Shown: positions 1-64,000 of the stretch, piece after piece
How the letters are laid out: each line of letters starts with the position of its first letter
Position numbering within the stretch: position 1 is the first letter of the stretch
NCBI GenBank assembly: GCA_947626845.1
Contig: CANQTW010000003.1
Span: forward strand, 1 to 64,000
Length of the DNA: 64,000 nt
Source: an uncultured Oscillospiraceae bacterium
GTDB taxonomy: Bacteria; Bacillota; Clostridia; Oscillospirales; Oscillospiraceae
Direction of reading: 5' to 3'
Translations under genes and position numbers: made by a program
The notes under the pieces: model-generated
Database searches by the model: none
Told to the model about the DNA's origin: nothing
The model's input: only the letters and a program-made list of their open reading frames with translations

Positions 1-80
1 TATCAGGAAAAATCAAATGGTATCAAATCCCCCAAGCAAAAACGGTTAGAATTGAATTTCACTTTGCGAGTGGGAATGAA
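1..80. repeat. Right end of an element lying left of the window, with core site A
   Basis: The core CGAGTGGGAATGAA lies at 67-80. The sequence before it resembles the bases before the other cores (a TCAAAT stretch, AAGCAAAAACGG, then TTAGAATTGA), as at 7780-7830 and 25050-25110. This implies another element, cut by the window edge, ends here, and that the array continues to the left. No gene is seen in 1-288. Confidence 0.6.
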
Positions 81-138
81 AATCTGAAACCCCGGACCCG
101 CTGCGGCGCAAGGGCTCCGGGATTTCAAGGCCCTCCCG

Positions 139-156
139 TGATAACGATTTGATAAC
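139..156 (+). repeat. Left-end arm repeats of IME1 (TGATAAC pair, 11-bp period)
   Basis: Two TGATAAC heptamers lie at 139-145 and 150-156, 72 bp inside core A. The same 11-bp spacing recurs at the IME2 left end (TGATAGC) and at all right ends. They are probable integrase or excisionase arm-binding sites, since one helical turn separates them. Confidence 0.6.
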
Positions 157-247
157 GCTCCCCTCAAACCGCTTTATTCTGCATCCCCGGTGGATTGCAG
201 GTAAAAAGTGTTCTTTTGCGGTTTCCGGGTGACAAAATCCATATTTG

Positions 248-286
248 AAAGCCCTTACCGATGGCAACGTCGGTAAGGGCTTTTTT
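248..286. terminator. Terminator hairpin between the left end and the XRE repressor
   Basis: A stem of AAAGCCCTTACCG pairs with CGGTAAGGGCTTT around a ten-base loop and is followed by a T-run on the plus strand. It ends just before the stop codon of the minus-strand repressor. It would insulate the element from upstream transcription and could also end the repressor transcript. Confidence 0.8.
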
Positions 287-288
287 GT

Positions 289-822
289 CTATTCGTCTGT
301 GTCCAGCTTGTCCCGGAGGGCGTCCACAAGAGCATCGCTCAGCTCCTGCGAGGGGACTTTGGCCCACCGCTGGGTTGTGTCGTACTTGGGGTAGTTGTAC
401 CGCCAGCGGTCATAGTCCTCGCCGGTGATCTCCCCGGCCTCCAGCCGCCGTTTCTGCTCCGCCCAGGCGGTGAGCATTTCAAACATGGCATGGTAGGTCG
501 TACCCTTGGACCTGTCCAGCCGGAGGCAGACCTCACCGTCAATTTCCCCGACGGTCAGGCCCCGGATGTCCTCCAAGGCAAAGAGAGTGTGCATCAGGCC
601 AATGTCGGTGTCTATGTCCGGGACGGTCAGGGCGCTGGGAGAGATGTCAAAGAAGCCGGCAAGCGAGTTGGTTAGCTCCGACTTTGGTGTACGGCTCCCC
701 GTTTCGTACTGCGCCATCCGCACGTCGGCGGAGCGTTCCGGGAACCCCATCACTTGACCGAGATATTTCTGCGTGACGCCATTCTTGTTGCGGAAGAAGC
801 GGATACGTTCACCAATCGACAT
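289..822 (-). CDS. XRE-family repressor of IME1
   Basis: A 177-aa protein with an N-terminal Cro/CI-type helix-turn-helix (starting MSIGERIRFF, with VRMAQYETGSRTPK in the recognition region) and a C-terminal part without a recognised enzyme domain. The ATG at 822 is preferred because a GGAG ribosome site lies just upstream and because longer frames would run into the gene's own promoter at 860-888. It is divergent from the excisionase-integrase operon, with two TGTTTAGAAAC repeats in the shared gap. That is the layout of a lysogeny-like switch that keeps integrase expression low. A homologue occupies the same place in IME2. Confidence 0.88.
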   Translation of the reverse strand: MSIGERIRFFRNKNGVTQKYLGQVMGFPERSADVRMAQYETGSRTPKSELTNSLAGFFDISPSALTVPDIDTDIGLMHTLFALEDIRGLTVGEIDGEVCLRLDRSKGTTYHAMFEMLTAWAEQKRRLEAGEITGEDYDRWRYNYPKYDTTQRWAKVPSQELSDALVDALRDKLDTDE

Positions 823-859
823 AGCAGTCAACTCCGTTCTGTGTAGTGGGAATACCTGA

Positions 860-961
860 AGTATAGCAGATATGTTTAGAAACGTCAAGAGAAAAATAAA
901 TAAATTTGTTTAGAAACTTTTCTCTGAAACTCTTGACATAACGGAATAGGTTTAGTATAAT
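860..961. promoter_or_regulatory. Divergent promoters and operator repeats of IME1
   Basis: Rightward: TTGACA at 933-938, 17-bp spacer, TATAAT at 956-961. Leftward (minus strand): TTGACG from 883-888, 17-bp spacer, TATACT from 860-865. TGTTTAGAAAC occurs at 873-883, overlapping the leftward -35, and at 907-917, upstream of the rightward promoter. The repeats are the likely operator of the XRE protein. IME2 keeps the layout at 8601-8702. Confidence 0.8.
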
Positions 962-1007
962 AGGGCTACGTTAAGCAAATAGCGTTAATACACAAGGAGG
1001 GACCATA

Positions 1008-1196
1008 ATGGAAAACAGATTCATCAATGCAGAAGAAATCGCCGCTGAGCTGGGCGTATCCAAGCCCTACGCTTACAAGCTCATCCGGCAGCTCAACGAG
1101 GAACTGAAGGGCAAGGGCTTTATCACCGTATCGGGGCGGGTCAACCGACAGTATTTCAATGAGCGGTTCTACTGGACCAGGAAGGAGGAGAACTGA
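1008..1196 (+). CDS. Excisionase-like small helix-turn-helix protein of IME1
   Basis: A 62-aa protein starting MENRFINAEEIAAELGVS, a MerR/excisionase-type winged-helix fold (the 'AEELGVSKPYAYKLI' type of helix-turn-helix). ATG 1008 has AAGGAGG seven bases upstream, and the stop overlaps the integrase ATG by one base. Position and size point to a directionality factor that bends the ends for excision, or to a regulator of the integrase. The function is inferred from family resemblance and context. Confidence 0.8.
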   Translation: MENRFINAEEIAAELGVSKPYAYKLIRQLNEELKGKGFITVSGRVNRQYFNERFYWTRKEEN

Positions 1197-2272
1197 TGCC
1201 GGTATTCAAGGACGACAAACGGGGCACCTGGTACGTCATGGTTTGGTATCAGGACTGGACAGGGGAGCGGAAACAGAAGTGCAAAAGAGGCTTTTCCACC
1301 AAGCGGGAGGCCCAGGAATGGGAGCGCAGCTTCCAGTTGCAGACCTCCGCCGACCTGGATATGACCTTTGAAGCCTTCGTGGAGCTCTACACCAAGGATG
1401 TGAAGCCCCGGCTCAAGGAGAACACCTGGCAGACAAAGGAGAACATTATCCAGAAGAAGATCTTGCCCTACTTCGGCAAACGGAAGATCAGCGAGATCAC
1501 CACCAAAGACGTGATTGCATGGCAGAACGAGCAGTTGGCCTACCGGGATGAGAACCACAAGCCCTATTCATCCTCCTATCTCAAGACTCTGCACAACCAG
1601 CTCAGCGCCATCCTCAACCACGCTGTCCGTTTCTACGATCTGCGCTCCAATCCCGCCGCCAAGGCCGGGAACATGGGGACAGAGGAACGGAAGGAGATGC
1701 TGTTCTGGACGAAAGAGGAGTATCTGAAATTCGCGGAGGCCATGATGGACAAGCCTGTTTCCTATTACGCATTTGAGATGCTCTATTGGTGCGGTATCCG
1801 GGAGGGGGAGCTGCTGGCCCTCACCCCGGCGGACTTCGACTTCGAGGCCGGGACGGTCAGGATCAACAAGTCCTATCAGCGGCTCCACAAGGAGGATATC
1901 ATTACCTCTCCCAAAACGAAGAAAAGCAACCGGACCGTCAAGATGCCGGATTTCCTTCGGGATGAGATGAAGGACTACCTGGGGATGCTCTACGGGGTCA
2001 AGAAAAAGGACCGTATCTTCACCTGCACAAAGAGTTACCTCCATCACGAGATGGACAGGGGAGCGAAAGCGGCTGGGGTCAAGCGCATTAGGATACACGA
2101 TTTGAGACATTCACACATTTCGCTTCTGATCGACATGGGCTTCTCGGCGGTGGCGATTGCTGACAGGGTAGGGCACGAGAGCATTGAGATCACCTACCGT
2201 TATGCGCACTTGTTTCCGTCCAAGCAGACGGAGATGGCAAACAAACTGGACTTTGAAAGGATGGGGAAATAA
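1196..2272 (+). CDS. int: Tyrosine integrase of IME1
   Basis: A 358-aa site-specific recombinase with a Tn916-like layout: N-terminal arm-binding domain (about 1-50), SAM-like core-binding domain (about 55-150) and C-terminal catalytic domain. The catalytic set is complete: R202 (GIREGE), H301 and R304 (HDLRH), H327 (GHES) and Y336 (YAHLF). It should join the element ends at the CGAGTGGGAATGAA core. It is translationally coupled to the excisionase-like gene upstream and to the mobC-like gene downstream (stop and start overlap at 2270-2274). The IME2 homologue is clearly more divergent in this gene than in mobC. Confidence 0.95.
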   Translation: MPVFKDDKRGTWYVMVWYQDWTGERKQKCKRGFSTKREAQEWERSFQLQTSADLDMTFEAFVELYTKDVKPRLKENTWQTKENIIQKKILPYFGKRKISEITTKDVIAWQNEQLAYRDENHKPYSSSYLKTLHNQLSAILNHAVRFYDLRSNPAAKAGNMGTEERKEMLFWTKEEYLKFAEAMMDKPVSYYAFEMLYWCGIREGELLALTPADFDFEAGTVRINKSYQRLHKEDIITSPKTKKSNRTVKMPDFLRDEMKDYLGMLYGVKKKDRIFTCTKSYLHHEMDRGAKAAGVKRIRIHDLRHSHISLLIDMGFSAVAIADRVGHESIEITYRYAHLFPSKQTEMANKLDFERMGK

Positions 2273-2592
2273 TGTCAGCCAAGAACCTGGACAACAAAAA
2301 TCGTTGGAGAAACAAGACTGTGGCCTTCCGGGTGTCCCCGGAGGAGGACGAGCAAATCGAGGCCGCTGTACGGCTCTCCGGCCTCACCAAGCAGGACTAC
2401 ATCACCCGGCGGCTTCTGTGCCAGGACGTGGTGGTGCAGGGCAATCCCAGGGTCTACAAGGCCCTCAGAGATGAATTGGCCGCTGTGCTTACGGAGTTGC
2501 GGCGCATCGAGGCGGGGAGCGTCGTGGACGGCGACTTACTGGACACCATCAACATGATCGCCGCAATCTTGAAAGGAATGAAGGAGGAATGA
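2272..2592 (+). CDS. MobC-like relaxosome accessory protein of IME1
   Basis: A 106-aa protein with an N-terminal ribbon-helix-helix-type DNA-binding segment (KTVAFRVSPEEDEQIEAAV) and a helical C-terminus, as in plasmid mobilization MobC proteins. The ATG overlaps the integrase stop. It lies two genes before the relaxase and probably binds oriT to help the relaxase nick DNA. The IME2 copy differs at 7 of 106 residues by my comparison, far fewer than the integrases do. Confidence 0.8.
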   Translation: MSAKNLDNKNRWRNKTVAFRVSPEEDEQIEAAVRLSGLTKQDYITRRLLCQDVVVQGNPRVYKALRDELAAVLTELRRIEAGSVVDGDLLDTINMIAAILKGMKEE

Positions 2593-2596
2593 TTGA

Positions 2597-3754
2597 TTGA
2601 AGGATTCCCAGGAAACGAAAAGGACTGTCCCGGTTCCGTCTGTTGGCACAGACGGGGAACAGCCCATTTCTCAAAAACGCACCTCAAGTATAGCAGAGAA
2701 AGCCTCTGAAAGCAACCCCCAAGAAAAAAGATTGGAGGAGCTTATGAGGCAGGTACAGCGGATGAACGACCCGGCGTATCTCCCCACGGTTTCCATGAAT
2801 GAGCTCTACGAGAACGTGTACCAGTGCAAACCACCTGTCATCGACGGTCTGCTCTATCCGGGGACGTATCTGTTTGCCGGAGCGCCCAAGGTAGGGAAGT
2901 CTTTCTTGATGGCCCAGCTTGCCTATCATGTCAGCACCGGCCTCACCTTATGGGGCTATCCCGTACACAAGGGAACAGTTCTCTATCTGGCGTTGGAGGA
3001 TGACCATCGGCGCTTGCAGGAGCGGCTATACCGAATGTTCGGTTTGGAGGCCACCAACGATCTTCTATTCGCTATATGCGCCAAGCAGGTCGGCGGCGGA
3101 CTGGAAGAACAGCTTCGTCGATTCGTGGAGGAACATCCCGACACAAGGCTTATTATCATCGACACGCTCCAGAAAGTCAGAGAGGCCGGCGGGGACAAAT
3201 ACAGCTACGCCAATGATTATGAGCTGGTAGGGAAACTAAAGCGTTTTGCTGACGGCTGTGGCATCTGCCTCCTGCTGGTTCATCATACCCGTAAACAGCA
3301 GGCCGATGATAGGTTCGACATGATCTCTGGCACCAACGGCCTTGCTGGGGCGGCGGACGGAGCGTTTCTTCTTCAGAAGGAGAAGCGAACCGATGACACC
3401 GCCACCCTGGACGTGACTGGACGCGACCAGCAGGACCAAAGGCTCCATCTGACGCGCGATAGGGAGCGCCTGATATGGATGATGGACCGGGCGGAAACGG
3501 AGCTGTGGAATGAAGCATTTGATCCTGTTCTGGAGGCCGTAGCGGGTTTTATAACGGATGATATGCCGTCATGGGCAGGCACCGCCACGGAGCTGGCGGA
3601 GACCCTGAAGCTGGATATGAAGCCCAACGCCCTGGCTATGCGGCTCAACGTCCGGGCTGGGAGGCTGTTAGCGGAGTACCACATCCGCTATGAGAACGCC
3701 CGCACTCACGCCGGGAGGAGCATCTGCCTGACGCTGGAGCCTCCCGAAACGTGA
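2597..3754 (+). CDS. RepA-like AAA/RecA-fold ATPase of IME1
   Basis: A 385-aa protein read from TTG 2597, with AAGGAGG nine bases upstream. A Walker A motif, GAPKVGKSFL, is followed by a Walker B-like strand (TRLIIIDTLQKV) and VHHTRK, typical of hexameric RepA/DnaB-type helicases and Mu-type AAA_25 ATPases. The C-terminal part (ATELAETLKLDMKPNALAMR) looks like a DNA-binding winged helix. In mobile elements such proteins support element replication or unwinding after excision. No separate initiator gene is seen. Confidence 0.85.
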   Translation: MKDSQETKRTVPVPSVGTDGEQPISQKRTSSIAEKASESNPQEKRLEELMRQVQRMNDPAYLPTVSMNELYENVYQCKPPVIDGLLYPGTYLFAGAPKVGKSFLMAQLAYHVSTGLTLWGYPVHKGTVLYLALEDDHRRLQERLYRMFGLEATNDLLFAICAKQVGGGLEEQLRRFVEEHPDTRLIIIDTLQKVREAGGDKYSYANDYELVGKLKRFADGCGICLLLVHHTRKQQADDRFDMISGTNGLAGAADGAFLLQKEKRTDDTATLDVTGRDQQDQRLHLTRDRERLIWMMDRAETELWNEAFDPVLEAVAGFITDDMPSWAGTATELAETLKLDMKPNALAMRLNVRAGRLLAEYHIRYENARTHAGRSICLTLEPPET

Positions 3755-4130
3755 CGACCGTGACGGCCATGACGACTATTTTGAGAGCGGGGGCGGTGTC
3801 AAAAACATCGTCACGGTCGTCACGGCTGTCACGGGGCCCCGCACGAGCCCAGCGCAGCGGGTCGTGTGGGGAGAGGAGGAGCAAGGGAGTGAACGTAGTT
3901 TTCGCCACAGGCGGAAACGGAGTTGAACGGACTTTGCGACGACGATGTGCAGGGTGCCCTTTTCAAAGGGCAGCCCTGCTGGGGAGGCAACCGCAGTTGC
4001 CGGGGCAAAGCCCCGAAACCACCCCGTAGGGCGCAAGGGCACTTTTGATGCAAAGTGTCAAAAGTGCTTTTGCGTTACTTTCGCAGAAAGTAACAAAGGC
4101 CGCCGCTGGCGCGGCGAAAGGAGTGTTGAT
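3755..4130. other. Probable oriT / structured noncoding gap of IME1
   Basis: This gap before the relaxase gene has repeated GTGACG units (3751-3780) that reappear inverted as GTCACG units (about 3810-3836). A GCAGGG...CCCTGC hairpin lies at 3949-3981 and a GTTACTTTC-gca-GAAAGTAAC hairpin at 4073-4093. The same blocks are conserved in IME2 (11477-11861) although nothing here is clearly coding. The last hairpin resembles the inverted repeat of Mob/Pre (MobV) recognition sites. The nick site itself is not determined. Confidence 0.6.
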
Positions 4131-5141
4131 TTGAATAGAACGATTAGCGTCATGGTGGGCCGCGGCTCGGTGAACCACAACAGCCGGAAGTTCCACGCAA
4201 AGAACACTGACCCGGAACGTTCCCACCTCAATATAGACTACTGCAACGAGGACATCAAGGCTGTCTACCACGAGCTGTTTGATGAGGCCCTCCAGCGGTA
4301 TAATGACAAGCAGACCAGGGCGGACCGTGTGATCACGGACTACTACGAGAAGATCCGCTCCGGCGAGCAGGAAAAGCCTTTCCATGAGATCATCTTTCAA
4401 GTGGAAAACAGGGACGACATGAGCGCCGTGAGCGCGGAAGGCCAGCTTGCGGCGGCAGTGCTGGATGAGTTTATGAGGGACTTTCAGGAACGCAATCCGA
4501 ACCTCCGGGTGTTCTCGGCTCACCTCCACATGGACGAGGCAACGCCCCATCTGCACATCGACTTCGTTCCCTTCACTACCGGCAGCAAGAGGGGACTGGA
4601 CACCAGGGTGTCTCTCAAACAGGCGCTGTCCACCCAAGGCTTCAAGGGCGGCACCAGAGGCGACACTGAGTGGAGCCAGTGGGTACGGGCTGAAAAAGAA
4701 CAGCTCGCCTCTGTGATGGAGCGCCACGGGATCGAGTGGGAGGACAAGGGGACCCACGACCAGCATCTGTCGGTCCTGGACTACAAGAAAGAGCAGCGGG
4801 CGAGGGAAGTAGCCGCGCTTGAGGTGGAGCAGGCCCAGAAACAGGAGCAGGTGGACCGTCAGGAGCAGCGCCTGAAGGAGCTGGCCCCGGCGGTGAAGAA
4901 CTTGGAGCAGTTGGCGGTACAGTTCTCCGAGGACCCCGAACAGGTACTCCCGGAGGCAGGCCCGTTAGAGTCCGCCAGGATCTACCGGGAGAGGGAGGAG
5001 GTGAGGGACTATGAGCGACTGAAGCGAGTCATCGGTCCGGAGCAGACAGACAGGATATTGGAGGCCGCCAGACAGCAGGAACAGGCTGAAAAGGATCGTA
5101 AACGCGCCGCCAGACGGAAAGCAGATTTAGACGCACGATAA
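4131..5141 (+). CDS. Mob/Pre (MobV-type) relaxase of IME1, shortened C-terminus
   Basis: A 336-aa relaxase starting at TTG 4131, with AAAGGAG seven bases upstream (first residues MNRTISVMVGRGS). The metal-binding motif HLHMDEATPHLHIDF marks the plasmid recombination/mobilization family. The C-terminus is a charged coiled coil. Compared with IME2, about 59 codons are missing in frame after 'YRE' (the equivalent of 12724-12900), which shortens the coiled coil but leaves the catalytic domain intact. It should nick oriT and lead the strand into a helper's conjugation channel. Confidence 0.9.
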   Translation: MNRTISVMVGRGSVNHNSRKFHAKNTDPERSHLNIDYCNEDIKAVYHELFDEALQRYNDKQTRADRVITDYYEKIRSGEQEKPFHEIIFQVENRDDMSAVSAEGQLAAAVLDEFMRDFQERNPNLRVFSAHLHMDEATPHLHIDFVPFTTGSKRGLDTRVSLKQALSTQGFKGGTRGDTEWSQWVRAEKEQLASVMERHGIEWEDKGTHDQHLSVLDYKKEQRAREVAALEVEQAQKQEQVDRQEQRLKELAPAVKNLEQLAVQFSEDPEQVLPEAGPLESARIYREREEVRDYERLKRVIGPEQTDRILEAARQQEQAEKDRKRAARRKADLDAR

Positions 5142-5160
5142 ATGAAACGGAGGTAATCTT

Positions 5161-5535
5161 ATGGAAAAATTCATCTACGACGAGAGCAACGGACTGTGGT
5201 ACGAGCGCCAGGGGGACTCTTTCATCCCCTGCCTGTCTCTGCCGGAGGACCACCAGTCCATCGGCCTATGGGGAATGCGGCACCTGCGGTACATCAAGGA
5301 ATACCGCAAGGGCCTCTACACAAGCCTTCTGTTGAACGGCAAACTGAACAGCTACCTGGCGGACATTGACTGTCAAGCCCAGGAGCAATTAGACACCATT
5401 ATCCGCCAAATGGCCCAGACCCAGGGCGTCACCGAGGCGTTGAAAGCAGCAGACCCGATGGCCTGGGTGGGGAAGATGAACAATATCGAAGCGTGTGCGA
5501 GAGAAATTGTGAATCAGGAGATCATATTTACCTGA
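5161..5535 (+). CDS. tnpV: TnpV-family protein of IME1
   Basis: A 124-aa protein of the TnpV family common on clostridial mobilizable elements; the conserved blocks IYDESNGLWYERQGD and RHLRYIKEYRKGLY are clear. The molecular role is unknown, and no catalytic motif is apparent. GGAGG lies nine bases before ATG 5161. It follows the relaxase by 19 bases and is the last backbone gene. In IME2 the homologue at 13070 has the same spacing to the relaxase end. Confidence 0.85.
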   Translation: MEKFIYDESNGLWYERQGDSFIPCLSLPEDHQSIGLWGMRHLRYIKEYRKGLYTSLLLNGKLNSYLADIDCQAQEQLDTIIRQMAQTQGVTEALKAADPMAWVGKMNNIEACAREIVNQEIIFT

Positions 5536-5585
5536 GAAGCTTTGCGCAATCGAAGCACTCCCCTTATTCGGTACGGAGCAATGGA

Positions 5586-5619
5586 GAACCGCCTTGGTAC
5601 TCGAGTGCCAGGGCGGTTC
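5586..5619. terminator. Hairpin after tnpV of IME1
   Basis: GAACCGCC at 5586-5593 pairs with GGCGGTTC at 5612-5619, with CTCGAG in the loop region (5600-5605). It has no strong T-run, so termination is uncertain. It sits between the element backbone and the oppositely oriented anti-sigma gene. Confidence 0.45.
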
Positions 5620-5731
5620 AGTCTCATAAGGCATACTTTGATTCAACAGGATTTCTATTTATTGCTGCTCGTGGCATTTATCAACCAATGCCAGGTGCCA
5701 TGCAATATAAGACGCACTAAAATTGATTCGT

Positions 5732-6763
5732 TCATTTCTGAGATTCCACGGGAAATGTGACGCTCCAGTTTCCCTCAATAAGTGTGTCACTTGTCACAAA
5801 ATATCCAAATGGTTCGTATTGACTAATGTTATTTTCAGGTAAATCAAAAACATATTCAACGTAACGGTCTGTGTATTCATTATTCAGAGAAAAACTGATT
5901 GCGGCGGCACAATAAATTACATCTCCATTCAAATTTTTAAAATAGATATATCCGTGGTTATCTGTTTCAAAAACATTGAAATATTGGACTTGAATATGCA
6001 GTTTTTCCTCGACAAAACCAATGCCGGTTATTTCGACACCGTTGACAGGAGAGTAGAGATTGCCTTGCGGGATCAACACAGTGAAATCTTTGCTGTATTT
6101 CTCATATGCAGATCCGCTACCGCCGAAAACATATGCAGGTTTTATTGTTTCTTTTTTTGCTTGAACTGCACTTAGATTCAATCCGAATATAGCCTCATCA
6201 AATTCGTTCTTTTGGCACAGAAGTTTCTTTACTCTTAGTGTGATTTTATCGCCCGGAACAGGTTTGTTATCCCATTGTGTAATGCTTATGAGAAAGGTTG
6301 CTGTTCTGCTGTCCGCATCATAGCCGATGTTCTGACAACTGCTTGAGCAATCGAAAGGGGTATTAATCGAATAGCTGTCAAACAAGTCTGTCGTCTCGTC
6401 GATTCGGTCTAAACCAAGATCACGAACTGCAACATAAGCCTTCAGTTCATCGCCGTCAATGTACGCAGATACAACTTCAAATTGGATCTCATTATCTTCG
6501 CAGGACAGGTGGACAGGTTTCAGCTTTTGAGCTGCTGCCGGATAGATCTGATACAGCAAGTCATAAGCGGGCTCATAATCCATAGCGGCCATAGCTGGAA
6601 CCGCTGTAATGAATAAAACCATAACAGCGGCCGCGACCGCAACTATGCGGCGCAGAGAATATAAACTGTATCGTTTTGATACATACGATTCTTTTCGGTG
6701 GGCATCGAAGATAAAGTCATCTCGGACCTCACCCACAGCATCCTGTAATAAAGCAGATTTCAT
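5732..6763 (-). CDS. DUF4179-type membrane anti-sigma factor (IME1 cargo)
   Basis: A 343-aa protein with a short cytoplasmic N-terminus (about 1-35), one membrane segment (about 40-60, AVAAAVMVLFITAVPAM) and a large extracellular domain rich in beta strands, as in DUF4179 anti-sigma factors. Its ATG overlaps the stop of the sigma gene (ATGA at 6760-6763), so the two are co-translated. It probably holds the sigma factor at the membrane until a signal arrives. IME2 lacks this pair, so it is element cargo. Confidence 0.85.
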   Translation of the reverse strand: MKSALLQDAVGEVRDDFIFDAHRKESYVSKRYSLYSLRRIVAVAAAVMVLFITAVPAMAAMDYEPAYDLLYQIYPAAAQKLKPVHLSCEDNEIQFEVVSAYIDGDELKAYVAVRDLGLDRIDETTDLFDSYSINTPFDCSSSCQNIGYDADSRTATFLISITQWDNKPVPGDKITLRVKKLLCQKNEFDEAIFGLNLSAVQAKKETIKPAYVFGGSGSAYEKYSKDFTVLIPQGNLYSPVNGVEITGIGFVEEKLHIQVQYFNVFETDNHGYIYFKNLNGDVIYCAAAISFSLNNEYTDRYVEYVFDLPENNISQYEPFGYFVTSDTLIEGNWSVTFPVESQK

Positions 6764-7320
6764 ATAAAAATACCCTCCTTTTTGAGACGCAGCAAAAGCT
6801 TGTCCCTTGTGCGCTTCAGCATTGTTTTCACTTTGCTTTGACCAAATCCAAATCGGGAAGCAATGTCACTGATAGAATCAAAATACCAGTATCTGCAAAG
6901 AAATACCCGGCGCTCTTCTGCGGGAAGTGATTCAAGGAAAGAATTGATGATATTTGTAAGCTCTTTTTCTGCTATACCTTCATCAATGCTTTGCCCGTAG
7001 GGAATACATTCTTCGTACTCATCCAACGCAGCAATACTTTCTCCACCTCCGCGCTTTTCAGCAGTCCTGTAACGCAGTCTTTTCAATGAGAGCCGTCGTG
7101 TGATTTTTCCAAGAAATGTTGAAAAAATGGCGGGACGGTGTGGTGGTATGGCATTCCAGGCACCGATGTATGTATCATTTACGATTTCTTCTGCGTCCTC
7201 ATTGTTATACAAAATGCTGTTAGCTATTGCATAACAGTACTGCCCATATTTTCTTTGAGTTTCAGCAAGAGCCGCTTCGTTTCTCTGCCAATAGAGTTCA
7301 ATAATCTGGCTATCTTCCAT
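6760..7320 (-). CDS. ECF-type RNA polymerase sigma factor (IME1 cargo)
   Basis: A 186-aa sigma-70 family protein with region 2 (YCYAIANSILYNNEDAEEIV) and a region 4 helix-turn-helix (ISDIASRFGFGQSKVKTML). The ATG at 7320 is chosen because AAGGAGGTGACC, an almost perfect anti-16S match, precedes it by the usual distance. A -10-like TATAAT on the minus strand (from 7411-7416) may drive it, with a weak -35. It forms an operon with the downstream anti-sigma gene. Its regulon is unknown; it could redirect host transcription towards element or stress genes. Confidence 0.9.
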   Translation of the reverse strand: MEDSQIIELYWQRNEAALAETQRKYGQYCYAIANSILYNNEDAEEIVNDTYIGAWNAIPPHRPAIFSTFLGKITRRLSLKRLRYRTAEKRGGGESIAALDEYEECIPYGQSIDEGIAEKELTNIINSFLESLPAEERRVFLCRYWYFDSISDIASRFGFGQSKVKTMLKRTRDKLLLRLKKEGIFI

Positions 7321-7705
7321 CAGGTCACCTCCTTCTTTCAATGGTGAAAAGGCCTTTCACTTAACTACTACCGCTTTTTTTGATTTGGTTACAGAAACTT
7401 GGATATGTGTATTATATCAGTAAAACATAAACGTTTCTACCCAGCCAAGGCATCACAGTGACAAGGACTATTCCAAATCGCCGTATAAAAATATATCATG
7501 GTAATATAAACATTTCCATTGTTATTATACTTCGCGGGACTCCCAATTCCCTTTTGTGTTCCCGGAGTATCTGAACTACGGCTTGAGTAAACTTTTATCC
7601 ATCTAAGCTGGTCTTTCGAGTCCATACAATAAGCAGTTGCTTTTTGATGCCTCAGGTGGTATAATTTCAGTTGCAATCCGTTAGAACTTACAGCAATGCT
7701 GTTCC

Positions 7706-7849
7706 CGTTATCACCCGTGATAACAAAATGATAACAGCCCATCGTGTAGGCTGGATACTATGGATAGGTCAAATCGTAGAGATACTGGGTATCATAATTC
7801 AGAAGCAAAATTGTTTAGGTTATGATGCTCAGCAACGAGTGGGAATGAA
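7706..7849 (+). repeat. Right end of IME1 with core site B
   Basis: The end has an inverted GTTATCA at 7707-7713, then direct TGATAAC at 7718-7724 and 7729-7735, and core CGAGTGGGAATGAA at 7836-7849, 118 bp from the first direct arm. About 143 bp are nearly identical to the end of the whole array at 24987-25130. That is the signature of an attR shared by elements that use the same site. Confidence 0.8.
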
Positions 7850-7917
7850 AAATCCGTGGTTATAGGGGACTCAAGGCCCTTGAAAACACCGGGTTTTTCA
7901 AAATCCAAGGTTTGATT

Positions 7918-7935
7918 TGATAGCAAATTGATAGC
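7918..7935 (+). repeat. Left-end arm repeats of IME2 (TGATAGC pair, 11-bp period)
   Basis: TGATAGC at 7918-7924 and 7929-7935, 82 bp inside core B. They match the IME1 left-end pair in spacing and differ by one base per unit. Confidence 0.6.
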
Positions 7936-8023
7936 AACGACATAACTGAAATTGTTTTGTCTTGTCCTCAGTGGCAAGCGGTTTGCAGGTGCTGTCAGTC
8001 TGATCCTATGAGTAGAGCGAAAA

Positions 8024-8066
8024 AGGCTCTGCCGACCTTCTGTACGAAGTCGGCAGAGCTTTTTTT
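8024..8066. terminator. Terminator hairpin at the left of IME2
   Basis: GCTCTGCCGAC pairs with GTCGGCAGAGC and is followed by a T-run. It overlaps the stop codon of the minus-strand repressor. It corresponds in position to 248-286 of IME1, although the stem sequence differs. Confidence 0.8.
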
Positions 8067-8565
8067 ATTTGGCAGATTTCTTTTCACGAAGCGCGTCAAG
8101 TTCCTCTATTGTCCTCTGTACCTCCATTGCCGGATAAGTGTAGCGCCAGTGGTCGTATTCCTCTCTGGTGATCTCCCCGGACGCCAGACGTTTTTTCTGT
8201 TCCGACCAGGCGTACAGCATTTCAAACATGGCATGGTATCTTATACCTTTCGACTTATCCAGCCGAAGGCAGATTTCACCGTCGATCTCCCCGATGGTCA
8301 GACCCCGGATGTCCTCTAAGGCAAAGAGAGTGTGCATCAGGCCAATGTCAGTGTCGATGTCCGGGACGGTCAGGGCGTTGGTGGAGACGCCAAAAATCCC
8401 CGCCAGCGTGCTTGTCAGGTCCGCCTTGGGAGTTCTGCTGCCTGTTTCGTACTGCGCCATTCGCACGTCGGCGGAACGTTCCGGGAATCCCACCGCCATG
8501 CCGAGATATTTTTGGGTCATGCCGGCTTTCATGCGGAAAAAGTGTATGCGCTCGCCGATGGACAT
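8065..8565 (-). CDS. XRE-family repressor of IME2
   Basis: A 166-aa homologue of the 289-822 protein with the same N-terminal helix-turn-helix (MSIGERIHFF, then VRMAQYETGSRTPK). The C-terminal 30 residues differ and are shorter. The ATG at 8565 aligns with the IME1 start and follows a GGAG site. It is divergent from the excisionase-integrase operon over a gap with TGTTTAGAAC-type repeats, so it probably represses integrase expression and its own. Cross-regulation between the two IMEs is possible because the operators are so alike. Confidence 0.88.
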   Translation of the reverse strand: MSIGERIHFFRMKAGMTQKYLGMAVGFPERSADVRMAQYETGSRTPKADLTSTLAGIFGVSTNALTVPDIDTDIGLMHTLFALEDIRGLTIGEIDGEICLRLDKSKGIRYHAMFEMLYAWSEQKKRLASGEITREEYDHWRYTYPAMEVQRTIEELDALREKKSAK

Positions 8566-8600
8566 AGATACCAACTCCTATTTGTTATGTAGATATACGG

Positions 8601-8702
8601 AGTATAGCAGATATGTTTAGAACTGTCAAGGGAAACATAAATAATTTTGTTTAGAATTTCTTTCAACAAACTCTTGACTTAACGGAATAGAGTTAGTATA
8701 AT
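8601..8702. promoter_or_regulatory. Divergent promoters and operator repeats of IME2
   Basis: Rightward: TTGACT at 8674-8679, 17 bp, TATAAT at 8697-8702. Leftward: TTGACA from 8624-8629, 17 bp, TATACT from 8601-8606. TGTTTAGAAC and TGTTTAGAAT repeats occupy the positions of the IME1 operators. Confidence 0.78.
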
Positions 8703-8745
8703 GAAGATAGAAGCTAAACAAATAAGCTAAGGAAAGGAGAACAAC

Positions 8746-8949
8746 ATGGCACAGATTTTTATGAGGGTGGAAGAAGTTGCGGAAGAACTGGGCGTGTCTA
8801 TCCCCTACGCCTACAAGCTCATCAAACGGCTGAACGATGAGCTTGCGGCGACGGGCTGCATCACCATTGCCGGACGGATCGACCGTAAATTCTTTCACGA
8901 AAAGTTCTATGGGACAAGGGGGGAGAAGAATGGCAGCGTTCAAGGATAA
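8746..8949 (+). CDS. Excisionase-like small helix-turn-helix protein of IME2
   Basis: A 67-aa homologue of the 1008-1196 protein (VEEVAEELGVSIPYAYKLIK). AAAGGAG precedes ATG 8746. Unlike IME1, where stop and start overlap by one base, this frame runs 20 bases into the integrase gene, so its last residues are unrelated. The role is as in IME1: excision directionality or integrase control, by inference. Confidence 0.78.
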   Translation: MAQIFMRVEEVAEELGVSIPYAYKLIKRLNDELAATGCITIAGRIDRKFFHEKFYGTRGEKNGSVQG

Positions 8950-10006
8950 GAACAACGGCTCCTGGTATGTGCAGTTCCGCTATACCGACTGGAAAGGGGA
9001 ACGGCAGCAGAAGTTCAAACGCGGCTTTGCCACCAAGCGGGAGGCCCAGGCGTGGGAACGGGAGTTCCTGATGCAGAAGCAAGCGGACGTGAACATGACC
9101 TTTGAGAGCTTTGCCGCTCTCTATGAGAAGGATGTAAAGCCCAAGTTGAAGCTGAATACCTGGCTGTCCAAGGAACACATCATCAAGAAGAAAATTTTGC
9201 CTTACTTCAAGAACCGCAAGCTTTCTGAAATCACTGCACGGGACGTGATCGACTGGCAAAATGAGATTCGCACTTTGACCAACTCAAAGGGCAAGCCTTA
9301 TTCGCCGGACTATCTGGAGAACATCCACACCCAATTAAGTTGTATTTTCAACCATGCCATTAAATATTACGGCCTCCAGGTGAATCCGGCGTCCAAGGCC
9401 GGTGGCATGGGAGATGAACAGCCAAGAGAGATGCTGTTTTGGACAAAGGAAGAGTATCTCAAGATTTCCGAGGCTATGATGGACAAGCCCCTGTCGTACT
9501 ACGCTTTTGAGATGCTCTATTGGTGTGGTATCCGGGAGGGAGAGCTGCTGGCCCTCACCCCGGAGGACTTCGATTTTGAAGCCCAGACGGTCAGAATCAA
9601 CAAGTCCTACCAGCGTATCAAAGGACAGGACGTTATCACGACACCCAAGACAAAGAAAAGCAACCGTGTGATCCAGATGCCGGATTTCCTCTGTGATGAA
9701 ATGCAGGACTATCTTAAACAGCTTTATGGAGCGGAGCCTGACAGCCGCATCTTTCCTATTTCCAAGCATTACCTCAAGCACGAGATGGAGCGGGGCTGCA
9801 AGGAGACAGGGGTAAAGAAGATTCGGGTACACGATATTCGTCACAGCCACGTTTCCCTTTTGATTGACATGGGTTTTTCGGCCCTGGCAATCGCTGACCG
9901 GGTGGGTCACGAGAGCGTCCACATCACCTATCGTTACGCGCACCTGTTTCCGTCCAAGCAGACGGAGATGGCAAACAAACTGGACATTGAAAGGATGGGG
10001 AAATAA
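8930..10006 (+). CDS. int: Tyrosine integrase of IME2
   Basis: A 358-aa homologue of the IME1 integrase with all catalytic residues kept (GIREGE, HDIRH, GHES, YAHLF). ATG 8930 follows GGGGGAG and aligns with the IME1 start. The N-terminal and core-binding domains differ at many positions, while the last 25 residues and the following mobC are almost identical, which suggests a recombination joint near the 3' end. It is expected to act on the same core, since both elements share core B. Confidence 0.95.
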   Translation: MAAFKDKNNGSWYVQFRYTDWKGERQQKFKRGFATKREAQAWEREFLMQKQADVNMTFESFAALYEKDVKPKLKLNTWLSKEHIIKKKILPYFKNRKLSEITARDVIDWQNEIRTLTNSKGKPYSPDYLENIHTQLSCIFNHAIKYYGLQVNPASKAGGMGDEQPREMLFWTKEEYLKISEAMMDKPLSYYAFEMLYWCGIREGELLALTPEDFDFEAQTVRINKSYQRIKGQDVITTPKTKKSNRVIQMPDFLCDEMQDYLKQLYGAEPDSRIFPISKHYLKHEMERGCKETGVKKIRVHDIRHSHVSLLIDMGFSALAIADRVGHESVHITYRYAHLFPSKQTEMANKLDIERMGK

Positions 10007-10326
10007 TGTCAGCCAAGAACCTGGACAACAAAAATCGCTGGAGGAACAAGACCGTGGCCTTCCGGGTGTCCCCGGAGGAGGACGAGCAGATAGAGACCGC
10101 TGTACGGCTCTCCGGCCTCACCAAGCAGGACTATATTACCCGGAGGCTCCTATGCCGGGATGTGGTGGTGCAGGGCAACCCAAGGGTCTACAAGGCCCTC
10201 AGAAATGAATTGGTTGCTGTGCTTACGGAGCTGCGGCGCGTTGAGGCGGGGAGCGGCGTGGACGGCGATTTGCTGGATACCATCAACATGATCGCCGCAA
10301 TCTTGAAAGAAATGAAGGAGGAATGA
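10006..10326 (+). CDS. MobC-like relaxosome accessory protein of IME2
   Basis: A 106-aa ribbon-helix-helix-type protein nearly identical to the IME1 copy (seven substitutions by eye). The ATG overlaps the integrase stop. It probably binds the oriT-like gap between the ATPase and relaxase genes. Confidence 0.8.
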   Translation: MSAKNLDNKNRWRNKTVAFRVSPEEDEQIETAVRLSGLTKQDYITRRLLCRDVVVQGNPRVYKALRNELVAVLTELRRVEAGSGVDGDLLDTINMIAAILKEMKEE

Positions 10327-10330
10327 TTGA

Positions 10331-11476
10331 TTGAAGGATTTCCAGGAAACGAAAAGGACTGTCCCGGTTCCGTCTGTTGGCGCAGACGGGGAACAGCCCA
10401 TTTCTCGAATGACCACCCCAAGTATAGCAGAGAAAGCCGCTGAAAGCAACCCCCGAGAGGAAGAATACCGTGAAAAGCAGCGGATGGACAACCAAGCGTA
10501 TCTCCCTACCGTCACAATGAGCGAGCTCTACCAGAACGTGTATCAGAGCAGGCCGCCCGTCATTGACGGTCTGCTCTATCCGGGGACGTACCTCTTTGCA
10601 GGGGCGTCCAAGGTGGGCAAGTCCTTCCTGATGGCGCAGCTTGCCTACCACGTCAGCACCGGCCTCCCTCTGTGGGGTTATCCCGTACACAAGGGGACCG
10701 TTCTCTACCTGGCGCTGGAGGATGACTACCGGCGCTTGCAGGAGAGGCTTTATCGGATGTTCGGTGTAGAGGCCACTGACGACCTTTTCCTTTCCATCTG
10801 CGCCAAGCAGATTGGCAACGGGCTGGAGGACCAACTGAACCGGTTTGTACGGGAACATCCAAACACCAGGCTGATCATTGTGGACGTCCTTCAGCGGGTC
10901 CGGGATGCGGGTGGAGAAAAGTACAGTTACGCCAACGACTATGAGACGGTAGTAAAGCTCAAACAGATAGCGGACAGCAATGAGATATGCCTGCTGGTGG
11001 TCCACCACACCAGAAAGCAGCAGGCGGACGACAAGTTTGACATGATCTCCGGTACAAACGGCCTTGCTGGGGTAGCAGACGGAGCGTTTCTTCTTCAGAA
11101 GGAGAAGCGGACGGAGATCACCGCCACCCTGGATATAGTGGGACGAGACCAGCAGGATCAGCGGCTCTATCTCACCCGCGACATGGAGCATTTGACCTGG
11201 ATGTTGGACCGGGTGGAAACGGAGCTGTGGATCGAGCCGCCTGACCCGGTGCTGGAGACAGTGGCCACCTTCGTCACGGCGGAGAGACCAACCTGGTACG
11301 GCACCGCCACGGAGCTGGCGGAGGCCCTGAATCTGGATATGAGGCCCAACGCCCTGGCAATGCGGCTCAATGTCCGGGCTGGGAGGCTGTTAGCCGAGTA
11401 CCACATCCGCTATGAGAACGCCCGCACTCACGCCGGGAGGAGCATCAGCCTGACGCTGGAGCCTCCCGAAGCGTGA
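10331..11476 (+). CDS. RepA-like AAA/RecA-fold ATPase of IME2
   Basis: A 381-aa homologue of the IME1 ATPase, read from TTG 10331 behind AAGGAGG. Walker A GASKVGKSFL, a Walker B-like strand (TRLIIVDVLQRV) and VHHTRK are present. A few codons around residue 45 differ in length from IME1. The C-terminal winged-helix-like part is almost identical between the two copies. Confidence 0.85.
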   Translation: MKDFQETKRTVPVPSVGADGEQPISRMTTPSIAEKAAESNPREEEYREKQRMDNQAYLPTVTMSELYQNVYQSRPPVIDGLLYPGTYLFAGASKVGKSFLMAQLAYHVSTGLPLWGYPVHKGTVLYLALEDDYRRLQERLYRMFGVEATDDLFLSICAKQIGNGLEDQLNRFVREHPNTRLIIVDVLQRVRDAGGEKYSYANDYETVVKLKQIADSNEICLLVVHHTRKQQADDKFDMISGTNGLAGVADGAFLLQKEKRTEITATLDIVGRDQQDQRLYLTRDMEHLTWMLDRVETELWIEPPDPVLETVATFVTAERPTWYGTATELAEALNLDMRPNALAMRLNVRAGRLLAEYHIRYENARTHAGRSISLTLEPPEA

Positions 11477-11861
11477 CGACCGTGACGGCCGTGACGACTA
11501 TTTTGGGAGCGGGGGCGGTGTCAAAAACATCGTCACGGTCGTCACGGCTGTCACGGGGGCCCCACACGAGCCCAGCGCAGCGGGTCGTGTGGGGAGAGGA
11601 GGAGCAAGGGAGTGAACGTAGTTTTCGCCGCAGGCGGAAACGGAGTTGAACGGACTTTGCGACGACGATGTGCAGGGTGCCCTTTTCAAAGGGCGGCCCT
11701 GCTGGGGGAGCCGTCCGCAGACGGCGGGGGCAAAGCCCACAAGACCACCCCGTAGGGCGCAACAGCATCTTTTGATGGCCGCAGGCTGTCAAAAGTGCTT
11801 TTGCGTTACTTTCGCAGAAAGTAACAAAGGCCGCCGCTGGCGCGGCGAAAGGAGTGTTGAT
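11477..11861. other. Probable oriT / structured noncoding gap of IME2
   Basis: It carries the same blocks as 3755-4130: GTGACG repeats, inverted GTCACG repeats, a GCAGGG...CCCTGC hairpin (about 11672-11705) and the GTTACTTTC/GAAAGTAAC hairpin (about 11803-11824) just before the relaxase ribosome site. Small insertions and substitutions lie between the blocks, while the hairpins are kept. Confidence 0.6.
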
Positions 11862-13050
11862 TTGAATAGAACGATCAGCGTCATGGTGGGCCGCGGCTCA
11901 GTGAACCACAATAGTCGGAAGTTCCACGCCAAGAACACTGACCCGGAACGTTCCCACCTTAATATAGACTACTGCAACGAGGACATCAAGGCCGTCTACC
12001 ATGAGCTGTTTGACGATGCTCTCCAACGGTACAATGACAAGCAGACAAGGGTGGACCGTGTGATCACGGATTACTATGAGAAGATCCGTTCCGGCAAGCA
12101 GGAGAAACCCTTCCATGAAATCATCCTGCAAGTGGGTAACAAGGACAATATGAGCGCCGAGAGCGAGGAGGGCCAGCTTGCGGCGGAGGTGTTGGACGAG
12201 TATATGAAGTGCTTCCAGGAGCGCAACCCGAACCTCCGGGTGTTCTCAGCTCACCTTCACATGGACGAGGCCACGCCGCACTTACACATCGACTTCGTAC
12301 CATTCACATCAGGGAGCAAGCGGGGGCTGGATACCAGGGTGTCCCTCAAACAGGCGCTGGCCGCCCAAGGCTTTAAGGGTGGCACCAGGGGCGACACGGA
12401 GTGGAGCCAGTGGGTACGGGCTGAAAAGGAACAGCTCGCCTCTGTGATGGAGCGCCACGGGATGGAGTGGGAGGACAAAGGAACCCACGACCAGCATCTG
12501 TCGGTCCTGGATTACAAGAAGGAGCAGCGGGCGAGGGAAGTAGCCGCGCTTGAGGTGGAGCAGGTCCAGAAGCAGGAGCAAGTGGACCGTCAGGAGCAGC
12601 GTTTGAAAGAGCTGGCCCCTGCGGTGAAGAACTTGGGAGCAGTTGGCAGTACAGTTCTCCGAGGACACCGAACAGGTACTCCCGGAGGCGGGGCCGCTGG
12701 AGTCCGCCAGGGCCTACCGGGAGAAGAAGGTCAAGCCGCTTTGGGAGAAGATCGTCAAAGTGCTGCGCTCCGTCTACCGGGCCTACTTCGACCTCAAGAG
12801 CAAGTTTGAGCGTCTGCAGGGGCAATACAACCGGGTGTCAGAACGATGCTATTCTTACTCAGCCCGGTTGGACGCAGTTTCAGCGGAGAACAAGGCTTTG
12901 AGGGAGGAGGTGAGGGACTATGAGCGACTGAAGCGGGCCATCGGCCCGGAGCAGGCCAGAATGATGCTGGAGGCCGCCTGTCAGCAGGAACAGGCTGAAA
13001 AGGAGCGGAAACGCGCCGCCAGAAGGAAAGCAGATTTAGACGCACGATAA
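11862..13050 (+). pseudogene. Mob/Pre relaxase of IME2, interrupted by a +1 frameshift
   Basis: The frame starts at TTG 11862 (AAAGGAG upstream) and encodes the intact catalytic part with HLHMDEATPHLHIDF. At 12635-12637 there are three Gs where IME1 has two (4903-4904). After this, the first frame gives unrelated residues to 12809, and the true coiled-coil tail continues in another frame (12643-13050). Undoing the extra G would give a 395-aa protein. The N-terminal domain may still be active as a truncated product. Decay, a sequencing error in a G-run and programmed slippage are all possible. Confidence 0.85.
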
Positions 13051-13069
13051 ATGAAATGGAGGTAATCTT

Positions 13070-13444
13070 ATGGAACAATTCATCTACGACGAGAGCAACG
13101 GCCTGTGGTACGAGCGCCAGGGGGACTATTACATCCCTTGCCTTTCTTTGCCGGAGGATAATCAACCCATCGGTCCATGGGGACAGCGGCACCTGCGGTA
13201 CATCAAAGAATACCGCAAGGGCCTCTACACAAGCCTTCTGTTGAGCGGAAAACTGAACAGCTATTTGGCGGACGTTGACCGTCAGGCCCAGGAGCAGTTG
13301 GACATCATCATCCGCCAAATGGCCCAGGCCGAAGGAGTTACCGAGGCACTGAAGGCTGAAAATCAGATGGAGTGGGTGGGGAAGATGAATAATATCCGAG
13401 ATCGGGCTATGGAGGTGGTAAACAACGATTTGATCTACGCATAA
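13070..13444 (+). CDS. tnpV: TnpV-family protein of IME2
   Basis: A 124-aa homologue of the 5161-5535 protein with the same conserved blocks (IYDESNGLWYERQGD and RHLRYIKEYRKGLY). GGAGG precedes ATG 13070, 19 bases after the relaxase stop, as in IME1. The function is unknown. A GC-rich hairpin at 13454-13475 follows the stop and may end the backbone transcript. Confidence 0.85.
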   Translation: MEQFIYDESNGLWYERQGDYYIPCLSLPEDNQPIGPWGQRHLRYIKEYRKGLYTSLLLSGKLNSYLADVDRQAQEQLDIIIRQMAQAEGVTEALKAENQMEWVGKMNNIRDRAMEVVNNDLIYA

Positions 13445-13653
13445 GTTTACGGTGGCGGGGAGCAATCCCCGTCGCTATTACTATATCTGCTGTTCGATTA
13501 GGTGTGTATATTGTTTGGTAGGTCATGTAATCTGTCCAAGTAAGCTCTATAATTGCAGCGAGCGCAGCATAGGAACAGGAGGCTTTGAAATGCATGTACT
13601 TCATCAAAATGACCAGCGTTCTATGAAAAAGTGTCTTTAGTATATGACGGGAA

Positions 13654-13698
13654 ATACTGAAAAACAAGACTTGAAAAATACTGTTTTTCCAGTATAAT
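13654..13698 (+). promoter_or_regulatory. Outward promoter within an inverted repeat
   Basis: TTGAAA at 13671-13676, 16-bp spacer, TATAAT at 13693-13698. ATACTGAAAAACA (13654-13666) faces TGTTTTTCCAGTAT (13682-13695), an inverted repeat around the -35 with one bulged base. It reads out of IME2 towards the restriction-modification genes and may be repressor-controlled. Confidence 0.55.
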
Positions 13699-13755
13699 AT
13701 AGATAAAGAAAACCAGCAGCGGAGAGGATTCTCTGCCACTATTTTCAAGTAGTCC

Positions 13756-13887
13756 GGGCAAAATATTAGCAACAAAAAATCAGATAGCCCAAACTATCTG
13801 GATAATGAAAGCAATCAAAATAATCTGAGCTAAATCTCATAAACAAACCTATTTAGAATATTTCTGACAGGAGATTGTGAATAAGAA
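13756..13887 (+). repeat. Right end C, degenerate core
   Basis: Arm pair GGGCAAA/TAGCAAC at 13756 and 13767 (11-bp period). About 100 bp then match right end D closely, but the core position (13874-13887) reads GATTGTGAATAAG-like sequence in place of CGAGTGGGAGTGAT. It is probably a dead or altered end. Confidence 0.6.
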
Positions 13888-13899
13888 AGGATGAAGTGT

Positions 13900-14643
13900 A
13901 TGATTAATTCAATACAAATTCCGAACGATTTAGAAGATAGAATTGCAGAGGCTGTCAGATTCTTTTGGACGACAAGAACCGGGCAAATCACAAGACAAAA
14001 TGCGCACGGTATTAAAGATCAAGGAAATCGCGGAGCTGTTACAGGCGGAAAACAGCTTGATGGATTTGTTGAGTTAATCTGTGATCTTTTGATTATAAAC
14101 GGAGTTCCAGAAGAGTGTATTTTTACCAATTCCGATTTGGAGCTTCCTGGTTATTTCCGTCCTAATAAAAAATGGGATTTGCTTGTGGTCGATAGGGATG
14201 AGTTGGTTATTGCCATAGAGTTTAAGAGCCAAGTTGGTCCCTCTTTTGGTAATAATTTTAATAATCGAACAGAAGAGGCAATGGGTACGGCATTAGATAT
14301 ATGGACGGCCTATAGGGAGGGCATATTTGGTTCTCAGAAAGCTCCTTGGTTAGGCTATTTTATGGTTCTGGAAGATTGCAGAAAATCAAATGAACCTGTA
14401 CATGTCAGATCACCACATTTTGACGTATTAGAAGAGTTTGTGGATGCTTCATATAAGGAGCGCTATGAGATATTTTGCAATAAACTTTTGTTAGAACGTC
14501 AGTATTCTGCGTCTTGCTTTGCGACAACATTTTGTTCAGGCGGTGATATTACATACGATTTTCCAAAAGAACATTTGTCATTTGAAGCATTTGCAGTTTC
14601 TATGTTAAGTGCAGCACTTGCACATTTTTTGGGGAGGCATTAA
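13900..14643 (+). CDS. PaeR7I/XhoI-type type II restriction endonuclease
   Basis: A 247-aa protein with the conserved blocks of the PaeR7I family: GGKQLDGFVEL, ELPGYFRPNKKWDL and EFKSQVGPSFGNNFNNR. The acid plus EFK residues form the PD-(D/E)xK nuclease centre. Family members cut CTCGAG, so this specificity is expected but untested. ATG 13900 is preferred over ATG 13891 because AAAGG lies right against the latter. The methyltransferase start follows its stop within a few bases. Codon use is AT-rich compared with the IME backbone. Confidence 0.9.
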   Translation: MINSIQIPNDLEDRIAEAVRFFWTTRTGQITRQNAHGIKDQGNRGAVTGGKQLDGFVELICDLLIINGVPEECIFTNSDLELPGYFRPNKKWDLLVVDRDELVIAIEFKSQVGPSFGNNFNNRTEEAMGTALDIWTAYREGIFGSQKAPWLGYFMVLEDCRKSNEPVHVRSPHFDVLEEFVDASYKERYEIFCNKLLLERQYSASCFATTFCSGGDITYDFPKEHLSFEAFAVSMLSAALAHFLGRH

Positions 14644-14645
14644 TT

Positions 14646-15500
14646 TTGACTAATCAGCTTCTTTATCATAGTGATGCAAGGGATATGTACTTTATTCCGA
14701 ACAAAAGCGTTCATTTGGTATTAACATCTCCTCCTTATTTCAACCTTAAAGAATATCGGAAGGGCAAAAATCAGCTTGGGATAGTGGAAAACTATCAAGA
14801 TTTCATTGATGAGCTTGAAAAAGTCTGGAAAGAATGTTTTCGAGTTTTGGTACCCGGTGGGCGAATTGTTTGTGTTGTCGGCGATGTGTGCTTGTCAAGG
14901 CGAAAATATGGTCGTCATGTTGTTATGCCACTTCATTCTGATATAGCTGTTTCATGTCGTAAAATTGGTTTTGATAATCTCAATCCGATTCTTTGGCATA
15001 AGATTTCTAATGCAACTTTTGAAGCAAATACAAATAGCTCCATTTTGGGAAAACCTTACGAGCCAAATGCAATAATCAAAAATGATATAGAATACATTTT
15101 AATGGAAAGAAAACCCGGGGGGTATAGAAGACCTACTGAACAGCAACGCGCTGAAAGCAAAATTGACAAAGAAGATTTTCAGAATTGGTTTAGTCAGATA
15201 TGGGAAATGCCGGGGGCATCGACCAAAAATGGCCATCCAGCTCCGTTTCCATTGGAGCTCGCTAGCAGACTCGTTAAAATGTTTTCTTTTATTGGTGATA
15301 CAGTTTTAGATCCTTTTTGCGGAAGTGGAACCACAATGCTCGCTTCGATTAATAACGGCAGAAATAGTGTTGGAGTTGAAACAGAAGCATATTACTGCGA
15401 TTACACAGTACGCCGGATCGAAGCTGAGCGTAACTTATTTAACAGCTACTCTTTTAAGTATATTGACTTAAGTCACGAAGAAGATTCCTATATCGATTAG
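14646..15500 (+). CDS. Beta-class DNA methyltransferase partner of the PaeR7I-type enzyme
   Basis: A 284-aa amino-methyltransferase with catalytic motif IV TSPPYF near the N-terminus and the AdoMet motif DPFCGSGTT near the C-terminus, i.e. the beta order (IV before I). It reads from TTG 14646, eight bases after GGGGAGG. It should protect the host from the adjacent endonuclease. SPPY motifs occur in N4-cytosine and some N6-adenine enzymes, so the modified base is unclear. Classical PaeR7I/XhoI partners are N6-adenine enzymes of another motif order, so this pairing is unusual. Confidence 0.88.
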   Translation: MTNQLLYHSDARDMYFIPNKSVHLVLTSPPYFNLKEYRKGKNQLGIVENYQDFIDELEKVWKECFRVLVPGGRIVCVVGDVCLSRRKYGRHVVMPLHSDIAVSCRKIGFDNLNPILWHKISNATFEANTNSSILGKPYEPNAIIKNDIEYILMERKPGGYRRPTEQQRAESKIDKEDFQNWFSQIWEMPGASTKNGHPAPFPLELASRLVKMFSFIGDTVLDPFCGSGTTMLASINNGRNSVGVETEAYYCDYTVRRIEAERNLFNSYSFKYIDLSHEEDSYID

Positions 15501-15547
15501 AATATATTCGTCATGGTGCGCTAAAAGAATTTAGAGAGGGAATAGTA

Positions 15548-17464
15548 ATGATTACACTAAAGAAAGCGACTATTTACAAATACAAATGCGTGGAAAATGA
15601 GCAAACATTTGAGATTGAGCCAGATATTACAGTTCTTGTTGGTATGAACGAATCCGGTAAGACGAGTTTGCTCGAGGCCTTAGCAAAAGTTAATTACTTT
15701 GATAGCAATGACACCGACTATCATTTTGATATGACCCACGATTATCCACGTAAACAGAAAAAAGCAGCAGAGAAAAGTGGCCAGCCAATTGACGCTGTGA
15801 AATTGTACTACGAAATAGATGATTCATTGCGCCAAGCAATTGAGAAAGATGTTGGGATAAAATTTAGGCGGAAAACCTTTTCATATACGAAGAGGTATGA
15901 TAACGGGGCAACCGTAGATATTGAAATGTTGGATACTTCAGCCTTTATCACCGCTAAGTTAAAAGCGCTGAATGTATCTGGAGAAAGATACATATCGCTG
16001 TTTTCAAAAGTAAAAAACCAAGCTGAATTTGATGCTGCAATAAAATCATTAACATCTGAAGGTGAAAGTGCAGATTGCCTTGCAACACTCAAAGAGATGC
16101 GGCCATATCTTCTTAATGAAAAGAATTGGGATAGCCCAATAAGCGAATACATTTGGCGAAAGCATATAAAACCCAATATACCCAAATTCATGTATTATGA
16201 TGACTATTATATGTTGCCATCCAGAATTTCAATCGACAAGATTCACAGTAAGCAGACATTAGACAATTCCGAAAAAACTGCTCGGGCTTTGCTTGAATTA
16301 GCTGACATTGATACTGAAAATCTAATAAATGCCGATTCGTATGAGGACTTTAAAGCCGAACTTGAAGCAACACAAGCAATAATATCCGAAGAATTGTTCA
16401 AATACTGGTCAACAAATCAGAATCTTAGAATTCAATTTGATATTGATAAAGTTGAAGGAACGGATTCTTCGAGGAACCGTCGTATTGTTGACCACATCTT
16501 GGATATCCGTGTTGAAAATCTTAGGAGCATGGTATCATTACCGCTTGCCAACAGAAGCAAAGGCTTCAATTGGTTCTTTTCGTTCCTTGTTTGGTTTGAA
16601 AAAATACAAGAGAATAAAGAGACACAGTATATTTTGCTGCTTGATGAGCCGGGTTTGAATCTTCATGCAATGGCTCAACATGACTTGCTTCGTTTTATCG
16701 AAGATCTATCAAAGGAGTACCAAATTATATATACTACTCATTCTCCGTTTATGATAGAATCGGATAAACTTCAGCGAGTAAGAACTGTACTGGAAAAGCA
16801 AGATGGAACACACATTTCGGATTGCTTACAAGAAAAAGACCCCAACACCATCTTCCCATTGCAAGCAGCGTTAGGTTATACGATTGCTCAAAACTTGTTT
16901 GTTTCCGAGAAAAACCTGTTAGTAGAGGGAATCGCTGACCTTGTTTATCTAAATATACTCTCAAATATCCTTAGCGGTATGGGGCGAACAGGGCTTAAGA
17001 ACAATATCACTATTGTACCTGTTGGTGGAGCGGATAAAATTGCAACATTTATTTCTCTGCTAAGAGGAAATGATTTGAACATGTTGTGCCTCCTCGATAC
17101 CTTTACTGATCAATCGGCAAAAGCCCGTTTGGATAATATGATTGCACAGAACATCATAAAAGATAAGCGCATTATGTTCTACCACGATGTACTTAAAGTA
17201 CCTTTTGCAGACGTGGAGGATTTGTTTTCGGATTCAGACTACTTGACGCTCTATAACGGTGTATTCTCAAAGCAAATTGCACAAGGCGATATTGATGCTA
17301 CCAAACCGATTATGAATCAACTAAAAAGGAAAAATGGTGGTAAAGAGTTTAACCATTATACACCGGCAAATTTCTTAGCAAAAAATGCTGCAACAATTTC
17401 ACTGTCCGACGAAACATTAGATAACTTTGAGCTATTATTCAAAGCGGTTAATAAGATGTTTTAA
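15548..17464 (+). CDS. OLD-family ATPase/TOPRIM nuclease
   Basis: A 638-aa protein. The N-terminal ABC-type ATPase has Walker A at 32-40 (GMNESGKTS), an LLLLDEPGLNLH Walker B and a YTTHSPFMI switch histidine. The C-terminal TOPRIM-like domain has LLVEGIADLVYL and a later LLDTF acidic strand. This matches OLD (overcoming lysogenization defect) nucleases, including Gabija GajA. No UvrD-like GajB helicase is nearby, so it is not a standard Gabija pair. It sits 47 bases behind the restriction-modification genes and probably belongs to the same anti-phage cassette. Confidence 0.88.
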   Translation: MITLKKATIYKYKCVENEQTFEIEPDITVLVGMNESGKTSLLEALAKVNYFDSNDTDYHFDMTHDYPRKQKKAAEKSGQPIDAVKLYYEIDDSLRQAIEKDVGIKFRRKTFSYTKRYDNGATVDIEMLDTSAFITAKLKALNVSGERYISLFSKVKNQAEFDAAIKSLTSEGESADCLATLKEMRPYLLNEKNWDSPISEYIWRKHIKPNIPKFMYYDDYYMLPSRISIDKIHSKQTLDNSEKTARALLELADIDTENLINADSYEDFKAELEATQAIISEELFKYWSTNQNLRIQFDIDKVEGTDSSRNRRIVDHILDIRVENLRSMVSLPLANRSKGFNWFFSFLVWFEKIQENKETQYILLLDEPGLNLHAMAQHDLLRFIEDLSKEYQIIYTTHSPFMIESDKLQRVRTVLEKQDGTHISDCLQEKDPNTIFPLQAALGYTIAQNLFVSEKNLLVEGIADLVYLNILSNILSGMGRTGLKNNITIVPVGGADKIATFISLLRGNDLNMLCLLDTFTDQSAKARLDNMIAQNIIKDKRIMFYHDVLKVPFADVEDLFSDSDYLTLYNGVFSKQIAQGDIDATKPIMNQLKRKNGGKEFNHYTPANFLAKNAATISLSDETLDNFELLFKAVNKMF

Positions 17465-17498
17465 TTGTTAAATTAACGCATGATATTTGTTGCATGTT

Positions 17499-17627
17499 TG
17501 GCAACAGTATGGCAAAAAATCAGATGGCCCAAACTATCAGGATTATGAAAACAATCCAAATTATTTGAGCTAAATCTCATAAATAAACCTGTTTTGAAAA
17601 CTTCTGACAGGAGCGAGTGGGAGTGAT
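17499..17627 (+). repeat. Right end with core site D
   Basis: TGGCAAC at 17499-17505 and TGGCAAA at 17510-17516 (11-bp period); core CGAGTGGGAGTGAT at 17614-17627, 115 bp from the first arm. The region 17514-17613 is a close copy of 13770-13873, so the restriction-modification and OLD cassette is flanked by direct repeats of about 100 bp. Confidence 0.75.
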
Positions 17628-17737
17628 TGCACAGAACGAAAAGTATAGCGGAAGGCAAGCAATAAGTTATGAAAGCACAAAAATCTTCGTTTTAATGTAT
17701 TTATAAGTATCAACACACAATTAGGAGGCAATGGTCA

Positions 17738-18082
17738 ATGACATTAGATTTGAGGAACAACGCGGCGGCACAGGATATGATACGAATCATCATGAGAGAA
17801 AAAGATCTATCGGCAAAAGACGCCGTCACTTTTGCAGTCAACCGTGATATTCATCAAAAGATTCTTAAAGAGGGCTACGCATCGATTGCGCTCGATCTTT
17901 GGGGACATGATAATCCTGAGAGAATATGGGATACTCTCTCAAATCCTGTTGTTGTTTTGGAACTTGATAAACTTCAAGAAAGACTGATTGAGGACATCAG
18001 CGAGAAAGAAAAAGTAAATTATGAAACGGCAATTTGCTACTTTTTGATCTTTACTATGGATTATCTTGGATACCACATTTGA
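17738..18082 (+). CDS. Hypothetical protein, sole gene of cassette D-E
   Basis: A 114-aa soluble, mostly helical protein; I do not recognise the family. AGGAGG lies ahead of ATG 17738. It contains a short acidic middle segment and ends in an aromatic-rich helix (ICYFLIFTMDYLGYHI). It is the only gene between right ends D and E, so the block is roughly 600 bp with one gene and one recombination-like end. By location it could be an antitoxin, anti-defence or regulatory cargo protein, but nothing in the sequence proves this. Confidence 0.65.
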   Translation: MTLDLRNNAAAQDMIRIIMREKDLSAKDAVTFAVNRDIHQKILKEGYASIALDLWGHDNPERIWDTLSNPVVVLELDKLQERLIEDISEKEKVNYETAICYFLIFTMDYLGYHI

Positions 18083-18098
18083 CGATCCCCGTCTCAAG

Positions 18099-18227
18099 TG
18101 GCAACACAAGGGCAACAAAAGCGGATAGCGCATGCTTTACTGATAATACGGATAATGTAGATATGCTTGATAAAATGCATAAATAAATTTACTTAGAATA
18201 GATTTCAAGGCGGCGAATGGGAATGAT
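18099..18227 (+). repeat. Right end with core site E
   Basis: TGGCAAC at 18099-18105 and GGGCAAC at 18110-18116; core CGAATGGGAATGAT at 18214-18227, again 115 bp from the first arm. It lies directly after the 114-aa gene. Confidence 0.72.
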
Positions 18228-18286
18228 TCTCACTGGCAATGCATTAAACGTATTTAAACTGAAAATGTGAGTATAAGGAGAATCTT

Positions 18287-18526
18287 TTGGAAAATTACTT
18301 AATGGCTCTTAAGGATATATTGGTTATACTTTCTCCAATAATTGTGGCCTACATAAGTTATAGAAGCAACAAAAAGTCGAAGCGAGAAATTCGGCAAGAT
18401 ATAGAAAAAATAGTAAGAGAAAAGGACGCAGAAACAACTCAAATCTTGCAACGAATTAGTGCGGAGTTAGAAAGTCAAAAACAGTTAGCTTCTTGGAACA
18501 ATTCTTTGCCACAAACAAACGAATAA
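18287..18526 (+). CDS. Small membrane-anchored coiled-coil protein (cassette E-F)
   Basis: A 79-aa protein read from TTG 18287 behind AAGGAG. It has one N-terminal membrane segment (about 5-24, LKDILVILSPIIVAYISY) followed by a basic linker and a charged coiled coil (about 30-68), similar to small phage- or element-encoded membrane proteins. The 3' end overlaps the next frame by 34 bases. I recognise no family. A role as a membrane partner of the following small protein is possible. Confidence 0.55.
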   Translation: MENYLMALKDILVILSPIIVAYISYRSNKKSKREIRQDIEKIVREKDAETTQILQRISAELESQKQLASWNNSLPQTNE

Positions 18527-18783
18527 CTGGTTTGGCGGGATCAGAGCGGTATGGGAATATAAGTTCACTACCTGCGATGATTAGTGGCATCAGAGCTTCA
18601 ATTGACGCCAACCTCTTTTCTGCCGAAGAGTTATATGAACTAAAAAGAATGTTGGAAAAAATTAATCTTCCAAGCGAGAGCGATAGTTTATACCCGTATG
18701 AAATTACATATCTGATGGCGTACAAAAAACTGATAAGAGATATAGATGCGATACTCCACGATGCGGAAGAAGAGGGCAAGTAA
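18493..18783 (+). CDS. Small hypothetical protein overlapping the preceding gene (cassette E-F)
   Basis: A 96-aa frame from TTG 18493; a start further downstream, such as the ATG of MISGIRASID, is also possible. The product is mainly helical and acidic at the C-terminus (IDAILHDAEEEGK). The overlap with the 18287-18526 frame means either translational coupling, a frameshifted fusion of the two, or a natural frameshift mutation in one original gene. No family is recognised. Confidence 0.45.
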   Translation: MEQFFATNKRITGLAGSERYGNISSLPAMISGIRASIDANLFSAEELYELKRMLEKINLPSESDSLYPYEITYLMAYKKLIRDIDAILHDAEEEGK

Positions 18784-18818
18784 TTATCAGTAAGTATTTT
18801 GCAGTATACCCCCAGCAT

Positions 18819-18965
18819 TGATAGCACTCCCCGATAGCATTTTGATAGCAGAAAGTCGGATACCCCATAGGATATGGATAATACACATCAAATCGAACCA
18901 AACGGAACAAAATCCACTACGCAAAAAAGTTTAGAAACAGGTTTCATTTGGCGAGTGGGAGTAAT
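18819..18965 (+). repeat. Right end with core site F
   Basis: TGATAGC at 18819-18825, CGATAGC at 18832-18838 and TGATAGC at 18843-18849 (the last two 11 bp apart); core CGAGTGGGAGTAAT at 18952-18965, 120 bp from 18832. GTTTAGAAAC just before the core is identical to the XRE operator repeat of IME1. Confidence 0.75.
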
Positions 18966-18971
18966 TTTTAT

Positions 18972-19012
18972 AAAATTCAGGCTTTGCGCGTTGCTTAAAG
19001 CCTGAATTTTTT
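18972..19012 (+). terminator. Terminator after core F
   Basis: AAAATTCAGGCTTT pairs with AAAGCCTGAATTTT, with a T-run. It occupies the same position after the core as the terminators of IME1 and IME2 occupy in their left regions, and insulates the block. Confidence 0.75.
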
Positions 19013-19023
19013 GTAAACTGAAA

Positions 19024-19385
19024 ACCACTCGTTAAACGAGTGGTTCAAAAAAGCCTATGGCGATGAGGAAGAATCCCTGTTAGAATAAACATACGGTCTG
19101 GCAACTGCATGTATATTCTAGCAGGGAGACATTCATATGGGAATGGACGACGTAAAGAGTTTAGCATACAAGATACAAAAATGCAAAGGAAAAAGTACAG
19201 GGAGTAAAAACCATCCAATGAAGGGGAAGCGGAAAGAAGAATAAAAGATGAATTCAAAAATAGAAGAAAAAGTGTAGGAGATAGGAATTTTTTGCGCGAC
19301 TGACAGACATACTTACACGTTTGACGTGTCCGCGAGGAACATAGGGCTTTGCCCGCATGTGAAAAACCACCGGCTTCGCCGGTGG
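19024..19385 (+). mobile_element. Remnant of an IS200/IS605-type insertion sequence
   Basis: The left hairpin AACCACTCGTT/AACGAGTGGTT is at 19024-19046 and the right hairpin CCACCGGC/GCCGGTGG at 19367-19385. An inverted repeat CCCTGTTAGAATA/TATTCTAGCAGGG (19076-19126) precedes a start codon region (19138) encoding a short tnpA-like N-terminus that soon loses frame (MDDVKSLAY, where intact enzymes have SLAHT). The transposase body is missing. This is an internally deleted, MITE-like copy that would need a transposase in trans. Confidence 0.65.
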
Positions 19386-19522
19386 ATGTTTATTTATGAC
19401 TTACTTGATAACACGAATTAATTGACATATTTAATATGATTAAATACTGAAGGATTTGCTGGCCGACAAGTCAGAATATTCTCAAGAACTTGCGACTTTT
19501 ATCGAACAAATTTATTTTTGTA

Positions 19523-19551
19523 TTGACATTGTTTACATTGAAGTCTATAAT
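19523..19551 (+). promoter_or_regulatory. Consensus sigma-A promoter of the six-gene block
   Basis: TTGACA at 19523-19528, 17-bp spacer, TATAAT at 19546-19551. Transcription would start near 19558, just before ATG 19585, which supports that start and excludes a longer reading frame. Confidence 0.85.
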
Positions 19552-19584
19552 CAAACTGTAAAATGTTCAGCCGAGGATGGAAAA

Positions 19585-19803
19585 ATGGGAATCAGCTATA
19601 AAAAGCTATGGTTAATACTTGTTGAAAAAGAGATCTCTCCGGCAACGCTCCGAAAAGATCTCAATATAGCCACGGGAACTATGACCAAGTTGCGGAGGAA
19701 TGAGGAAGTTGCACTCTCTGTTCTGCTTCGAATATGTGAATACCTAGATTGCAACATTGGTGATATTTGTGATGCTGTGAAGACATATTTGCCCACAATA
19801 TGA
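19585..19803 (+). CDS. Cro/CI-type HTH regulator leading the six-gene block
   Basis: A 72-aa protein starting MGISYKKLWLILVEKEIS, almost entirely a helix-turn-helix of the HTH_26 type (TLRKDLNIATGTMTKLRRNE). A perfect promoter ends 33 bases upstream of ATG 19585, so longer in-frame starts are unlikely. It precedes the zinc-ribbon gene by 18 bases and probably regulates the block and itself. Confidence 0.85.
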   Translation: MGISYKKLWLILVEKEISPATLRKDLNIATGTMTKLRRNEEVALSVLLRICEYLDCNIGDICDAVKTYLPTI

Positions 19804-19821
19804 GCACAGGGGGGATTGCTG

Positions 19822-20979
19822 ATGATTATTACATTAGAACCTGGGGAGAAAATATTATTGCAAACATCTGAGGGCGGTGTTCATTTTTGCGGTGGTGAGG
19901 AAGATGGCACAGAGATAGATGATCTTTGCTTGACAAATTTGGATTTGATTTATACATACGAGGATTCTACTGGTGGCATCTTCTCAAAATCTAAAGATGT
20001 TGTAGAGAGAATTCCACTTGATATAATTGAAGTAACAGATGGCATTCCCCAAGTACAGTATGCCAAGGATACGAATTATAGCTGGTCGCTACAAATCTGC
20101 CGAAAAGACGGAATTTGCGATTTTTTCTGGATCAACGGCCCAAAAAAGAAGATATACCCTCAGTGGGTGTCGGCAATCAAAGATGCGGTGGCCACTTATG
20201 CGGAGAGCCATCAGGAAGAATTGGATGTAAAAGAGCTGCCCAAAGAAGAACCGTATATCAAAAATGAAACTACGCTTACTAATCCCGAAGAACCACAAAA
20301 ATACTCAATACCCAAAGCTGTAATACACTGTGCAAAGTGCGGCGAAGAAAATGATATTAAGGCCCGGTTTTGCCAGAAATGTGGCGCACCTTTCCACGAA
20401 GAAAATGTGGTATCTCCAATGGTGAATGATACTCCGGCAGAAGCAAAAGCAGAATCGCCGCGAAAGAGTCCGTCACTGGAAAATGTACAACAAAAGCGGG
20501 AAGATGCGGCATCTGTAATAACGGATGTGCAGTTTTGCACGAACTGTGGGGCACCAGTGAAAGCAGGGTTTGAATTCTGCCCAGAATGTGGAGCGAGGAT
20601 ACCTGTTTCAACGGGGACGGGAAATGAAAATGAAGACCAGCAACATCCAAAGAAGCAGTGCCCAAACTGTGGAGAATTGATGCCTTTGGATATGTTCTAT
20701 TGCCTAAACTGCGGTTTTCAATTTCGTGATCCCAATAGGCAAGATGAAGACTTCCAAGATGTCGTCCACAGGGTTCGGATGATGGAGGGCGTTTGGAAAA
20801 ACAAGTGGGTTGCGTTGGTACTATGTATTTTCTTCGGTATTTTCGGAGTCCACCGCTTTTATGAAGGGAAAGCAGTGACAGGAATCCTGTTTTTATTCAC
20901 ATTTGGGTTGCTTGGATTCGGTGTGGTGTTTGATTTGGTTCGTATTGCTCTGAAACCAAATCCCTATCGAGTAAAATGA
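19822..20979 (+). CDS. Zinc-ribbon/TM2 protein with N-terminal PH-like domain
   Basis: A 385-aa protein. Residues about 1-120 look like a PH-type beta domain (ITLEPGEKILLQTSEGG, WSLQICRKDG). Three CxxC...CxxC zinc ribbons follow (CAKCGEE...CQKCG, CTNCGAP...CPECG, CPNCGEL...CLNCG). The C-terminus is a TM2 domain with two membrane helices (FFGIFGVHRFYEGK, GLLGFGVVFDLVRI). ATG 19822 is seven bases after AGGGGGG. It may sense or scaffold at the membrane. Similar ribbon proteins accompany SPFH proteins in the B. subtilis ydjFGHI locus; this link is inference. Confidence 0.8.
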   Translation: MIITLEPGEKILLQTSEGGVHFCGGEEDGTEIDDLCLTNLDLIYTYEDSTGGIFSKSKDVVERIPLDIIEVTDGIPQVQYAKDTNYSWSLQICRKDGICDFFWINGPKKKIYPQWVSAIKDAVATYAESHQEELDVKELPKEEPYIKNETTLTNPEEPQKYSIPKAVIHCAKCGEENDIKARFCQKCGAPFHEENVVSPMVNDTPAEAKAESPRKSPSLENVQQKREDAASVITDVQFCTNCGAPVKAGFEFCPECGARIPVSTGTGNENEDQQHPKKQCPNCGELMPLDMFYCLNCGFQFRDPNRQDEDFQDVVHRVRMMEGVWKNKWVALVLCIFFGIFGVHRFYEGKAVTGILFLFTFGLLGFGVVFDLVRIALKPNPYRVK

Positions 20980-21015
20980 TTTCATTTCGAAAGTGAGTAG
21001 AGCGAGGTAAGCAAA

Positions 21016-22248
21016 ATGGCCTATTGTAGGAACTGCGGAACAAAATTAGTTGAAGGGGCCAAATTCTGTCAGAAATGTGGCTGCCCGACAAAAGAAAGTA
21101 ACACAGAGCGGACACCGCGACAGCAAGAGTTTGCTGGAAGAATATACAAATGCCCCAATTGTGGTGAGGTCCTGGAGTCTTTTTGTGCTGTATGCCCAGC
21201 CTGCGGGCAAGAAATCAGAGACAGCCATGTTTCAGAAACTGTACGTGAATTTACGGATAAGTTAGAGCGAGCGCGGACGCTTGACCAAAAAGTGGAACTA
21301 ATTAGAAGTTTTCCGGTAGCCAACAATAAAGAAGATATTTTTGAGTTCATCATTTTAGCTTCGACAAATATAACGAATGATATGCATCGGGATTTGTATA
21401 AGGCGTGGATATCAAAATTTGAACAGTGTTATCAAAAAGCTAAAGTGATGTTCGAAAACACGGAAGATTTTGAAAATGTTCAGAAAATATACGAAATGAC
21501 TCAAAAAAAGATAAAAAAGGAAAACATTGCGCAAGGTGCGAAATCAGCACAAAGAACTATCGTAAAGACAAGTGGCGTGATATCCAATATGCTGACTGTT
21601 ACCCTTACTAATGTAGGTGTTTTTGCAGGGATTTTTTTCTTGATTTGGGCTATCAATGTCAATAGGGCATACGAAAATAGTTCGATGCATGAACTAATCG
21701 GCGTTATATTATTGATTGCTTCTGCCGCCATCCTGCTCAGAAGAGGTGCGCATCTCTATGAGTATGTGATTACTGGGTTTGGTGGCGGATTATCTATTTT
21801 TTTTGGTGAATTCTTGCGAAATGGGTCACTACTTAGACTGGGCGGCTTCATGGTATTGATCATTACAGCAGTAAACTTCTTTCGACGGTTTAGTTACATA
21901 AATGTCAAAACAAAATCGGTTAATTTAAATCCAAGCTCTGAAGTAAACGGGAAAGGCCCTGAGATACCGGTTTCAACAGAGGTTGTAAAAGTGCCATTAT
22001 CAGCCTTTCTCTACTCTGAAAAAAATTATGGTGTTGTTGTTGCACTGTTTGAACATGCAGGCTTTACCAATATAAGAACTGTGCCACTTCATGATTTGCG
22101 TAAAGGCATAATTTTTAAGCGAGCAGAAGAATCCTCAAGCGAACTTGTTGCATCTATTCATGTTGATGGACACCCATTGACAATTCTCAAACGTAACTAT
22201 TCTCCTAATTCATCTGTCGTTATTTCGTACCATAGTTTCCAAAATTAA
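21016..22248 (+). CDS. Zinc-ribbon membrane protein
   Basis: A 410-aa protein with two N-terminal zinc ribbons (YCRNCGTKL...CQKCG and CPNCGEV...CPACG), a helical region (about 75-190) and three or four membrane helices (about 195-290). The C-terminal cytoplasmic domain (about 320-410) begins IPVSTEVVKVPLSAFLYSEK and ends in a possible SH3- or PH-like strand set. I cannot name the family of the C-terminal part. It lies between a TM2 protein and an SPFH protein in a co-directional run, so a shared membrane complex is likely. Confidence 0.72.
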   Translation: MAYCRNCGTKLVEGAKFCQKCGCPTKESNTERTPRQQEFAGRIYKCPNCGEVLESFCAVCPACGQEIRDSHVSETVREFTDKLERARTLDQKVELIRSFPVANNKEDIFEFIILASTNITNDMHRDLYKAWISKFEQCYQKAKVMFENTEDFENVQKIYEMTQKKIKKENIAQGAKSAQRTIVKTSGVISNMLTVTLTNVGVFAGIFFLIWAINVNRAYENSSMHELIGVILLIASAAILLRRGAHLYEYVITGFGGGLSIFFGEFLRNGSLLRLGGFMVLIITAVNFFRRFSYINVKTKSVNLNPSSEVNGKGPEIPVSTEVVKVPLSAFLYSEKNYGVVVALFEHAGFTNIRTVPLHDLRKGIIFKRAEESSSELVASIHVDGHPLTILKRNYSPNSSVVISYHSFQN

Positions 22249-22268
22249 CTCATAAAGAGGTGTGTGAT

Positions 22269-23591
22269 ATGGGATTATTCAAAAAGAATTCAAATGGCGG
22301 TATTATGGATATCATCCGCTGTGATGAAACTTCATATTTGGTATGGAAGTGGCACCCAAATGGATCGCAGGCTGGGAAAAACAATAGGGAAAATGCAATA
22401 CGTTGGGGTTCTGTATTGCGAATAAAGGATGGCGAAGTTGCCGTTTTTGTTTACAATCAGCCCAACGGAATTGCACAGGATTTTATTGAGGGGCCTTTTG
22501 ATCAAATCCTTCAAACCAATAACCTGCCTGTACTGGCAAACATTATTGGTAAAATGTACGACGGCGGTACACCCTTTCAGGCAGAGGTTTACTTTATTAA
22601 CCTTGCCCGGATTATCCAAGTCAAGTTTGGGGTGCCGTTCTTTGATGTGTTCGACCCGCGTTTTGAGGACTTTGGGATCCCTGTAGCTGTCAGAGGGACA
22701 ATCAGCTTTCAAATCAAGGACTACCGTGAGTTTGTCAAACTCCATCGGCTCAGCAATTTCAGCTTGGAGGACTTCCAGGGACAGATTAGAGATGCCGTCG
22801 CTCGTTACATAAAAGATACCGTTGCAAACGCCCCTGCAGTCAATAATATTCCTGTAGTACAACTTGAAACAAAGATTGCTCAGATCAATGACGCGATTGA
22901 GTATGACATTTGTGCGAGGTTGAGTGAGAGCTTTGGGGTAATTGTACATGGTGTAGACATTGGAGCGATTGAGCTTGACAAATCAAGCGAGGGTTATCAC
23001 CGGCTTATGGTGGTGACAAGGGATGTTGCTGAGACGAAGGTCGAGGCTGAAACCGCAGATTATGTAGAACGGCTGCGCATCCAGCGTGAAGAGGGCCAAT
23101 ATGCTTTGCACAAACAAACCCAATCGGCTAATATTGGTGCATACCAGATCGAAAAGCAAGCAGAAGTTGGCATCGCCGGGGCCGAGGCATTGGGAAAGAT
23201 GGGCAGCAATGATGCCGGAAATGTCAATTTGGGGGGAGACGGCGTCGGCTTTAATCCCGCTGCTATGATGGCAGGGATGGCACTGGGCGGCGCAGTTGGT
23301 CAGAATATAGCGGGAACCATGAATGGCATGCTGTCGGGCATCAATCAGCAACCTAGCCCCGGTGCCGTACCGCCGCCGGTTCCTACAGCAGCGTATCATG
23401 TTGTAATCAACGGTCAAGCGGCAGGCCCATTTGATATGACAACTTTAACTCAGATGGCTGCTGAAGGTCGCCTTAATGCTGATAGCCTGGTATGGAAGGC
23501 AGGAATGAGCCAGTGGGAGAAGGCTGGGGCAATGGATGATTTGAAGGCCATCTTTGCGAATGCGGCGTCTCCAATTCTTCAAAATGAATAA
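22269..23591 (+). CDS. SPFH-domain (YdjI-like) protein with C-terminal GYF_2 domain
   Basis: A 440-aa protein. Residues about 1-30 resemble the YdjI/virion-core start (MGLFKKNSNGGIMDIIRCDE); an SPFH/band-7 domain follows (about 40-240), then a helical and glycine-rich linker, and a GYF_2 domain (about 370-435; GQAAGPFDMTTLTQMAAEG, WKAGMSQWEKAG). ATG 22269 is eight bases behind AAAGAGG. SPFH proteins build large oligomeric membrane-associated scaffolds; GYF_2 modules bind partner peptides. It is the likely core of the block's complex. Confidence 0.88.
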   Translation: MGLFKKNSNGGIMDIIRCDETSYLVWKWHPNGSQAGKNNRENAIRWGSVLRIKDGEVAVFVYNQPNGIAQDFIEGPFDQILQTNNLPVLANIIGKMYDGGTPFQAEVYFINLARIIQVKFGVPFFDVFDPRFEDFGIPVAVRGTISFQIKDYREFVKLHRLSNFSLEDFQGQIRDAVARYIKDTVANAPAVNNIPVVQLETKIAQINDAIEYDICARLSESFGVIVHGVDIGAIELDKSSEGYHRLMVVTRDVAETKVEAETADYVERLRIQREEGQYALHKQTQSANIGAYQIEKQAEVGIAGAEALGKMGSNDAGNVNLGGDGVGFNPAAMMAGMALGGAVGQNIAGTMNGMLSGINQQPSPGAVPPPVPTAAYHVVINGQAAGPFDMTTLTQMAAEGRLNADSLVWKAGMSQWEKAGAMDDLKAIFANAASPILQNE

Positions 23592-23601
23592 GGGACGATA
23601 G

Positions 23602-24153
23602 ATGGGAAATTTTATGGATGACAAGACAATATTTGAATTGGCAAAGCAGTTTAGAAAAGCAATAGAAAACGCTCGTTTTGAGGGCTTGTTTGACAGAGAT
23701 GATAGCTTTAGTTATTTTCCCAAGAGGTGTTGTGGTGATACATGTTATCTTTTAGCAGAGTATCTCAGTTCCAAAGAGCAGGCAAGCATATATGTATGTG
23801 GCGAAGATGATAGCGGCCAGTCACACGCATGGTTAGTAATGAAAGACGAGCGTGTAAGAATGCCATCACCAATATTATTTGATATTCCAGATAATATTAA
23901 GAATGTCCTTAATGTGTATAGTGATGGCACTTATTTTGAGCCTAATGATGTTTCATACTATACGGAGGGAGATGTAATAAATGGATTAATAGTAGATATT
24001 ACAGCAGACCAGTTTGGCAGGAATTCTGTTTATGTTGGGTACATTTGTGAATTTTATAAACGATTTGTTTTTCAGTCTGCTAGCGATAATATTAACTTAT
24101 CTAATGATAGACTAAATAGATTATATCAAATTATACTTGACAATATTGATTGA
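23602..24153 (+). CDS. Transglutaminase-like (papain-fold) protein
   Basis: A 183-aa protein with a Cys-His-Asp pattern: C44 in CCGDTCYLLAEYL, H75 in QSHAWLVM and D132 in VDITADQF. This order and the surrounding residues fit transglutaminase-like cysteine peptidases or acyltransferases. No signal peptide is seen, so it is cytoplasmic. ATG 23602 follows AGGGA and the SPFH stop by 10 bases. It may cleave or crosslink a partner or a host target. The activity is inferred from the triad only. Confidence 0.65.
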   Translation: MGNFMDDKTIFELAKQFRKAIENARFEGLFDRDDSFSYFPKRCCGDTCYLLAEYLSSKEQASIYVCGEDDSGQSHAWLVMKDERVRMPSPILFDIPDNIKNVLNVYSDGTYFEPNDVSYYTEGDVINGLIVDITADQFGRNSVYVGYICEFYKRFVFQSASDNINLSNDRLNRLYQIILDNID

Positions 24154-24178
24154 TATTTAGCTGTGAGGAGTACATTTT

Positions 24179-24964
24179 ATGGATAAAGCGCCATGCCTTC
24201 CTGTTAAGATTACAGATAAAAAGTGGGCCGATATGATGCAGAACGGTTCTATTTTTATGCGGTCTTTGTATGAATATGGCTCTTGGAGCGCAGTTAAACG
24301 TGCTCAAGAAGCGAATCAATCAATAAAAAATGGAATTCAAGGCGATATAAGTGAAGGGATAGTTCGAAGAGTTGACCCCAAAATTGGTGATGACTTTTTC
24401 AATTTGTTTGCCCCCGAAGTTCGCTCAGTAATGAAAGAATGTATGTATATTGATGAAGATCGTTTTCAATATTATAAAGTTTATTGTATGTATGGGCTGA
24501 CTTATTTGATAGATGAGAGGAGATACGAGACTCCCAATGACCGTATAAATGAATTTGGAGATACGGCCGTGATTATCTTGCAACCTGACGAGTTTCTCCA
24601 CCGTTTAATTACTGGGCTGAACAAACAATTTGGGAATAATATTAACTTTCGACTGGATGAGGTTCATTATTATCCACCTGATTATTTTGGTGAATTAGAT
24701 GAGTTCTGTAAACCCAGCAGTTTTGCGTGGCAAAATGAGATGAGGATAAGGGTTGCGTTGCTTGACGAAAAAAATACTATAACGTCCGACAATGGACGAG
24801 TGTATAAAAGTCTTATTCAAAGCGCAGAGCCTATCACAGTTGAAATAGGAGATATATCAGATATTACTGTCCAAATTCCTGTTCAGGATTTGATTGATTT
24901 AAATTTACCTGACAGCATCAAATCTCCCGTATTTGTCGTATGCGGCGATGAAAGTACATTATAG
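24179..24964 (+). CDS. Hypothetical protein ending the six-gene block
   Basis: A 261-aa soluble protein, family not certain. It has an N-terminal FMRSLYEYG motif, then GDISEG, YCMYGLTYL and AWQNEMRIRVALL. This string of blocks recalls a broad group of uncharacterised proteins often found near defence genes, but I cannot assign an enzyme. GAGGAG precedes ATG 24179 and the gene follows the transglutaminase-like gene by 25 bases. It is the last gene before right end G. Confidence 0.65.
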   Translation: MDKAPCLPVKITDKKWADMMQNGSIFMRSLYEYGSWSAVKRAQEANQSIKNGIQGDISEGIVRRVDPKIGDDFFNLFAPEVRSVMKECMYIDEDRFQYYKVYCMYGLTYLIDERRYETPNDRINEFGDTAVIILQPDEFLHRLITGLNKQFGNNINFRLDEVHYYPPDYFGELDEFCKPSSFAWQNEMRIRVALLDEKNTITSDNGRVYKSLIQSAEPITVEIGDISDITVQIPVQDLIDLNLPDSIKSPVFVVCGDESTL

Positions 24965-25283
24965 GGTAATTAATCCAATGAGATTTCGTTATCACCCGTG
25001 ATAACAAAATGATAACAGCCCATCGTGTAGGCTGGATAATATGGATAGGTCAAATCGTGGAAAGACTGGGTATCATATTTTCTAAGCAAAACTGTTTAGA
25101 TTGAGATGCCTGGCAACGAGTGGGAATGAAGTTAAAACCATGAGACATATAGGAACCTTGCAGGTTTTGATTATGCGGGTGGTTTTAAAAATGCATATAA
25201 AGGAGTGATTTATTATGAAAATGAATCGTGTAGGGAGGGCCCACGAGATTTGACCCTCCAATATAAAGATGGAGGATTAAATA
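24965..25283. other. Gap with right end G and a possible leader ORF
   Basis: It holds right end G (24987-25130) and then about 150 bp of chromosomal sequence. A 12-codon frame at 25215-25253 has AAGGAG upstream, and a GGAGGG/CCCTCC hairpin overlaps its end. No larger gene is seen. Confidence 0.5.
24987..25130 (+). repeat. Right end G, the chromosomal end of the array
   Basis: Inverted GTTATCA at 24988-24994, TGATAAC at 24999-25005 and 25010-25016; core CGAGTGGGAATGAA at 25117-25130, 118 bp from the first arm. It is almost identical over about 143 bp to the IME1 right end (7706-7849). No further copy is seen to the right. Confidence 0.82.
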
Positions 25284-26204
25284 TTGCTCAAACTTATTGA
25301 TGTAACGGAAGAAAATTGGCTGGATATCAGAAATTTATCTGTCTGTGATACCCAAGTGAGTTTTCTTGACAGTCCTGTCGGCATCCTTGCAAGAGGATAT
25401 GTCTATCGACATGACCGGGCAAGAGTCATAGGAATTGCCAAGGATGAAACGATTATTGGCGTCGCCCTGGTAAAGGATTTAAACGAGGAACCCGCCTGCT
25501 ATGACCTGCAGCAATTCATGATTGACAGCCGGTACCAGGGAATGGGTTACGGAACGGCTGCATTGCGCATGATCCTGTCTGAACTCGAAACAGAACAAAA
25601 GTATACATGCGTAGAGGTCTGTGTAAAGAAAGACGATACTGCCGCGCTCCGAGTCTACAAAAAGGTCGGATTTGTCGATACCGGCTATGTGGACGAGGAA
25701 GCGCCGGACTCTTTGAATCTGATGTACCATTTTCGGTACAATCAGCCGATGTACACAGCAGCTTTGATCTCTGATTTCTCCGATCCGCTGTTTCAGTCAG
25801 CCTTTAAAACATATTTCTCAGAGCTTGATTTTCCCGTGAAGGATTGGGACGGCTTGTTCCGAGAGATGAATGACGAAGGCGATAATAAAGCCTTTGTAAG
25901 AATGTCCAGCGACGGAAACTTCATTGGATTTATACAATTTAAGCCCATAAAGTTTTCAAGCTGTTTTTTTGAAGAGACCTGCGGCTTTATCCGGGAATTC
26001 TGGATTTCCGAGGCATATCGTAATGCCGGGCACGGTACGGAGCTTCTACGCCTTACAGAGGATTATTTTAAGAAACACGGAATGTACACAAGCATTCTGA
26101 CAACTGACACAGCTGAACGCTTTTATCTGAAACACGGATACCAAAAAGCGCAGGGATGTGAGGCAAAAAACAAAGATGCGGTTTTCGTGAAGCATCTTCA
26201 GTGA
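25284..26204 (+). CDS. Double-domain GNAT acetyltransferase
   Basis: A 306-aa protein with two GNAT domains. The first (about 1-150) has the acetyl-CoA loop RYQGMGYGTAAL; the second (about 155-306) has AYRNAGHGTELL. It starts at TTG 25284, eight bases after GGAGG. It probably acetylates a small molecule or protein N-terminus; the substrate cannot be told. It is the first chromosomal-type gene after the array and ends at a terminator. Confidence 0.85.
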   Translation: MLKLIDVTEENWLDIRNLSVCDTQVSFLDSPVGILARGYVYRHDRARVIGIAKDETIIGVALVKDLNEEPACYDLQQFMIDSRYQGMGYGTAALRMILSELETEQKYTCVEVCVKKDDTAALRVYKKVGFVDTGYVDEEAPDSLNLMYHFRYNQPMYTAALISDFSDPLFQSAFKTYFSELDFPVKDWDGLFREMNDEGDNKAFVRMSSDGNFIGFIQFKPIKFSSCFFEETCGFIREFWISEAYRNAGHGTELLRLTEDYFKKHGMYTSILTTDTAERFYLKHGYQKAQGCEAKNKDAVFVKHLQ

Positions 26205-26263
26205 TCTCCCAAAGAAATAGGCTGCTATTCGATTAAACAACTTAGAATATTGAACAGACAATC

Positions 26264-26300
26264 AGGAGGGTGCTTTTGGGGTGCCCTCCTTAAATATTTT
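26264..26300 (+). terminator. Terminator after the GNAT gene
   Basis: AGGAGGGTGC pairs with GTGCCCTCCT (with wobble pairs) and is followed by TAAATATTTT. Confidence 0.75.
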
Positions 26301-26351
26301 CTTGTCAGAAATACTCCAAAATGGTATACTGCAATCAAAGGGGTGTGAGAC

Positions 26352-27221
26352 ATGCTGAATATCGCACTTTTGCAAATAAAACCGGAGGGAAGCTTGGCGG
26401 GGAATCTGAAAAAAGGAATGGAATCATGCCGGCGCGCTAAGGAGCTTGGGGCGGATATTGCCCTCTTTCCGGAGATGTGGAGCTGCGGGTATACGATCCC
26501 ACAGGATTTAGATGAACTGCGAGCGATGGCCGTGGACAGGGAGGGGGACTTTGTCAACGCCTTTGGAGAGCTTGCGGGGGAGCTGCAAATTGCCGTTGGC
26601 ATGACATATCTGGAGTCCTTCGCGCCGCTGCCGCGAAATTCTATGGCGTTGTTTGATCGGTTCGGCAGGCGGATATTGGATTATTCAAAGGTCCACACAT
26701 GTGATTTTGGGGATGAGCGGAGACTTACGCCGGGCGAGGATTTTCGGGTCTGTACACTGAACACCGCCCAAGGGCCGGTGAGCACAGGGGCGATGATATG
26801 CTATGACAGGGAATTTCCCGAAAGCGCCAGGATTCTGATGCTGCGTGGAGCGGAGCTTATTCTTGTGCCCAACGCCTGTCCTATGGAGATCAACAGGCTC
26901 TCCCAGCTGCGCGGCAGGGCGTATGAAAACATGCTGGCCATCGCCACCTGCAATTATCCCGCGTCCGTGCCCGACTGCAACGGCCATTCTACCTGCTTTG
27001 ACGGGGTGGCGTATTTGCCGGAAGCGGCGGGTTCCCGCGACACCTGCATGATAGAGGCAGGGGAGGACGAGGGGATTTTTATGGCCAGTCTTGATCTTGA
27101 CCTTTTACGCCGTTATAGGGCAAAGGAGGTCCACGGAAACGCATACAGAAGGCCGGAGAAATACGGTGATATTATAAAAACCGAGGTGCGCGAGCCGTTT
27201 GTCAGACGAGACAGGAGATAA
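26352..27221 (+). CDS. Nitrilase-superfamily carbon-nitrogen hydrolase
   Basis: A 289-aa amidohydrolase with the Glu-Lys-Cys triad of the family: E41 in LFPEMWSCGY, a lysine in YSKVHTCDFGDERR and the nucleophile in GAMICYDREFPES. The substrate is unknown; relatives act on omega-amides, carbamoyl compounds or N-carbamoyl polyamines. AAAGGGG precedes ATG 26352. It is not obviously linked in function to tag, which follows after about 50 bases containing GTTTACATAA-type motifs. Confidence 0.88.
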   Translation: MLNIALLQIKPEGSLAGNLKKGMESCRRAKELGADIALFPEMWSCGYTIPQDLDELRAMAVDREGDFVNAFGELAGELQIAVGMTYLESFAPLPRNSMALFDRFGRRILDYSKVHTCDFGDERRLTPGEDFRVCTLNTAQGPVSTGAMICYDREFPESARILMLRGAELILVPNACPMEINRLSQLRGRAYENMLAIATCNYPASVPDCNGHSTCFDGVAYLPEAAGSRDTCMIEAGEDEGIFMASLDLDLLRRYRAKEVHGNAYRRPEKYGDIIKTEVREPFVRRDRR

Positions 27222-27269
27222 GTTTACATAACATATGGTTAACATAATTCTGAAAAGAGGGTGGGGGCC

Positions 27270-27866
27270 ATGTACAAATGCCAGTGGTGCAGAGACGGCG
27301 GATTAAATGAAGCTTACCACGACGCGGAGTGGGGCGTACCGGTGCGTGATGACCGGAAGCAGTTCGAGTATATCTCCCTGGAGGTCATGCAGTGCGGCCT
27401 TTCCTGGACGCTGATGCTGAAAAAGCGGGAGATATTTCGCGCCTGTTTTGCTGATTTTGATTTTGAGCGGATAGCGGCCTTTGACGAGACGGATGTTGAA
27501 AGGATCATGTCAACTGAGGGGGTGATCAAATCCCGTAGAAAAATCGAGGCTATTATCAATAACGCCAGGGCCTTCATGGCGATCCGACAGGAGTTCGGGA
27601 GTTTTTCCGAATACCTCTGGGGGTTCACCGGCGGCAGGAGTATAGTTTACATAAGACATCAGAACGGGGAATGGCGTGACCACAACAGGCTTTCCAATGA
27701 AATAAGCCAAGATTTGAGGCGCCGCGGCTTCAAATATTTGGGTTCGGTGACAGTGTACGCCCATCTCCAGGCCTGCGGGATCATCAACGATCACGAGCCC
27801 AGGTGCTTCCTGTATGAGAAGCTTTGCCGGATGGGCAGCGCAAGATTTGAGGAGGATGAAATATGA
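27270..27866 (+). CDS. tag: DNA-3-methyladenine glycosylase I
   Basis: A 198-aa helix-hairpin-helix-type glycosylase that removes 3-methyladenine from alkylated DNA in base excision repair. Family marks are the N-terminal CQWC metal-binding pair, YHDAEWGVP, the EVMQCGLSW block and the C-terminal NDHEPRCF. ATG 27270 has AAAGAGG nine bases upstream. The stop overlaps the next start (ATGA), so it is co-transcribed with the phosphodiesterase. Confidence 0.95.
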   Translation: MYKCQWCRDGGLNEAYHDAEWGVPVRDDRKQFEYISLEVMQCGLSWTLMLKKREIFRACFADFDFERIAAFDETDVERIMSTEGVIKSRRKIEAIINNARAFMAIRQEFGSFSEYLWGFTGGRSIVYIRHQNGEWRDHNRLSNEISQDLRRRGFKYLGSVTVYAHLQACGIINDHEPRCFLYEKLCRMGSARFEEDEI

Positions 27867-28852
27867 ACAGGACTCTCAAAAAGGCTTTGATTATTGCAGG
27901 TTCAATTGTTTTGGCGCTGTGTCTACTTGCGCTGGCGGCATTCCTTGTGGTGACCCACGACTGGTCCGGCGCGGCTCCTGTGGATGTGTCAGGCTGTACG
28001 AACCCCTATATCTCCCAGACCGGCAAACCCATGGTTTCCGCCCACCGGTCAGGGGGCGGGATCGCGCCGGAGAATACGCTGATGGCCTTTCGCAACGTGG
28101 TGGAGTCGGACTTTGAAGTGGATATCTTTGAGTTTGACCTGGCGCTGACCTCAGATGAAGAACTTATTTTGCTCCACGACGATACGCTTGACCGTACCTC
28201 CGACGCGATAGAGGTCTTCGGATATGAAAACGTCTACCCCTCCGGGCATACCTATGAAGAACTGCGGCAGCTGAACATGGGGGAGAATTTTAAAAATGCG
28301 GCGGGGGAGACCCCCTACCGTGGATTGCGCGGAGAGGATATCCCCGACGAGCTGCGAGTGGTAAGGCTGGAGAATCTCTTTGACTTCCTGGACGGATACG
28401 GGGAGTACCGCTTCATTATGGAGATCAAGGACTCCGGCGAGAGGGGAAAGCGGGCCGCGGACAAAATCTACGCGATCCTTTCGGAACGGGACATGCTCTC
28501 CCGCGCTATTATTGGCACCTTCCACGGGGAGGTCACGGAGTATATGGACAAGACCTACCCGGATATGCTCCGTTCTGCCGGCGTTATGGAGGTGGCGGCG
28601 TTTTATTTCTACTCCCTCCTCCGCATCGATCAGCCTGATGATTTCTTCCACTTCGTTGCCCTCCAAATCCCCGACGAGGACTACGTCATCAAGCTGGGCA
28701 CCACCCGGATGGTCAACTACGCCCACCGGCACAACATCGCCGTCCAGTACTGGACTATCAACGACCCTGACCTGGCGAAGGACCTGGCCGCCAAGGGCGC
28801 GGACGCCATCATGAGCGATTATCCGGACATGATCTGCGGGCTTTTTGAGTGA
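27863..28852 (+). CDS. Membrane-anchored glycerophosphodiester phosphodiesterase
   Basis: A 329-aa protein with an N-terminal membrane segment (about 8-30) and an extracytoplasmic GDPD barrel. Catalytic marks: H61 in AHRSGGG followed by PENT (69-72), then FEFDLALTSDE and LLHDDTLDRT. It would hydrolyse glycerophosphodiesters or related cell-envelope polymers to glycerol phosphate. The HRSGGG loop is a variant of the usual HRG. Its ATG overlaps the tag stop. Confidence 0.92.
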   Translation: MNRTLKKALIIAGSIVLALCLLALAAFLVVTHDWSGAAPVDVSGCTNPYISQTGKPMVSAHRSGGGIAPENTLMAFRNVVESDFEVDIFEFDLALTSDEELILLHDDTLDRTSDAIEVFGYENVYPSGHTYEELRQLNMGENFKNAAGETPYRGLRGEDIPDELRVVRLENLFDFLDGYGEYRFIMEIKDSGERGKRAADKIYAILSERDMLSRAIIGTFHGEVTEYMDKTYPDMLRSAGVMEVAAFYFYSLLRIDQPDDFFHFVALQIPDEDYVIKLGTTRMVNYAHRHNIAVQYWTINDPDLAKDLAAKGADAIMSDYPDMICGLFE

Positions 28853-28932
28853 GACGATTCCTATATTTTCCGAGCTTGTCAGTTTAGCCGAAAAAATTGT
28901 ATAAATGGGCCTTAAATCGCTGAAATATACAC

Positions 28933-28969
28933 TTGAAGTTTGGCGGAAAGAATGTTATTCTATTAACAA
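28933..28969 (+). promoter_or_regulatory. Hydrogenase operon promoter with Rex-like operator
   Basis: TTGAAG at 28933-28938, 17 bp, TATTCT at 28956-28961. ATGTTAT-TCTA-TTAACAA at 28952-28969 fits the clostridial Rex consensus TTGTTAA-N4-TTAACAA with two mismatches in the left half. The operator covers the -10, as expected for NADH-sensitive repression. Hairpins at 28976-28990 and about 29007-29030 lie in the leader. Confidence 0.6.
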
Positions 28970-29056
28970 TAATGGCGTGCCTTGGGCACGAGGTTATAAA
29001 AACGGGGACCGGCAGGAGAGAACCGGCCCTGACATAAAAAATGGAGGTAATTTTCT

Positions 29057-29533
29057 ATGGCTCGCTTAAGCGAAAACGCTGTGGCGAAGATCAGCGAGAT
29101 TTGCGGCAGATATGCCGATGAACCTACCCCGCTGATGATGATCCTCAGTGACATCCAGAACGAGTACGGCTACATACCCCTGGAGGTTCAGGAGATCGTC
29201 TCCGAAAAGACCGGAATCTCGGTGGCCGAGATTTACGGCGTGGTGACGTTCTACTCCTATTTCTCCCTGAAGCCCAAGGGAAAGTACGTCATCGGCTGCT
29301 GCCTGGGCACCGCCTGCTACGTCAAGGGCGGCGGACAGGTCTTTGACAAGTTCTCCGAGGTCCTGGGTATCAAAGGCGGCGAGACTACGGCTGACGGGAT
29401 GTTCACCCTGGACGCCCTCCGGTGTCTGGGCGCCTGCGGAATTGCCCCCGCCGTTTCCATCAACGGCAAGGTGTATCCCAAGGTCAAGGTATCCGATGTC
29501 CCTGACATCGTTGCCTCCTATAAGAACGCATAA
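29057..29533 (+). CDS. hydC: NuoE-like [2Fe-2S] subunit of electron-bifurcating hydrogenase
   Basis: A 158-aa thioredoxin-fold ferredoxin subunit. The [2Fe-2S] ligands are in CCLGTACYVKGG and CLGACGIAP, as in NuoE, HndA and HydC. It passes electrons within the HydABC complex. GGAGG lies before ATG 29057, and the next gene begins 14 bases after its stop. This is the first gene of the operon behind a Rex-like operator. Confidence 0.95.
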   Translation: MARLSENAVAKISEICGRYADEPTPLMMILSDIQNEYGYIPLEVQEIVSEKTGISVAEIYGVVTFYSYFSLKPKGKYVIGCCLGTACYVKGGGQVFDKFSEVLGIKGGETTADGMFTLDALRCLGACGIAPAVSINGKVYPKVKVSDVPDIVASYKNA

Positions 29534-29547
29534 GGAGGATGGCTTAT

Positions 29548-31431
29548 ATGATAAAGACACCCGAACAACTCAATGAGAAGATCGCCGCCTGCTCGGCCTG
29601 CCTGGACGGAAAGTTCAAGGGCGAACAGGGGAAGCGCGCCGTGGTCCTCTGCGGCGGCACCGGATGCCTCTCCTCCAATTCCGCTGAAATTCGCGAGAAA
29701 TTTCAGAAGGTCATCGATGAGAAGGGCCTCCATGACAAGGTATCCGTCAACCAGGTCGGCTGCTTTGGCTTCTGCTCTCAGGGTCCCTTTGTAAAGATTT
29801 TCCCTGAAGACACCCTCTACCGTATGGTCAAGCTGGAGGATGTGGAGGAGATCGTAGAGAAGGATCTCCTTGGCGGCGAGATCGTCGAGAGGCTCCTCTA
29901 TGTGGACCCCGCCACCGGCGAGAAGGTCCAGCGCCAGGATGACATCAACTTCTATAAAAAACAGCACCGCATCGCTCTTCACGGCTGCGGCACCATTGAC
30001 CCAGAGAATATCGACGAGGCCCTGGGCTTCGGAGGCTATCAGGGACTTATGCGGGCCCTGACCATGACCCGTCAGGAGGTCATCGACGAGGTCCTGAAGG
30101 CCGGCCTTCGCGGACGCGGCGGCGGCGGATTCCCCACGGGCCGGAAGTGGCAGTTTGCCTACAACGAGGCGGGGGATGAGAAGTACGTCGTCTGCAACGG
30201 CGACGAGGGCGACCCCGGCGCGTTCATGGACCGCTCCATTCTGGAGGGAAATCCCCTTGCCGTCATCGAGGGCATGGTCATCGCCGGCTACGCCATCGGC
30301 GCGAAAAACGGCTATTTCTACGTCCGCGCCGAATACCCCGTGGCCGTGCGCCGTCTGCGCATCGCCATCAAAGAGGCCAAGGAAATCGGGCTTCTGGGTG
30401 AAAACATCCTGGGCACCGGTTTCAGCTTCAACGTACATATCCGCCTCGGCGCCGGCGCTTTCGTCTGCGGTGAGGAGACGGCCCTCCTCAACTCCATCGA
30501 GGGTAAGCGCGGTATGCCCCGTCCCCGCCCGCCCTTCCCAGCGGTGAAGGGCCTGTGGCAGTGCCCCACCATCGTGAACAACGTGGAGACCCTGGCCTGT
30601 GTGCCCTATATCCTGCGGGAGGGCTGGGAGGCCTTCGCCAAGTACGGCACCGAGAAGTCCAAGGGCACCAAGGTCTTCGCCCTGGGCGGTAAGATCAACA
30701 ACGTCGGCCTCGTAGAGGTCCCCATGGGCACTACCCTCCGTGAGCTGATCTACGACATCGGCGGCGGCATCCCCAACGGCAAGGAGTTCAAGGCCATTCA
30801 GACCGGCGGCCCCTCCGGCGGATGCCTGACAAAGGAATATCTGGACGAACCCATCGACTTTGACAACTTAGTGGCCAAGGGGTCCATGATGGGCTCCGGC
30901 GGCGCCATCGTCATGGACGAGGATAACTGCATGGTGGACGTGGCCAAGTTCTATATGGAGTTCATCTGCGACGAATCCTGCGGCAAGTGCACTCCCTGCC
31001 GCATCGGCACCAAGCGGATGTTGGAAATCTTGACCAAGATCACCGAGGGCAAGGGCGAGCCAGATGATATCACCGCCCTGGAGGAGTTGGTCCATGTCAC
31101 CCAGAACGGCTCCCTGTGCGCCCTGGGACAGACCGCGGCCAACCCCGTCAAGTCCACTATGACCCACTTCATGGACGAGTATCTGGCCCACATCAACGAC
31201 AAGAAGTGCCCGGCCCACGTGTGCAAGAACCTGATGCAGTACAAGATCGTCAAGGACTCCTGCTTCGGCTGCGGTATGTGCGCCAAGCAGTGCCCTGCCT
31301 CCGCCATCTCCCGCACCGACTACGTGGCCCCCGGCAAGAAGCTGGCCGCCATGGAGATCGACCCCCAGAAATGCGTAAAGTGCGGCGCCTGCATGTCCAC
31401 CTGCAAGTTCAAGGCCATCATCAAGGAATAA
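29548..31431 (+). CDS. hydB: NuoF-like NAD(P)H/FMN subunit of electron-bifurcating hydrogenase
   Basis: A 627-aa flavoprotein: N-terminal thioredoxin-like [2Fe-2S] domain (GGTGCLSSNSAEI, QVGCFGFC), FMN/NADH-binding domain (RGRGGGGFPTGRKW, GDEGDPGAFMDR), the NuoF-type cluster ESCGKCTPCRIG and two C-terminal [4Fe-4S] ferredoxin motifs (CFGCGMCAKQCPA and CVKCGACMSTC). It oxidises NAD(P)H, or forms it in reverse, and splits electrons to ferredoxin and the H-cluster subunit. ATG 29548 is chosen over 29539, which touches the AAGGAGG site. Confidence 0.95.
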   Translation: MIKTPEQLNEKIAACSACLDGKFKGEQGKRAVVLCGGTGCLSSNSAEIREKFQKVIDEKGLHDKVSVNQVGCFGFCSQGPFVKIFPEDTLYRMVKLEDVEEIVEKDLLGGEIVERLLYVDPATGEKVQRQDDINFYKKQHRIALHGCGTIDPENIDEALGFGGYQGLMRALTMTRQEVIDEVLKAGLRGRGGGGFPTGRKWQFAYNEAGDEKYVVCNGDEGDPGAFMDRSILEGNPLAVIEGMVIAGYAIGAKNGYFYVRAEYPVAVRRLRIAIKEAKEIGLLGENILGTGFSFNVHIRLGAGAFVCGEETALLNSIEGKRGMPRPRPPFPAVKGLWQCPTIVNNVETLACVPYILREGWEAFAKYGTEKSKGTKVFALGGKINNVGLVEVPMGTTLRELIYDIGGGIPNGKEFKAIQTGGPSGGCLTKEYLDEPIDFDNLVAKGSMMGSGGAIVMDEDNCMVDVAKFYMEFICDESCGKCTPCRIGTKRMLEILTKITEGKGEPDDITALEELVHVTQNGSLCALGQTAANPVKSTMTHFMDEYLAHINDKKCPAHVCKNLMQYKIVKDSCFGCGMCAKQCPASAISRTDYVAPGKKLAAMEIDPQKCVKCGACMSTCKFKAIIKE

Positions 31432-31449
31432 TAGGGGAGGACCAAAGCT

Positions 31450-33216
31450 ATGTCTTTAGTGAATATAAAAATCGAGGGACATCCCTACCAAGTCGAGGCC
31501 GGCCTTACCATTCTGGAGGCCGCCAAGCGTTGCGGCTATGACATCCCGTCCCTCTGCGCCTTCAACCACGGCGAGTGCAATCAGGGCTCCTGCCGTGTCT
31601 GCCTGGTGGAGGCCACCGGAGCGCGGGGCCTCGTGGCCTCTTGCGTCTATCCCGTCAGCGAGGGTATGGAGATCACCATCTCCTCTCCCAAGGCCGTCCA
31701 GGCCCGCCGCATCAGCGTGGAGCTGCTGCTCTCCAACCACTCCGCCTGGTGCCAGGAGTGCGGCAAGAACGGCTCCTGTGAGCTTCTGCGCGTGGCGCAG
31801 ATGACCGGCGCCCGCGTCATCAACAAGGCCGGTGCCCGCACCCCCGTCACCGTGGACGAGCTGAGCCCCAGCATCATTCGGGACACCTCCAAGTGCATTC
31901 TCTGCGGACGGTGCATCGCCAGATGCCAGAACGCCCACGGCCTCTCCGTCCTGGGCTTTGAGAACCGCGGCTTCAACACCATCGTTGGCCCCGCCGAGAA
32001 CCGCAGCTTTATGGACTCCCCCTGCATCCTGTGCGGCCAGTGCGTCAGCGTCTGCCCCACCGGCGCTCTTCTGGAGAAGAGCGAGATTTGGAAGATCGAC
32101 GAGGCCAAAAAGGCCGGCAAGTACATCGTTGTTCAGACCGCTCCCGCCGTCCGCGCCGCTCTGGGCGAAGAGTTTGGCATGAAGATCGGCACCCCCGTCA
32201 CCGGCAAGATGGTGGCCGCCCTGAAGCGCCTGGGCTTTGACAAGGTCTACGACACCAACTTTGGCGCTGACCTGACCATCATGGAGGAGGCCAATGAGCT
32301 GGTGAACCGCATTAAGAACGGCGGCGTCCTGCCCATGATCACCTCCTGCTCTCCCGGCTGGGTCAACTATGCCGAGTACTACTATGGAGATCAGCTGGAT
32401 CACCTTTCCTCCTGCAAGTCTCCCCATGAGATGTTCGGCGCCATCGTGAAGAGCTATTTCGCTGAGAAGAACGGCATCGATCCCAAGAACATCTTTGTTG
32501 TCTCTATCATGCCCTGCACCGCCAAGAAATTCGAGAAGGAGCGCGACCAGCTGAAGAACGCCGCCGGCCTTCCCGATGTGGACTGCGTGCTCACCACCCG
32601 TGAGCTGGGCGACCTGATCCGCCGCTCAGGTATCAACTTCGCAAAGCTTCCCGACGAGGAGTTTGACCAGGATCTCCTGGGCGAGTACACCGGCGCCGGC
32701 GTCATCTTCGGCGTCACCGGCGGCGTTATGGAGGCCGCCCTGCGTACCGCCTACCATATCCTCACCGGTAAGGAGCACGAGCTTGTGAAGTTCGAGCAGG
32801 TACGCGGCCTGGAGGGGATCAAGGAGGCCGCCATCGACATAGACGGCACTACCGTCAACGTGGCCGTGGCTCACGGCATGAAGAACGCCAAGGTGCTGAT
32901 GGACGAGGTCCGCGCCGGCACGAGCAAGTACACCTTCATCGAGATCATGGGATGCCCCGGCGGCTGTGTGGCCGGCGGCGGCCAGCCCTACGTGAAGCCT
33001 TGCTTCCTGCCCAATGAGGACATCGACATCCTGGACACCTATAAGGCCAAGCGCTCCGCCGCCCTCTACACCGAGGACGAGCGCCAGACCGTCCGCCAGT
33101 CCCACAACAACACCCAGATCCAGCAGCTCTACAAGGACTATCTGGGCGAGCCCTGCGGCCACCGCGCCCATGAGCTTCTCCACACCACCTACGCCGCCCG
33201 CGAACGGTTCAACTGA
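31450..33216 (+). CDS. hydA: [FeFe] hydrogenase catalytic subunit
   Basis: A 588-aa protein with an N-terminal [2Fe-2S] domain (CNQGSCRVC), a His-ligated cluster region (HSAWCQECGKNGSCEL), two [4Fe-4S] motifs (CILCGRCIARC, CILCGQCVSVCP) and the H-cluster motifs L1 TSCSPGW, L2 MPCTAKKFE and L3 EIMGCPGGCVAGGGQP. The small-subunit-like C-terminus (residues about 520-588) is present. It makes or consumes H2 in the cytoplasmic bifurcating complex with the two genes upstream. Maturases HydEFG are not in the window. Confidence 0.97.
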   Translation: MSLVNIKIEGHPYQVEAGLTILEAAKRCGYDIPSLCAFNHGECNQGSCRVCLVEATGARGLVASCVYPVSEGMEITISSPKAVQARRISVELLLSNHSAWCQECGKNGSCELLRVAQMTGARVINKAGARTPVTVDELSPSIIRDTSKCILCGRCIARCQNAHGLSVLGFENRGFNTIVGPAENRSFMDSPCILCGQCVSVCPTGALLEKSEIWKIDEAKKAGKYIVVQTAPAVRAALGEEFGMKIGTPVTGKMVAALKRLGFDKVYDTNFGADLTIMEEANELVNRIKNGGVLPMITSCSPGWVNYAEYYYGDQLDHLSSCKSPHEMFGAIVKSYFAEKNGIDPKNIFVVSIMPCTAKKFEKERDQLKNAAGLPDVDCVLTTRELGDLIRRSGINFAKLPDEEFDQDLLGEYTGAGVIFGVTGGVMEAALRTAYHILTGKEHELVKFEQVRGLEGIKEAAIDIDGTTVNVAVAHGMKNAKVLMDEVRAGTSKYTFIEIMGCPGGCVAGGGQPYVKPCFLPNEDIDILDTYKAKRSAALYTEDERQTVRQSHNNTQIQQLYKDYLGEPCGHRAHELLHTTYAARERFN

Positions 33217-33233
33217 AAATCAATTTGCTGACG

Positions 33234-33267
33234 TATTCCCCCGCCAAACCGACGGGGGAATATTTTT
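33234..33267 (+). terminator. Terminator of the hydrogenase operon
   Basis: TATTCCCCCG pairs with CGGGGGAATA, followed by TTTTTG. Confidence 0.9.
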
Positions 33268-33288
33268 GTGACAAATCGTAAAATATAC

Positions 33289-33317
33289 TTGACAAATTAT
33301 CTGATAAGAATTACAAT
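33289..33317 (+). promoter_or_regulatory. Promoter of the membrane protein/HTH pair
   Basis: TTGACA at 33289-33294, 17-bp spacer, TACAAT at 33312-33317. The start codon at 33343 lies 26 bases downstream, which supports that start. Confidence 0.8.
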
Positions 33318-33342
33318 GGAAAAAACAGAAAGGGGTGTTTTT

Positions 33343-33867
33343 ATGACAAATATAGCTATTCCTCTGATCCTGTTCGCGCTGGTGGGCGGGTTTACGGCCC
33401 TGATCATTTACGGGTCCTATGACCGTAAGAGCAAGGTGGGCAACGGACAGTTTGATGAGCGCCAGCTCATTGCCCAGGGAAGGGGCTTCGGGTTGGGACT
33501 CCTCGTGATGGTTCTCGCCGGACTTGGCATCTATTTGTACGACGGACTGTCGGACAGAGAGATCATGACAGCCGGTACGGCGGCGATCCTCCTGTGTTCA
33601 GCCGGTATGACAGTGGCCAACATTTACTGTATCGTCAAGGACGCCTATGTGTCCATCCGGGGGAGCAGAATCGCAACACTTTTCTCCGCGGGGGGTATGG
33701 GGACGATGATGCTCGACATCGGCATCAGGCGTCTGCGTGAGGACGGCCCGATGGTGGACGGCCGGCTCGGCCCCTGCTGGGGCCATCTTGCCCTCGGTTT
33801 TATGTTTCTCAGCATGTTCCTGTGCCTGCTGGTGAAGCTTCTTCTGGATCGGAGAAACCGGGAATGA
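33343..33867 (+). CDS. Five-helix membrane protein
   Basis: A 174-aa protein with about five membrane segments and a conserved-looking FDERQLIAQGRGF loop between the first two. Such proteins pair with small HTH regulators in many Firmicutes; the function is unknown. ATG 33343 is used because a consensus promoter ends at 33317 and AAAGGGG sits just upstream. Its stop overlaps the next gene (ATGA at 33864). Confidence 0.75.
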   Translation: MTNIAIPLILFALVGGFTALIIYGSYDRKSKVGNGQFDERQLIAQGRGFGLGLLVMVLAGLGIYLYDGLSDREIMTAGTAAILLCSAGMTVANIYCIVKDAYVSIRGSRIATLFSAGGMGTMMLDIGIRRLREDGPMVDGRLGPCWGHLALGFMFLSMFLCLLVKLLLDRRNRE

Positions 33868-34055
33868 AGAATCTACGGCTGAAAGCCGCCAGGGCGGCTC
33901 TGGATTTGAGCCAGCAGGCCCTGGCAGACCGGGTGGGCGTGACCCGCCAGACCATCAACGCCATCGAAAAAGGGGACTACAATCCCACCATCAACCTGTG
34001 CATCGCCATTTGCAAGGAGCTGGGCAAGACCCTGGACGAGCTTTTCTGGGAATAA
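33864..34055 (+). CDS. Small XRE-type regulator (YozG-like)
   Basis: A 63-aa protein that is nearly all helix-turn-helix (LSQQALADRVGVTRQTINAIEKGDYNPTINL is split across its core). It overlaps the membrane-protein gene by four bases, so the two are co-translated. The pairing suggests the regulator controls its own operon, perhaps in response to the membrane protein. Confidence 0.88.
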   Translation: MKNLRLKAARAALDLSQQALADRVGVTRQTINAIEKGDYNPTINLCIAICKELGKTLDELFWE

Positions 34056-34067
34056 CGGAATATAGTC

Positions 34068-34106
34068 AACAGGAATATTAACATTTTATTAATGTTCCTG
34101 TTTTTT
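34068..34106 (+). terminator. Terminator between the HTH gene and the GntR operon
   Basis: AACAGGAATATTAA pairs with TTAATGTTCCTGTT (one mismatch), followed by a T-run. Confidence 0.82.
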
Positions 34107-34107
34107 G

Positions 34108-34170
34108 TTGACATTCTTTGGGGCCTATGATAATATGACTGTATTAGCACAGTTAGTACAGTCAATACAG
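34108..34170 (+). promoter_or_regulatory. Promoter and GntR operator of the ABC transporter operon
   Basis: TTGACA at 34108-34113 with -10-like TAATAT at 34131-34136 (17 bp). CTGTATT (34139-34145) and AATACAG (34164-34170) form an inverted repeat around further CAGTTAGTACAG repeats. It is the likely autoregulatory site of the GntR protein. Confidence 0.6.
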
Positions 34171-34189
34171 CTGTGAAAGAGGTGGTCAA

Positions 34190-34558
34190 ATGTTGCAGCT
34201 AAATTTCCGGGACAGCCGGCCCATCTACGAGCAGGTGCGGGACGGGCTGAGAAAGCTCATTATCACGGGCGTCATCCCGGCGGGGGACAAACTGCCCTCG
34301 GTACGATCCCTTTCCGGGTCTCTGGCGATCAATCCCAACACCATCCAGAGGGCCTATGAGGCGTTGGAGCAGGAGGGGTACGCTTACACGGTGGCGGGGA
34401 AGGGGAGCTTCGCGGCGCTTCCCACGGACGTGCGGGAGGACCGGCGGCAGGAGCTTTTATCAAAACTCGACGCCATCGTGCAGGAGCTTGCGTTTTTAGG
34501 CGTGAAGCCCGAAGAGCTGGCGGAACGGTTTGCCAGAAGAGAGGAGGATGAACAATGA
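34190..34558 (+). CDS. GntR-family regulator, YtrA type
   Basis: A 122-aa protein with a winged-helix N-terminus (GDKLPSVRSLSGSLAINPNTIQ is spread over residues about 33-55) and a short C-terminal helix pair, as in the YtrA subfamily that regulates ABC transporters. ATG 34190 follows AGAGGTGG. It overlaps the ATPase gene (ATGA at 34555). Confidence 0.92.
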   Translation: MLQLNFRDSRPIYEQVRDGLRKLIITGVIPAGDKLPSVRSLSGSLAINPNTIQRAYEALEQEGYAYTVAGKGSFAALPTDVREDRRQELLSKLDAIVQELAFLGVKPEELAERFARREEDEQ

Positions 34559-35457
34559 TCGAGGTCAAAAATGTTGTCAAGAGCTTTGACGGCTTCCACG
34601 CTCTGGACGGGCTGACCATGACGGTCCCGCGTGGCGCCATCTACGGCCTGGTAGGGCCCAACGGGGCGGGGAAGTCCACCATACTGCGGCACCTGTCCGG
34701 CGCCTACCGGCAGGATTCCGGCGAGATCACCCTGGAGGGCGAGCCCATTTATGAGAATCCCGCCGCCAAGCGGAGAATCGCGGTGATCCCCGATGAGGTC
34801 TATTATTTCGGCTCCGCCACCACGCGGGATATGATGAAATTCTATCAGGGCCTCTATCCAAAATTCGATGTGGAGCGCTACAATCGTCTGAGAGAGGCTT
34901 TTCCGGAGGTGGATGAGCGCCGGCCCATCCGCAGGCTCTCTAAGGGTATGCAGAAGCAGTCGGCCTTCTGGCTGGCGCTCAGCTGCCGGCCTGATTATCT
35001 CCTGCTGGACGAGCCGGTGGACGGACTCGACCCGGTAATGCGCCGGCAGGTCTGGTCCATCCTCATGGGCGACGTCTCCGAATACGGCACCACGGTGCTG
35101 GTGTCCTCCCACAATCTGCGGGAGCTTGAAGATGTGTGCGACCATGTGGGCATCCTCAGCCACGGCAAGGTGGCGCTGGAGCGGTCACTTTCGGAGCTCC
35201 AGGGCGGCATCGTCAAGCTCCAGATCGCCTTCAACTCCTCTCAACCCCCGGCACTTCCGGAGGACATCAAAATTCTCCACACCTCCAACCTGGGACGCAT
35301 CTACACCTACATCATCCGTGGGAGCGTGGAGGAGACGCAGGCACGGTTCGCCCCCTTTGAGCCGCTGTTCATGGAGGCCCTGCCACTGACCTTGGAGGAG
35401 ATATTTATTTACGAAATGGGAGGTGAGGACTATGCGGTCCGGGACATCGTACTTTGA
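34555..35457 (+). CDS. ABC transporter ATP-binding protein, YtrB type
   Basis: A 300-aa ATPase: Walker A GPNGAGKST (about residues 37-45), signature RLSKGMQKQ, Walker B YLLLDEPVDGLD and the switch SSHNL. The C-terminal 90 residues resemble the regulatory tail of export-type ABC proteins. It is coupled to the GntR gene before it and overlaps the permease gene after it. The substrate is unknown; such operons often respond to cell-wall-active or peptide antibiotics. Confidence 0.92.
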   Translation: MIEVKNVVKSFDGFHALDGLTMTVPRGAIYGLVGPNGAGKSTILRHLSGAYRQDSGEITLEGEPIYENPAAKRRIAVIPDEVYYFGSATTRDMMKFYQGLYPKFDVERYNRLREAFPEVDERRPIRRLSKGMQKQSAFWLALSCRPDYLLLDEPVDGLDPVMRRQVWSILMGDVSEYGTTVLVSSHNLRELEDVCDHVGILSHGKVALERSLSELQGGIVKLQIAFNSSQPPALPEDIKILHTSNLGRIYTYIIRGSVEETQARFAPFEPLFMEALPLTLEEIFIYEMGGEDYAVRDIVL

Positions 35458-37318
35458 TTGGACGCTCTTTAAGAAGAATTTCACCCGCTTCTGGCCCATC
35501 TGGGCAAGCTACCTGGTCATTTGGCTGTTTATCCTGCCCATCAACGCTTTGGCCTCGCTCAGCGGTACGGCGAAAGGCTTATATTACGCAATAGCGGATT
35601 CCGCCAGCGCCCACATGTGGTTTTCCTTGGTCTACGGCCTCTTTGCCGCCATGGCGGTGCTGAGCCACCTGTACGCCTCTCGGTCCGCTAACTTCTACGG
35701 TGCGCTTCCCGTGCGCCGCGAGGGCATCTTCCTGACCCAGTACCTCTCCGGCTTCGCCTTCGTGGCCCTTCCCCAGATCGCCGTGGCCGTGTTCATGGCG
35801 GTGATCGGCTTCGCTTGGAGGGCCGCTCCGGTACTGCCGTGCCTCGCCTGGCTGGGTATAGGCATGGGGACTATGTTCTTTTTCTACACCTTCGCGTTCC
35901 TCTGCGGCGTCTTCACTGGCCATATCCTGGCCCTGCCGGCCTTTTATGTCATTTTGAACTGCCTTACGTATCTACTCTACGAACTGATCAGCGTCGTGGT
36001 GGAGCGCTCCTTCTATGGCTTCGCGGGCTTTGGAAATACCGTGGACAGCCTGGTGGAGTGGCTTACGCCCGTGACGCCCCTTTCCGATGTACGCCTTCAG
36101 TACGATGACAAGTTAGGGAAAACGATGGCCGCGAACGAGGAAGTTCTGCTCGTCTACTGCGCCGTGGCCCTGGTGCTCCTGGCGTGCGCGTTCCTCCTCT
36201 ACAAGCGCCGCAAGCTGGAGTCCGCCGGGGACGTGGTGTCCTACCGCTTTGTGCGGCCCGTTTTCAAATACGGCGTCGCCGTCTGCTCCGGCCTGTTCCT
36301 GGGCTATGTGACCTCGGAGATCATCGGGGAGGGGACCCTGCCCATCATGGTGGTCGTCTGGACGGTCCTGGGCTGTTTCGCCGCCCAGATGCTCCTGGAC
36401 AAGACCTTCCGGGTCTTCAAAAAGTGGAAGGGCGTTCTGGCGGTGAGCGCTGTTATGGCGGCGGCTATGGTCTGCATCACCTTTGATCTTATCGGCTTTG
36501 AGTCCTGGGTTCCCGATGTGGAGGATGTTGAGAGCGTGGACGTTCTCCAATTCTATGCCGATGTGGGGTGGAATTCCGGAAACGGCGGGCGCTTTACCGC
36601 CACCGATTCGCGCACGATCCAGGACATTATCACGATCCATAAAAACGCCATCGCCTACGGCAACGGCGAACTGTCCGATCCGGAAGATTACAGCAAAGAG
36701 GGTACTATCAACATCGAGGTCATCTACCATACAAAGACGGGGGATCATGCCCGCCAATATATGTACATCTTCGCCATGCCCGAAGCGGATGTCCCCGGCA
36801 CCACCGCCAACGCCCTCCAGGATATCATAAATAACCGGGAGCTTTATTGGGAGATTTACGGCTTTGCCCAATTGGAGCGCCAGCTGGCCGCCGGCGGAAT
36901 GCTCCGGGAGGTGGACTACTCCTATGAGAATTTTGACGGCTATAACAATGAGGACGATTTTGAGCTGGGCTATATGGCCCCCGGCGAGACCTGCAAAGCG
37001 GCATATTTCTTCGGCAGCGACGCCCTGGAGCTTCTGGACGCGGTAAAGAGCGACTTCTTTGCCGGACGGATCGGCGTTGTCGATTTTGACAACAGGCTGG
37101 AACGGGAGGACTGCTATAGAATGTTGAGATTCTACGCCGCCAATGAGATCGTCTTAGGTGATGAAAACTCCTCCAGCTCCAGCTTCTACGGCCCGTATAC
37201 GGAGGAAACATATTCGTCTTTTGTCAGCATCAGCGTGATGCCCGAATCCACAACGACCCTGGAGACATTGGTGCGCCTCTTCCCCAACGCCACGATGGAG
37301 GAAGACCTGTGGAAATGA
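35432..37318 (+). CDS. ABC transporter permease with large extracytoplasmic part
   Basis: A 628-aa membrane protein with about six N-terminal helices (residues 15-300), one further helix near 335 and a C-terminal extracytoplasmic-looking domain (about 355-628) rich in acidic and aromatic residues. ATG 35432 has GGGAGG nine bases upstream and lies inside the ATPase gene. It partners the YtrB-type ATPase. The long C-terminal domain is unlike a minimal permease and may sense a ligand. Confidence 0.82.
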   Translation: MRSGTSYFDWTLFKKNFTRFWPIWASYLVIWLFILPINALASLSGTAKGLYYAIADSASAHMWFSLVYGLFAAMAVLSHLYASRSANFYGALPVRREGIFLTQYLSGFAFVALPQIAVAVFMAVIGFAWRAAPVLPCLAWLGIGMGTMFFFYTFAFLCGVFTGHILALPAFYVILNCLTYLLYELISVVVERSFYGFAGFGNTVDSLVEWLTPVTPLSDVRLQYDDKLGKTMAANEEVLLVYCAVALVLLACAFLLYKRRKLESAGDVVSYRFVRPVFKYGVAVCSGLFLGYVTSEIIGEGTLPIMVVVWTVLGCFAAQMLLDKTFRVFKKWKGVLAVSAVMAAAMVCITFDLIGFESWVPDVEDVESVDVLQFYADVGWNSGNGGRFTATDSRTIQDIITIHKNAIAYGNGELSDPEDYSKEGTINIEVIYHTKTGDHARQYMYIFAMPEADVPGTTANALQDIINNRELYWEIYGFAQLERQLAAGGMLREVDYSYENFDGYNNEDDFELGYMAPGETCKAAYFFGSDALELLDAVKSDFFAGRIGVVDFDNRLEREDCYRMLRFYAANEIVLGDENSSSSSFYGPYTEETYSSFVSISVMPESTTTLETLVRLFPNATMEEDLWK

Positions 37319-37374
37319 GATTCTTTAGCCTGAAAAGGCATAGGAAAACTGAATAAATAGGAGCCAAACAACAT

Positions 37375-37636
37375 GACCCCCCGCGGCATATGCCGCGGGG
37401 GTCCAGCTTGTCAAAAAACTCAAATTCGATATTTTTTCCGGCGACATGTGCGTCGGAAAAAATCCCTTTTGTCACGCAAGTGTGCCGCTTTGCGGCTCAT
37501 GCGGCGTGACGGCAGGGGAAAATACCTGAATTTCGCAAAATTCAGATATTTTCCCCGCACGTTCCCCTTGTCGGAAAAAGCCCGTCAGGGCTTTTTCGAC
37601 AGTCTAAACCCCCCGCGGCATATGCCGCGGGGGGTC
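37375..37636. repeat. Cluster of six consecutive hairpins bounded by one palindrome
   Basis: Palindrome 1 at 37378-37401 and its 28-bp near-copy at 37608-37635 (core GCGGCATATGCCGC) enclose four more inverted repeats: ATTTTTTCCG/CGGAAAAAAT (37431-37463), GTCACGC/GCGTGAC (37471-37510), GGGGAAAATA/TATTTTCCCC (37515-37556) and TGTCG.AAAAAGCCC/GGGCTTTTTCGACA (37569-37601). It fills the gap between two convergent genes. It may act as a bidirectional terminator or be a small repetitive element. Confidence 0.8.
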
Positions 37637-37652
37637 AATGTAATAAGACTTT

Positions 37653-38993
37653 TTAATTGGCCGTGGAGGTATCGGAACCGGTGGTATCGTCCACCGTTGT
37701 ATCCTCGACAGCCGCGCCGTCGGAGGGCTTCAGAACAACCCATCCGCAGGGGAAATATCTGCCGGTTGGCATGTTGTGGGCGCTGTTCTTGGTAATGGGT
37801 ACGCCGTCGTAGACCATGATCGCGCTGGAGCCGCCGTCGTTTGTCATAGCGGTGAAGCAGTCATAGCGCAGGAGAATATCGGCGCACTCGGAAACCGTGG
37901 TGCCGATGCTGTACCCCGGCTGGCGTCCGTCGATGATCAGCATCAGGGTGTCCTTGGTGGATGTCTGACCGATGCAGGAACGGGGCTGGATGCCCATGCC
38001 GCTGGAGCCCTTGCCCACGCGCTTTTCACCGTTGGCCACAAGAACGGGGAAGAACTGCATACCGTCGCGGAGCGTCTCGATATCCACCTCCGTGCCGACG
38101 CGGAAGTTGTCATCATAATCGAACCCGGCGATCTGGAACGGGGACTTCTTGGTGGCTTCGCAGATAAGCTCGCCCTGGGACTTTACAAGGCCCACAGCCA
38201 CCGTGCCGCGGCCTTTGCCGTCCTCGTCCTCAAATCCGCCCGCGTTGATGCCCAGAATGGCGTCGTAGTCCTCACAGAACTCCACGACTGTTTCGCCGCG
38301 GCTGGAGAATCTGGTGTCCTTGCCGAGAATGGTGCGGGAGCTTCCCTTGCAAAGCGCGAGCTTCCCCACATAATTGTCGCCCTTGACCTCCATAATGAGG
38401 ATCTGGTTGGGCATGTCGATGGCCCATACGGCGTCTCCGGCGGTGGTCTTGATCCCCAGGGAGACGATATCCTTCTGCTGAATGTTCTCAAGGGCAAGAT
38501 CGGCGGGGATGGTTGCCTCGTCTATCTGCGGGAACATGGCCAGGAGCAGCTCCATGGGCGTTGGAGGCGGCGGGGGAGGGGGCTCCGTTTGAGGCGTCGT
38601 ATCCGCCGTGTCGGGCACGTGCGGCTGCGTTGAGGGGGTGGTTTCCGGCGGTCCGGGGGGCAGGTCGCTCTGATCGATTTTGTTCTTATCCATCTCCTCC
38701 TGGATTTCGTCCATGACCTTGTCGATGACATCACCGGGGATAAAGGCAGTCGCCAGCCACTGGTGATGCAGGGTATTCATGGCGGTCTCGATGTAGAGCG
38801 TGCGAAGATTGGCGATGAAGGGGATGTTGGAGTATACCGCGGTCAGATAGCCCGCGGCCAGCACAACGACAACACAAATAAGGCAAATAAGGACCCGCAT
38901 TTTTTTGCTCAATTTAGCGGGAGCCTTCTTTGCCGTGTGCGCACCGTTGGTGCCGCCCAACACTTTTGAAGTTTTTTCTTTTAAATCGTTCAT
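37653..38993 (-). CDS. Phosphodiester glycosidase (NAGPA-like) membrane protein
   Basis: A 446-aa protein with one membrane helix near the N-terminus (about 32-53), a proline- and threonine-rich linker (about 120-150) and a C-terminal NAGPA domain (about 200-425; GINAGGFEDEDGKGRG, LIIDGRQPGYS, MTNDGGSSAIM). This fold hydrolyses sugar phosphodiesters and is common in cell-envelope and exopolysaccharide metabolism. ATG 38993 has AAGGA upstream and avoids a longer N-terminus without a ribosome site. It is transcribed towards the hairpin cluster. Confidence 0.9.
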   Translation of the reverse strand: MNDLKEKTSKVLGGTNGAHTAKKAPAKLSKKMRVLICLICVVVVLAAGYLTAVYSNIPFIANLRTLYIETAMNTLHHQWLATAFIPGDVIDKVMDEIQEEMDKNKIDQSDLPPGPPETTPSTQPHVPDTADTTPQTEPPPPPPPTPMELLLAMFPQIDEATIPADLALENIQQKDIVSLGIKTTAGDAVWAIDMPNQILIMEVKGDNYVGKLALCKGSSRTILGKDTRFSSRGETVVEFCEDYDAILGINAGGFEDEDGKGRGTVAVGLVKSQGELICEATKKSPFQIAGFDYDDNFRVGTEVDIETLRDGMQFFPVLVANGEKRVGKGSSGMGIQPRSCIGQTSTKDTLMLIIDGRQPGYSIGTTVSECADILLRYDCFTAMTNDGGSSAIMVYDGVPITKNSAHNMPTGRYFPCGWVVLKPSDGAAVEDTTVDDTTGSDTSTAN

Positions 38994-39098
38994 AGTCCTT
39001 ATTTTAGCAAACCGTGTCGTATTTTTCAAGGAGATTTTTCAGTCAATCTGATGAATTTTGATATAATTCGACGTATTCAACAGGACAGAAAGCCAATG

Positions 39099-39127
39099 TT
39101 GAAAAAAACCGCCGGATAGTGTATAAT
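39099..39127 (+). promoter_or_regulatory. Promoter of tgt
   Basis: TTGAAA at 39099-39104, 17-bp spacer, TATAAT at 39122-39127. The leader to ATG 39165 is too short to hold a preQ1 riboswitch. Confidence 0.78.
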
Positions 39128-39164
39128 CGGGAAATAAAGTCAGACGATTTTACGGAGGAAACGC

Positions 39165-40295
39165 ATGTTTGAATTGCTTAAAACCGAGGGGCGGGCCCGT
39201 CGGGGTGTTTTCCACACGCCCCACGGAACTGTTCAGACGCCCGTTTTTATGAACGTCGGTACCCAAGCGGCCATTAAGGGCGGCCTTTCCGCCCAGGACC
39301 TTGTGGAGCTTGGCTGTCAGATCGAGCTGTCAAACACCTATCATCTGCACCTCCGCCCCGGTGACCAGCTTATTCGGGAGATGGGCGGACTTCATAAGTT
39401 TATGAACTGGCGCGGCCCCATACTCACTGACTCAGGAGGATTCCAGATATTTTCACTGGCAAAACTGCGGAAGATCACCGAGGAGGGCGCGGCATTCAAC
39501 TCTCACATCGACGGACGCCGCGTTTTTATGTCCCCGGAGGATTCCATCCGCGTCCAGTCCAATCTTGGCTCCGATATCGCCATGGCTCTGGACGAGTGCA
39601 TCGGGCTCCCCGCGCCCTATGACTATGTCAAGGCCTCCGCGGAAAGAACCAGCCGCTGGCTCGTGCGCTGTAAGGCGGAGCTTGACCGTCTGAACGCTCT
39701 GGAGGACACCGTCAATCGCGGTCAGATGCTGTTCGGCATCAACCAGGGCGCCACCTATAAGGACATCCGCTGTGACAACATGGATACCATAGCGGCGCTT
39801 GACCTGCCCGGATACGCCATCGGCGGCCTGGCGGTGGGGGAGACGACCCAGGAGATGTATGACACCATAGACGCTGTGGAGGAGCATATGCCCAAGGATA
39901 AGCCGCGCTATCTGATGGGCGTCGGTACGCCGTCCAATATCATCGAGGGCGTGTACCGGGGCATCGATTTCTTTGACTGCGTTATGCCCGCGCGCAATGG
40001 CCGTCACGGACATCTCTTTACCTGGGACGGGATCATCAATATCAAAAACGAAAAATACGCCAGGGACGATACGCCCATCGATCCGGAATGTGACTGTCCG
40101 GTCTGCAGGACCTACTCTAAAAGCTATCTGCGTCACCTTTTTGCCGCCGGGGAGATCCTGGGCCTCCGGCTGGCAGTGGCCCATAACCTCTATTTTTACA
40201 ACAAGCTGGCCGAAAGGATTCGCCAAAGTCTGGATGATGGCTCCTTTGAGGCGTTCCGAAACCGCTATTCCCAGGTCCTCGGCACAAGAAAATAA
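39165..40295 (+). CDS. tgt: tRNA-guanine (queuine/preQ1) transglycosylase
   Basis: A 376-aa enzyme that exchanges G34 for preQ1 in tRNAs with GUN anticodons. It has the LTDSGGFQIFSL active-site aspartate, the DFFDCVMPARNGRHG nucleophile region and zinc ligands in CDCPVC followed by a C-terminal histidine. CGGAGGA precedes ATG 39165. In Firmicutes tgt commonly precedes yajC, as here. Confidence 0.97.
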   Translation: MFELLKTEGRARRGVFHTPHGTVQTPVFMNVGTQAAIKGGLSAQDLVELGCQIELSNTYHLHLRPGDQLIREMGGLHKFMNWRGPILTDSGGFQIFSLAKLRKITEEGAAFNSHIDGRRVFMSPEDSIRVQSNLGSDIAMALDECIGLPAPYDYVKASAERTSRWLVRCKAELDRLNALEDTVNRGQMLFGINQGATYKDIRCDNMDTIAALDLPGYAIGGLAVGETTQEMYDTIDAVEEHMPKDKPRYLMGVGTPSNIIEGVYRGIDFFDCVMPARNGRHGHLFTWDGIINIKNEKYARDDTPIDPECDCPVCRTYSKSYLRHLFAAGEILGLRLAVAHNLYFYNKLAERIRQSLDDGSFEAFRNRYSQVLGTRK

Positions 40296-40491
40296 CAGCT
40301 ATGCCAAATTATTCTTGCATTTACGCCAAAGACACGCTATAATATCCGCAGAGGCGGATATTATATCCGATTTTAAGCCGTTTTTCTCCCCGGCTGACGC
40401 CGGGAACCGGAAAACATGGCACATTATACCATCCCCACGCGGCGGGTATGGTATAATAAAATTACTTCTCATAAAAAAACGGAGGTCAACT

Positions 40492-40935
40492 ATGTCTTCA
40501 AACAGCAAAAAGCTTATAAAGCGCATCGCCGTTGTCGTTATGTGTGCGGCGCTTTTCCTTGTCACGCTGGCCGGCTGTATGCCTGCCGCCGGAGACGGGA
40601 CCGGCACCACCGGTGACGGCACCGATGCCGCCGCGGGTATGGGCGGGTTCGGCATCGGCACCATGCTCATCTACCTGGTGGTCATCATTCTCGTCTTCTA
40701 CTTCTTTATGATCCGCCCCGAAAAGAAGCGCAAGAAAAAGACCGAGGAGATGCGCAACTCCCTGGCCGTGGGCGACAACATCACCACCATCGGCGGCATG
40801 GTGGGCAAGATTGTCAATATCTCCGGCGACTTCATCACCTTTGAGACCGGCGAGGATCGGGTACGCATCAAAATCGCCAAATGGGGCATCTCCTCCACCG
40901 GCAAGGACGCCGAGGAGCCGGATCAGAAGGCGTAA
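40492..40935 (+). CDS. yajC: YajC-like preprotein translocase subunit with N-terminal lipobox
   Basis: A 147-aa protein. The second half is typical YajC: one membrane helix (MLIYLVVIILVFYFFMIRP) followed by KKRKKKTEEMRNSLAVGD and a GGMVGKI domain. Unusually, it begins with a lipoprotein signal (residues 1-29) ending in lipobox LAGC (C29) and a Gly/Thr-rich linker before the helix. GGAGG precedes ATG 40492. It assists SecDF-linked export; the lipid anchor would add a second attachment. Confidence 0.9.
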   Translation: MSSNSKKLIKRIAVVVMCAALFLVTLAGCMPAAGDGTGTTGDGTDAAAGMGGFGIGTMLIYLVVIILVFYFFMIRPEKKRKKKTEEMRNSLAVGDNITTIGGMVGKIVNISGDFITFETGEDRVRIKIAKWGISSTGKDAEEPDQKA

Positions 40936-41020
40936 TTGCCTCTGCCATAAAGAATCAGGAATTTTTATCCCTTCCAGGGAATAAGTCTTATCAAGGCTTG
41001 TTCTCTGGGAGGGAATTTTT

Positions 41021-41425
41021 ATGGCAAAGCTCGATGGAAAAAATGAACTGAAACGTATTTTGACAGGCGCAATTGTGGGCGCGGTGGTGACTATCGCTCT
41101 ATCCGCGGCGATCACAATGTTTATGGCGCTGTTTGTAGCCGCCGGCAGGGTAGGGGAAGGGGCGGAAAAGACCATCGTGGTGATCTCCGCGTTTGTCTCC
41201 GCGGCAGCCGGCGCGTTGGCGGCAAGAATTAAAAACCGCGGCGCCGCCTTGCTTTCAGGGGTGTCCACTGCGGCGCTGGTCATTTTGGTTAGATTGCTTG
41301 TAATGCTATTATCGGAAACAAGTACAACTATTGACGGAGCCGATATCGCTGTAATCCTCAGTATATTGTGTGGCGGTCTGGCGTCAGGCGCAATAACTGT
41401 ACATCGCCGGCGCAGACGCAGGTAA
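41021..41425 (+). CDS. TIGR04086-like membrane protein
   Basis: A 134-aa protein with four predicted membrane helices and a strongly basic end (HRRRRRR). Size, topology and position after yajC fit the TIGR04086 family, which is found near yajC in Clostridia; the function is unknown. ATG 41021 follows GGGAGGG. A direct repeat GGAATTTTTAT and a partial inverted repeat lie just upstream and may form a regulatory hairpin. Confidence 0.75.
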   Translation: MAKLDGKNELKRILTGAIVGAVVTIALSAAITMFMALFVAAGRVGEGAEKTIVVISAFVSAAAGALAARIKNRGAALLSGVSTAALVILVRLLVMLLSETSTTIDGADIAVILSILCGGLASGAITVHRRRRRR

Positions 41426-41757
41426 TAACCGGCAAAATGACGGCATGGAATATTACAATTTGTAATCAAACGACGATGTTGACATAAATCTTGCATGATT
41501 ACCCATATATAGTGCCGGCCAATACTTCACGAGCCAAAATATAGCGATAAACAGCACCTGATTCACGTTTTTGGACCTGCTCCGTTTCAAGAGTTTACAT
41601 AATAGCGTTAACATAATTTATGTGCATAATCAACAAAAATTCGATTTTCTATTGATTATTTATTCCAGTTGCGTTATTATATAAGAGCTTCCGTTAGGGG
41701 ACGGATTTTTGGTATGTTCATTTCTTCCCACGCATACTCTTGTGCGGGTGATTGAAT
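41426..41757. other. Gap before spoIIM
   Basis: An AT-rich gap without a convincing gene. It contains TTGACA near 41470, a GTTTACATAA...GTTAACATAA pair at about 41594-41620, a TTATATAA -10-like box and a small CCGT/ACGG hairpin shortly before the spoIIM start. Confidence 0.5.
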
Positions 41758-42381
41758 ATGAACAAAAGAAAATTGACTCCTTGGATTTCCCCTGAGCCGC
41801 GGCGGGGCTTTTCCGCGTTCTTTCTTTGCGCGGCTGGCTTTTTGCTCGGCGTCATACTGGGGGTCCTGCTCTCCGGGGGCGTTTTGGAAGGGGACTCCGC
41901 CTCGGAGTTTTTTTCCGAGTATGGAAAAACGCTTTTGGCCGGCTCATTTGACGGCGGTTTTCTTCCCGTCTTTATGAGCGTAGCGTGGTATCATCTCCTT
42001 GCGATCCTTTTCAGTTTTACCATGCTGGGCGTTGCGTTGATCCCCCTTGTCTCCGCGGCGCGGGGGTTTACGTTGTCCTTTACGCTGGCGGCTCTTGTCA
42101 GGCTCTATGCGTCTCAGGGGATCGCCGCGGGGATGGCGCTGGTAGGGTTTACGGCTCTGCTGTCCGTTCCGATTTTTTTCCTCGTTTCAGTAGATGCCAT
42201 GTGCGCCTCCGGCGAGCTTGTCCGAATCGGACTTTTCCGTCAGCCGCCCGCCGGACCGGGCGCGTACACAGCGGATCTGTTCATGCGCTTTTTCCTGGCG
42301 ATCATTTTGCTCCTTCTTATTTCTGCCGGGGAACGTGCCCTGCTTGATGCCGGGATCTTTCCGATTACCGCGCTTTTTTGA
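41758..42381 (+). CDS. spoIIM: Stage II sporulation protein M-like membrane protein
   Basis: A 207-aa protein with about five membrane helices and an RGFTLSFTLAALV segment like that of SpoIIM. In B. subtilis, SpoIIM works with SpoIID and SpoIIP in engulfment, and its gene lies near ripX/xerD, as here. ATG 41758 is preferred over TTG 41752, though neither has a strong ribosome site. Assignment rests on topology, size and gene neighbourhood. Confidence 0.75.
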   Translation: MNKRKLTPWISPEPRRGFSAFFLCAAGFLLGVILGVLLSGGVLEGDSASEFFSEYGKTLLAGSFDGGFLPVFMSVAWYHLLAILFSFTMLGVALIPLVSAARGFTLSFTLAALVRLYASQGIAAGMALVGFTALLSVPIFFLVSVDAMCASGELVRIGLFRQPPAGPGAYTADLFMRFFLAIILLLLISAGERALLDAGIFPITALF

Positions 42382-42405
42382 CTTCATACGAAGGAAGGTG
42401 GCCAT

Positions 42406-43296
42406 GTGCCCAAAGATAATTATATAGAGAGCTTTGAGCGATACCTTTCTGATGTGAAGCAGGTGTCAAACAATACATATCTTTCCTATGTGCGGGATAT
42501 CAACCAGTTTTCGGATTATCTTGAACGCTATCTCAAGACCGACGTCACAGCCGTGACCAGGGAGACTGTCAGCGGTTATATCGCCTGGCTGCGAGGCGCG
42601 GGAAAATCCTCCTCTACGGTTGCCAGAAGTCTCGCCTCCCTCAAGTGCTTTTATAACTACCTCATATCCCAAAATATCCTTGAACAGAATCCCGTGTTTG
42701 ATATTCCTGTGGAGCGTGCCGAAAAGAAGCTTCCTCAGATACTCACCAGCGCCGAGGTGGAGCTTTTGCTCGAACAACCCAAATGTACCGACATGAAGGG
42801 CTACCGTGATCGGGCAATGCTGGAATTGCTCTATGCCACCGGCATCCGCGTCAGCGAGCTGATAAGCCTCAATATAGACGACGTAAAGCTCTCCGCCGGT
42901 ATTATCAAATGCACCACCCATGACAAGGAGCGCTATATCCCCATGTATTCCGCCGCCATAAAGGCGGTCAGCGACTATATCAATCTCGTCCGTCCGCAGA
43001 TGGTTGCCTCCCCCACAGAACAGGCGCTGTTTGTCAATGTCAACGGCGAGCGCATGACCCGTCAGGGCTTCTGGAAGGTCTTGAAGCACTACCAGGAGAC
43101 CGCGGGGATCGAGAAGGACATCACCCCCCACACCCTTCGGCACTCTTTCGCGGCGCATCTTTTGGAGAACGGCGCCGATCTGCACTCCATACAGGAGATG
43201 TTGGGCCACGCGGATATCTCCTCCACCCAGGTCTACGCCCAGCTGGTGAAAAAACAGCTGAAGGACGTATACAACAAGGCCCACCCCAGGGCCTAA
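42406..43296 (+). CDS. xerD: Tyrosine recombinase XerD
   Basis: A 296-aa Xer recombinase: SAM-like N-domain (about 1-95) and catalytic domain with R in GIRVSEL, H-L-R in HTLRHSF, H in LGHADIS and Y in STQVYAQL. It resolves chromosome dimers at dif with XerC. It starts at GTG 42406 behind AAGGAAGG. A strong terminator follows. Confidence 0.93.
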   Translation: MPKDNYIESFERYLSDVKQVSNNTYLSYVRDINQFSDYLERYLKTDVTAVTRETVSGYIAWLRGAGKSSSTVARSLASLKCFYNYLISQNILEQNPVFDIPVERAEKKLPQILTSAEVELLLEQPKCTDMKGYRDRAMLELLYATGIRVSELISLNIDDVKLSAGIIKCTTHDKERYIPMYSAAIKAVSDYINLVRPQMVASPTEQALFVNVNGERMTRQGFWKVLKHYQETAGIEKDITPHTLRHSFAAHLLENGADLHSIQEMLGHADISSTQVYAQLVKKQLKDVYNKAHPRA

Positions 43297-43315
43297 CGCC
43301 ATCTATACTATCAGC

Positions 43316-43343
43316 AAAACCCCCGACTATTGTCGGGGGTTTT
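43316..43343 (+). terminator. Terminator after xerD
   Basis: AAAACCCCCGAC pairs with GTCGGGGGTTTT. The T-run on either strand makes it bidirectional, which suits the convergent nadC gene. Confidence 0.93.
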
Positions 43344-43442
43344 GTATATTCAAAAATATTTTTAATTATTTTTGCATTTTCCTATTGACAAAATACTTTG
43401 AATATGGTATAATACGCACAGGCTGGAAAAGTAAGCGGTTGG

Positions 43443-44276
43443 TCACTCCGAAAACTTCAGGCTGATATCCAGCGCCGCCACCGAATGGGTCAGGGCGCCG
43501 ATGGAGATGATATCCACGCCGGTTTCCGCTACCTCACGGAGATCCCGCTCGCCCATGTTGCCGCTGGCCTCGGTGATGGCCCTGTGGTCGATGAGCTTCA
43601 CACACGCGCGCATGTCCTCCACGGACATGTTGTCCAGCATGATGATATCCGCTCTGGCGTCCAGGGCCTGCCGCACCTGATCCGCGGTTTCGGTCTCGAT
43701 CTCGATTTTCAGCGTGTGGGGGGCGTTGCGGCGCACGGCCTCGATGGCCTGGGTGATGCCTCCGGCGGCAACGATGTGGTTGTCCTTGATAAGGATACCG
43801 TCGGCCAGATTGAAGCGGTGGTTTCTGCCGCCGCCGGCCTTGACGGCGTATTTCTCCAGCACCCGAAGCCCTGGCGTCATCTTTCTTGTGTCTACGATGA
43901 CCGCGCCCGTACCCTCCACGGCATTTACCGCTTTGCGGGTAGCCGTGGCGATGCCGGACATGTGCTGAACAAGGTTCAGCGCGACCCGCTCGCCGTACAG
44001 GACGCTTCGGGATGGGCCGGTGATTTTGGCGATATCGTCGCCCTTTTTCACCTCGTCTCCGTCCTGGACAAGGGGAGTGACGGTGATTTTTTCATCCACC
44101 AGCCTGAATACCCGCTCCAAAACAGCCATTCCGCAAAATACGCCGTTCATCTTGGCACGAAAAAAGCCTGTGGAGACGGCTGTTTCAGGGATACAGCTCT
44201 CGGTGGTGATGTCACCGGTGCCCAGGTCCTCGCTGAGGGCGTCCAGGATCAGCTTGTCAAGTCCGATATAATTCAT
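43443..44276 (-). CDS. nadC: Nicotinate-nucleotide pyrophosphorylase (carboxylating)
   Basis: A 277-aa quinolinate phosphoribosyltransferase that makes nicotinate mononucleotide from quinolinate and PRPP. Family blocks include DTRKMTPGLRVLEKYAVK, GGGRNHRFNL and KDNH. ATG 44276 is five bases after GGAGG; upstream in-frame GTG would overlap nadB. It is the second gene of the nadBC operon; nadA is not next to it. Confidence 0.96.
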   Translation of the reverse strand: MNYIGLDKLILDALSEDLGTGDITTESCIPETAVSTGFFRAKMNGVFCGMAVLERVFRLVDEKITVTPLVQDGDEVKKGDDIAKITGPSRSVLYGERVALNLVQHMSGIATATRKAVNAVEGTGAVIVDTRKMTPGLRVLEKYAVKAGGGRNHRFNLADGILIKDNHIVAAGGITQAIEAVRRNAPHTLKIEIETETADQVRQALDARADIIMLDNMSVEDMRACVKLIDHRAITEASGNMGERDLREVAETGVDIISIGALTHSVAALDISLKFSE

Positions 44277-44288
44277 AAGTTCCTCCAA

Positions 44289-45830
44289 TCAGCTTTCCCG
44301 ATAGTGCGCTCCGATGCTCTCACGCCGCGCCAGAGCGGACTCAATGATGGCTTTGGAAATAATGGCAAGGCTCAGGTCCTCGTCGTACTCTTTTCCGCTG
44401 TTAAAGCCGGCAGACAGCCGCTCTAAAATATCGCTCATTTCGGCAAGCGCCGTCTCCAACCCCTCCTTGGTGCGGATCACAAAGCAGTGGGTGCTCATGA
44501 TCTTCTGCATCTTCGCCCGCAGGGCCTTGAAATCAATATCCAGCGCCGGCCTGACCGCCAGGGACGGCTGAAGCTCCTCGGAGGTGGACAGGGCGGGGGA
44601 GAAGGAGCCGTTTATATCCTCCGCCGCGCGCCGCCCGAAAACAAGGCACTCCAGCATGGAATTGGAGGCCAGCCGGTTGGCCCCGTGGACGCCTGTGGAG
44701 GCCGTCTCACCGCAGGCGTAAAGCCCGTGGACGGCGGTGCGGGCGTAGAGGTCCGTCTTGACGCCGCCCATCATGTAGTGGTGGACGGGACAGACGGGTA
44801 TCCATTCCTTAGCGATGTCGATGCCCCGACGCAGACATTCGTTGTAAATGGTGGGGAAGCGGTGGCTGAGCTCCTCCTCGGATTGAGAGGTGATGTCGAT
44901 ATACACATGGCTTTCACCGGTGCGCTTCATCTCGTTATAGATACCGCGGGCCACAATGTCCCGTGGGGCCAGCTCCGCCAGCTCATGCTTGCCAACCATA
45001 AAGCGAACACCCTGGGAATTTTTAAGGAGACCTCCCTCGCCGCGCACGGATTCGGAGATCAAAAAAGCGCGGTTTTCATGGTTGGGGGACCAGAGACCTG
45101 TGGGGTGGAACTGAATAAATTCCATGCCACGCAGCTCGGCGCCGGCCCGAATGGCCGCCGCCAGGCCGTCTCCTGTGGCAATGGCAGGGTTGGTGCTGGA
45201 CTCAAATACCTGTCCGATACCGCCGGTGCAGAGCACCAGATGGCGGGTGGCCACAGTCTCGTATTTCCCGTCGTCATCCTTGACGATGAGGCCCGCCACG
45301 CCCTGTTCGTCGGTGAGGATATCCACAAAGAAGGTGTTGTCCCGGAAGATGATGTTATCCCGCTGAGAGGCGATGTAGGCCAGCGTCTTGACCGTCTCCC
45401 GTCCGGTGGCGTCGCCGCCGGCGTGGAGAATGCGGTTTTTGTGGTGTCCGCCCTCCCGCGTCCTGTCCAGCTCGCCGTATTCGTTGAGGTCAAAGGGCAC
45501 ATTCATCTTGATGAGAGCGGCGATATCCCGCGGCCCCTCGTCCACAAGCACATGGACCGCCGCCTCGTCGCAGAGGCCCGCTCCGGCCACGATGGTGTCC
45601 TTGAAGTGAAGCTGCGGGTCATCGTCCGGCGCCGTCACCACGGCGATGCCGCCCTGGGCCAGCCAGGAGTTGGAAATATCAATGGTCTCCTTGGCAAAAA
45701 CACAGCATGTTAAGGCAGGGGAGAGGTTCAGAGCGCAGTACAGCCCCGCGATCCCCGCTCCCACGATCACCACATCGTAGTTTGAATGCCGCTCCGGCTT
45801 CACAGAGCCGTCAATGGCGTAACGCAGCAT
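44289..45830 (-). CDS. nadB: L-aspartate oxidase
   Basis: A 513-aa flavoenzyme that turns aspartate into iminoaspartate for quinolinate synthesis. It has the FAD-binding VIVGAGIAGL, the SNSWLAQGGIA block and GGVKTDLYARTAVHGLYACGE near the C-terminus, as in the fumarate-reductase-like family. ATG 45830 is behind GAAGG. In an anaerobe fumarate is the likely electron acceptor. It forms an operon with nadC. Confidence 0.95.
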   Translation of the reverse strand: MLRYAIDGSVKPERHSNYDVVIVGAGIAGLYCALNLSPALTCCVFAKETIDISNSWLAQGGIAVVTAPDDDPQLHFKDTIVAGAGLCDEAAVHVLVDEGPRDIAALIKMNVPFDLNEYGELDRTREGGHHKNRILHAGGDATGRETVKTLAYIASQRDNIIFRDNTFFVDILTDEQGVAGLIVKDDDGKYETVATRHLVLCTGGIGQVFESSTNPAIATGDGLAAAIRAGAELRGMEFIQFHPTGLWSPNHENRAFLISESVRGEGGLLKNSQGVRFMVGKHELAELAPRDIVARGIYNEMKRTGESHVYIDITSQSEEELSHRFPTIYNECLRRGIDIAKEWIPVCPVHHYMMGGVKTDLYARTAVHGLYACGETASTGVHGANRLASNSMLECLVFGRRAAEDINGSFSPALSTSEELQPSLAVRPALDIDFKALRAKMQKIMSTHCFVIRTKEGLETALAEMSDILERLSAGFNSGKEYDEDLSLAIISKAIIESALARRESIGAHYRES

Positions 45831-45873
45831 AGGCAAAACCTTCTTTCGTATAAAAGGGAACAGCTTTCCCCAT

Positions 45874-45906
45874 ATTATATCAACAACCGGTCAGGTTGGC
45901 AACCTG
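45874..45906 (-). promoter_or_regulatory. nadBC promoter with palindrome over the -35
   Basis: On the minus strand TTGCCA (45897-45902), 17-bp spacer, TATAAT (45874-45879). CAGGTT-GGC-AACCTG (45892-45906) is a 15-bp palindrome covering the -35 and is a candidate repressor site for NAD supply control. Confidence 0.6.
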
Positions 45907-45998
45907 AATCTGACTGAAATCCTGAAATTATTTGCCGGGGCAGAAAAAAGCTTTCTCGGCCCGCGCAGGTACTGCCAGCCTGGAAACGTGCGTGCGCC

Positions 45999-46331
45999 TT
46001 ACCACCTGTCTATCCTTCGCGCCAGATTTCTTGGAATGAACCACCAGACGACGATCAGAACGAGAAGGATGATCGCGTCGAGCTCGTCTGGGATTTCAAA
46101 ATTTAAATCAATAAATGCGGCGGCGAAGAGAATGAGGGGAAAGGTCAGGACCTGAATAATGTACTGAGCGAGCTCGCCGAGGGAAAAGGTGGCAAAGAAC
46201 CTTGGCGGCGGGTTGTCACGCGGGTATTTTTCCCGTGGATGATAAGGCATGACAAGGTGGATAAAAAACAGTACCGCCGCAGTGATAAGCGCCCATTTTG
46301 GGTAGAGCTCCAAACATTGCTGAAAGGTCAT
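45999..46331 (-). CDS. Small membrane protein, paralogue 1
   Basis: A 110-aa protein with three membrane segments. The block PPPRFFATFSLGELAQYI and the end PRNLARRIDRW match the next upstream protein closely. I recognise no family or function. It lies between nadBC and a xer gene. Confidence 0.7.
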   Translation of the reverse strand: MTFQQCLELYPKWALITAAVLFFIHLVMPYHPREKYPRDNPPPRFFATFSLGELAQYIIQVLTFPLILFAAAFIDLNFEIPDELDAIILLVLIVVWWFIPRNLARRIDRW

Positions 46332-46401
46332 GACAGTTCACATCCAAACATGCTGTATACAATAAGCGCCGTCGTAGGGCGTTGACCCACGGGACGGGAA
46401 A

Positions 46402-46656
46402 TTACCACCCGTCGATTTTTCGCGCCAGCTTCCTCGGAAGAAGCCGCCAGGGTATAAGCAAAAGGAAAAAGACGATACCGCCGGCATAGCGAGAATTGGT
46501 GTACGATATGACGAAGAAGCCGGCAAAAAGGACGATGGGGAAGGTCAGGACATTGATTATGTATTCAATCAACTGGCCCAGGGAAAATGAGGTGAAGAAT
46601 TTTGGCGGCGGTTTTTCCCGCGCGGCTTTTTCACCGGGACCGTATCCTCCGATCAC
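46402..46656 (-). CDS. Small membrane protein, paralogue 2
   Basis: An 84-aa protein with two membrane segments that shares PPPKFFTSFSLGQLIEYI and the C-terminal PRKLARKIDGW with the 45999-46331 product, so the two arose by tandem duplication. It is shorter because it lacks the first helix of the paralogue. The function is unknown; the start could lie further upstream. Confidence 0.65.
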   Translation of the reverse strand: MIGGYGPGEKAAREKPPPKFFTSFSLGQLIEYIINVLTFPIVLFAGFFVISYTNSRYAGGIVFFLLLIPWRLLPRKLARKIDGW

Positions 46657-46681
46657 GTGTCCTGCTCACCACGCTCAGCCC

Positions 46682-47722
46682 TTAGGCTTCGTCGTCATCG
46701 TCATCGTCCGCGTCCATTTGCGGCTTTGCCGCCTTTTTATGACCGGCAAGAGGGGAGAGCATAGCCGCTTCGCGCAGGCCCTCGTTTTCCACGTGGGTAT
46801 AGATCTCCGTAGTGTTCAGATGCTCATGGCCCAGAAGCTCCTGCAGGGTGCGCACATCCACGCCGGAGTGGAGCATCAGGGTGGCGGCGGTGTGGCGAAG
46901 TTTGTGGGCGGAGTATTTCGTCTCGTCAAGACCGGCTGCCCCCAGGTGCTTCTTCACCAGCGCGTGGACGGTGGACTTGCTGATCCGCTCCCTGCGTGAG
47001 GAGAGGAAAAGCGCCCGTTCGCTGCCGGGAGCAACGGTTTTGCGCACCGCCAGATAGTCGTTGATAGCGCCGGCCACGGCGTCGTTTATGTACACGACGC
47101 GCTCCTTGTTGCCCTTGCCCAGCACCCGCAGATGGTCGGCACGGACGTCCGTTAAATTTAATCCAACCAATTCGGAGATACGCAGTCCGCAGTTGAGAAA
47201 TATCGTTAGTATACAATAATCTCTTTCCTTATTTTTTCCATCCACGCTGTCAAGAAGCCGCTCGGACTCATTGAGTGAAAGGTATCTTGGCAGAGATTTC
47301 ATGATCTTGGGGGAGTCCAGGTCCTGGATGGGGTTGGACTCCAGCTGATGCGTTTTCAAGGTCAGGTATTTATAAAAGGATCGGATCGTGGAGACCTTAC
47401 GGGCACGGGAAGCGGAATTAAGGCCATATTCCGGATCGTTGGCGTTCTGATTCTTTACGCGGTCCCGTGACATATAGCCCAGATAATCGTAGACGTCCGA
47501 TAGGGTAACGGAGCGGACAAAAGCAAGGTCCACGTCGGCAATAGAGATCTCCTCAAGGTCCGTATTGCGCGGCAAGCCGGATTTTATAAGCTTCATATAC
47601 CGGAAAAACGTCCGAAGATCAAGATAGTATTCGTCCACGGTTTTTTTTGAGTGGCCGACGATATTCTCATGATAGTTGAGAAAGCTCCTGATGATCTCAG
47701 GGGCCTCGGTGCGGTAATCCAT
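46682..47722 (-). CDS. xerC: XerC-like tyrosine recombinase with acidic tail
   Basis: A 346-aa recombinase with R in GLRISEL, HKLRHTA, LGHEHLN and catalytic Y in EIYTHV. It is longer than classical XerC (about 300 aa): there is a loop around residues 55-95 and a C-terminal tail ending in a run of aspartates. It is the probable partner of XerD at 42406 in dif resolution. A different role for the long form is possible. Confidence 0.88.
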   Translation of the reverse strand: MDYRTEAPEIIRSFLNYHENIVGHSKKTVDEYYLDLRTFFRYMKLIKSGLPRNTDLEEISIADVDLAFVRSVTLSDVYDYLGYMSRDRVKNQNANDPEYGLNSASRARKVSTIRSFYKYLTLKTHQLESNPIQDLDSPKIMKSLPRYLSLNESERLLDSVDGKNKERDYCILTIFLNCGLRISELVGLNLTDVRADHLRVLGKGNKERVVYINDAVAGAINDYLAVRKTVAPGSERALFLSSRRERISKSTVHALVKKHLGAAGLDETKYSAHKLRHTAATLMLHSGVDVRTLQELLGHEHLNTTEIYTHVENEGLREAAMLSPLAGHKKAAKPQMDADDDDDDEA

Positions 47723-47871
47723 AAAAATCTCCTTTGTACGCCAGGGAAGTGGCAGTAGGGCCCAAAACCATTATACCATACCCCTCTGAAAAAATCCACA
47801 AATTTTTGAACAAAATAAAAATTTTGTTCAATGTAGGGGAGGAAAAAACGGGAGAGAACGCCCGCAAGCGT

Positions 47872-49239
47872 TCAGGAGCCGATGATCAGCTCCATAGCCT
47901 CCCGTATGGAACGGGCTTCCCACAGCTTTATCCCCGCGGGCGCTGCGATTTTCGCGCGGTGCTGTTTTGGGATGATGGCGCTTTTGAATCCGTGCCGCGC
48001 GATCTCGGATAATCTCATTTCCAGCTGTGCCACTTGTCTCAGCTCTCCGGTCAGACCGATCTCTCCGATGGCCACCAGATCGTCCGGGATCGGGATATCC
48101 CGATAGCTGGACGCCATAGCCAGTATCGCCGCCAGGTCCGCCGCCGGCTCGTCGATGTACAGTCCGCCGATGACATTTACATAGCTGTCAGCGCCGCCGA
48201 TCCTCAGCCCGCCGCGTTTTTCCAAAACAGCCAGCAAAAGCATCGCCCTGTTATAATCAAGTCCGTTGGAGGTGCGCCTTGGCACGTTGAAGTTTGTGGG
48301 CGTCAACAGCGCTTGGATCTCCGCCAGCACCGGCCTTGAACCCTCCATCACGCATGTTACGCACGTACCCGGCGTGTTTTTTGGACGCCCCGACAGCAGT
48401 AATTCGGAGGGATTCGGGACTTCCACAAGACCGTGTTCGGCCATCTCAAAAACGCCTATCTCATTGGTTGAGCCAAATCTGTTTTTGGCGGCCCTCAATA
48501 TACGGTAGTTGGCAGTCTGTTCACCCTCAAAATACAGTACACAGTCCACCATATGTTCCAAAACCTTGGGCCCCGCGATAGCGCCCTCCTTGTTCACATG
48601 GCCGATCACAAAGACGGTGATGCCGGAACCCTTGGCAAGCTGCATCAGTGTCATGGTGCAGTCCTTGACCTGGCCCACACTGCCCGGAGCGCTGTTCAGT
48701 TCGGGAGAATACAATGTCTGAATGGAGTCGATGATGAGGATTTCCGGTTCCACTTCGTTGACGGCCTCAAGGATATCAGAGATATTCGTCTCGGATAGGA
48801 TCAGCAGATTATCACTGTTGACATTGAGGCGTTGAGCGCGCATCTTCAGCTGCCGTTCGGATTCCTCGCCCGTCACATAAAGAATGCTGTGCTCCCGCCC
48901 AATGTGCTCGCAGATTTGCAGTAACAGCGTGGATTTTCCGATCCCCGGCGCGCCGCCTACAAGCACCAGCGAACCCTTGACACCGCCGCCGCCGAGAACA
49001 CGGTCAAGCTCCCCAAGACCCGTATCGAACCTGATCTCCTCGGTCACGTCAACCTCCTTCAGGGAGACGGGGCGCTTGGCAGAAAAGCTCTTTCCCGCCC
49101 CGCCGGAAGGACGTTTTTCCTCTTTTTTTACCGTCTGTTCCACAATGGTATTCCATGCCCCGCAGGCAGGACACTGTCCGCTCCAGCGAGGAAATTCGTT
49201 CCCACATTCGTTGCAGAAAAATACCGTCTTTGCTTTCAT
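47872..49239 (-). CDS. radA: DNA repair protein RadA
   Basis: A 455-aa protein with an N-terminal zinc finger (CNECG...CPACG), a RecA-like ATPase with Walker A GGAPGIGKST, the RadA KNRFG motif (AAKNRFGSTNE) and a C-terminal Lon-protease-like domain. It drives branch migration of recombination intermediates. ATG 49239 follows AAGGAG. Three TTATGTAAAC/G motifs lie in its upstream region (49255-49313). Confidence 0.96.
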   Translation of the reverse strand: MKAKTVFFCNECGNEFPRWSGQCPACGAWNTIVEQTVKKEEKRPSGGAGKSFSAKRPVSLKEVDVTEEIRFDTGLGELDRVLGGGGVKGSLVLVGGAPGIGKSTLLLQICEHIGREHSILYVTGEESERQLKMRAQRLNVNSDNLLILSETNISDILEAVNEVEPEILIIDSIQTLYSPELNSAPGSVGQVKDCTMTLMQLAKGSGITVFVIGHVNKEGAIAGPKVLEHMVDCVLYFEGEQTANYRILRAAKNRFGSTNEIGVFEMAEHGLVEVPNPSELLLSGRPKNTPGTCVTCVMEGSRPVLAEIQALLTPTNFNVPRRTSNGLDYNRAMLLLAVLEKRGGLRIGGADSYVNVIGGLYIDEPAADLAAILAMASSYRDIPIPDDLVAIGEIGLTGELRQVAQLEMRLSEIARHGFKSAIIPKQHRAKIAAPAGIKLWEARSIREAMELIIGS

Positions 49240-49342
49240 CTGTCTTTCTCCTTGAGTTATGTAAACTAAAATAGCTTCTAAATTATGTAAACTTAATATC
49301 AATATTATGTAAAGTTGACATAATATTGATGGCGCTGATGCC

Positions 49343-50050
49343 TCAAATACTGCCCAGATACGTTCCGATGATCACAGCGGCCATCTTCAGTTGATAGTCC
49401 GGTTCCTCCAGCTTTTTCGCCTCAATGGCGTTGGATACGAAGCCGCATTCGACCAGCACCGCGGGACAATTGACGTGATTCATAAGGTATATGCTCTCCC
49501 CTATCCGCGCCGCGGTCCGCTTGCTCTCCCCTGTTACCTGTGATAAGTTTGCCTGTACCCTTTGCGCAAGCTCCATGCTCCCCGGCGTTTTCGCGAATAA
49601 AGCCTGGCTCCCGTGGGGGGAAGGTGTCGTGTATTTATTCTGGTGGATGCTTATCAGCACGGCGTTATTGACGGAATTGATAAGCTCCACGCGGGCGTTC
49701 GTATCCCATACCTTCTTGGCGTGGATGGTCGAAGCGCTCTCCGGGTAATCCAGCGTCTCGCTCTCCCGCGTCATCACCGCGTCTATGCCGTACAAGCCCG
49801 CCAAGGCGCGGCAGCGCAGGGCGACAGCTAAATTTAATTGGCTCTCGTATGTACCCGTCACGGAGACGGCCCCGCCGTCGGCGCCGCCGTGGCCGGGATC
49901 GAGCACCAGCGTCATTGTATTTCTCCCTGTGTCCGCCAGGCTGAACGCCGGCTTCGGACGGGCGGCATATACATGATATAGTCCGGCTCCCGCCGTAACG
50001 GCAGTCAGTAGAAGCGCCGCGAAAGCCTGCAAGGCAAAGCTTTTTTTCAT
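49343..50050 (-). CDS. N-acetylmuramoyl-L-alanine amidase (Amidase_3, CwlD-like)
   Basis: A 235-aa enzyme with an N-terminal membrane or signal segment (about 4-28) and an Amidase_3 zinc domain: H in LDPGHGG, E in TYESQLNL, H in SIHQNKY and catalytic E in VECGF. It would cleave the peptide stem from muramic acid. Size and the presence of sporulation genes make a CwlD-type spore-cortex role plausible. ATG 50050 follows GGAGAGG. Confidence 0.9.
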   Translation of the reverse strand: MKKSFALQAFAALLLTAVTAGAGLYHVYAARPKPAFSLADTGRNTMTLVLDPGHGGADGGAVSVTGTYESQLNLAVALRCRALAGLYGIDAVMTRESETLDYPESASTIHAKKVWDTNARVELINSVNNAVLISIHQNKYTTPSPHGSQALFAKTPGSMELAQRVQANLSQVTGESKRTAARIGESIYLMNHVNCPAVLVECGFVSNAIEAKKLEEPDYQLKMAAVIIGTYLGSI

Positions 50051-50176
50051 TGTATCCTCTCCCCTTTCACGGCAAAAATATGTCACGAAAGAGGCTATTA
50101 TACTGATTATATCACAAAACCTGAAAAAATCACTAATTTTTATTTATTTGGCCTGGAATTTTATGAATTATGAATG

Positions 50177-50206
50177 TTTACAACCGCCCCGCAAATCCCT
50201 TAAAAT
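50177..50206 (+). promoter_or_regulatory. Possible promoter of the antiporter operon
   Basis: TTTACA at 50177-50182, 18-bp spacer, TAAAAT at 50201-50206. It is a weak match, placed about 30 bases before the first start codon. Confidence 0.4.
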
Positions 50207-50236
50207 ACTGGTATTATTAAAAAGGAGGCCATCCTC

Positions 50237-50698
50237 ATGTTTGTGCTCTTTTTCGCTGTGTGGGTGCTTCTGAACGGAAAGCTCAACTGGGAGGTCGCTC
50301 TTTTTGGCCTTGTCATTACCGCGGCGCTGTATTTTTTCTGCTGCCGGTTCTTGCGTTATGGGATAAAACGCGATTTGGAAACAATCAGGCGGCTGCCCCG
50401 ATTGATCGTACTTTTTGCCGTTCTTGTACGGGAAATCGTCAAGGCCTGCTTTGCCCTGCTGCCGTTCATCTACACGAAAAAGGAGCCGGACAGCGTGGTC
50501 ACGCGGTTCACCACTGACCGGGTCAAAACCGAGGCTGGCCGCGTCCTGCTTGCCAACTGCATCACCATGACCCCCGGCACCATCACCGGCAGTCTGAAGG
50601 ACGGGGAATATCTGGTGCACTGCCTTGACCGCTCCATGGGGTTGGGACTCGATTCCAGCTGTTTTGTGGAGAAGCTGGAGAAATGGGAGGAGATGTGA
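50237..50698 (+). CDS. mrpE: Mrp-type antiporter subunit E
   Basis: A 153-aa membrane protein with two or three N-terminal helices and the MnhE block LLANCITMTPGTITG. It is the first gene of a ten-gene co-directional operon encoding a multisubunit cation/proton antiporter. AAAGGAGG precedes ATG 50237 by eight bases. Confidence 0.93.
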   Translation: MFVLFFAVWVLLNGKLNWEVALFGLVITAALYFFCCRFLRYGIKRDLETIRRLPRLIVLFAVLVREIVKACFALLPFIYTKKEPDSVVTRFTTDRVKTEAGRVLLANCITMTPGTITGSLKDGEYLVHCLDRSMGLGLDSSCFVEKLEKWEEM

Positions 50699-50699
50699 T

Positions 50700-51083
50700 A
50701 TGAATCCGCTGACAACCCTTGCCCCGCCCATCCTGACAGTCTCCATGGTCGTTCTTGCCGCCTGCGCCCTGGCGATGCTGATGCGCACCTTCACAGGGCC
50801 CAGGATGTCTGACCGCATCGTGGGCGTCAATATGATCGGCACACAGTCCATTTGCCTCATTGTCTGCCTGGTTTTGCGCCTCAAGGAGGACTGGCTGGTG
50901 GACATCGCCATCGTCTACGCCATGTTCAGCTTCCTGGCCGTGGCGGTCCTCACTAAAATGGACATCGGCGTCTACCGCCAGTGGCGCCTCGACCAGCAAA
51001 AGAGCCATCAGCGTCATTTGGAATCGCGCAGCGCCTACCGCAAGGCCCACGCGGAACGCCATCACAGGAGGGACAACTCATGA
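50700..51083 (+). CDS. mrpF: Mrp-type antiporter subunit F
   Basis: A 127-aa protein with three helices and the MnhF signature RTFTGPRMSDRIVGVNMIG. A charged C-terminal tail of about 35 residues makes it longer than usual MrpF (about 90 aa). ATG 50700 follows GGGAGGAG and directly follows the mrpE stop; its own stop overlaps mrpG (ATGA). Confidence 0.92.
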   Translation: MNPLTTLAPPILTVSMVVLAACALAMLMRTFTGPRMSDRIVGVNMIGTQSICLIVCLVLRLKEDWLVDIAIVYAMFSFLAVAVLTKMDIGVYRQWRLDQQKSHQRHLESRSAYRKAHAERHHRRDNS

Positions 51084-51484
51084 CAATTTACTGGATCAGA
51101 TTCATTTTGGGGACTGTCTGCCTTTTATTCGGACTCTTTTTCATCGTCACCTCGGTGATCGGGAATTTCCGTTTTAAATTTGCCCTGAACCGTATGCACT
51201 CCGCCGCTCTGGGGGACACTCTGGGCCTTTTAGGAGTGATCCTGGGCACTTGTTTCTATAATGGGCTGAACGTGACAACGCTGAAGCTTCTGGTCATCGT
51301 GGCGCTGGTGTGGATCACCAGTCCCGTGGCCAGCCACCTCATTATGCTGATGGAGATGACTGTCGGAAAATACTCCGCCGAGGCCAACGCCGATGAATCG
51401 GACGAGCAGGGCTTTGAGCGCGGGACCGTGGAGATGCGCCGTCATGCCCTGGAGGATATGCGGAAGGAGGAGCAGGAAAAATGA
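51080..51484 (+). CDS. mrpG: Mrp-type antiporter subunit G
   Basis: A 134-aa protein with three helices and the MnhG block RFKFALNRMHSAALGDTLG. It overlaps mrpF and the next gene by four bases each, so translation is coupled. The C-terminal 30 residues are charged. Confidence 0.92.
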   Translation: MTIYWIRFILGTVCLLFGLFFIVTSVIGNFRFKFALNRMHSAALGDTLGLLGVILGTCFYNGLNVTTLKLLVIVALVWITSPVASHLIMLMEMTVGKYSAEANADESDEQGFERGTVEMRRHALEDMRKEEQEK

Positions 51485-51759
51485 CGCTGTTTGAAGGTAT
51501 TCTTTTGGCGTTTCTGATCATCTGCGCCATCTCCGTCAGTGTGACCCGCAATCTGCTGGCATCTATTATCATTTTTATGGGCTTCTCACTGATCATGTCG
51601 GTGCTCTGGCTGACGCTAGAGGCGCCGGATCTGGCCATCACCGAGGCCGCTGTCGGCGCCGGTGTCACCAGTCTTCTCTTCTTCGCGACCCTCAAGAAGA
51701 TCCACGCCATCAAGGCCGAGGACGCCAAGCGGGAGGAGGATGACAGCGATGAGGAGTGA
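51481..51759 (+). CDS. MbhD-like (DUF4040) antiporter subunit
   Basis: A 92-aa protein with three helices and the MbhD block APDLAITEAAVGAGVTSLLF. In standard Mrp systems this domain is fused to the C-terminus of MrpA; here it is a separate gene, as in Mbh-type and archaeal-type complexes. It overlaps mrpG and mrpB. Confidence 0.88.
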   Translation: MTLFEGILLAFLIICAISVSVTRNLLASIIIFMGFSLIMSVLWLTLEAPDLAITEAAVGAGVTSLLFFATLKKIHAIKAEDAKREEDDSDEE

Positions 51760-52717
51760 CGGGTTCCTTAAAAGCCTTGTCTCCTTCGTGGAGAACGGCT
51801 CCTTTAGAGAGGAGGATTACACCCTCTCCCCTGCCCAAAAGGACGCGCTTGATACGGATATCCCGGAAAACCGTTGGCTCCTCTCGGTACAGCACTCCGA
51901 AAAGCCGGTCAGCGCCAGATTGATCAACTGGTTTTCCCACAAAGGCGTCGAGGTGTTCAATAACCTCTACCGGATCGCCTCTGTCTTTATCTGCGTGACC
52001 CTTATCGGTATCCTCCTATCGGTGGTCAGCTTCCTTCCCTCCTTTGGCAGCGCCGAGAATCCCGCGGTCAACGAGGTGGTGGAGCGCTATGTTTCCAAGG
52101 CCATTCAGGAGACCGGCACCACCAACGCCGTGGCAGGCATGATCTCCGCTTACAGAGGGTTTGATACCCTCGGCGAGGCCCATGTCCTCTTTGTAGCCGC
52201 CTGCAGTGTGATCGTCCTTTTGCGGGTCGATCCCTCCGAGCGAAAGCGCGGAAGGCGGCTGAACCCCGATAGGGTTGGCGGGGATATGGACTATGAACCT
52301 AACAGCGATCTCATATTGCGAAAGACCGCCAAGCTTCTGGTGCCTCTGGCCTTTATCTTCGGCCTTTATGTCATCCTGAACGGCACCTCCTCCCCCGGCG
52401 GCGGCTTTTCCGGCGGCGCCATCATGGGTGCCGGACTGATCCTTCATTCCGTGGCCTTTGGCTTTAAGCGTACCGAGCGTTTTTTCGGCGATGAGATGTA
52501 CCATGTCATCAAAACCGCCTGCCTTACCGTCTATGCCCTGCTGATGGCTTATTTCATCTACATGGGCGCCAACGGATGGGACGATCACGTCTGGCTTGGG
52601 AACCCCGGCGGTATCATCAGCGGCGGTCTTATCCTGCCCATCAACATTGCCGTGGGTTTTGAGGTGGCCTGCACCATGTACTGCTTCTATGCCCTGTTTC
52701 GGAAGGGGGGCCTTTGA
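51749..52717 (+). CDS. mrpB: MrpB subunit with MbhE-like N-terminal extension
   Basis: A 322-aa protein. The C-terminal half is MnhB (NGTSSPGGGFSGGAIMGAG) with four helices. The N-terminal half (1-150) has a soluble start, one helix, an MbhE-like segment and another helix, and is absent from short MrpB proteins. ATG 51749 is preferred because GGGAGGAGG touches the earlier ATG 51740. Confidence 0.88.
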   Translation: MRSDGFLKSLVSFVENGSFREEDYTLSPAQKDALDTDIPENRWLLSVQHSEKPVSARLINWFSHKGVEVFNNLYRIASVFICVTLIGILLSVVSFLPSFGSAENPAVNEVVERYVSKAIQETGTTNAVAGMISAYRGFDTLGEAHVLFVAACSVIVLLRVDPSERKRGRRLNPDRVGGDMDYEPNSDLILRKTAKLLVPLAFIFGLYVILNGTSSPGGGFSGGAIMGAGLILHSVAFGFKRTERFFGDEMYHVIKTACLTVYALLMAYFIYMGANGWDDHVWLGNPGGIISGGLILPINIAVGFEVACTMYCFYALFRKGGL

Positions 52718-52718
52718 T

Positions 52719-53102
52719 ATGCCCGCGTTTCTTCAGCATCTTTTCACCAACTATTATGAGACTGCCGCCATAATCCTCTTTGGCATCGGCTTCACGACAC
52801 TGCTCATGCACCGCAATCTGATCAAGAAGATCATCGGCTTCAACTTCATGGACTCCGGCCTCTACCTCTTTCTGGCCGCCAAGGGATACATTGCCGGCCG
52901 CCTTGCCCCTATCATCACGGACGGCAATGCGGACCCCTCAAAATATGTCAATCCCATTCCCACCGGTCTTGTGCTCACAGGCATCGTTGTCTCCGTGTCG
53001 GTGACAGCCTTCCTGCTGGCCCTTACCTGCCGCCTCTACGACAGATTCCACACTCTTGACCTGGACGAGATCACGCATCTTGTCCGAAAGGAGCGGGACT
53101 GA
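52719..53102 (+). CDS. mrpC: Mrp-type antiporter subunit C (NuoK-like)
   Basis: A 127-aa protein with three helices and the NuoK/MnhC pattern IKKIIGFNFMDSGLYLFL and PIPTGLVLTGIVVSVS. It follows mrpB at once and its stop overlaps the next gene. Confidence 0.92.
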   Translation: MPAFLQHLFTNYYETAAIILFGIGFTTLLMHRNLIKKIIGFNFMDSGLYLFLAAKGYIAGRLAPIITDGNADPSKYVNPIPTGLVLTGIVVSVSVTAFLLALTCRLYDRFHTLDLDEITHLVRKERD

Positions 53103-54601
53103 TGGCATTTGTTCAGAACTTCCCTTTTATCACCATCGTTTTCTCCCTGACCTGCGGCGTGTTCTGCGCGGTCCTCAAGGGCAAATGGGCCAAGCGGCTT
53201 TGCCTTGTCTGGCTGACGCTTACCACCCTCATGAGCTTTCTTGTCCTTCTGTACACGTTGAAGACCGGAGGCTGCTACGTCTATCGCATGGGAAAGTGGA
53301 ACGCCCCCTGGGGCAATGAGATCCGCGTAGGCGTGCTGGAGGCGCTGATGGCCACGGCTTTTTCCGGCGTGATGCTCCTGTCGCTGTTGGGCGGGATGCA
53401 CCACATCTTTGCCGACTGCGAACCTGAAAAGACGAATCTCTATTTTACCATGTGCTCGCTGCTCATGAGCTCGCTTTTTGCCCTGATCTATACCAACGAC
53501 ATCTTCACCGCCTATGTGTTTGTAGAGATCAACACCATCGCCTCCTGCGCTCTGGTCATGCTCAAAAACTCCGCAAAGACGCTGGTGGCCACCACAAGAT
53601 ATCTGATCATGAGTCTTTTGGGGTCGGGCCTTTTCCTCCTGGGGATCGTTATCCTCTACGGCATTACCGGTGAGCTTCTTATGCAGAGTATCGCCGAAAA
53701 GGTGCAGACCATCTTCGCCACCGGTGAATACTCCCTGCCGCTTACCGTTATCATCGGTCTATTCTCTGTGGGCCTGGCGGTCAAAAGCGCTCTTTTCCCC
53801 TTCCACTCCTGGCTTCCCGACGCTCACGGCAACGCCACGGCGTCCTCCAGCGCCATCCTTTCCGGCCTTGTGCTGAAGGGCTACATCATTGTGCTTATCA
53901 AGATATTTTACCGCATCTTCGGCCTTGAGATCATCGTCTCTGAGCAGGTCAGCTGGTTCCTGTTCCTCTTTGGCGCGCTGGCGATGATCCTCGGCTCCGT
54001 AGGGGCGCTCCGGGAGCGGGACCTGAAACGTATGCTGGCCTATTCCTCCGTGGCGCAGGTGGGGTACATCTACCTGGGGCTGGGCCTCCACTCCGAGCTT
54101 GGCGTCACGGCGGCCTGTGTGCAGATTTTGGCCCACGCCATTACAAAACCCATGCTCTTTATTGCCGCCGGCGGCTTTATGGACGTATCCGGCGGCCACA
54201 AGTCCATGTCCGCTATCACCGGCGCGGGCCGGCGCGATCCCCTGGGCGGCATCGCCTTTACCGTGGGGGCCCTGTCCATGATCGGCATCCCTTTCTTTGC
54301 CGGCTTTATCACCAAGCTGGAGCTCACCGCCGGCGCGCTGGAATCGGGGACGGTCACGACGGTCATCGCCCTGGCCGCTGTCGCTGTCAGTACGCTGTTG
54401 AACGCCCTCTACTACATCCCCGTGATCTTCAACCTGTTTTCCGGACGTGAACAGGCGGAATATAAGGGCCTGCGCGTGCGATACAGGGTCGATTACGCCT
54501 TTGCCACGGTTGTTTTCGTGCTGCTTAACATAGGTTTTGGGGCGTTTTCTGAGTATGTTGTAGGCGCCGTGCGGCAGGGTCTTACCATGTTTGGAATGTG
54601 A
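53102..54601 (+). CDS. mrpD: Large proton/cation-translocating subunit 1 (MrpD/NuoN type)
   Basis: A 499-aa protein with about 14 helices. It has the key helix-5 glutamate in YVFVEINTIASC and the broken-helix lysine region VKSALFPFHSWLPDAHGNA, with a further lysine in VLKGYIIVLIK. It couples cation and proton movement in the membrane. First of four homologous large subunits in the operon. Confidence 0.93.
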   Translation: MAFVQNFPFITIVFSLTCGVFCAVLKGKWAKRLCLVWLTLTTLMSFLVLLYTLKTGGCYVYRMGKWNAPWGNEIRVGVLEALMATAFSGVMLLSLLGGMHHIFADCEPEKTNLYFTMCSLLMSSLFALIYTNDIFTAYVFVEINTIASCALVMLKNSAKTLVATTRYLIMSLLGSGLFLLGIVILYGITGELLMQSIAEKVQTIFATGEYSLPLTVIIGLFSVGLAVKSALFPFHSWLPDAHGNATASSSAILSGLVLKGYIIVLIKIFYRIFGLEIIVSEQVSWFLFLFGALAMILGSVGALRERDLKRMLAYSSVAQVGYIYLGLGLHSELGVTAACVQILAHAITKPMLFIAAGGFMDVSGGHKSMSAITGAGRRDPLGGIAFTVGALSMIGIPFFAGFITKLELTAGALESGTVTTVIALAAVAVSTLLNALYYIPVIFNLFSGREQAEYKGLRVRYRVDYAFATVVFVLLNIGFGAFSEYVVGAVRQGLTMFGM

Positions 54602-54613
54602 GGTGGAGCCTGT

Positions 54614-56089
54614 ATGGAAACAAGCTGTCTTCTTTTGCTCCCCATCCTCCTGCCTGCCGCCGCGGCTTTTGCTCTAAGTGCGAAAGCGCTGAGGAACGAC
54701 GGCTCCCGCCGCTTTTTTGTGGTGGGGATTTTGCTGGCGGAGCTTCTTTTTGCGGTCCTTTGCGCCTTCCTTGTGAAGGACAGCCTCACGCTTGTCCGGT
54801 TATCGTCTGACCTCTGCCTTATGCTCTCCCTGGACGGCTTTGGAAAGCTCTTTTCTCTCCTGGCGGCCTTTATGTGGCTGATGTCGGGCCTTTTCTCCCA
54901 GGAATATATGGCCCACGAGGAAAACCGAGGCAGATATTACGCTTTCCTGCTCCTATCGGAGGGGGCGCTCATGCTCCTCTGCTTTGCCGGAAACTATCTG
55001 ACGCTCTACCTGGGGTTCGAGCTGATGACCCTCCTCTCCGCGCCGCTGGCCCTCCACAGCCAGACGGACGCGGCCAGGCGCGGCGGCCTTAAGTATCTGT
55101 TTTACTCCGTTTTTGGAGCGTGCCTGGGCCTGTTCGGCTTTTTTGCCGTCTACACCTATGGCGGCACCACGCAATTTACGCCCGGCGGCGTGATGGACCC
55201 GACAGCCTGCTCAGGGCATGAGTCCCTCCTGCTCATTGCCGCTTTTCTATCCGTGCTGGGCTTTGGGGCCAAGGCGGGCCTGTTTCCCCTCCATGCCTGG
55301 CTCCCAGCCGCCCATCCGGAGGCCCCCGCCGGCGCTTCTGCCCTGCTTTCCGGCGTCATCACCAAGGCCGGCGTGCTTAGCATCATCAGGGTAGTCTATT
55401 ATCAATTTGGCGCCAGTCTTCTGCGGGGAACATGGGTACAGTACGCCTGGCTTGCCCTGGCGCTGGTCACTGTTTTTCTGGGGTCCATGTTGGCCTATAA
55501 GGAAAAAATCTTTAAAAAGCGCCTTGCCTATTCCACCGTCAGCCAGGTGTCCTATATCCTTTTCGGATTGGCGCTTTTTGAGCCAACGGCCCTCGCCGGC
55601 GCTGTGCTCCATGTGGTGGTCCACTCCGCCATCAAGGACGCTCTTTTCTTCACAGCCGGCGCTGTTATTCTGAAAACCGGCAGAAAGGACGTGCGGGAGC
55701 TGCGCGGCATCGGCAAGGAGATGCCCGTGACCATGTGGTGCTTCACCCTCTGCTCTCTGAGCCTTGTGGGTATCCCTCCCCTGGGCGGCTTTGTGAGCAA
55801 GTGGTATCTGGCTCAAGGCGCTTTAGGGTCGGGAATCCCCGTGTTCTCCTGGCTTGGTCCGGTGATCCTGCTCATAAGCGCCCTGCTCACCGCCGGATAC
55901 CTCGTTTCTGTCTCCATCTCCGCGTTCCTCCCCGGCGCCGCGTTTGACTATTCCACCGTTCAAAAACGCGAGCCGTCGATCTGGATCACCCTTCCCCTGC
56001 TGCTTCTTACCGGCCTTTCTTTTTTGATCGGTCTTTTCCCCAACCTTATTACCGGCTTCGTCTCTGCCCTGGCAGGGACAATCGTCTGA
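54614..56089 (+). CDS. Large proton/cation-translocating subunit 2 (MrpD/NuoN type)
   Basis: A 491-aa polytopic protein with the conserved glutamate in YLGFELMTLLS and the lysine helix AKAGLFPLHAWLPAAHPEAP. The ATG at 54614 has GGTGGAG upstream. It is clearly homologous to its neighbours but not a recent duplicate, since the blocks differ at many positions. Confidence 0.92.
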   Translation: METSCLLLLPILLPAAAAFALSAKALRNDGSRRFFVVGILLAELLFAVLCAFLVKDSLTLVRLSSDLCLMLSLDGFGKLFSLLAAFMWLMSGLFSQEYMAHEENRGRYYAFLLLSEGALMLLCFAGNYLTLYLGFELMTLLSAPLALHSQTDAARRGGLKYLFYSVFGACLGLFGFFAVYTYGGTTQFTPGGVMDPTACSGHESLLLIAAFLSVLGFGAKAGLFPLHAWLPAAHPEAPAGASALLSGVITKAGVLSIIRVVYYQFGASLLRGTWVQYAWLALALVTVFLGSMLAYKEKIFKKRLAYSTVSQVSYILFGLALFEPTALAGAVLHVVVHSAIKDALFFTAGAVILKTGRKDVRELRGIGKEMPVTMWCFTLCSLSLVGIPPLGGFVSKWYLAQGALGSGIPVFSWLGPVILLISALLTAGYLVSVSISAFLPGAAFDYSTVQKREPSIWITLPLLLLTGLSFLIGLFPNLITGFVSALAGTIV

Positions 56090-56102
56090 AGGGAGGCGCG
56101 CT

Positions 56103-57572
56103 ATGAAAGCTCTCATGATCGCTGCGGTCCTTCTGCCCGCGCTCTCCGGCGCGCTTTTGCCCCTCTGGAGATTCAAAAAACGGCTTTACCGAGAAATCTA
56201 TGTAGAAACAGCCGTTCTGCTGACCTCGCTGTTGGTTTTATGCCTGCTCCTTTGCCGCCCGGAAGGCTCTCTGACGGTTTTTCGCCTTACGGATAAGCTC
56301 CACATCGTCCTGGCCTTTGACGGCCTGACGGGCGTTTTCGCCGGCCTGGTGGCGTTCCTGTGGCCGCTCTCGACCCTCTATGCCTTTGAGTACATCAAGC
56401 ATGAGGGCGGCGATGACAGATTCTTTGCCTTTTACACCGTCTCCTACGGCGTCACGTTGGGCATCGCCCAGAGCGCCAACCTTATCACGCTGTATCTCTT
56501 TTACGAGCTTCTCACCCTGGCGACCCTGCCTCTGGTGATGCACACCGGCGACAGGCGCTCTGTCCGCGCGGGCATGAAATACCTGGGCTTCTCCATCGGC
56601 GGGGCGGCCTGCGCCTTTTTGGGCCTCATCGTGCTTTATTCCTACGGCGACCCGTCCCTCACCTTTACCTACGGCGGGTTCATGGGCGACGGTATGCCAC
56701 GGCGCACCCTTGTGCTGGCGTCCTATCTTCTCTGCTTCTTCGGCTTTGGCGTCAAGGCGGCGGTATTCCCCTTCCACGCCTGGCTGCCCTCCGCCGGTGT
56801 GGCGCCAACGCCTGTGACAGCCCTTCTCCACGCGGTAGCGGTGGTCAAGGCCGGGGCCTTCGCGGTGATGCGGGTGACCTTTTTCTGCTTCGGAGCTTCT
56901 CTCCTCTATGGCACCTGGGCGCAGTATACCGTCATGGCATTCGCGGTATTTACCATCGTGTTCGGTTCCGCCATGGCGTTGAGGGAACAGCATTTGAAGC
57001 GGCGGCTGGCCTATTCCACCGTCAGCAATCTCTCCTATATCCTTTTCGGCGTCACCCTGATGACCCCAGCGGGCCTTGCCGGAGCGCTCAGCCACATGCT
57101 CTTTCACGGCGTTATGAAGATCACCCTCTTCTTCTGCGCCGGCGCTGTCATGTACAAGACCCACCGGGAGTTTGTGCCGGAGCTCACAGGCCTTGGACGG
57201 TACATGCCCGTGACCTTTACGGCCTTTGCCGTGGCCTCCGCCGCGTTGGTGGGCGTCCCTCTGCTGCCCGGATTCTTGAGTAAGTGGAATCTGGCCACGG
57301 CGGCGCTGGCCCAGGGCGGCCCCCTTCCCCTGCTGGGCGTAGCGGCGCTCCTTCTCTCCGCCATTCTCACCGCCTGTTATCTTTTTACCCCCGTGGTCAA
57401 CGCCTTCTTCCCGCCGGTGGGCGAGGGGGGACATGGGCTGGAGATGGCGCGGGACCCCAACTGGTACATGAAGCTGCCCTTTGTGATCCTCATGATCGCC
57501 ATGCTGGCGCTGGGCATCGGCTCCAAGGGCCTTTTAGAGCTTCTCTCCCGCATAGCCGCGGGGACGCTGTAG
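56103..57572 (+). CDS. Large proton/cation-translocating subunit 3 (MrpD/NuoM type)
   Basis: A 489-aa polytopic protein with YLFYELLTLATLP and VKAAVFPFHAWLPSAGVAPT; the VAPTPVTALLHAVAVVKAG region is nearer to MrpA/NuoL than that of its neighbours. AGGGAGGCG precedes ATG 56103. Confidence 0.92.
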   Translation: MKALMIAAVLLPALSGALLPLWRFKKRLYREIYVETAVLLTSLLVLCLLLCRPEGSLTVFRLTDKLHIVLAFDGLTGVFAGLVAFLWPLSTLYAFEYIKHEGGDDRFFAFYTVSYGVTLGIAQSANLITLYLFYELLTLATLPLVMHTGDRRSVRAGMKYLGFSIGGAACAFLGLIVLYSYGDPSLTFTYGGFMGDGMPRRTLVLASYLLCFFGFGVKAAVFPFHAWLPSAGVAPTPVTALLHAVAVVKAGAFAVMRVTFFCFGASLLYGTWAQYTVMAFAVFTIVFGSAMALREQHLKRRLAYSTVSNLSYILFGVTLMTPAGLAGALSHMLFHGVMKITLFFCAGAVMYKTHREFVPELTGLGRYMPVTFTAFAVASAALVGVPLLPGFLSKWNLATAALAQGGPLPLLGVAALLLSAILTACYLFTPVVNAFFPPVGEGGHGLEMARDPNWYMKLPFVILMIAMLALGIGSKGLLELLSRIAAGTL

Positions 57573-57585
57573 GGAGGTGTGGGAT

Positions 57586-59565
57586 ATGAACGACATAATT
57601 CTCCTTCTGCCTGTTTTTCTCCCCGCTGTCGGGGCGGCGGCCTCTTATATCGTGGGGAGAAAAAGCAAACCCCTCCGGGATCATCTGGCGGACGCTGTGG
57701 GGATCGCCGAATTTATCGTCTGCGCCGTTCTTTTGGCCTTTGTATGCGCCGGACGGACCTTTTCCCTCTCCCTTCCCAGTATCTGCGGACGGGGCCTCTC
57801 CTTTAAGCTGGACGGCTTTCGGGCCTTGTACGCTTTGATCGCCGCCCTCATGTGGATGATGACGACGGTATTCTCAAGGGAGTATCTGGCCCACTACAGG
57901 AACCGCAACCGTTACTACCTCTTTTCGCTCCTGACCTGCGGGGCCACGGCGGGCGTGTTTCTTTCCAACGACTTCTTTACCACGTTTATCTTTTTCGAGA
58001 TCATGTCCTTCACAAGCTATGTGATGGTGGTTCAGGATGAAAAACCTGCCGCCATGCGGGCGGGCACTACCTACCTTGCCGTGGCGGTCATCGGCGGTAT
58101 GGTCATGCTGATGGGCCTTTTCCTGATGGAGCAGAGACTGGGGACGCTGGATTTTGACCGGCTCCACACGGCGGTAGAGGCCCTTGCGGACAAATCTGTC
58201 CTCTACCTCCCCGGCGCGCTGATCCTCTTTGGCTTCGGGGCCAAGGCGGGTATGTTCCCCCTGCACATCTGGCTCCCCAAGGCCCACCCGGTCGCTCCCG
58301 CCCCGGCCTCGGCCTTGCTGTCGGGCATCCTCACAAAAGCCGGCGTCTTTGGCGTATTGGTTCTCACCGTGCGGGTATTCCTGCACGACGCCCTCTGGGG
58401 CAAGGCGATCCTGGCCCTGGGCGTTATCACCATGGTCCTGGGCGCTGTGCTGGCCGTGTTCTCCATCGACCTGAAACGCACCCTGGCCTGCTCGTCCATG
58501 TCCCAGATCGGCTTTATTTTAGTGGGGGTGGGGATGCAGGAGCTTTTGGGTGAAGAAAACGCCCTGGCCGTCTGGGGTACGGGCCTCCATATGGTCAACC
58601 ATTCCCTCTTTAAGCTGGTGCTCTTTATGTGCGCCGGTGTGGTGTTTATGAATCTCCATGAGCTGGAGCTCAATAAAATACGCGGCTGGGGCCGCCATAA
58701 GCCTCTTCTCAATGTCTGCTTTCTCATGGGCGCGCTCGGTATCGCCGGTGTGCCTCTCTGGAACGGCTACATCAGCAAGACCCTGCTGCATGAATCCATT
58801 GTGGAATATATCGAGCTTTTGGCGGAGGCCGGCGGCTCCACAGGCATTTATCATGCCGTAGAGTGGCTTTTCCTCCTCTCCGGCGGCCTGACGGCGGCCT
58901 ATATGACAAAGCTCTATGTGGCGATCTTCGTGGAAAAGCCCGATAAGCCCGTGGAGAAAAAGCCTTATATGAATTGGCAATCCGCTCTTGCCATCGGCCT
59001 CCCCGCCCTGGCTCTGCCGGTGATGGGCCTGTTCCCCACTCCCCTCATGGGCGGCGCGGCAAGGCTTATGCAGGGCTTCATGAACGGCGAAGGTCCTGAA
59101 CATGCCGTCGCATGGTTCTCCCTTGCCAATCTCAAGGGGGCGCTGATCTCCCTGATTGTCGGCGTGGCGGTATATTTCCTCGTCATCCGGCTGCTCCTGA
59201 TGCGCAGGGATGAGCGTGGAAAAAAGTTTTATGTAAACCTATGGCCCGCGTGGCTGGACCTGGAAAACCTTCTCTACCGGCCTCTTATCGAAAAGCTTCT
59301 CCCCTTTCTGGGTGCCCTCGTATGCCGGATATTGGACAATCTCACCGACTGGGGCGTGGCCCTGCTGAACCATACCCTTCTGCGCCCCAAGCCCATTCCC
59401 CCGCGTGAGGACGCGGATTATGAGCCGGGCGACTACACCCCTGCCGTCCGCCGGAGCTATACCTTCCAGCGCATCGCCGGAAGCGTCTCCTATTCCCTCC
59501 TGCTCTTTGGCCTGGGCTTCTGCGCCGCCATGGGCTTCCTGATCCTGATCCTGCTGACAAAGTAA
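57586..59565 (+). CDS. Large proton/cation-translocating subunit 4 (NuoL/MrpA-like)
   Basis: A 659-aa protein, the longest of the four. It has FIFFEIMSFTSYV and AKAGMFPLHIWLPKAHPVAP, then an extra C-terminal region (about 510-659) with a hydrophilic stretch (NLWPAWLDLENLL) and two helices, as in membrane-hydrogenase-type subunits. It lacks the MrpA-type MbhD/E tail, which is encoded separately upstream. ATG 57586 follows GGGAGGTG. Last gene before the terminator. Confidence 0.92.
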   Translation: MNDIILLLPVFLPAVGAAASYIVGRKSKPLRDHLADAVGIAEFIVCAVLLAFVCAGRTFSLSLPSICGRGLSFKLDGFRALYALIAALMWMMTTVFSREYLAHYRNRNRYYLFSLLTCGATAGVFLSNDFFTTFIFFEIMSFTSYVMVVQDEKPAAMRAGTTYLAVAVIGGMVMLMGLFLMEQRLGTLDFDRLHTAVEALADKSVLYLPGALILFGFGAKAGMFPLHIWLPKAHPVAPAPASALLSGILTKAGVFGVLVLTVRVFLHDALWGKAILALGVITMVLGAVLAVFSIDLKRTLACSSMSQIGFILVGVGMQELLGEENALAVWGTGLHMVNHSLFKLVLFMCAGVVFMNLHELELNKIRGWGRHKPLLNVCFLMGALGIAGVPLWNGYISKTLLHESIVEYIELLAEAGGSTGIYHAVEWLFLLSGGLTAAYMTKLYVAIFVEKPDKPVEKKPYMNWQSALAIGLPALALPVMGLFPTPLMGGAARLMQGFMNGEGPEHAVAWFSLANLKGALISLIVGVAVYFLVIRLLLMRRDERGKKFYVNLWPAWLDLENLLYRPLIEKLLPFLGALVCRILDNLTDWGVALLNHTLLRPKPIPPREDADYEPGDYTPAVRRSYTFQRIAGSVSYSLLLFGLGFCAAMGFLILILLTK

Positions 59566-59576
59566 AATCAGGCATG

Positions 59577-59618
59577 AAAATCCCCCGTGCCTCCTTTGAA
59601 GGCGCGGGGGAAGTTTTT
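59577..59618 (+). terminator. Terminator of the antiporter operon
   Basis: TCCCCCGTGCC pairs with GGCGCGGGGGA, with a TTTTT tail. Confidence 0.88.
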
Positions 59619-59624
59619 ATGCCG

Positions 59625-61775
59625 TTATTCGCCGCAGGGAAGGTGGGAGACGAATTTCCATCCGTCGCCGCTTTGGCGGATGGTGAGCACATGATCGCTC
59701 GACCAGAGGGTGAGGATGTCGCCCTGGCGCTCACCGTAGAGGGGGTAGAACCACCCCGGACCAAAGTCGCTGGTGAAGGTGTAGAAGGAGTCGTATTTCT
59801 CCAGGTAGAGAAGCTGGCTCCGCCAGTCCTTGCTCATATCGTCCAGAGTGATCCCAGCGTACTTCTCCAGCACATAGTCCACCGCGAAAGCGGGAATCTT
59901 GTGGCAGGGCAGCGCATCCAGCCAGGCGGTATCTACCTCCCCGCTCCTTTCCTGAACAACCTGATATACGTCCGCAAGCTCCTCATCAGAGGGTTCCTGT
60001 TCATGGTAAAAGATTGCGTCCCTTAAACTAAATTCTTCCGGCCAGCCGAAGTAGTACAGGAACTCACCCAGATCCAGATTCCTGGGGTCGGACCAGTCGG
60101 AACGGAAGAAGCCGTTGACGGAGGAGGGATACCCCGTACCGTTAGACGTGTATTCGCCCCTGAATTCCTCGCGCCACTGCGACAGCTCCTCCTCCGTGAT
60201 GGGCGTACCGCCGATGCTGAGCTTGGAGGCAGTGCGGGCGTCAAGAAACCAGTTATAAAGCGTTGTGTAGATGTCCCGTCTGTCGATTCCCTCCACGTCG
60301 GGGATATAGCTGGCCTCCAGCCAGACATCGCCCATCCAGGTCTCCAGGTGGATGACGCTGATGTTCTGGAAGGCGGTGATTTTCCATGGCTGTGACGAAA
60401 CCCCGGACGCCGGCTGGAGAACCACGGTAAGATAATCTTCATACGCGCCGGGATCGGTCTTTTTCCAGACAGTGGTGCTGAGCTGTTTAAGATATTTTTC
60501 CGCCAGCACCGCTTTACCGCCGTTGACGGGGTCCTCCAACTCATTCCACTCCTTGTCGGAAAGCTCCAGATCGTTTACGCTCACCACGCCGTCCAGCAGC
60601 GCCGCCAGCGTGTCGCCGTCTCCGGGAAGCTTGAAGGTGTCCTCCGGCTCCGTGGAAGCATCAAAGGTGTCCCCGGCTGTATCCTCCGTGGAATCCTCGG
60701 TGGGATCGTCTCCCTTGTTTACGCCGGTATCGTCGAGCTTCCCGCCGGCAAAGGCGCACCCCACGGTGACTGCCGCAATCAGCAGGGCCGCCAGCGCCAC
60801 GGTCAGTGTTGTCCGGGGCCTTCTGGCGATCATGGTCACGCGCTCCTTCAGCTGTTTTTTCGTGCCGGACATGGTGGTAGCCACGCACAGGGGCGACAGT
60901 CCCGCGGGCCGTCTGGAAAGCTCGATCAGCGTGGCGCCATAGCGGTCCCAGGCGTCTCCGCCCAGACGCTTCAGCGCGCCCGCGTCGGCGCAAAGCTCGC
61001 TGTCCTGCCTTGACAGCTTTGCGGCGTACCACACCAGGGGGTTATACCAGTGTATCGCCAGAGCCGCGCACCGGAGGGCCGCCCACAGCGGATCAAGATG
61101 CCGCCGGTGGGACAGCTCATGGGCCAGAACATGGCCGAGCCGTTCCTCATCACACACCGTTTCGGGGTTTATGTAGACGCTTCCGGCAAAGAGGCAGGAG
61201 GAATCCAGCCCCTCCACCGCCCAGACGCGCACGGGACAAGCGGCCTCCACCGGCACGCGACGCTTTCTCAGCCGGACATACATGGTTATGTTTGTGATGA
61301 CGATCAGCGCCGCCGTCAAAACCGTTCCGGCAAGCCAGATAACCCCCAACACACGGCGCGCGGTGATCGTCCGTTCCATCCGTTCAAAACGCTGAGGCGA
61401 CACGTCCACAGCTACCGGGACATAGCCTGTTGATGGCGTCCCATCGCTTTGGGTCGCGTCTGTCCCCTGCTCCCCCAGCGCCACGGTGACGTCATTATTC
61501 TGATAATGCCCGGTAACGGTCCCGTTCTCCTCAAGACGGATGGAATCCAGCTCCCGCACGGTCTCCATGTCCTGAACGAACTCCGCCACAGAGGCCGCCG
61601 ACTCCACGCTGATGGGACTGTGCCACAGCGTTCCGGGATAGAGGAGCCTTACAAGCACCAGCGCCCAGAGGGCATACCGCAGTCCCGGCCTGAGCTTCCG
61701 CCCAAGGCATTGCCGTATGGCGATGACCGCCAGAATCAGCAGACAGCTTGTGAGGACCCATGTAAGCTCAGACAT
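59625..61775 (-). CDS. M56-family (BlaR1/MecR1-like) membrane metallopeptidase
   Basis: A 716-aa protein. The N-terminal membrane part (about 1-330) holds the zinc motif HELSH at 219-223 and further helices, as in BlaR1. The extracytoplasmic part (about 350-716) does not look like a penicillin-binding sensor: no SxxK and no KTG are evident. ATG 61775 is seven bases after GGAGG. It is co-transcribed with the BlaI-like gene; on signal it probably cleaves or inactivates that repressor. Confidence 0.88.
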   Translation of the reverse strand: MSELTWVLTSCLLILAVIAIRQCLGRKLRPGLRYALWALVLVRLLYPGTLWHSPISVESAASVAEFVQDMETVRELDSIRLEENGTVTGHYQNNDVTVALGEQGTDATQSDGTPSTGYVPVAVDVSPQRFERMERTITARRVLGVIWLAGTVLTAALIVITNITMYVRLRKRRVPVEAACPVRVWAVEGLDSSCLFAGSVYINPETVCDEERLGHVLAHELSHRRHLDPLWAALRCAALAIHWYNPLVWYAAKLSRQDSELCADAGALKRLGGDAWDRYGATLIELSRRPAGLSPLCVATTMSGTKKQLKERVTMIARRPRTTLTVALAALLIAAVTVGCAFAGGKLDDTGVNKGDDPTEDSTEDTAGDTFDASTEPEDTFKLPGDGDTLAALLDGVVSVNDLELSDKEWNELEDPVNGGKAVLAEKYLKQLSTTVWKKTDPGAYEDYLTVVLQPASGVSSQPWKITAFQNISVIHLETWMGDVWLEASYIPDVEGIDRRDIYTTLYNWFLDARTASKLSIGGTPITEEELSQWREEFRGEYTSNGTGYPSSVNGFFRSDWSDPRNLDLGEFLYYFGWPEEFSLRDAIFYHEQEPSDEELADVYQVVQERSGEVDTAWLDALPCHKIPAFAVDYVLEKYAGITLDDMSKDWRSQLLYLEKYDSFYTFTSDFGPGWFYPLYGERQGDILTLWSSDHVLTIRQSGDGWKFVSHLPCGE

Positions 61776-62145
61776 GCTCATCCCTCCCCTTCCTCAGCTC
61801 CCGGTACAGCTCCTCGATATCCTCGTCCGAAAGGGCGCACTCCCTGGCCATCGTATTGACCAGAAGGCCCAGGCCGCCTGTCTTGATCCGTGCCAGCGTG
61901 TTTTTGGCCTCCTGCTTGACGGCATCCTCCCGTGAAAACTTGGGATAGAAAAGCTTGGCCCTTCCGGAGCAGTCCGCCCAGACAGCTCCCTTGTCCGCCA
62001 GCCTTCCCAGCATGATATTGACGGTTGCCTTGCTCCACCCTGTTTCTTCCGCCAGCCGTTCAACCATGGTACCGATGGTCAAGGGGCTTTCCTCCCAGAG
62101 CAGATTCATAAGCTTCCATTCTCCGTCCGAAAGCGACAGCTTCAT
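61768..62145 (-). CDS. BlaI/MecI/CopY-type repressor
   Basis: A 125-aa winged-helix protein (MKLSLSDGEWKLMNLLWE, then WSKATVNIMLGRLADKG) with a C-terminal dimerisation and cleavage region. ATG 62145 lies downstream of GGAGG, while an upstream ATG at 62169 lies before it. It overlaps the M56 gene and should bind the palindrome at its own promoter. Confidence 0.92.
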   Translation of the reverse strand: MKLSLSDGEWKLMNLLWEESPLTIGTMVERLAEETGWSKATVNIMLGRLADKGAVWADCSGRAKLFYPKFSREDAVKQEAKNTLARIKTGGLGLLVNTMARECALSDEDIEELYRELRKGRDEHV

Positions 62146-62171
62146 TGATAATGTACCTCCTTCAGGCATAT

Positions 62172-62218
62172 ATAACAGCTGTTATCTTATTTATAACATG
62201 ATGAATAACAAATGTCAA
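62172..62218 (-). promoter_or_regulatory. Promoter and BlaI-type operator
   Basis: On the minus strand, TTGACA (62213-62218), 17-bp spacer, TATAAA (62190-62195). The perfect 14-bp palindrome ATAACAGCTGTTAT (62172-62185) covers the expected start of transcription, and GTTAT half-sites flank the -10. Confidence 0.78.
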
Positions 62219-62321
62219 CCACTTTTTCAAAATTTTTTCAGCTTTTTTTCTGGCCGTTTCATCATGCCGCGCATAGGATGGTGTGGACGTTGGTCCACTC
62301 TAAATTTGGAGGAATCATGTT

Positions 62322-62783
62322 TTGGAAAATATGAAGCCCGAAATGGGCTCTGACTGCGGGTATAAATGCGGGATGCTGCCCATGTGCGCGCCTCTCGCCA
62401 CTTCCTGGGTACCGCCCCAGGGGGAGAATTCGCCCATGTACGCGCCCCAGGAGGCGCTGACGCGCGGGACGCTTTTCCCCGGTCTTGACCTGCCCTTTAT
62501 GAATATGGTCAACAAGTCAAACCCATACGCCGGCACGCCCCTGGGCGAGTTGATGGCGCTTGCCTTCATGGCCAAGGAGCTTCAGCTCTATCTGGACACC
62601 CACCCCGATGACAAGGAGGCCTTCAAGGCCCTCCGCGACACCCTCGCCCTCAAGCGAGAGGGGATGGCCCGCTATGTGAAGCTCTACGGTCCGCTGACGT
62701 TCGATCAGCTTGAGGACTGCGACAGGTACAGCTGGCTTGACGGTCCCTGGCCCTGGGAATACAGCGAAAGGATGGGTAAATAA
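62322..62783 (+). CDS. Fused CotJA-CotJB spore coat protein
   Basis: A 153-aa protein from TTG 62322, nine bases after GGAGG. Residues about 25-65 match CotJA (PQEALTRGTLFPGLDLPF) and residues about 70-153 match CotJB (KELQLYLDTHPDDKEA, KLYGPLTFDQLE, GPWPWEY). In B. subtilis these are two genes before cotJC; here one protein holds both. It should be a coat component of the spore. Confidence 0.85.
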   Translation: MENMKPEMGSDCGYKCGMLPMCAPLATSWVPPQGENSPMYAPQEALTRGTLFPGLDLPFMNMVNKSNPYAGTPLGELMALAFMAKELQLYLDTHPDDKEAFKALRDTLALKREGMARYVKLYGPLTFDQLEDCDRYSWLDGPWPWEYSERMGK

Positions 62784-62786
62784 GCA

Positions 62787-63383
62787 ATGTTTTCATATGT
62801 CAAAAGCCTGCAATACCCCGTAAAGATCCGCAACACAAACCCAGCCCTGGCCAAGTTTATTATCAGTCAGTACGGCGGCCCCGACGGCGAGTTGGGCGCC
62901 TCTCTTCGGTATCTCAGCCAGCGGTACTCCATGCCCTACCCGGAGCTTCGGGGGCTTCTCACAGACATCGGCGTTGAGGAGCTGGGGCATTTTGAGATGG
63001 TGGCCTCCATCATCCACCAGTTGACCCGCGAAATGACCCCGGAGGAGATCAAAAAAGCCGGCTTCGACACCTACTTTGTGGATCACACCGCCGGCATCTA
63101 CCCCCAGTTCGCTTCCGGGACGCCCTGGACCGCCGCCACCATCGGCGTCAAGGGCGACACCATCACCGACCTCACCGAGGACATGGGCGCGGAGCAGAAG
63201 GCCCGCACCACCTATGACAACATTTTAAGGCTCTCCGATGACCCGGACGTCAACAACGTCATTAAATTCCTGCGGGAACGGGAGGTCGTCCACTTCCAGC
63301 GCTTCGGCGAGGCGCTGGGCAAGACCCTTGAAAAGCTGGATCAGAAGAACGTCTACTATATGAACCCGTCCTTTGACAAGTGA
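62787..63383 (+). CDS. cotJC: CotJC spore coat manganese catalase-like protein
   Basis: A 198-aa ferritin-like protein of the manganese catalase family with the EELGHFEM helix and the later E-x2-H helix (REREVVHFQRF) supplying dinuclear metal ligands. It follows the CotJA-CotJB fusion by three bases and is probably transcribed with it late in sporulation in the mother cell. Confidence 0.95.
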   Translation: MFSYVKSLQYPVKIRNTNPALAKFIISQYGGPDGELGASLRYLSQRYSMPYPELRGLLTDIGVEELGHFEMVASIIHQLTREMTPEEIKKAGFDTYFVDHTAGIYPQFASGTPWTAATIGVKGDTITDLTEDMGAEQKARTTYDNILRLSDDPDVNNVIKFLREREVVHFQRFGEALGKTLEKLDQKNVYYMNPSFDK

Positions 63384-63415
63384 CCGGTCCTGCCTCCTGA
63401 TATATTTATTTGAAT

Positions 63416-63443
63416 TGACGGCGCGGAGTGATCCGCGCCGTCA
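63416..63443. terminator. Hairpin between cotJC and the oxidoreductase gene
   Basis: TGACGGCGCGGA pairs with TCCGCGCCGTCA around GTGA. It lacks a clear T-run but lies between convergent genes. Confidence 0.6.
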
Positions 63444-63488
63444 GGCAGTTTATAGCTTTTTTAGAGTGCCCATTTCCCTACGGGCTGT

Positions 63489-64000
63489 TTACTCCTCCGC
63501 GCGGTTGACCACGGGAATGTTTTCCGGTTCCTTCTGGGCGCGGCCCTGCCGCCGCTCAGTGAGGTAGCGGTCCATCTCGTCAGCCACGATCTTGGCGCTT
63601 CTGGCGGCCTCAACCACCGTTTTAGCGCCCAGAGACACGTCGCCGGCGGCGAAGATACCTTCCCTGGTGGTCCGGCCATGCTCATCGGTGGCCAAAAGAC
63701 CGCGTTCATTCATGTTGAGGCCGGTGGTAGTATTGACGATGCGGCTCTGAGCGCCCTGGGATATGGCGACGATCACGTTGTCGCAGGGGAACAGCATGGG
63801 GTCGGAAACGGCGGTGACGTTGCCCTCCTCGTCAAAGGTACGCTGTTTAAAGACAACGCCCTCGTCGCGGATCTCCACGGTCTCGATGCCGTACATCATG
63901 TCCACGCCGTCGGCGATGGCGTAATCAAGCTCCCTCTGGCTGGCGGCGGCCACGGGTTCACGGCAGAAGACGTGGACATGCCGCGCTCCCTTCCGGAGGG
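63489..64000 (-). CDS. GltD-like FAD/NAD(P) oxidoreductase, 5' part beyond the window
   Basis: The C-terminal part of a pyridine nucleotide-disulfide oxidoreductase: ADGVDMMYGIETVEI, DNVIVAISQGAQ and the FAD-binding GIFAAGDVSLGAKTVVEA, as in glutamate synthase small subunits and related electron-input modules. Coding continues through 63954-64000 (RKGARHVHVFCRE in the same frame), so the start lies outside the window. The partner enzyme is unknown. Confidence 0.88.
   Translation of the reverse strand, partial: LRKGARHVHVFCREPVAAASQRELDYAIADGVDMMYGIETVEIRDEGVVFKQRTFDEEGNVTAVSDPMLFPCDNVIVAISQGAQSRIVNTTTGLNMNERGLLATDEHGRTTREGIFAAGDVSLGAKTVVEAARSAKIVADEMDRYLTERRQGRAQKEPENIPVVNRAEE

Follow-up and report, generated by a model that had tools for sequence, protein, structure and literature searches.

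Tandem elements that carry identical cores raise the question of how an integrase recognises the correct pair. In the stretch of DNA analysed here, 64,000 nt from an uncultured Oscillospiraceae bacterium (the window), the first 25 kb form an array of tandem integrations at the guaA 3' end of an Oscillospiraceae relative. The reading that we favour, with a probability of about 0.7, is that related IMEs and integrase-free segments share one core at this site and would be told apart by dialects of arm sequence that the integrases read.

The last 12 nt of guaA are the core itself, GAR TGG GAR TRA (E-W-E-stop), in frame with the EWE-stop of guaA. Seven element ends had been claimed for the region in an earlier note on this DNA, and all are real: six have intact cores (67, 7836, 17614, 18214, 18952, and 25117), and the one at 13874 is decayed. 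The 12-mer core class GARTGGGARTRR occurs six times in the window, always on the + strand and inside the array, whereas 200 first-order Markov sequences had a mean of 0.13 and a maximum of 2; for the wider right-end motif the counts are six in the window and zero in all 200. A 14-mer core search allowing three mismatches gave chance level (7 found, 6.96 expected), and a geometric test was used instead. GARTGGGARTRR is retained in 81 of 92 distinct right ends, whose loci were picked without the core pattern and which were located by a model that itself contains the core; variation among the 81 is confined to the guaA wobble and stop positions. The sets of 204 right ends and 73 guaA ends may still include overlapping loci, which were removed, by start and length, from the 59 units. 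A search of the window for tRNA found none, and an Rfam search of positions 1-27000 gave no match.

The window starts at the end of contig C3, while the genome's own guaA is terminal on contig C15 and is followed by the left end of another element. The array is therefore probably longer than the 25 kb first given. A contig end beside repeats, with the genome's guaA on another contig, might also suggest an assembly artefact of a fragmented genome bin. This is highly improbable, since IME1 and IME2 copies diverge by 2 to 22% among the longest repeat blocks listed, their integrases differ by 30%, and the same array architecture recurs in other genomes, some of them nearly complete (G207).

Table 1. 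Features of the array and of the adjoining chromosome, in window coordinates
Position	Strand	Feature	Remark
8..79	+	Truncated right end of another unit upstream, with its core (68-79)	Cut by contig start
80..7848	+	IME1, complete, with two arms of GATAAC dialect	
139..156	+	IME1 left arm pair TGATAAC/TGATAAC	
289..888	-	IME1 gene, HTH repressor-like	HTH_19, below curated cut-off
1008..1196	+	Small HTH gene directly before int, excisionase-like by position	Models below cut-off
1196..2272	+	Int1, tyrosine integrase with arm-binding domain; M15, C29	
2272..2592	+	NikA/MobC-like mobilization protein	
2597..3754	+	IME1 AAA_25 ATPase	
3945..5141	+	MobV/Mob_Pre-type relaxase	Mob_Pre above cut-off; MobV below cut-off
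5732..7341	-	IME1 cargo: DUF4179-like protein and sigma factor	DUF4179 below cut-off
7714..7848	+	IME1 right end: arm pair 7718-7735 TGATAAC, core 7837-7848	
7849..17626	+	IME2: int2 backbone and XhoI/MTase/OLD cargo	
7918..7935	+	IME2 left arm pair TGATAGC/TGATAGC	
8930..10006	+	Int2; Q15, F29	
13757..13885	+	Relic right end (GGCAAC-like) within IME2	Decayed core
13891..17464	+	XhoI-type restriction enzyme, N6/N4 DNA methyltransferase, OLD-like ATPase	
17497..17626	+	GGCAAC-dialect right end with core 17615-17626 (GAGTGGGAGTGA)	
17627..18226	+	One-armed 600 bp segment: 114-aa gene 17738-18082; right end 18098-18226, GGCAAC dialect	
18227..18964	+	One-armed 738 bp segment: ~166-aa gene 18287-18783; right end 18829-18964, GATAGC dialect	Gene frameshifted
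18965..25129	+	One-armed 6.2 kb segment, six genes (HTH, two zinc-ribbon proteins, SPFH/GYF protein, two unknowns); GATAAC-dialect right end 24995-25129	
25130..28852	+	Chromosomal side: GNAT-like, carbon-nitrogen hydrolase-like, TagI-like, GDPD-like genes	Named by ORF reading

By eye, the inner sequence of the truncated end at the contig start is similar to the right end of L118, which is of GATAGC type. The element at 67-7848 is an IME in its content: it has Int1 between matching left and right GATAAC ends, together with NikA-like and Mob_Pre-type mobilization genes, and among its nine scanned proteins no conjugation genes were found. All three domains of Int1 (PF14657, PF14659, and PF00589) score above their cut-offs and follow in the IntTn916-type order of arm-binding, SAM-like, and catalytic domains, whereas the integron-integrase model stays far below its cut-off (35.5 versus 265 bits). 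The likeness to the IntTn916 subgroup, as the consulted part of PMC8138268 describes it, lies in the order of arm-binding, core-binding, and catalytic domains; the array differs in that its target is a single core and its arm repeats come in several dialects.

Integrases are confined to the first two intervals, as had been noted. The restriction-modification/OLD set, previously taken as an integrase-free cassette of its own, is now read as part of IME2, with a relic right end at 13874, and the supposed two small ORFs at 18287-18783 are one frameshifted gene matching a single 166-aa ORF in G472, where the relative has a GATAGC-type right end with a decayed core and no core was seen before the gene. 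In all three segments of 17627-25129 right arms are present, and in none is there a left arm above background. These segments contain no integrase or transfer genes and no match to an Int1-type integrase (ORF 24179-24964 was scanned only with padloc and ncbifam); in this they agree with CIMEs, from which they depart in not retaining both attL and attR. On the chromosomal side, the hydrolase and GDPD genes have relatives beyond the array in G012, and the hydrolase gene likewise in G001.

Every readable right end has two 7-mers, 11 bp apart, and the 7-mers fall into dialects (GATAAC, GATAGC, GGCAAC, and others). A left arm pair is present in 28 of 28 integrase-bearing units, but in only 11 of 31 integrase-free units (Fisher P = 3e-8), where integrases were detected by similarity to Int1, so that unrelated recombinases may be missed (mainly in L142, L360, and L367), and units were located via their right ends, so that loss of right ends is under-counted. 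In the integrase-bearing units the left arms lie at +69, +70, +71, or +81 and the right arms at -116 to -121. When the better copy of each pair is taken, the two sides have the same dialect in 26 of these 28 units; the exceptions are IME2 of the window and L109, and a matching right end lies further on in both, two segments after IME2 and one after L109. Each of three tandem IMEs in G207 has matching arms. Neighbours of the same dialect are only mildly avoided (4 of 45, with 8.8 expected; P = 0.027). The counts leave out L195 (from the unit table) and units running off the fetched stretch, and L232 is left out of the direction and terminator counts and of the one-armed estimate. Viral contigs gave 22 matches, with a good right-arm pair in L277 only.

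The dialect is linked to residues 15 and 29 of the integrase. Thirteen residue pairs occur among 49 integrases, each with one dialect, seven of the pairs being singletons. In the first 34 integrases, columns 15 and 29 are the only ones of 358 with a normalised mutual information of 1.0 with dialect. Among 24 new integrase loci, 15 were readable (the nine without readable core and arm were left out), and the expected dialect was found in 11 of the 11 that had a previously seen residue pair. Some of the later integrases are closely related to earlier ones (those of L429 and L430 almost match those of L129/L137). The four with a new pair had one known dialect and three new ones. L101, a partial integrase, was left out of the residue analyses. 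Residue 15 alone fails in four of the 15 later loci (L426, L438, L441, and L447), and residue 29 alone in two of the 14 with a known class (L426 and L447); the pair predicts the dialect better than either residue. These patterns suggest that the arm-binding domain, which presumably binds the arms, reads the dialect via residues 15 and 29. A search of solved structures for the arm domain gave no usable match.

Such a link may also arise from shared ancestry only, with the arms not read by these residues. The dialects are indeed strongly clustered on the integrase tree, the SAM-like and arm domains are equal as nearest-neighbour predictors of dialect (31/35 each), and sign tests on independent pairs, with one to three pairs each, have too few to reach 0.05. 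On a tree built without the arm domain, nine dialect changes are needed, and GATAAC and GGCAAC reappear together with their residues. We nevertheless consider ancestry alone an improbable explanation, because GATAAC occurs with M15/C29 inside a GATAGC-rich clade (L365, L368, L433, L435, L436, and L446) and GGCAAC with V15/Q29 inside a GACAAC clade (L361), both as a code would have it, and because the perfect link in the first 34 holds only for two columns of the arm domain.

Of the 31 integrase-free units, 20 are one-armed. The genes seen at the guaA end include restriction, TIR-domain, acetyltransferase, and glycosyltransferase genes. Small one-armed segments may be passengers of an element of matching dialect, or they may be relics. 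As immobile relics they would be decayed CIMEs, consisting of cargo and a right end left after an integrase-side deletion in an IME, and we hold this to be a serious alternative at somewhat less than even odds. Left arms that appear half-eroded by eye in four of the 20 (L021, L106, L265, and L271), the frameshift in the gene of 18227-18964, the decayed end at 13874, and the 114-aa protein, for which 299 other genomes gave no match at E 1e-5, all speak for decay. The gene direction, which is the same in IME cargo and was for that reason rejected as a sign of cassettes, also agrees with it. However, 18 of the 20 have well-scoring right arms, and a random left breakpoint that removes the arm and spares the core has to fall within about 60 nt, whereas about 2 kb is available to breakpoints that keep the arm, in a rough estimate from IME1 that ignores selection, later arm mutation, and the way of finding the units. 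A count of 15 one-armed units among 26, which excludes the four eroded units and L232 (runs of N), then gives P = 4e-17 (p = 60/2110), 3e-5 (p = 0.2), or 3e-3 (p = 0.3).

One integrase-free unit outside the window is a 2.06-kb glycosyltransferase cassette (L028/L363/L364), found in three genera with three different left neighbours and with breaks at the cores. It has no integrase, keeps both ends, and is bounded core to core, as a CIME is, its movement being deduced from the comparison. The proposal that small segments are CIME-like and cis-mobilizable is not supported in that form for the small segments of the window, which have no left arm. Among 61 pairs in a right-end flank comparison, the 2.06-kb cassette is the only core-bounded integrase-free unit. 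In G001 the IME1 right end (99-100% alike where readable) precedes a different unit, and in G451 the XhoI segment, with one stretch of 99%, lies within another IME. The same unit types thus have other neighbours in related genomes, and the comparison supports the serial accretion proposed in the earlier note, here site-specific and at one core. It also speaks against the whole 25 kb as one fixed unit in relatives: with at most two candidate places scored per genome, 400 genomes gave only partial matches to 13890-25116, with many right ends and gene relatives and no whole one-armed segment. An all-against-all comparison of the integrase-free units likewise placed no one-armed segment in a second context. 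For the zeta-like protein, searched in 230 genomes, a right end or core was found at 0 of 27 homologue loci (~1.5 kb flank). L018 is doubtful as a cassette; its gene has relatives close to the array in G001, G011, and G024, where that right end is missing. Empty core sites, which the earlier note had named as a check, were sought at all loci with one terminator-like pattern, and no clean one was found: the sequence of this type by the last core (G012 and G016) did not turn up immediately after a guaA coding end.

The one-armed segments resemble integron cassettes in their small size and in having a recombination site behind the gene, mostly in one direction. The likeness to gene cassettes that had been suggested thus holds for anatomy, but direction is not diagnostic. 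If the right end and core were a complete site, each small segment could move alone by recombination between right end and core. The size of the units (0.6-2 kb), their cargo, which varies and comprises one or a few genes, and the 2.06-kb cassette as an instance of integrase-free units moved between genera, are consistent with this. There is also a precedent in GIsul2, a guaA island of Shigella flexneri with the core GAGTGGGA, whose integrase, according to the part of PMC9376610 consulted, excises an integrase-free unit between the inner core (attLR) and attR; excision of this CR2-sul2 unit was detected, and its integration needed the GIsul2 integrase. Yet the 2.06-kb cassette carries both arms, the 600-bp segment has neither an integrase for its right-end dialect nor a partner of its own dialect within the window, and no one-armed segment was found twice, and we regard independent movement as unlikely. 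An integron, moreover, has a fixed platform that holds an IntI-type integrase, together with attI and attC cassettes, whereas the integrases here lie inside mobile units and many integrase-free segments begin with a terminator-like hairpin (19/30, with 18/28 in IMEs and 130/468 in interior controls).

As far as the excerpted sources go, the array has several partial counterparts. GIsul2/CR2-sul2 shares the guaA 3' end as target and the integrase-free unit between inner core and right end, but occurs in other hosts as one island with one such unit, in contrast to the stacks and arm dialects here. ICESt1 relatives and streptococcal IMEs stack at one site, with integrase-free relatives beside intact elements (PMC5704250, PMC5357655), and the accreted streptococcal elements have integrases of no particular relatedness (PMC5357655), whereas the accreted integrases here are one family differing by arm dialect; CIMEs keep attL and attR, unlike the one-armed majority here. 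ATE-1 and the streptococcal Tyr_3 guaA IMEs share a tyrosine integrase and the guaA 3' end and differ from the nested dialect arrays, gene content not having been compared in detail.

Under the dialect reading, the integrase would bind the arms and join a left arm beside one core to a right arm in that integrase's dialect beside another, and therefore many elements could share one core. The dialect would decide which cores recombine, and composite excisions may result. For Int1 (M15/C29, GATAAC), the left end at 67 would have two possible partners, the right ends at 7836 and 25117; for Int2 (Q15/F29, GATAGC), the left end at 7836 would have one, the right end at 18952. One-armed segments, if mobile, would chiefly be passengers of the upstream IME that has a left end matching their right end. 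A bolder extension, for which we see perhaps a minor chance, is that the dialects are private addresses in a two-residue code by which integrases with a common core sort nested elements on one chromosome, that one-armed segments are genes captured by integrase recombination between a core and a core-like site next to a gene, and that the guaA end of gut Clostridia collects genes much as an integron does, with several orthogonal mobile integrases in charge.

The matching dialects and the predictive residue pair make the choice of cores directly testable by binding and recombination. If the dialect reading is true, sequence would predict which integrases move which segments, integrase-free ones included, and it would explain how gut bacteria load genes onto the end of one essential gene.

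Searched on its own, the 14-mer core of the array (≤ 3 mismatches) occurs seven times in the window, against 6.96 times in shuffled sequence, and thus shows no excess. The 12-mer class GARTGGGARTRR is found six times, on a single strand and every time inside the array, while 200 first-order Markov sequences contain a mean of 0.13 and a maximum of two. Moreover, the motif A...AAA.....TTW, located inside a right end of about 135 nt, lies at a fixed distance before each of the six cores, and is absent from all 200 Markov sequences. Therefore, the array ends are judged to be real, because the wider structure, unlike the 14-mer alone, exceeds chance. The core positions of the earlier note, six intact and one decayed (13874), are correct, and its reading of tandem accretion is upheld, the array being of a known kind, namely IME accretion at guaA.

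The core, GAR TGG GAR TRA, encodes Glu-Trp-Glu-stop, the C-terminal end of GMP synthase (guaA). The genome's own guaA (product end ...SKPPATIEWE) lies at the extreme end of its contig C15, and the 28 bases after it match exactly the left end of a different IME, from comparison genome G071; the window start coincides with the end of contig C3. Therefore, guaA and position 67 are probably separated by at least one further unit. Among 60 stretches fetched at guaA, the family-level ones chosen for long contigs, an element left arm directly follows guaA in 29 of 48 evaluable ends (six more were too close to a contig end), and within the genus in 12 of 16. The cores of 92 distinct right ends, drawn from loci not selected by core pattern but with a search model that itself includes the core, vary solely at guaA wobble and stop positions in 81 cases and are decayed in 11. 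Such variation is as expected if cores were still being exchanged with living guaA genes.

Three right ends (L338 9304; L328 2894, minus strand; L031 9479, minus strand) have a Glu-Tyr-Glu-stop core, each with different codons, and may be relics or reflect a second target gene. Locus L163, from a Clostridia bin, has three tandem cores at 2003-2193, spaced by 95 bp. In L135 (287-14861), guaA is followed at a distance of 14.6 kb by another partial guaA 3' part, with a 179-aa open frame; a tyrosine-recombinase-like ORF without match to Int1 lies between the two. Perhaps this is an element carrying its own guaA end.

Right ends contain a pair of 7-mers, 11 bp apart, the first of which begins about 116-121 nt upstream of the core. 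Integrase-bearing units have a second pair 69-81 nt past the left core start (in some later loci as far as 132 nt). The 7-mers occur in variants, or dialects (TGATAAC, TGATAGC, TGGCAAC, TGACAAC, TGATACT, TGATAAG, TGGCTAC and others). The fetched loci yielded 204 right ends and 73 guaA ends, and these delimited 59 readable units with both boundaries present. The left pair is present in all 28 units with integrase, and 26 of these have equal dialects left and right. The exceptions are IME2 (left GATAGC, right GGCAAC) and the unit in L109 (left GATAAC, right GGCAAC-like); in both, one-armed segments, which have a right end but no left pair, come next, followed by a right end of matching dialect (window 18952; L109 16876). 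Of 31 integrase-free units, a left pair exceeds background in 11 but not in the other 20; a good right pair is retained in 18 of these 20, a comparison biased towards right ends, by which the units were located.

Units and further features of the window
Feature	Position	Description
IME1	67-7848	complete; Int1 M15/C29; GATAAC arms
IME2	starts 7836	Int2 Q15/F29; GATAGC left arm
114-aa-gene segment	after IME2	right end GGCAAC; no left arm
Frameshifted-gene segment	after 114-aa-gene segment	right end GATAGC; no left arm
Six-gene segment	after frameshifted-gene segment	right end GATAAC; no left arm
IME2 relaxase region	11646-13050	two overlapping ORFs, against a single ORF in IME1; likewise split in comparison genome G451 (L327 5900-7021)
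Hairpin-ended stretch	19007-19398	about 390 bp, terminal hairpins; copies in other genomes of the family reach 96% identity; presumably a small IS200/IS605-type non-autonomous remnant

Among 34 integrases, normalised mutual information with the dialect equals 1.0 for residues 15 and 29 only, both in the arm-binding domain.

Arm dialects and integrase residues 15/29 (49 integrases; 7 of 13 pairs are singletons)
Dialect	Residue pairs
GATAAC	M/C, L/C
GATAGC	Q/L, Q/F
GGCAAC	V/Q, I/Q, L/Q, I/S
GATACT	S/M
GACAAC	Y/T
GATAAG	V/C
GATACC	S/V
GAGTAC	Q/T

In 225 genomes of the order, searched later, 30 loci were found, 24 of them new; of these 24, 15 allowed the core and left arm to be read, 13 of the 15 being from other families. 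Residue pairs already seen had the expected dialect in 11 of 11 later loci. Some of the later integrases are near relatives of earlier ones. Four loci had new pairs, one being L/Q with GGCAAC, in agreement with residue 29, and three having new dialects. Either residue alone is weaker, residue 15 failing in 4 of 15 later loci and residue 29 in 2 of 14 of known class. On an integrase tree without the arm domain the dialects require nine changes (least possible seven, shuffled mean 29.1), with GATAAC inside a GATAGC-rich clade and GGCAAC inside a GACAAC clade, in both cases alongside the residues expected; the number of independent pairs was too small for sign tests to attain significance at 0.05. 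Residues 15 and 29 thus form an apparent address code for the arm dialect, for which the sequence evidence is strong but not independent proof.

The earlier note had a separate restriction-modification/OLD interval bounded by 13874. In G451, from another genus, a guaA-inserted IME with GGCAAC left arm, whose contig stops before its own right end, holds the XhoI segment of the window (98.6% identity to 13835-15090; the preceding stretch is merely 87% alike). Most of the right end at 13745-13834 is missing there. On both grounds, 13874 is read as a relic end within IME2, to which the genes for XhoI, methyltransferase and OLD are therefore assigned.

A 2.06-kb glycosyltransferase cassette with two arms and no integrase is present in three genera, its left neighbour being a guaA-type coding sequence (G068), a GATAGC end (G170) or a GGCAAC end (G274). 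Identity is 98% between two of the copies and about 84% between these and the third, and the homology limits lie no more than a few bases from the cores. Since it stands in three contexts and breaks at cores, integrase-free units of this two-armed kind are evidently mobile, presumably with an integrase acting in trans. For none of the one-armed segments was a second context found among comparison genomes, integrase-free units and right-end flanks; these segments may be relics. Random deletion appears a poor source of them, because in a rough model the breakpoint must hit about 60 nt, while 15 of 26 units are one-armed; this favours a site-specific origin. Such an origin parallels GIsul2, the guaA island of Shigella flexneri, whose integrase excises and integrates a unit without integrase that lies between an inner core and attR (PMC9376610).

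The small units hold mostly one or few genes, including GNAT, TIR-domain, zeta-like kinase, methyltransferase, YhcG-type nuclease, glycosyltransferase and SAP-domain proteins. A terminator-like hairpin stands at the left end of 19 of 30 integrase-free units and 18 of 28 IMEs, against 130 of 468 interior controls (P 1e-4 for integrase-free units). The largest ORF (≥ 100 aa) is on the plus strand, the direction of guaA, in 18 of 19 one-armed units, all except the frameshifted window segment; genes in the final 3 kb of IMEs are also mostly so directed (23 of 28; P 0.38 versus one-armed units). Beside a cassette gene in L018 (~2720-2900, minus strand) lies a short MITE-like stretch with inverted ends, with a similar copy in L098.

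In the literature as partially covered (including PMC8138268 for the two-residue code), no description was found of two features, namely arm dialects that match and can be predicted from two residues, and the frequent occurrence of one-armed segments without integrase. Read by dialect, the window would be nested. No integrase matching its GGCAAC ends is seen in the window; Int1 could take 67-7836 or 67-25117, and Int2 could take 7836-18952.
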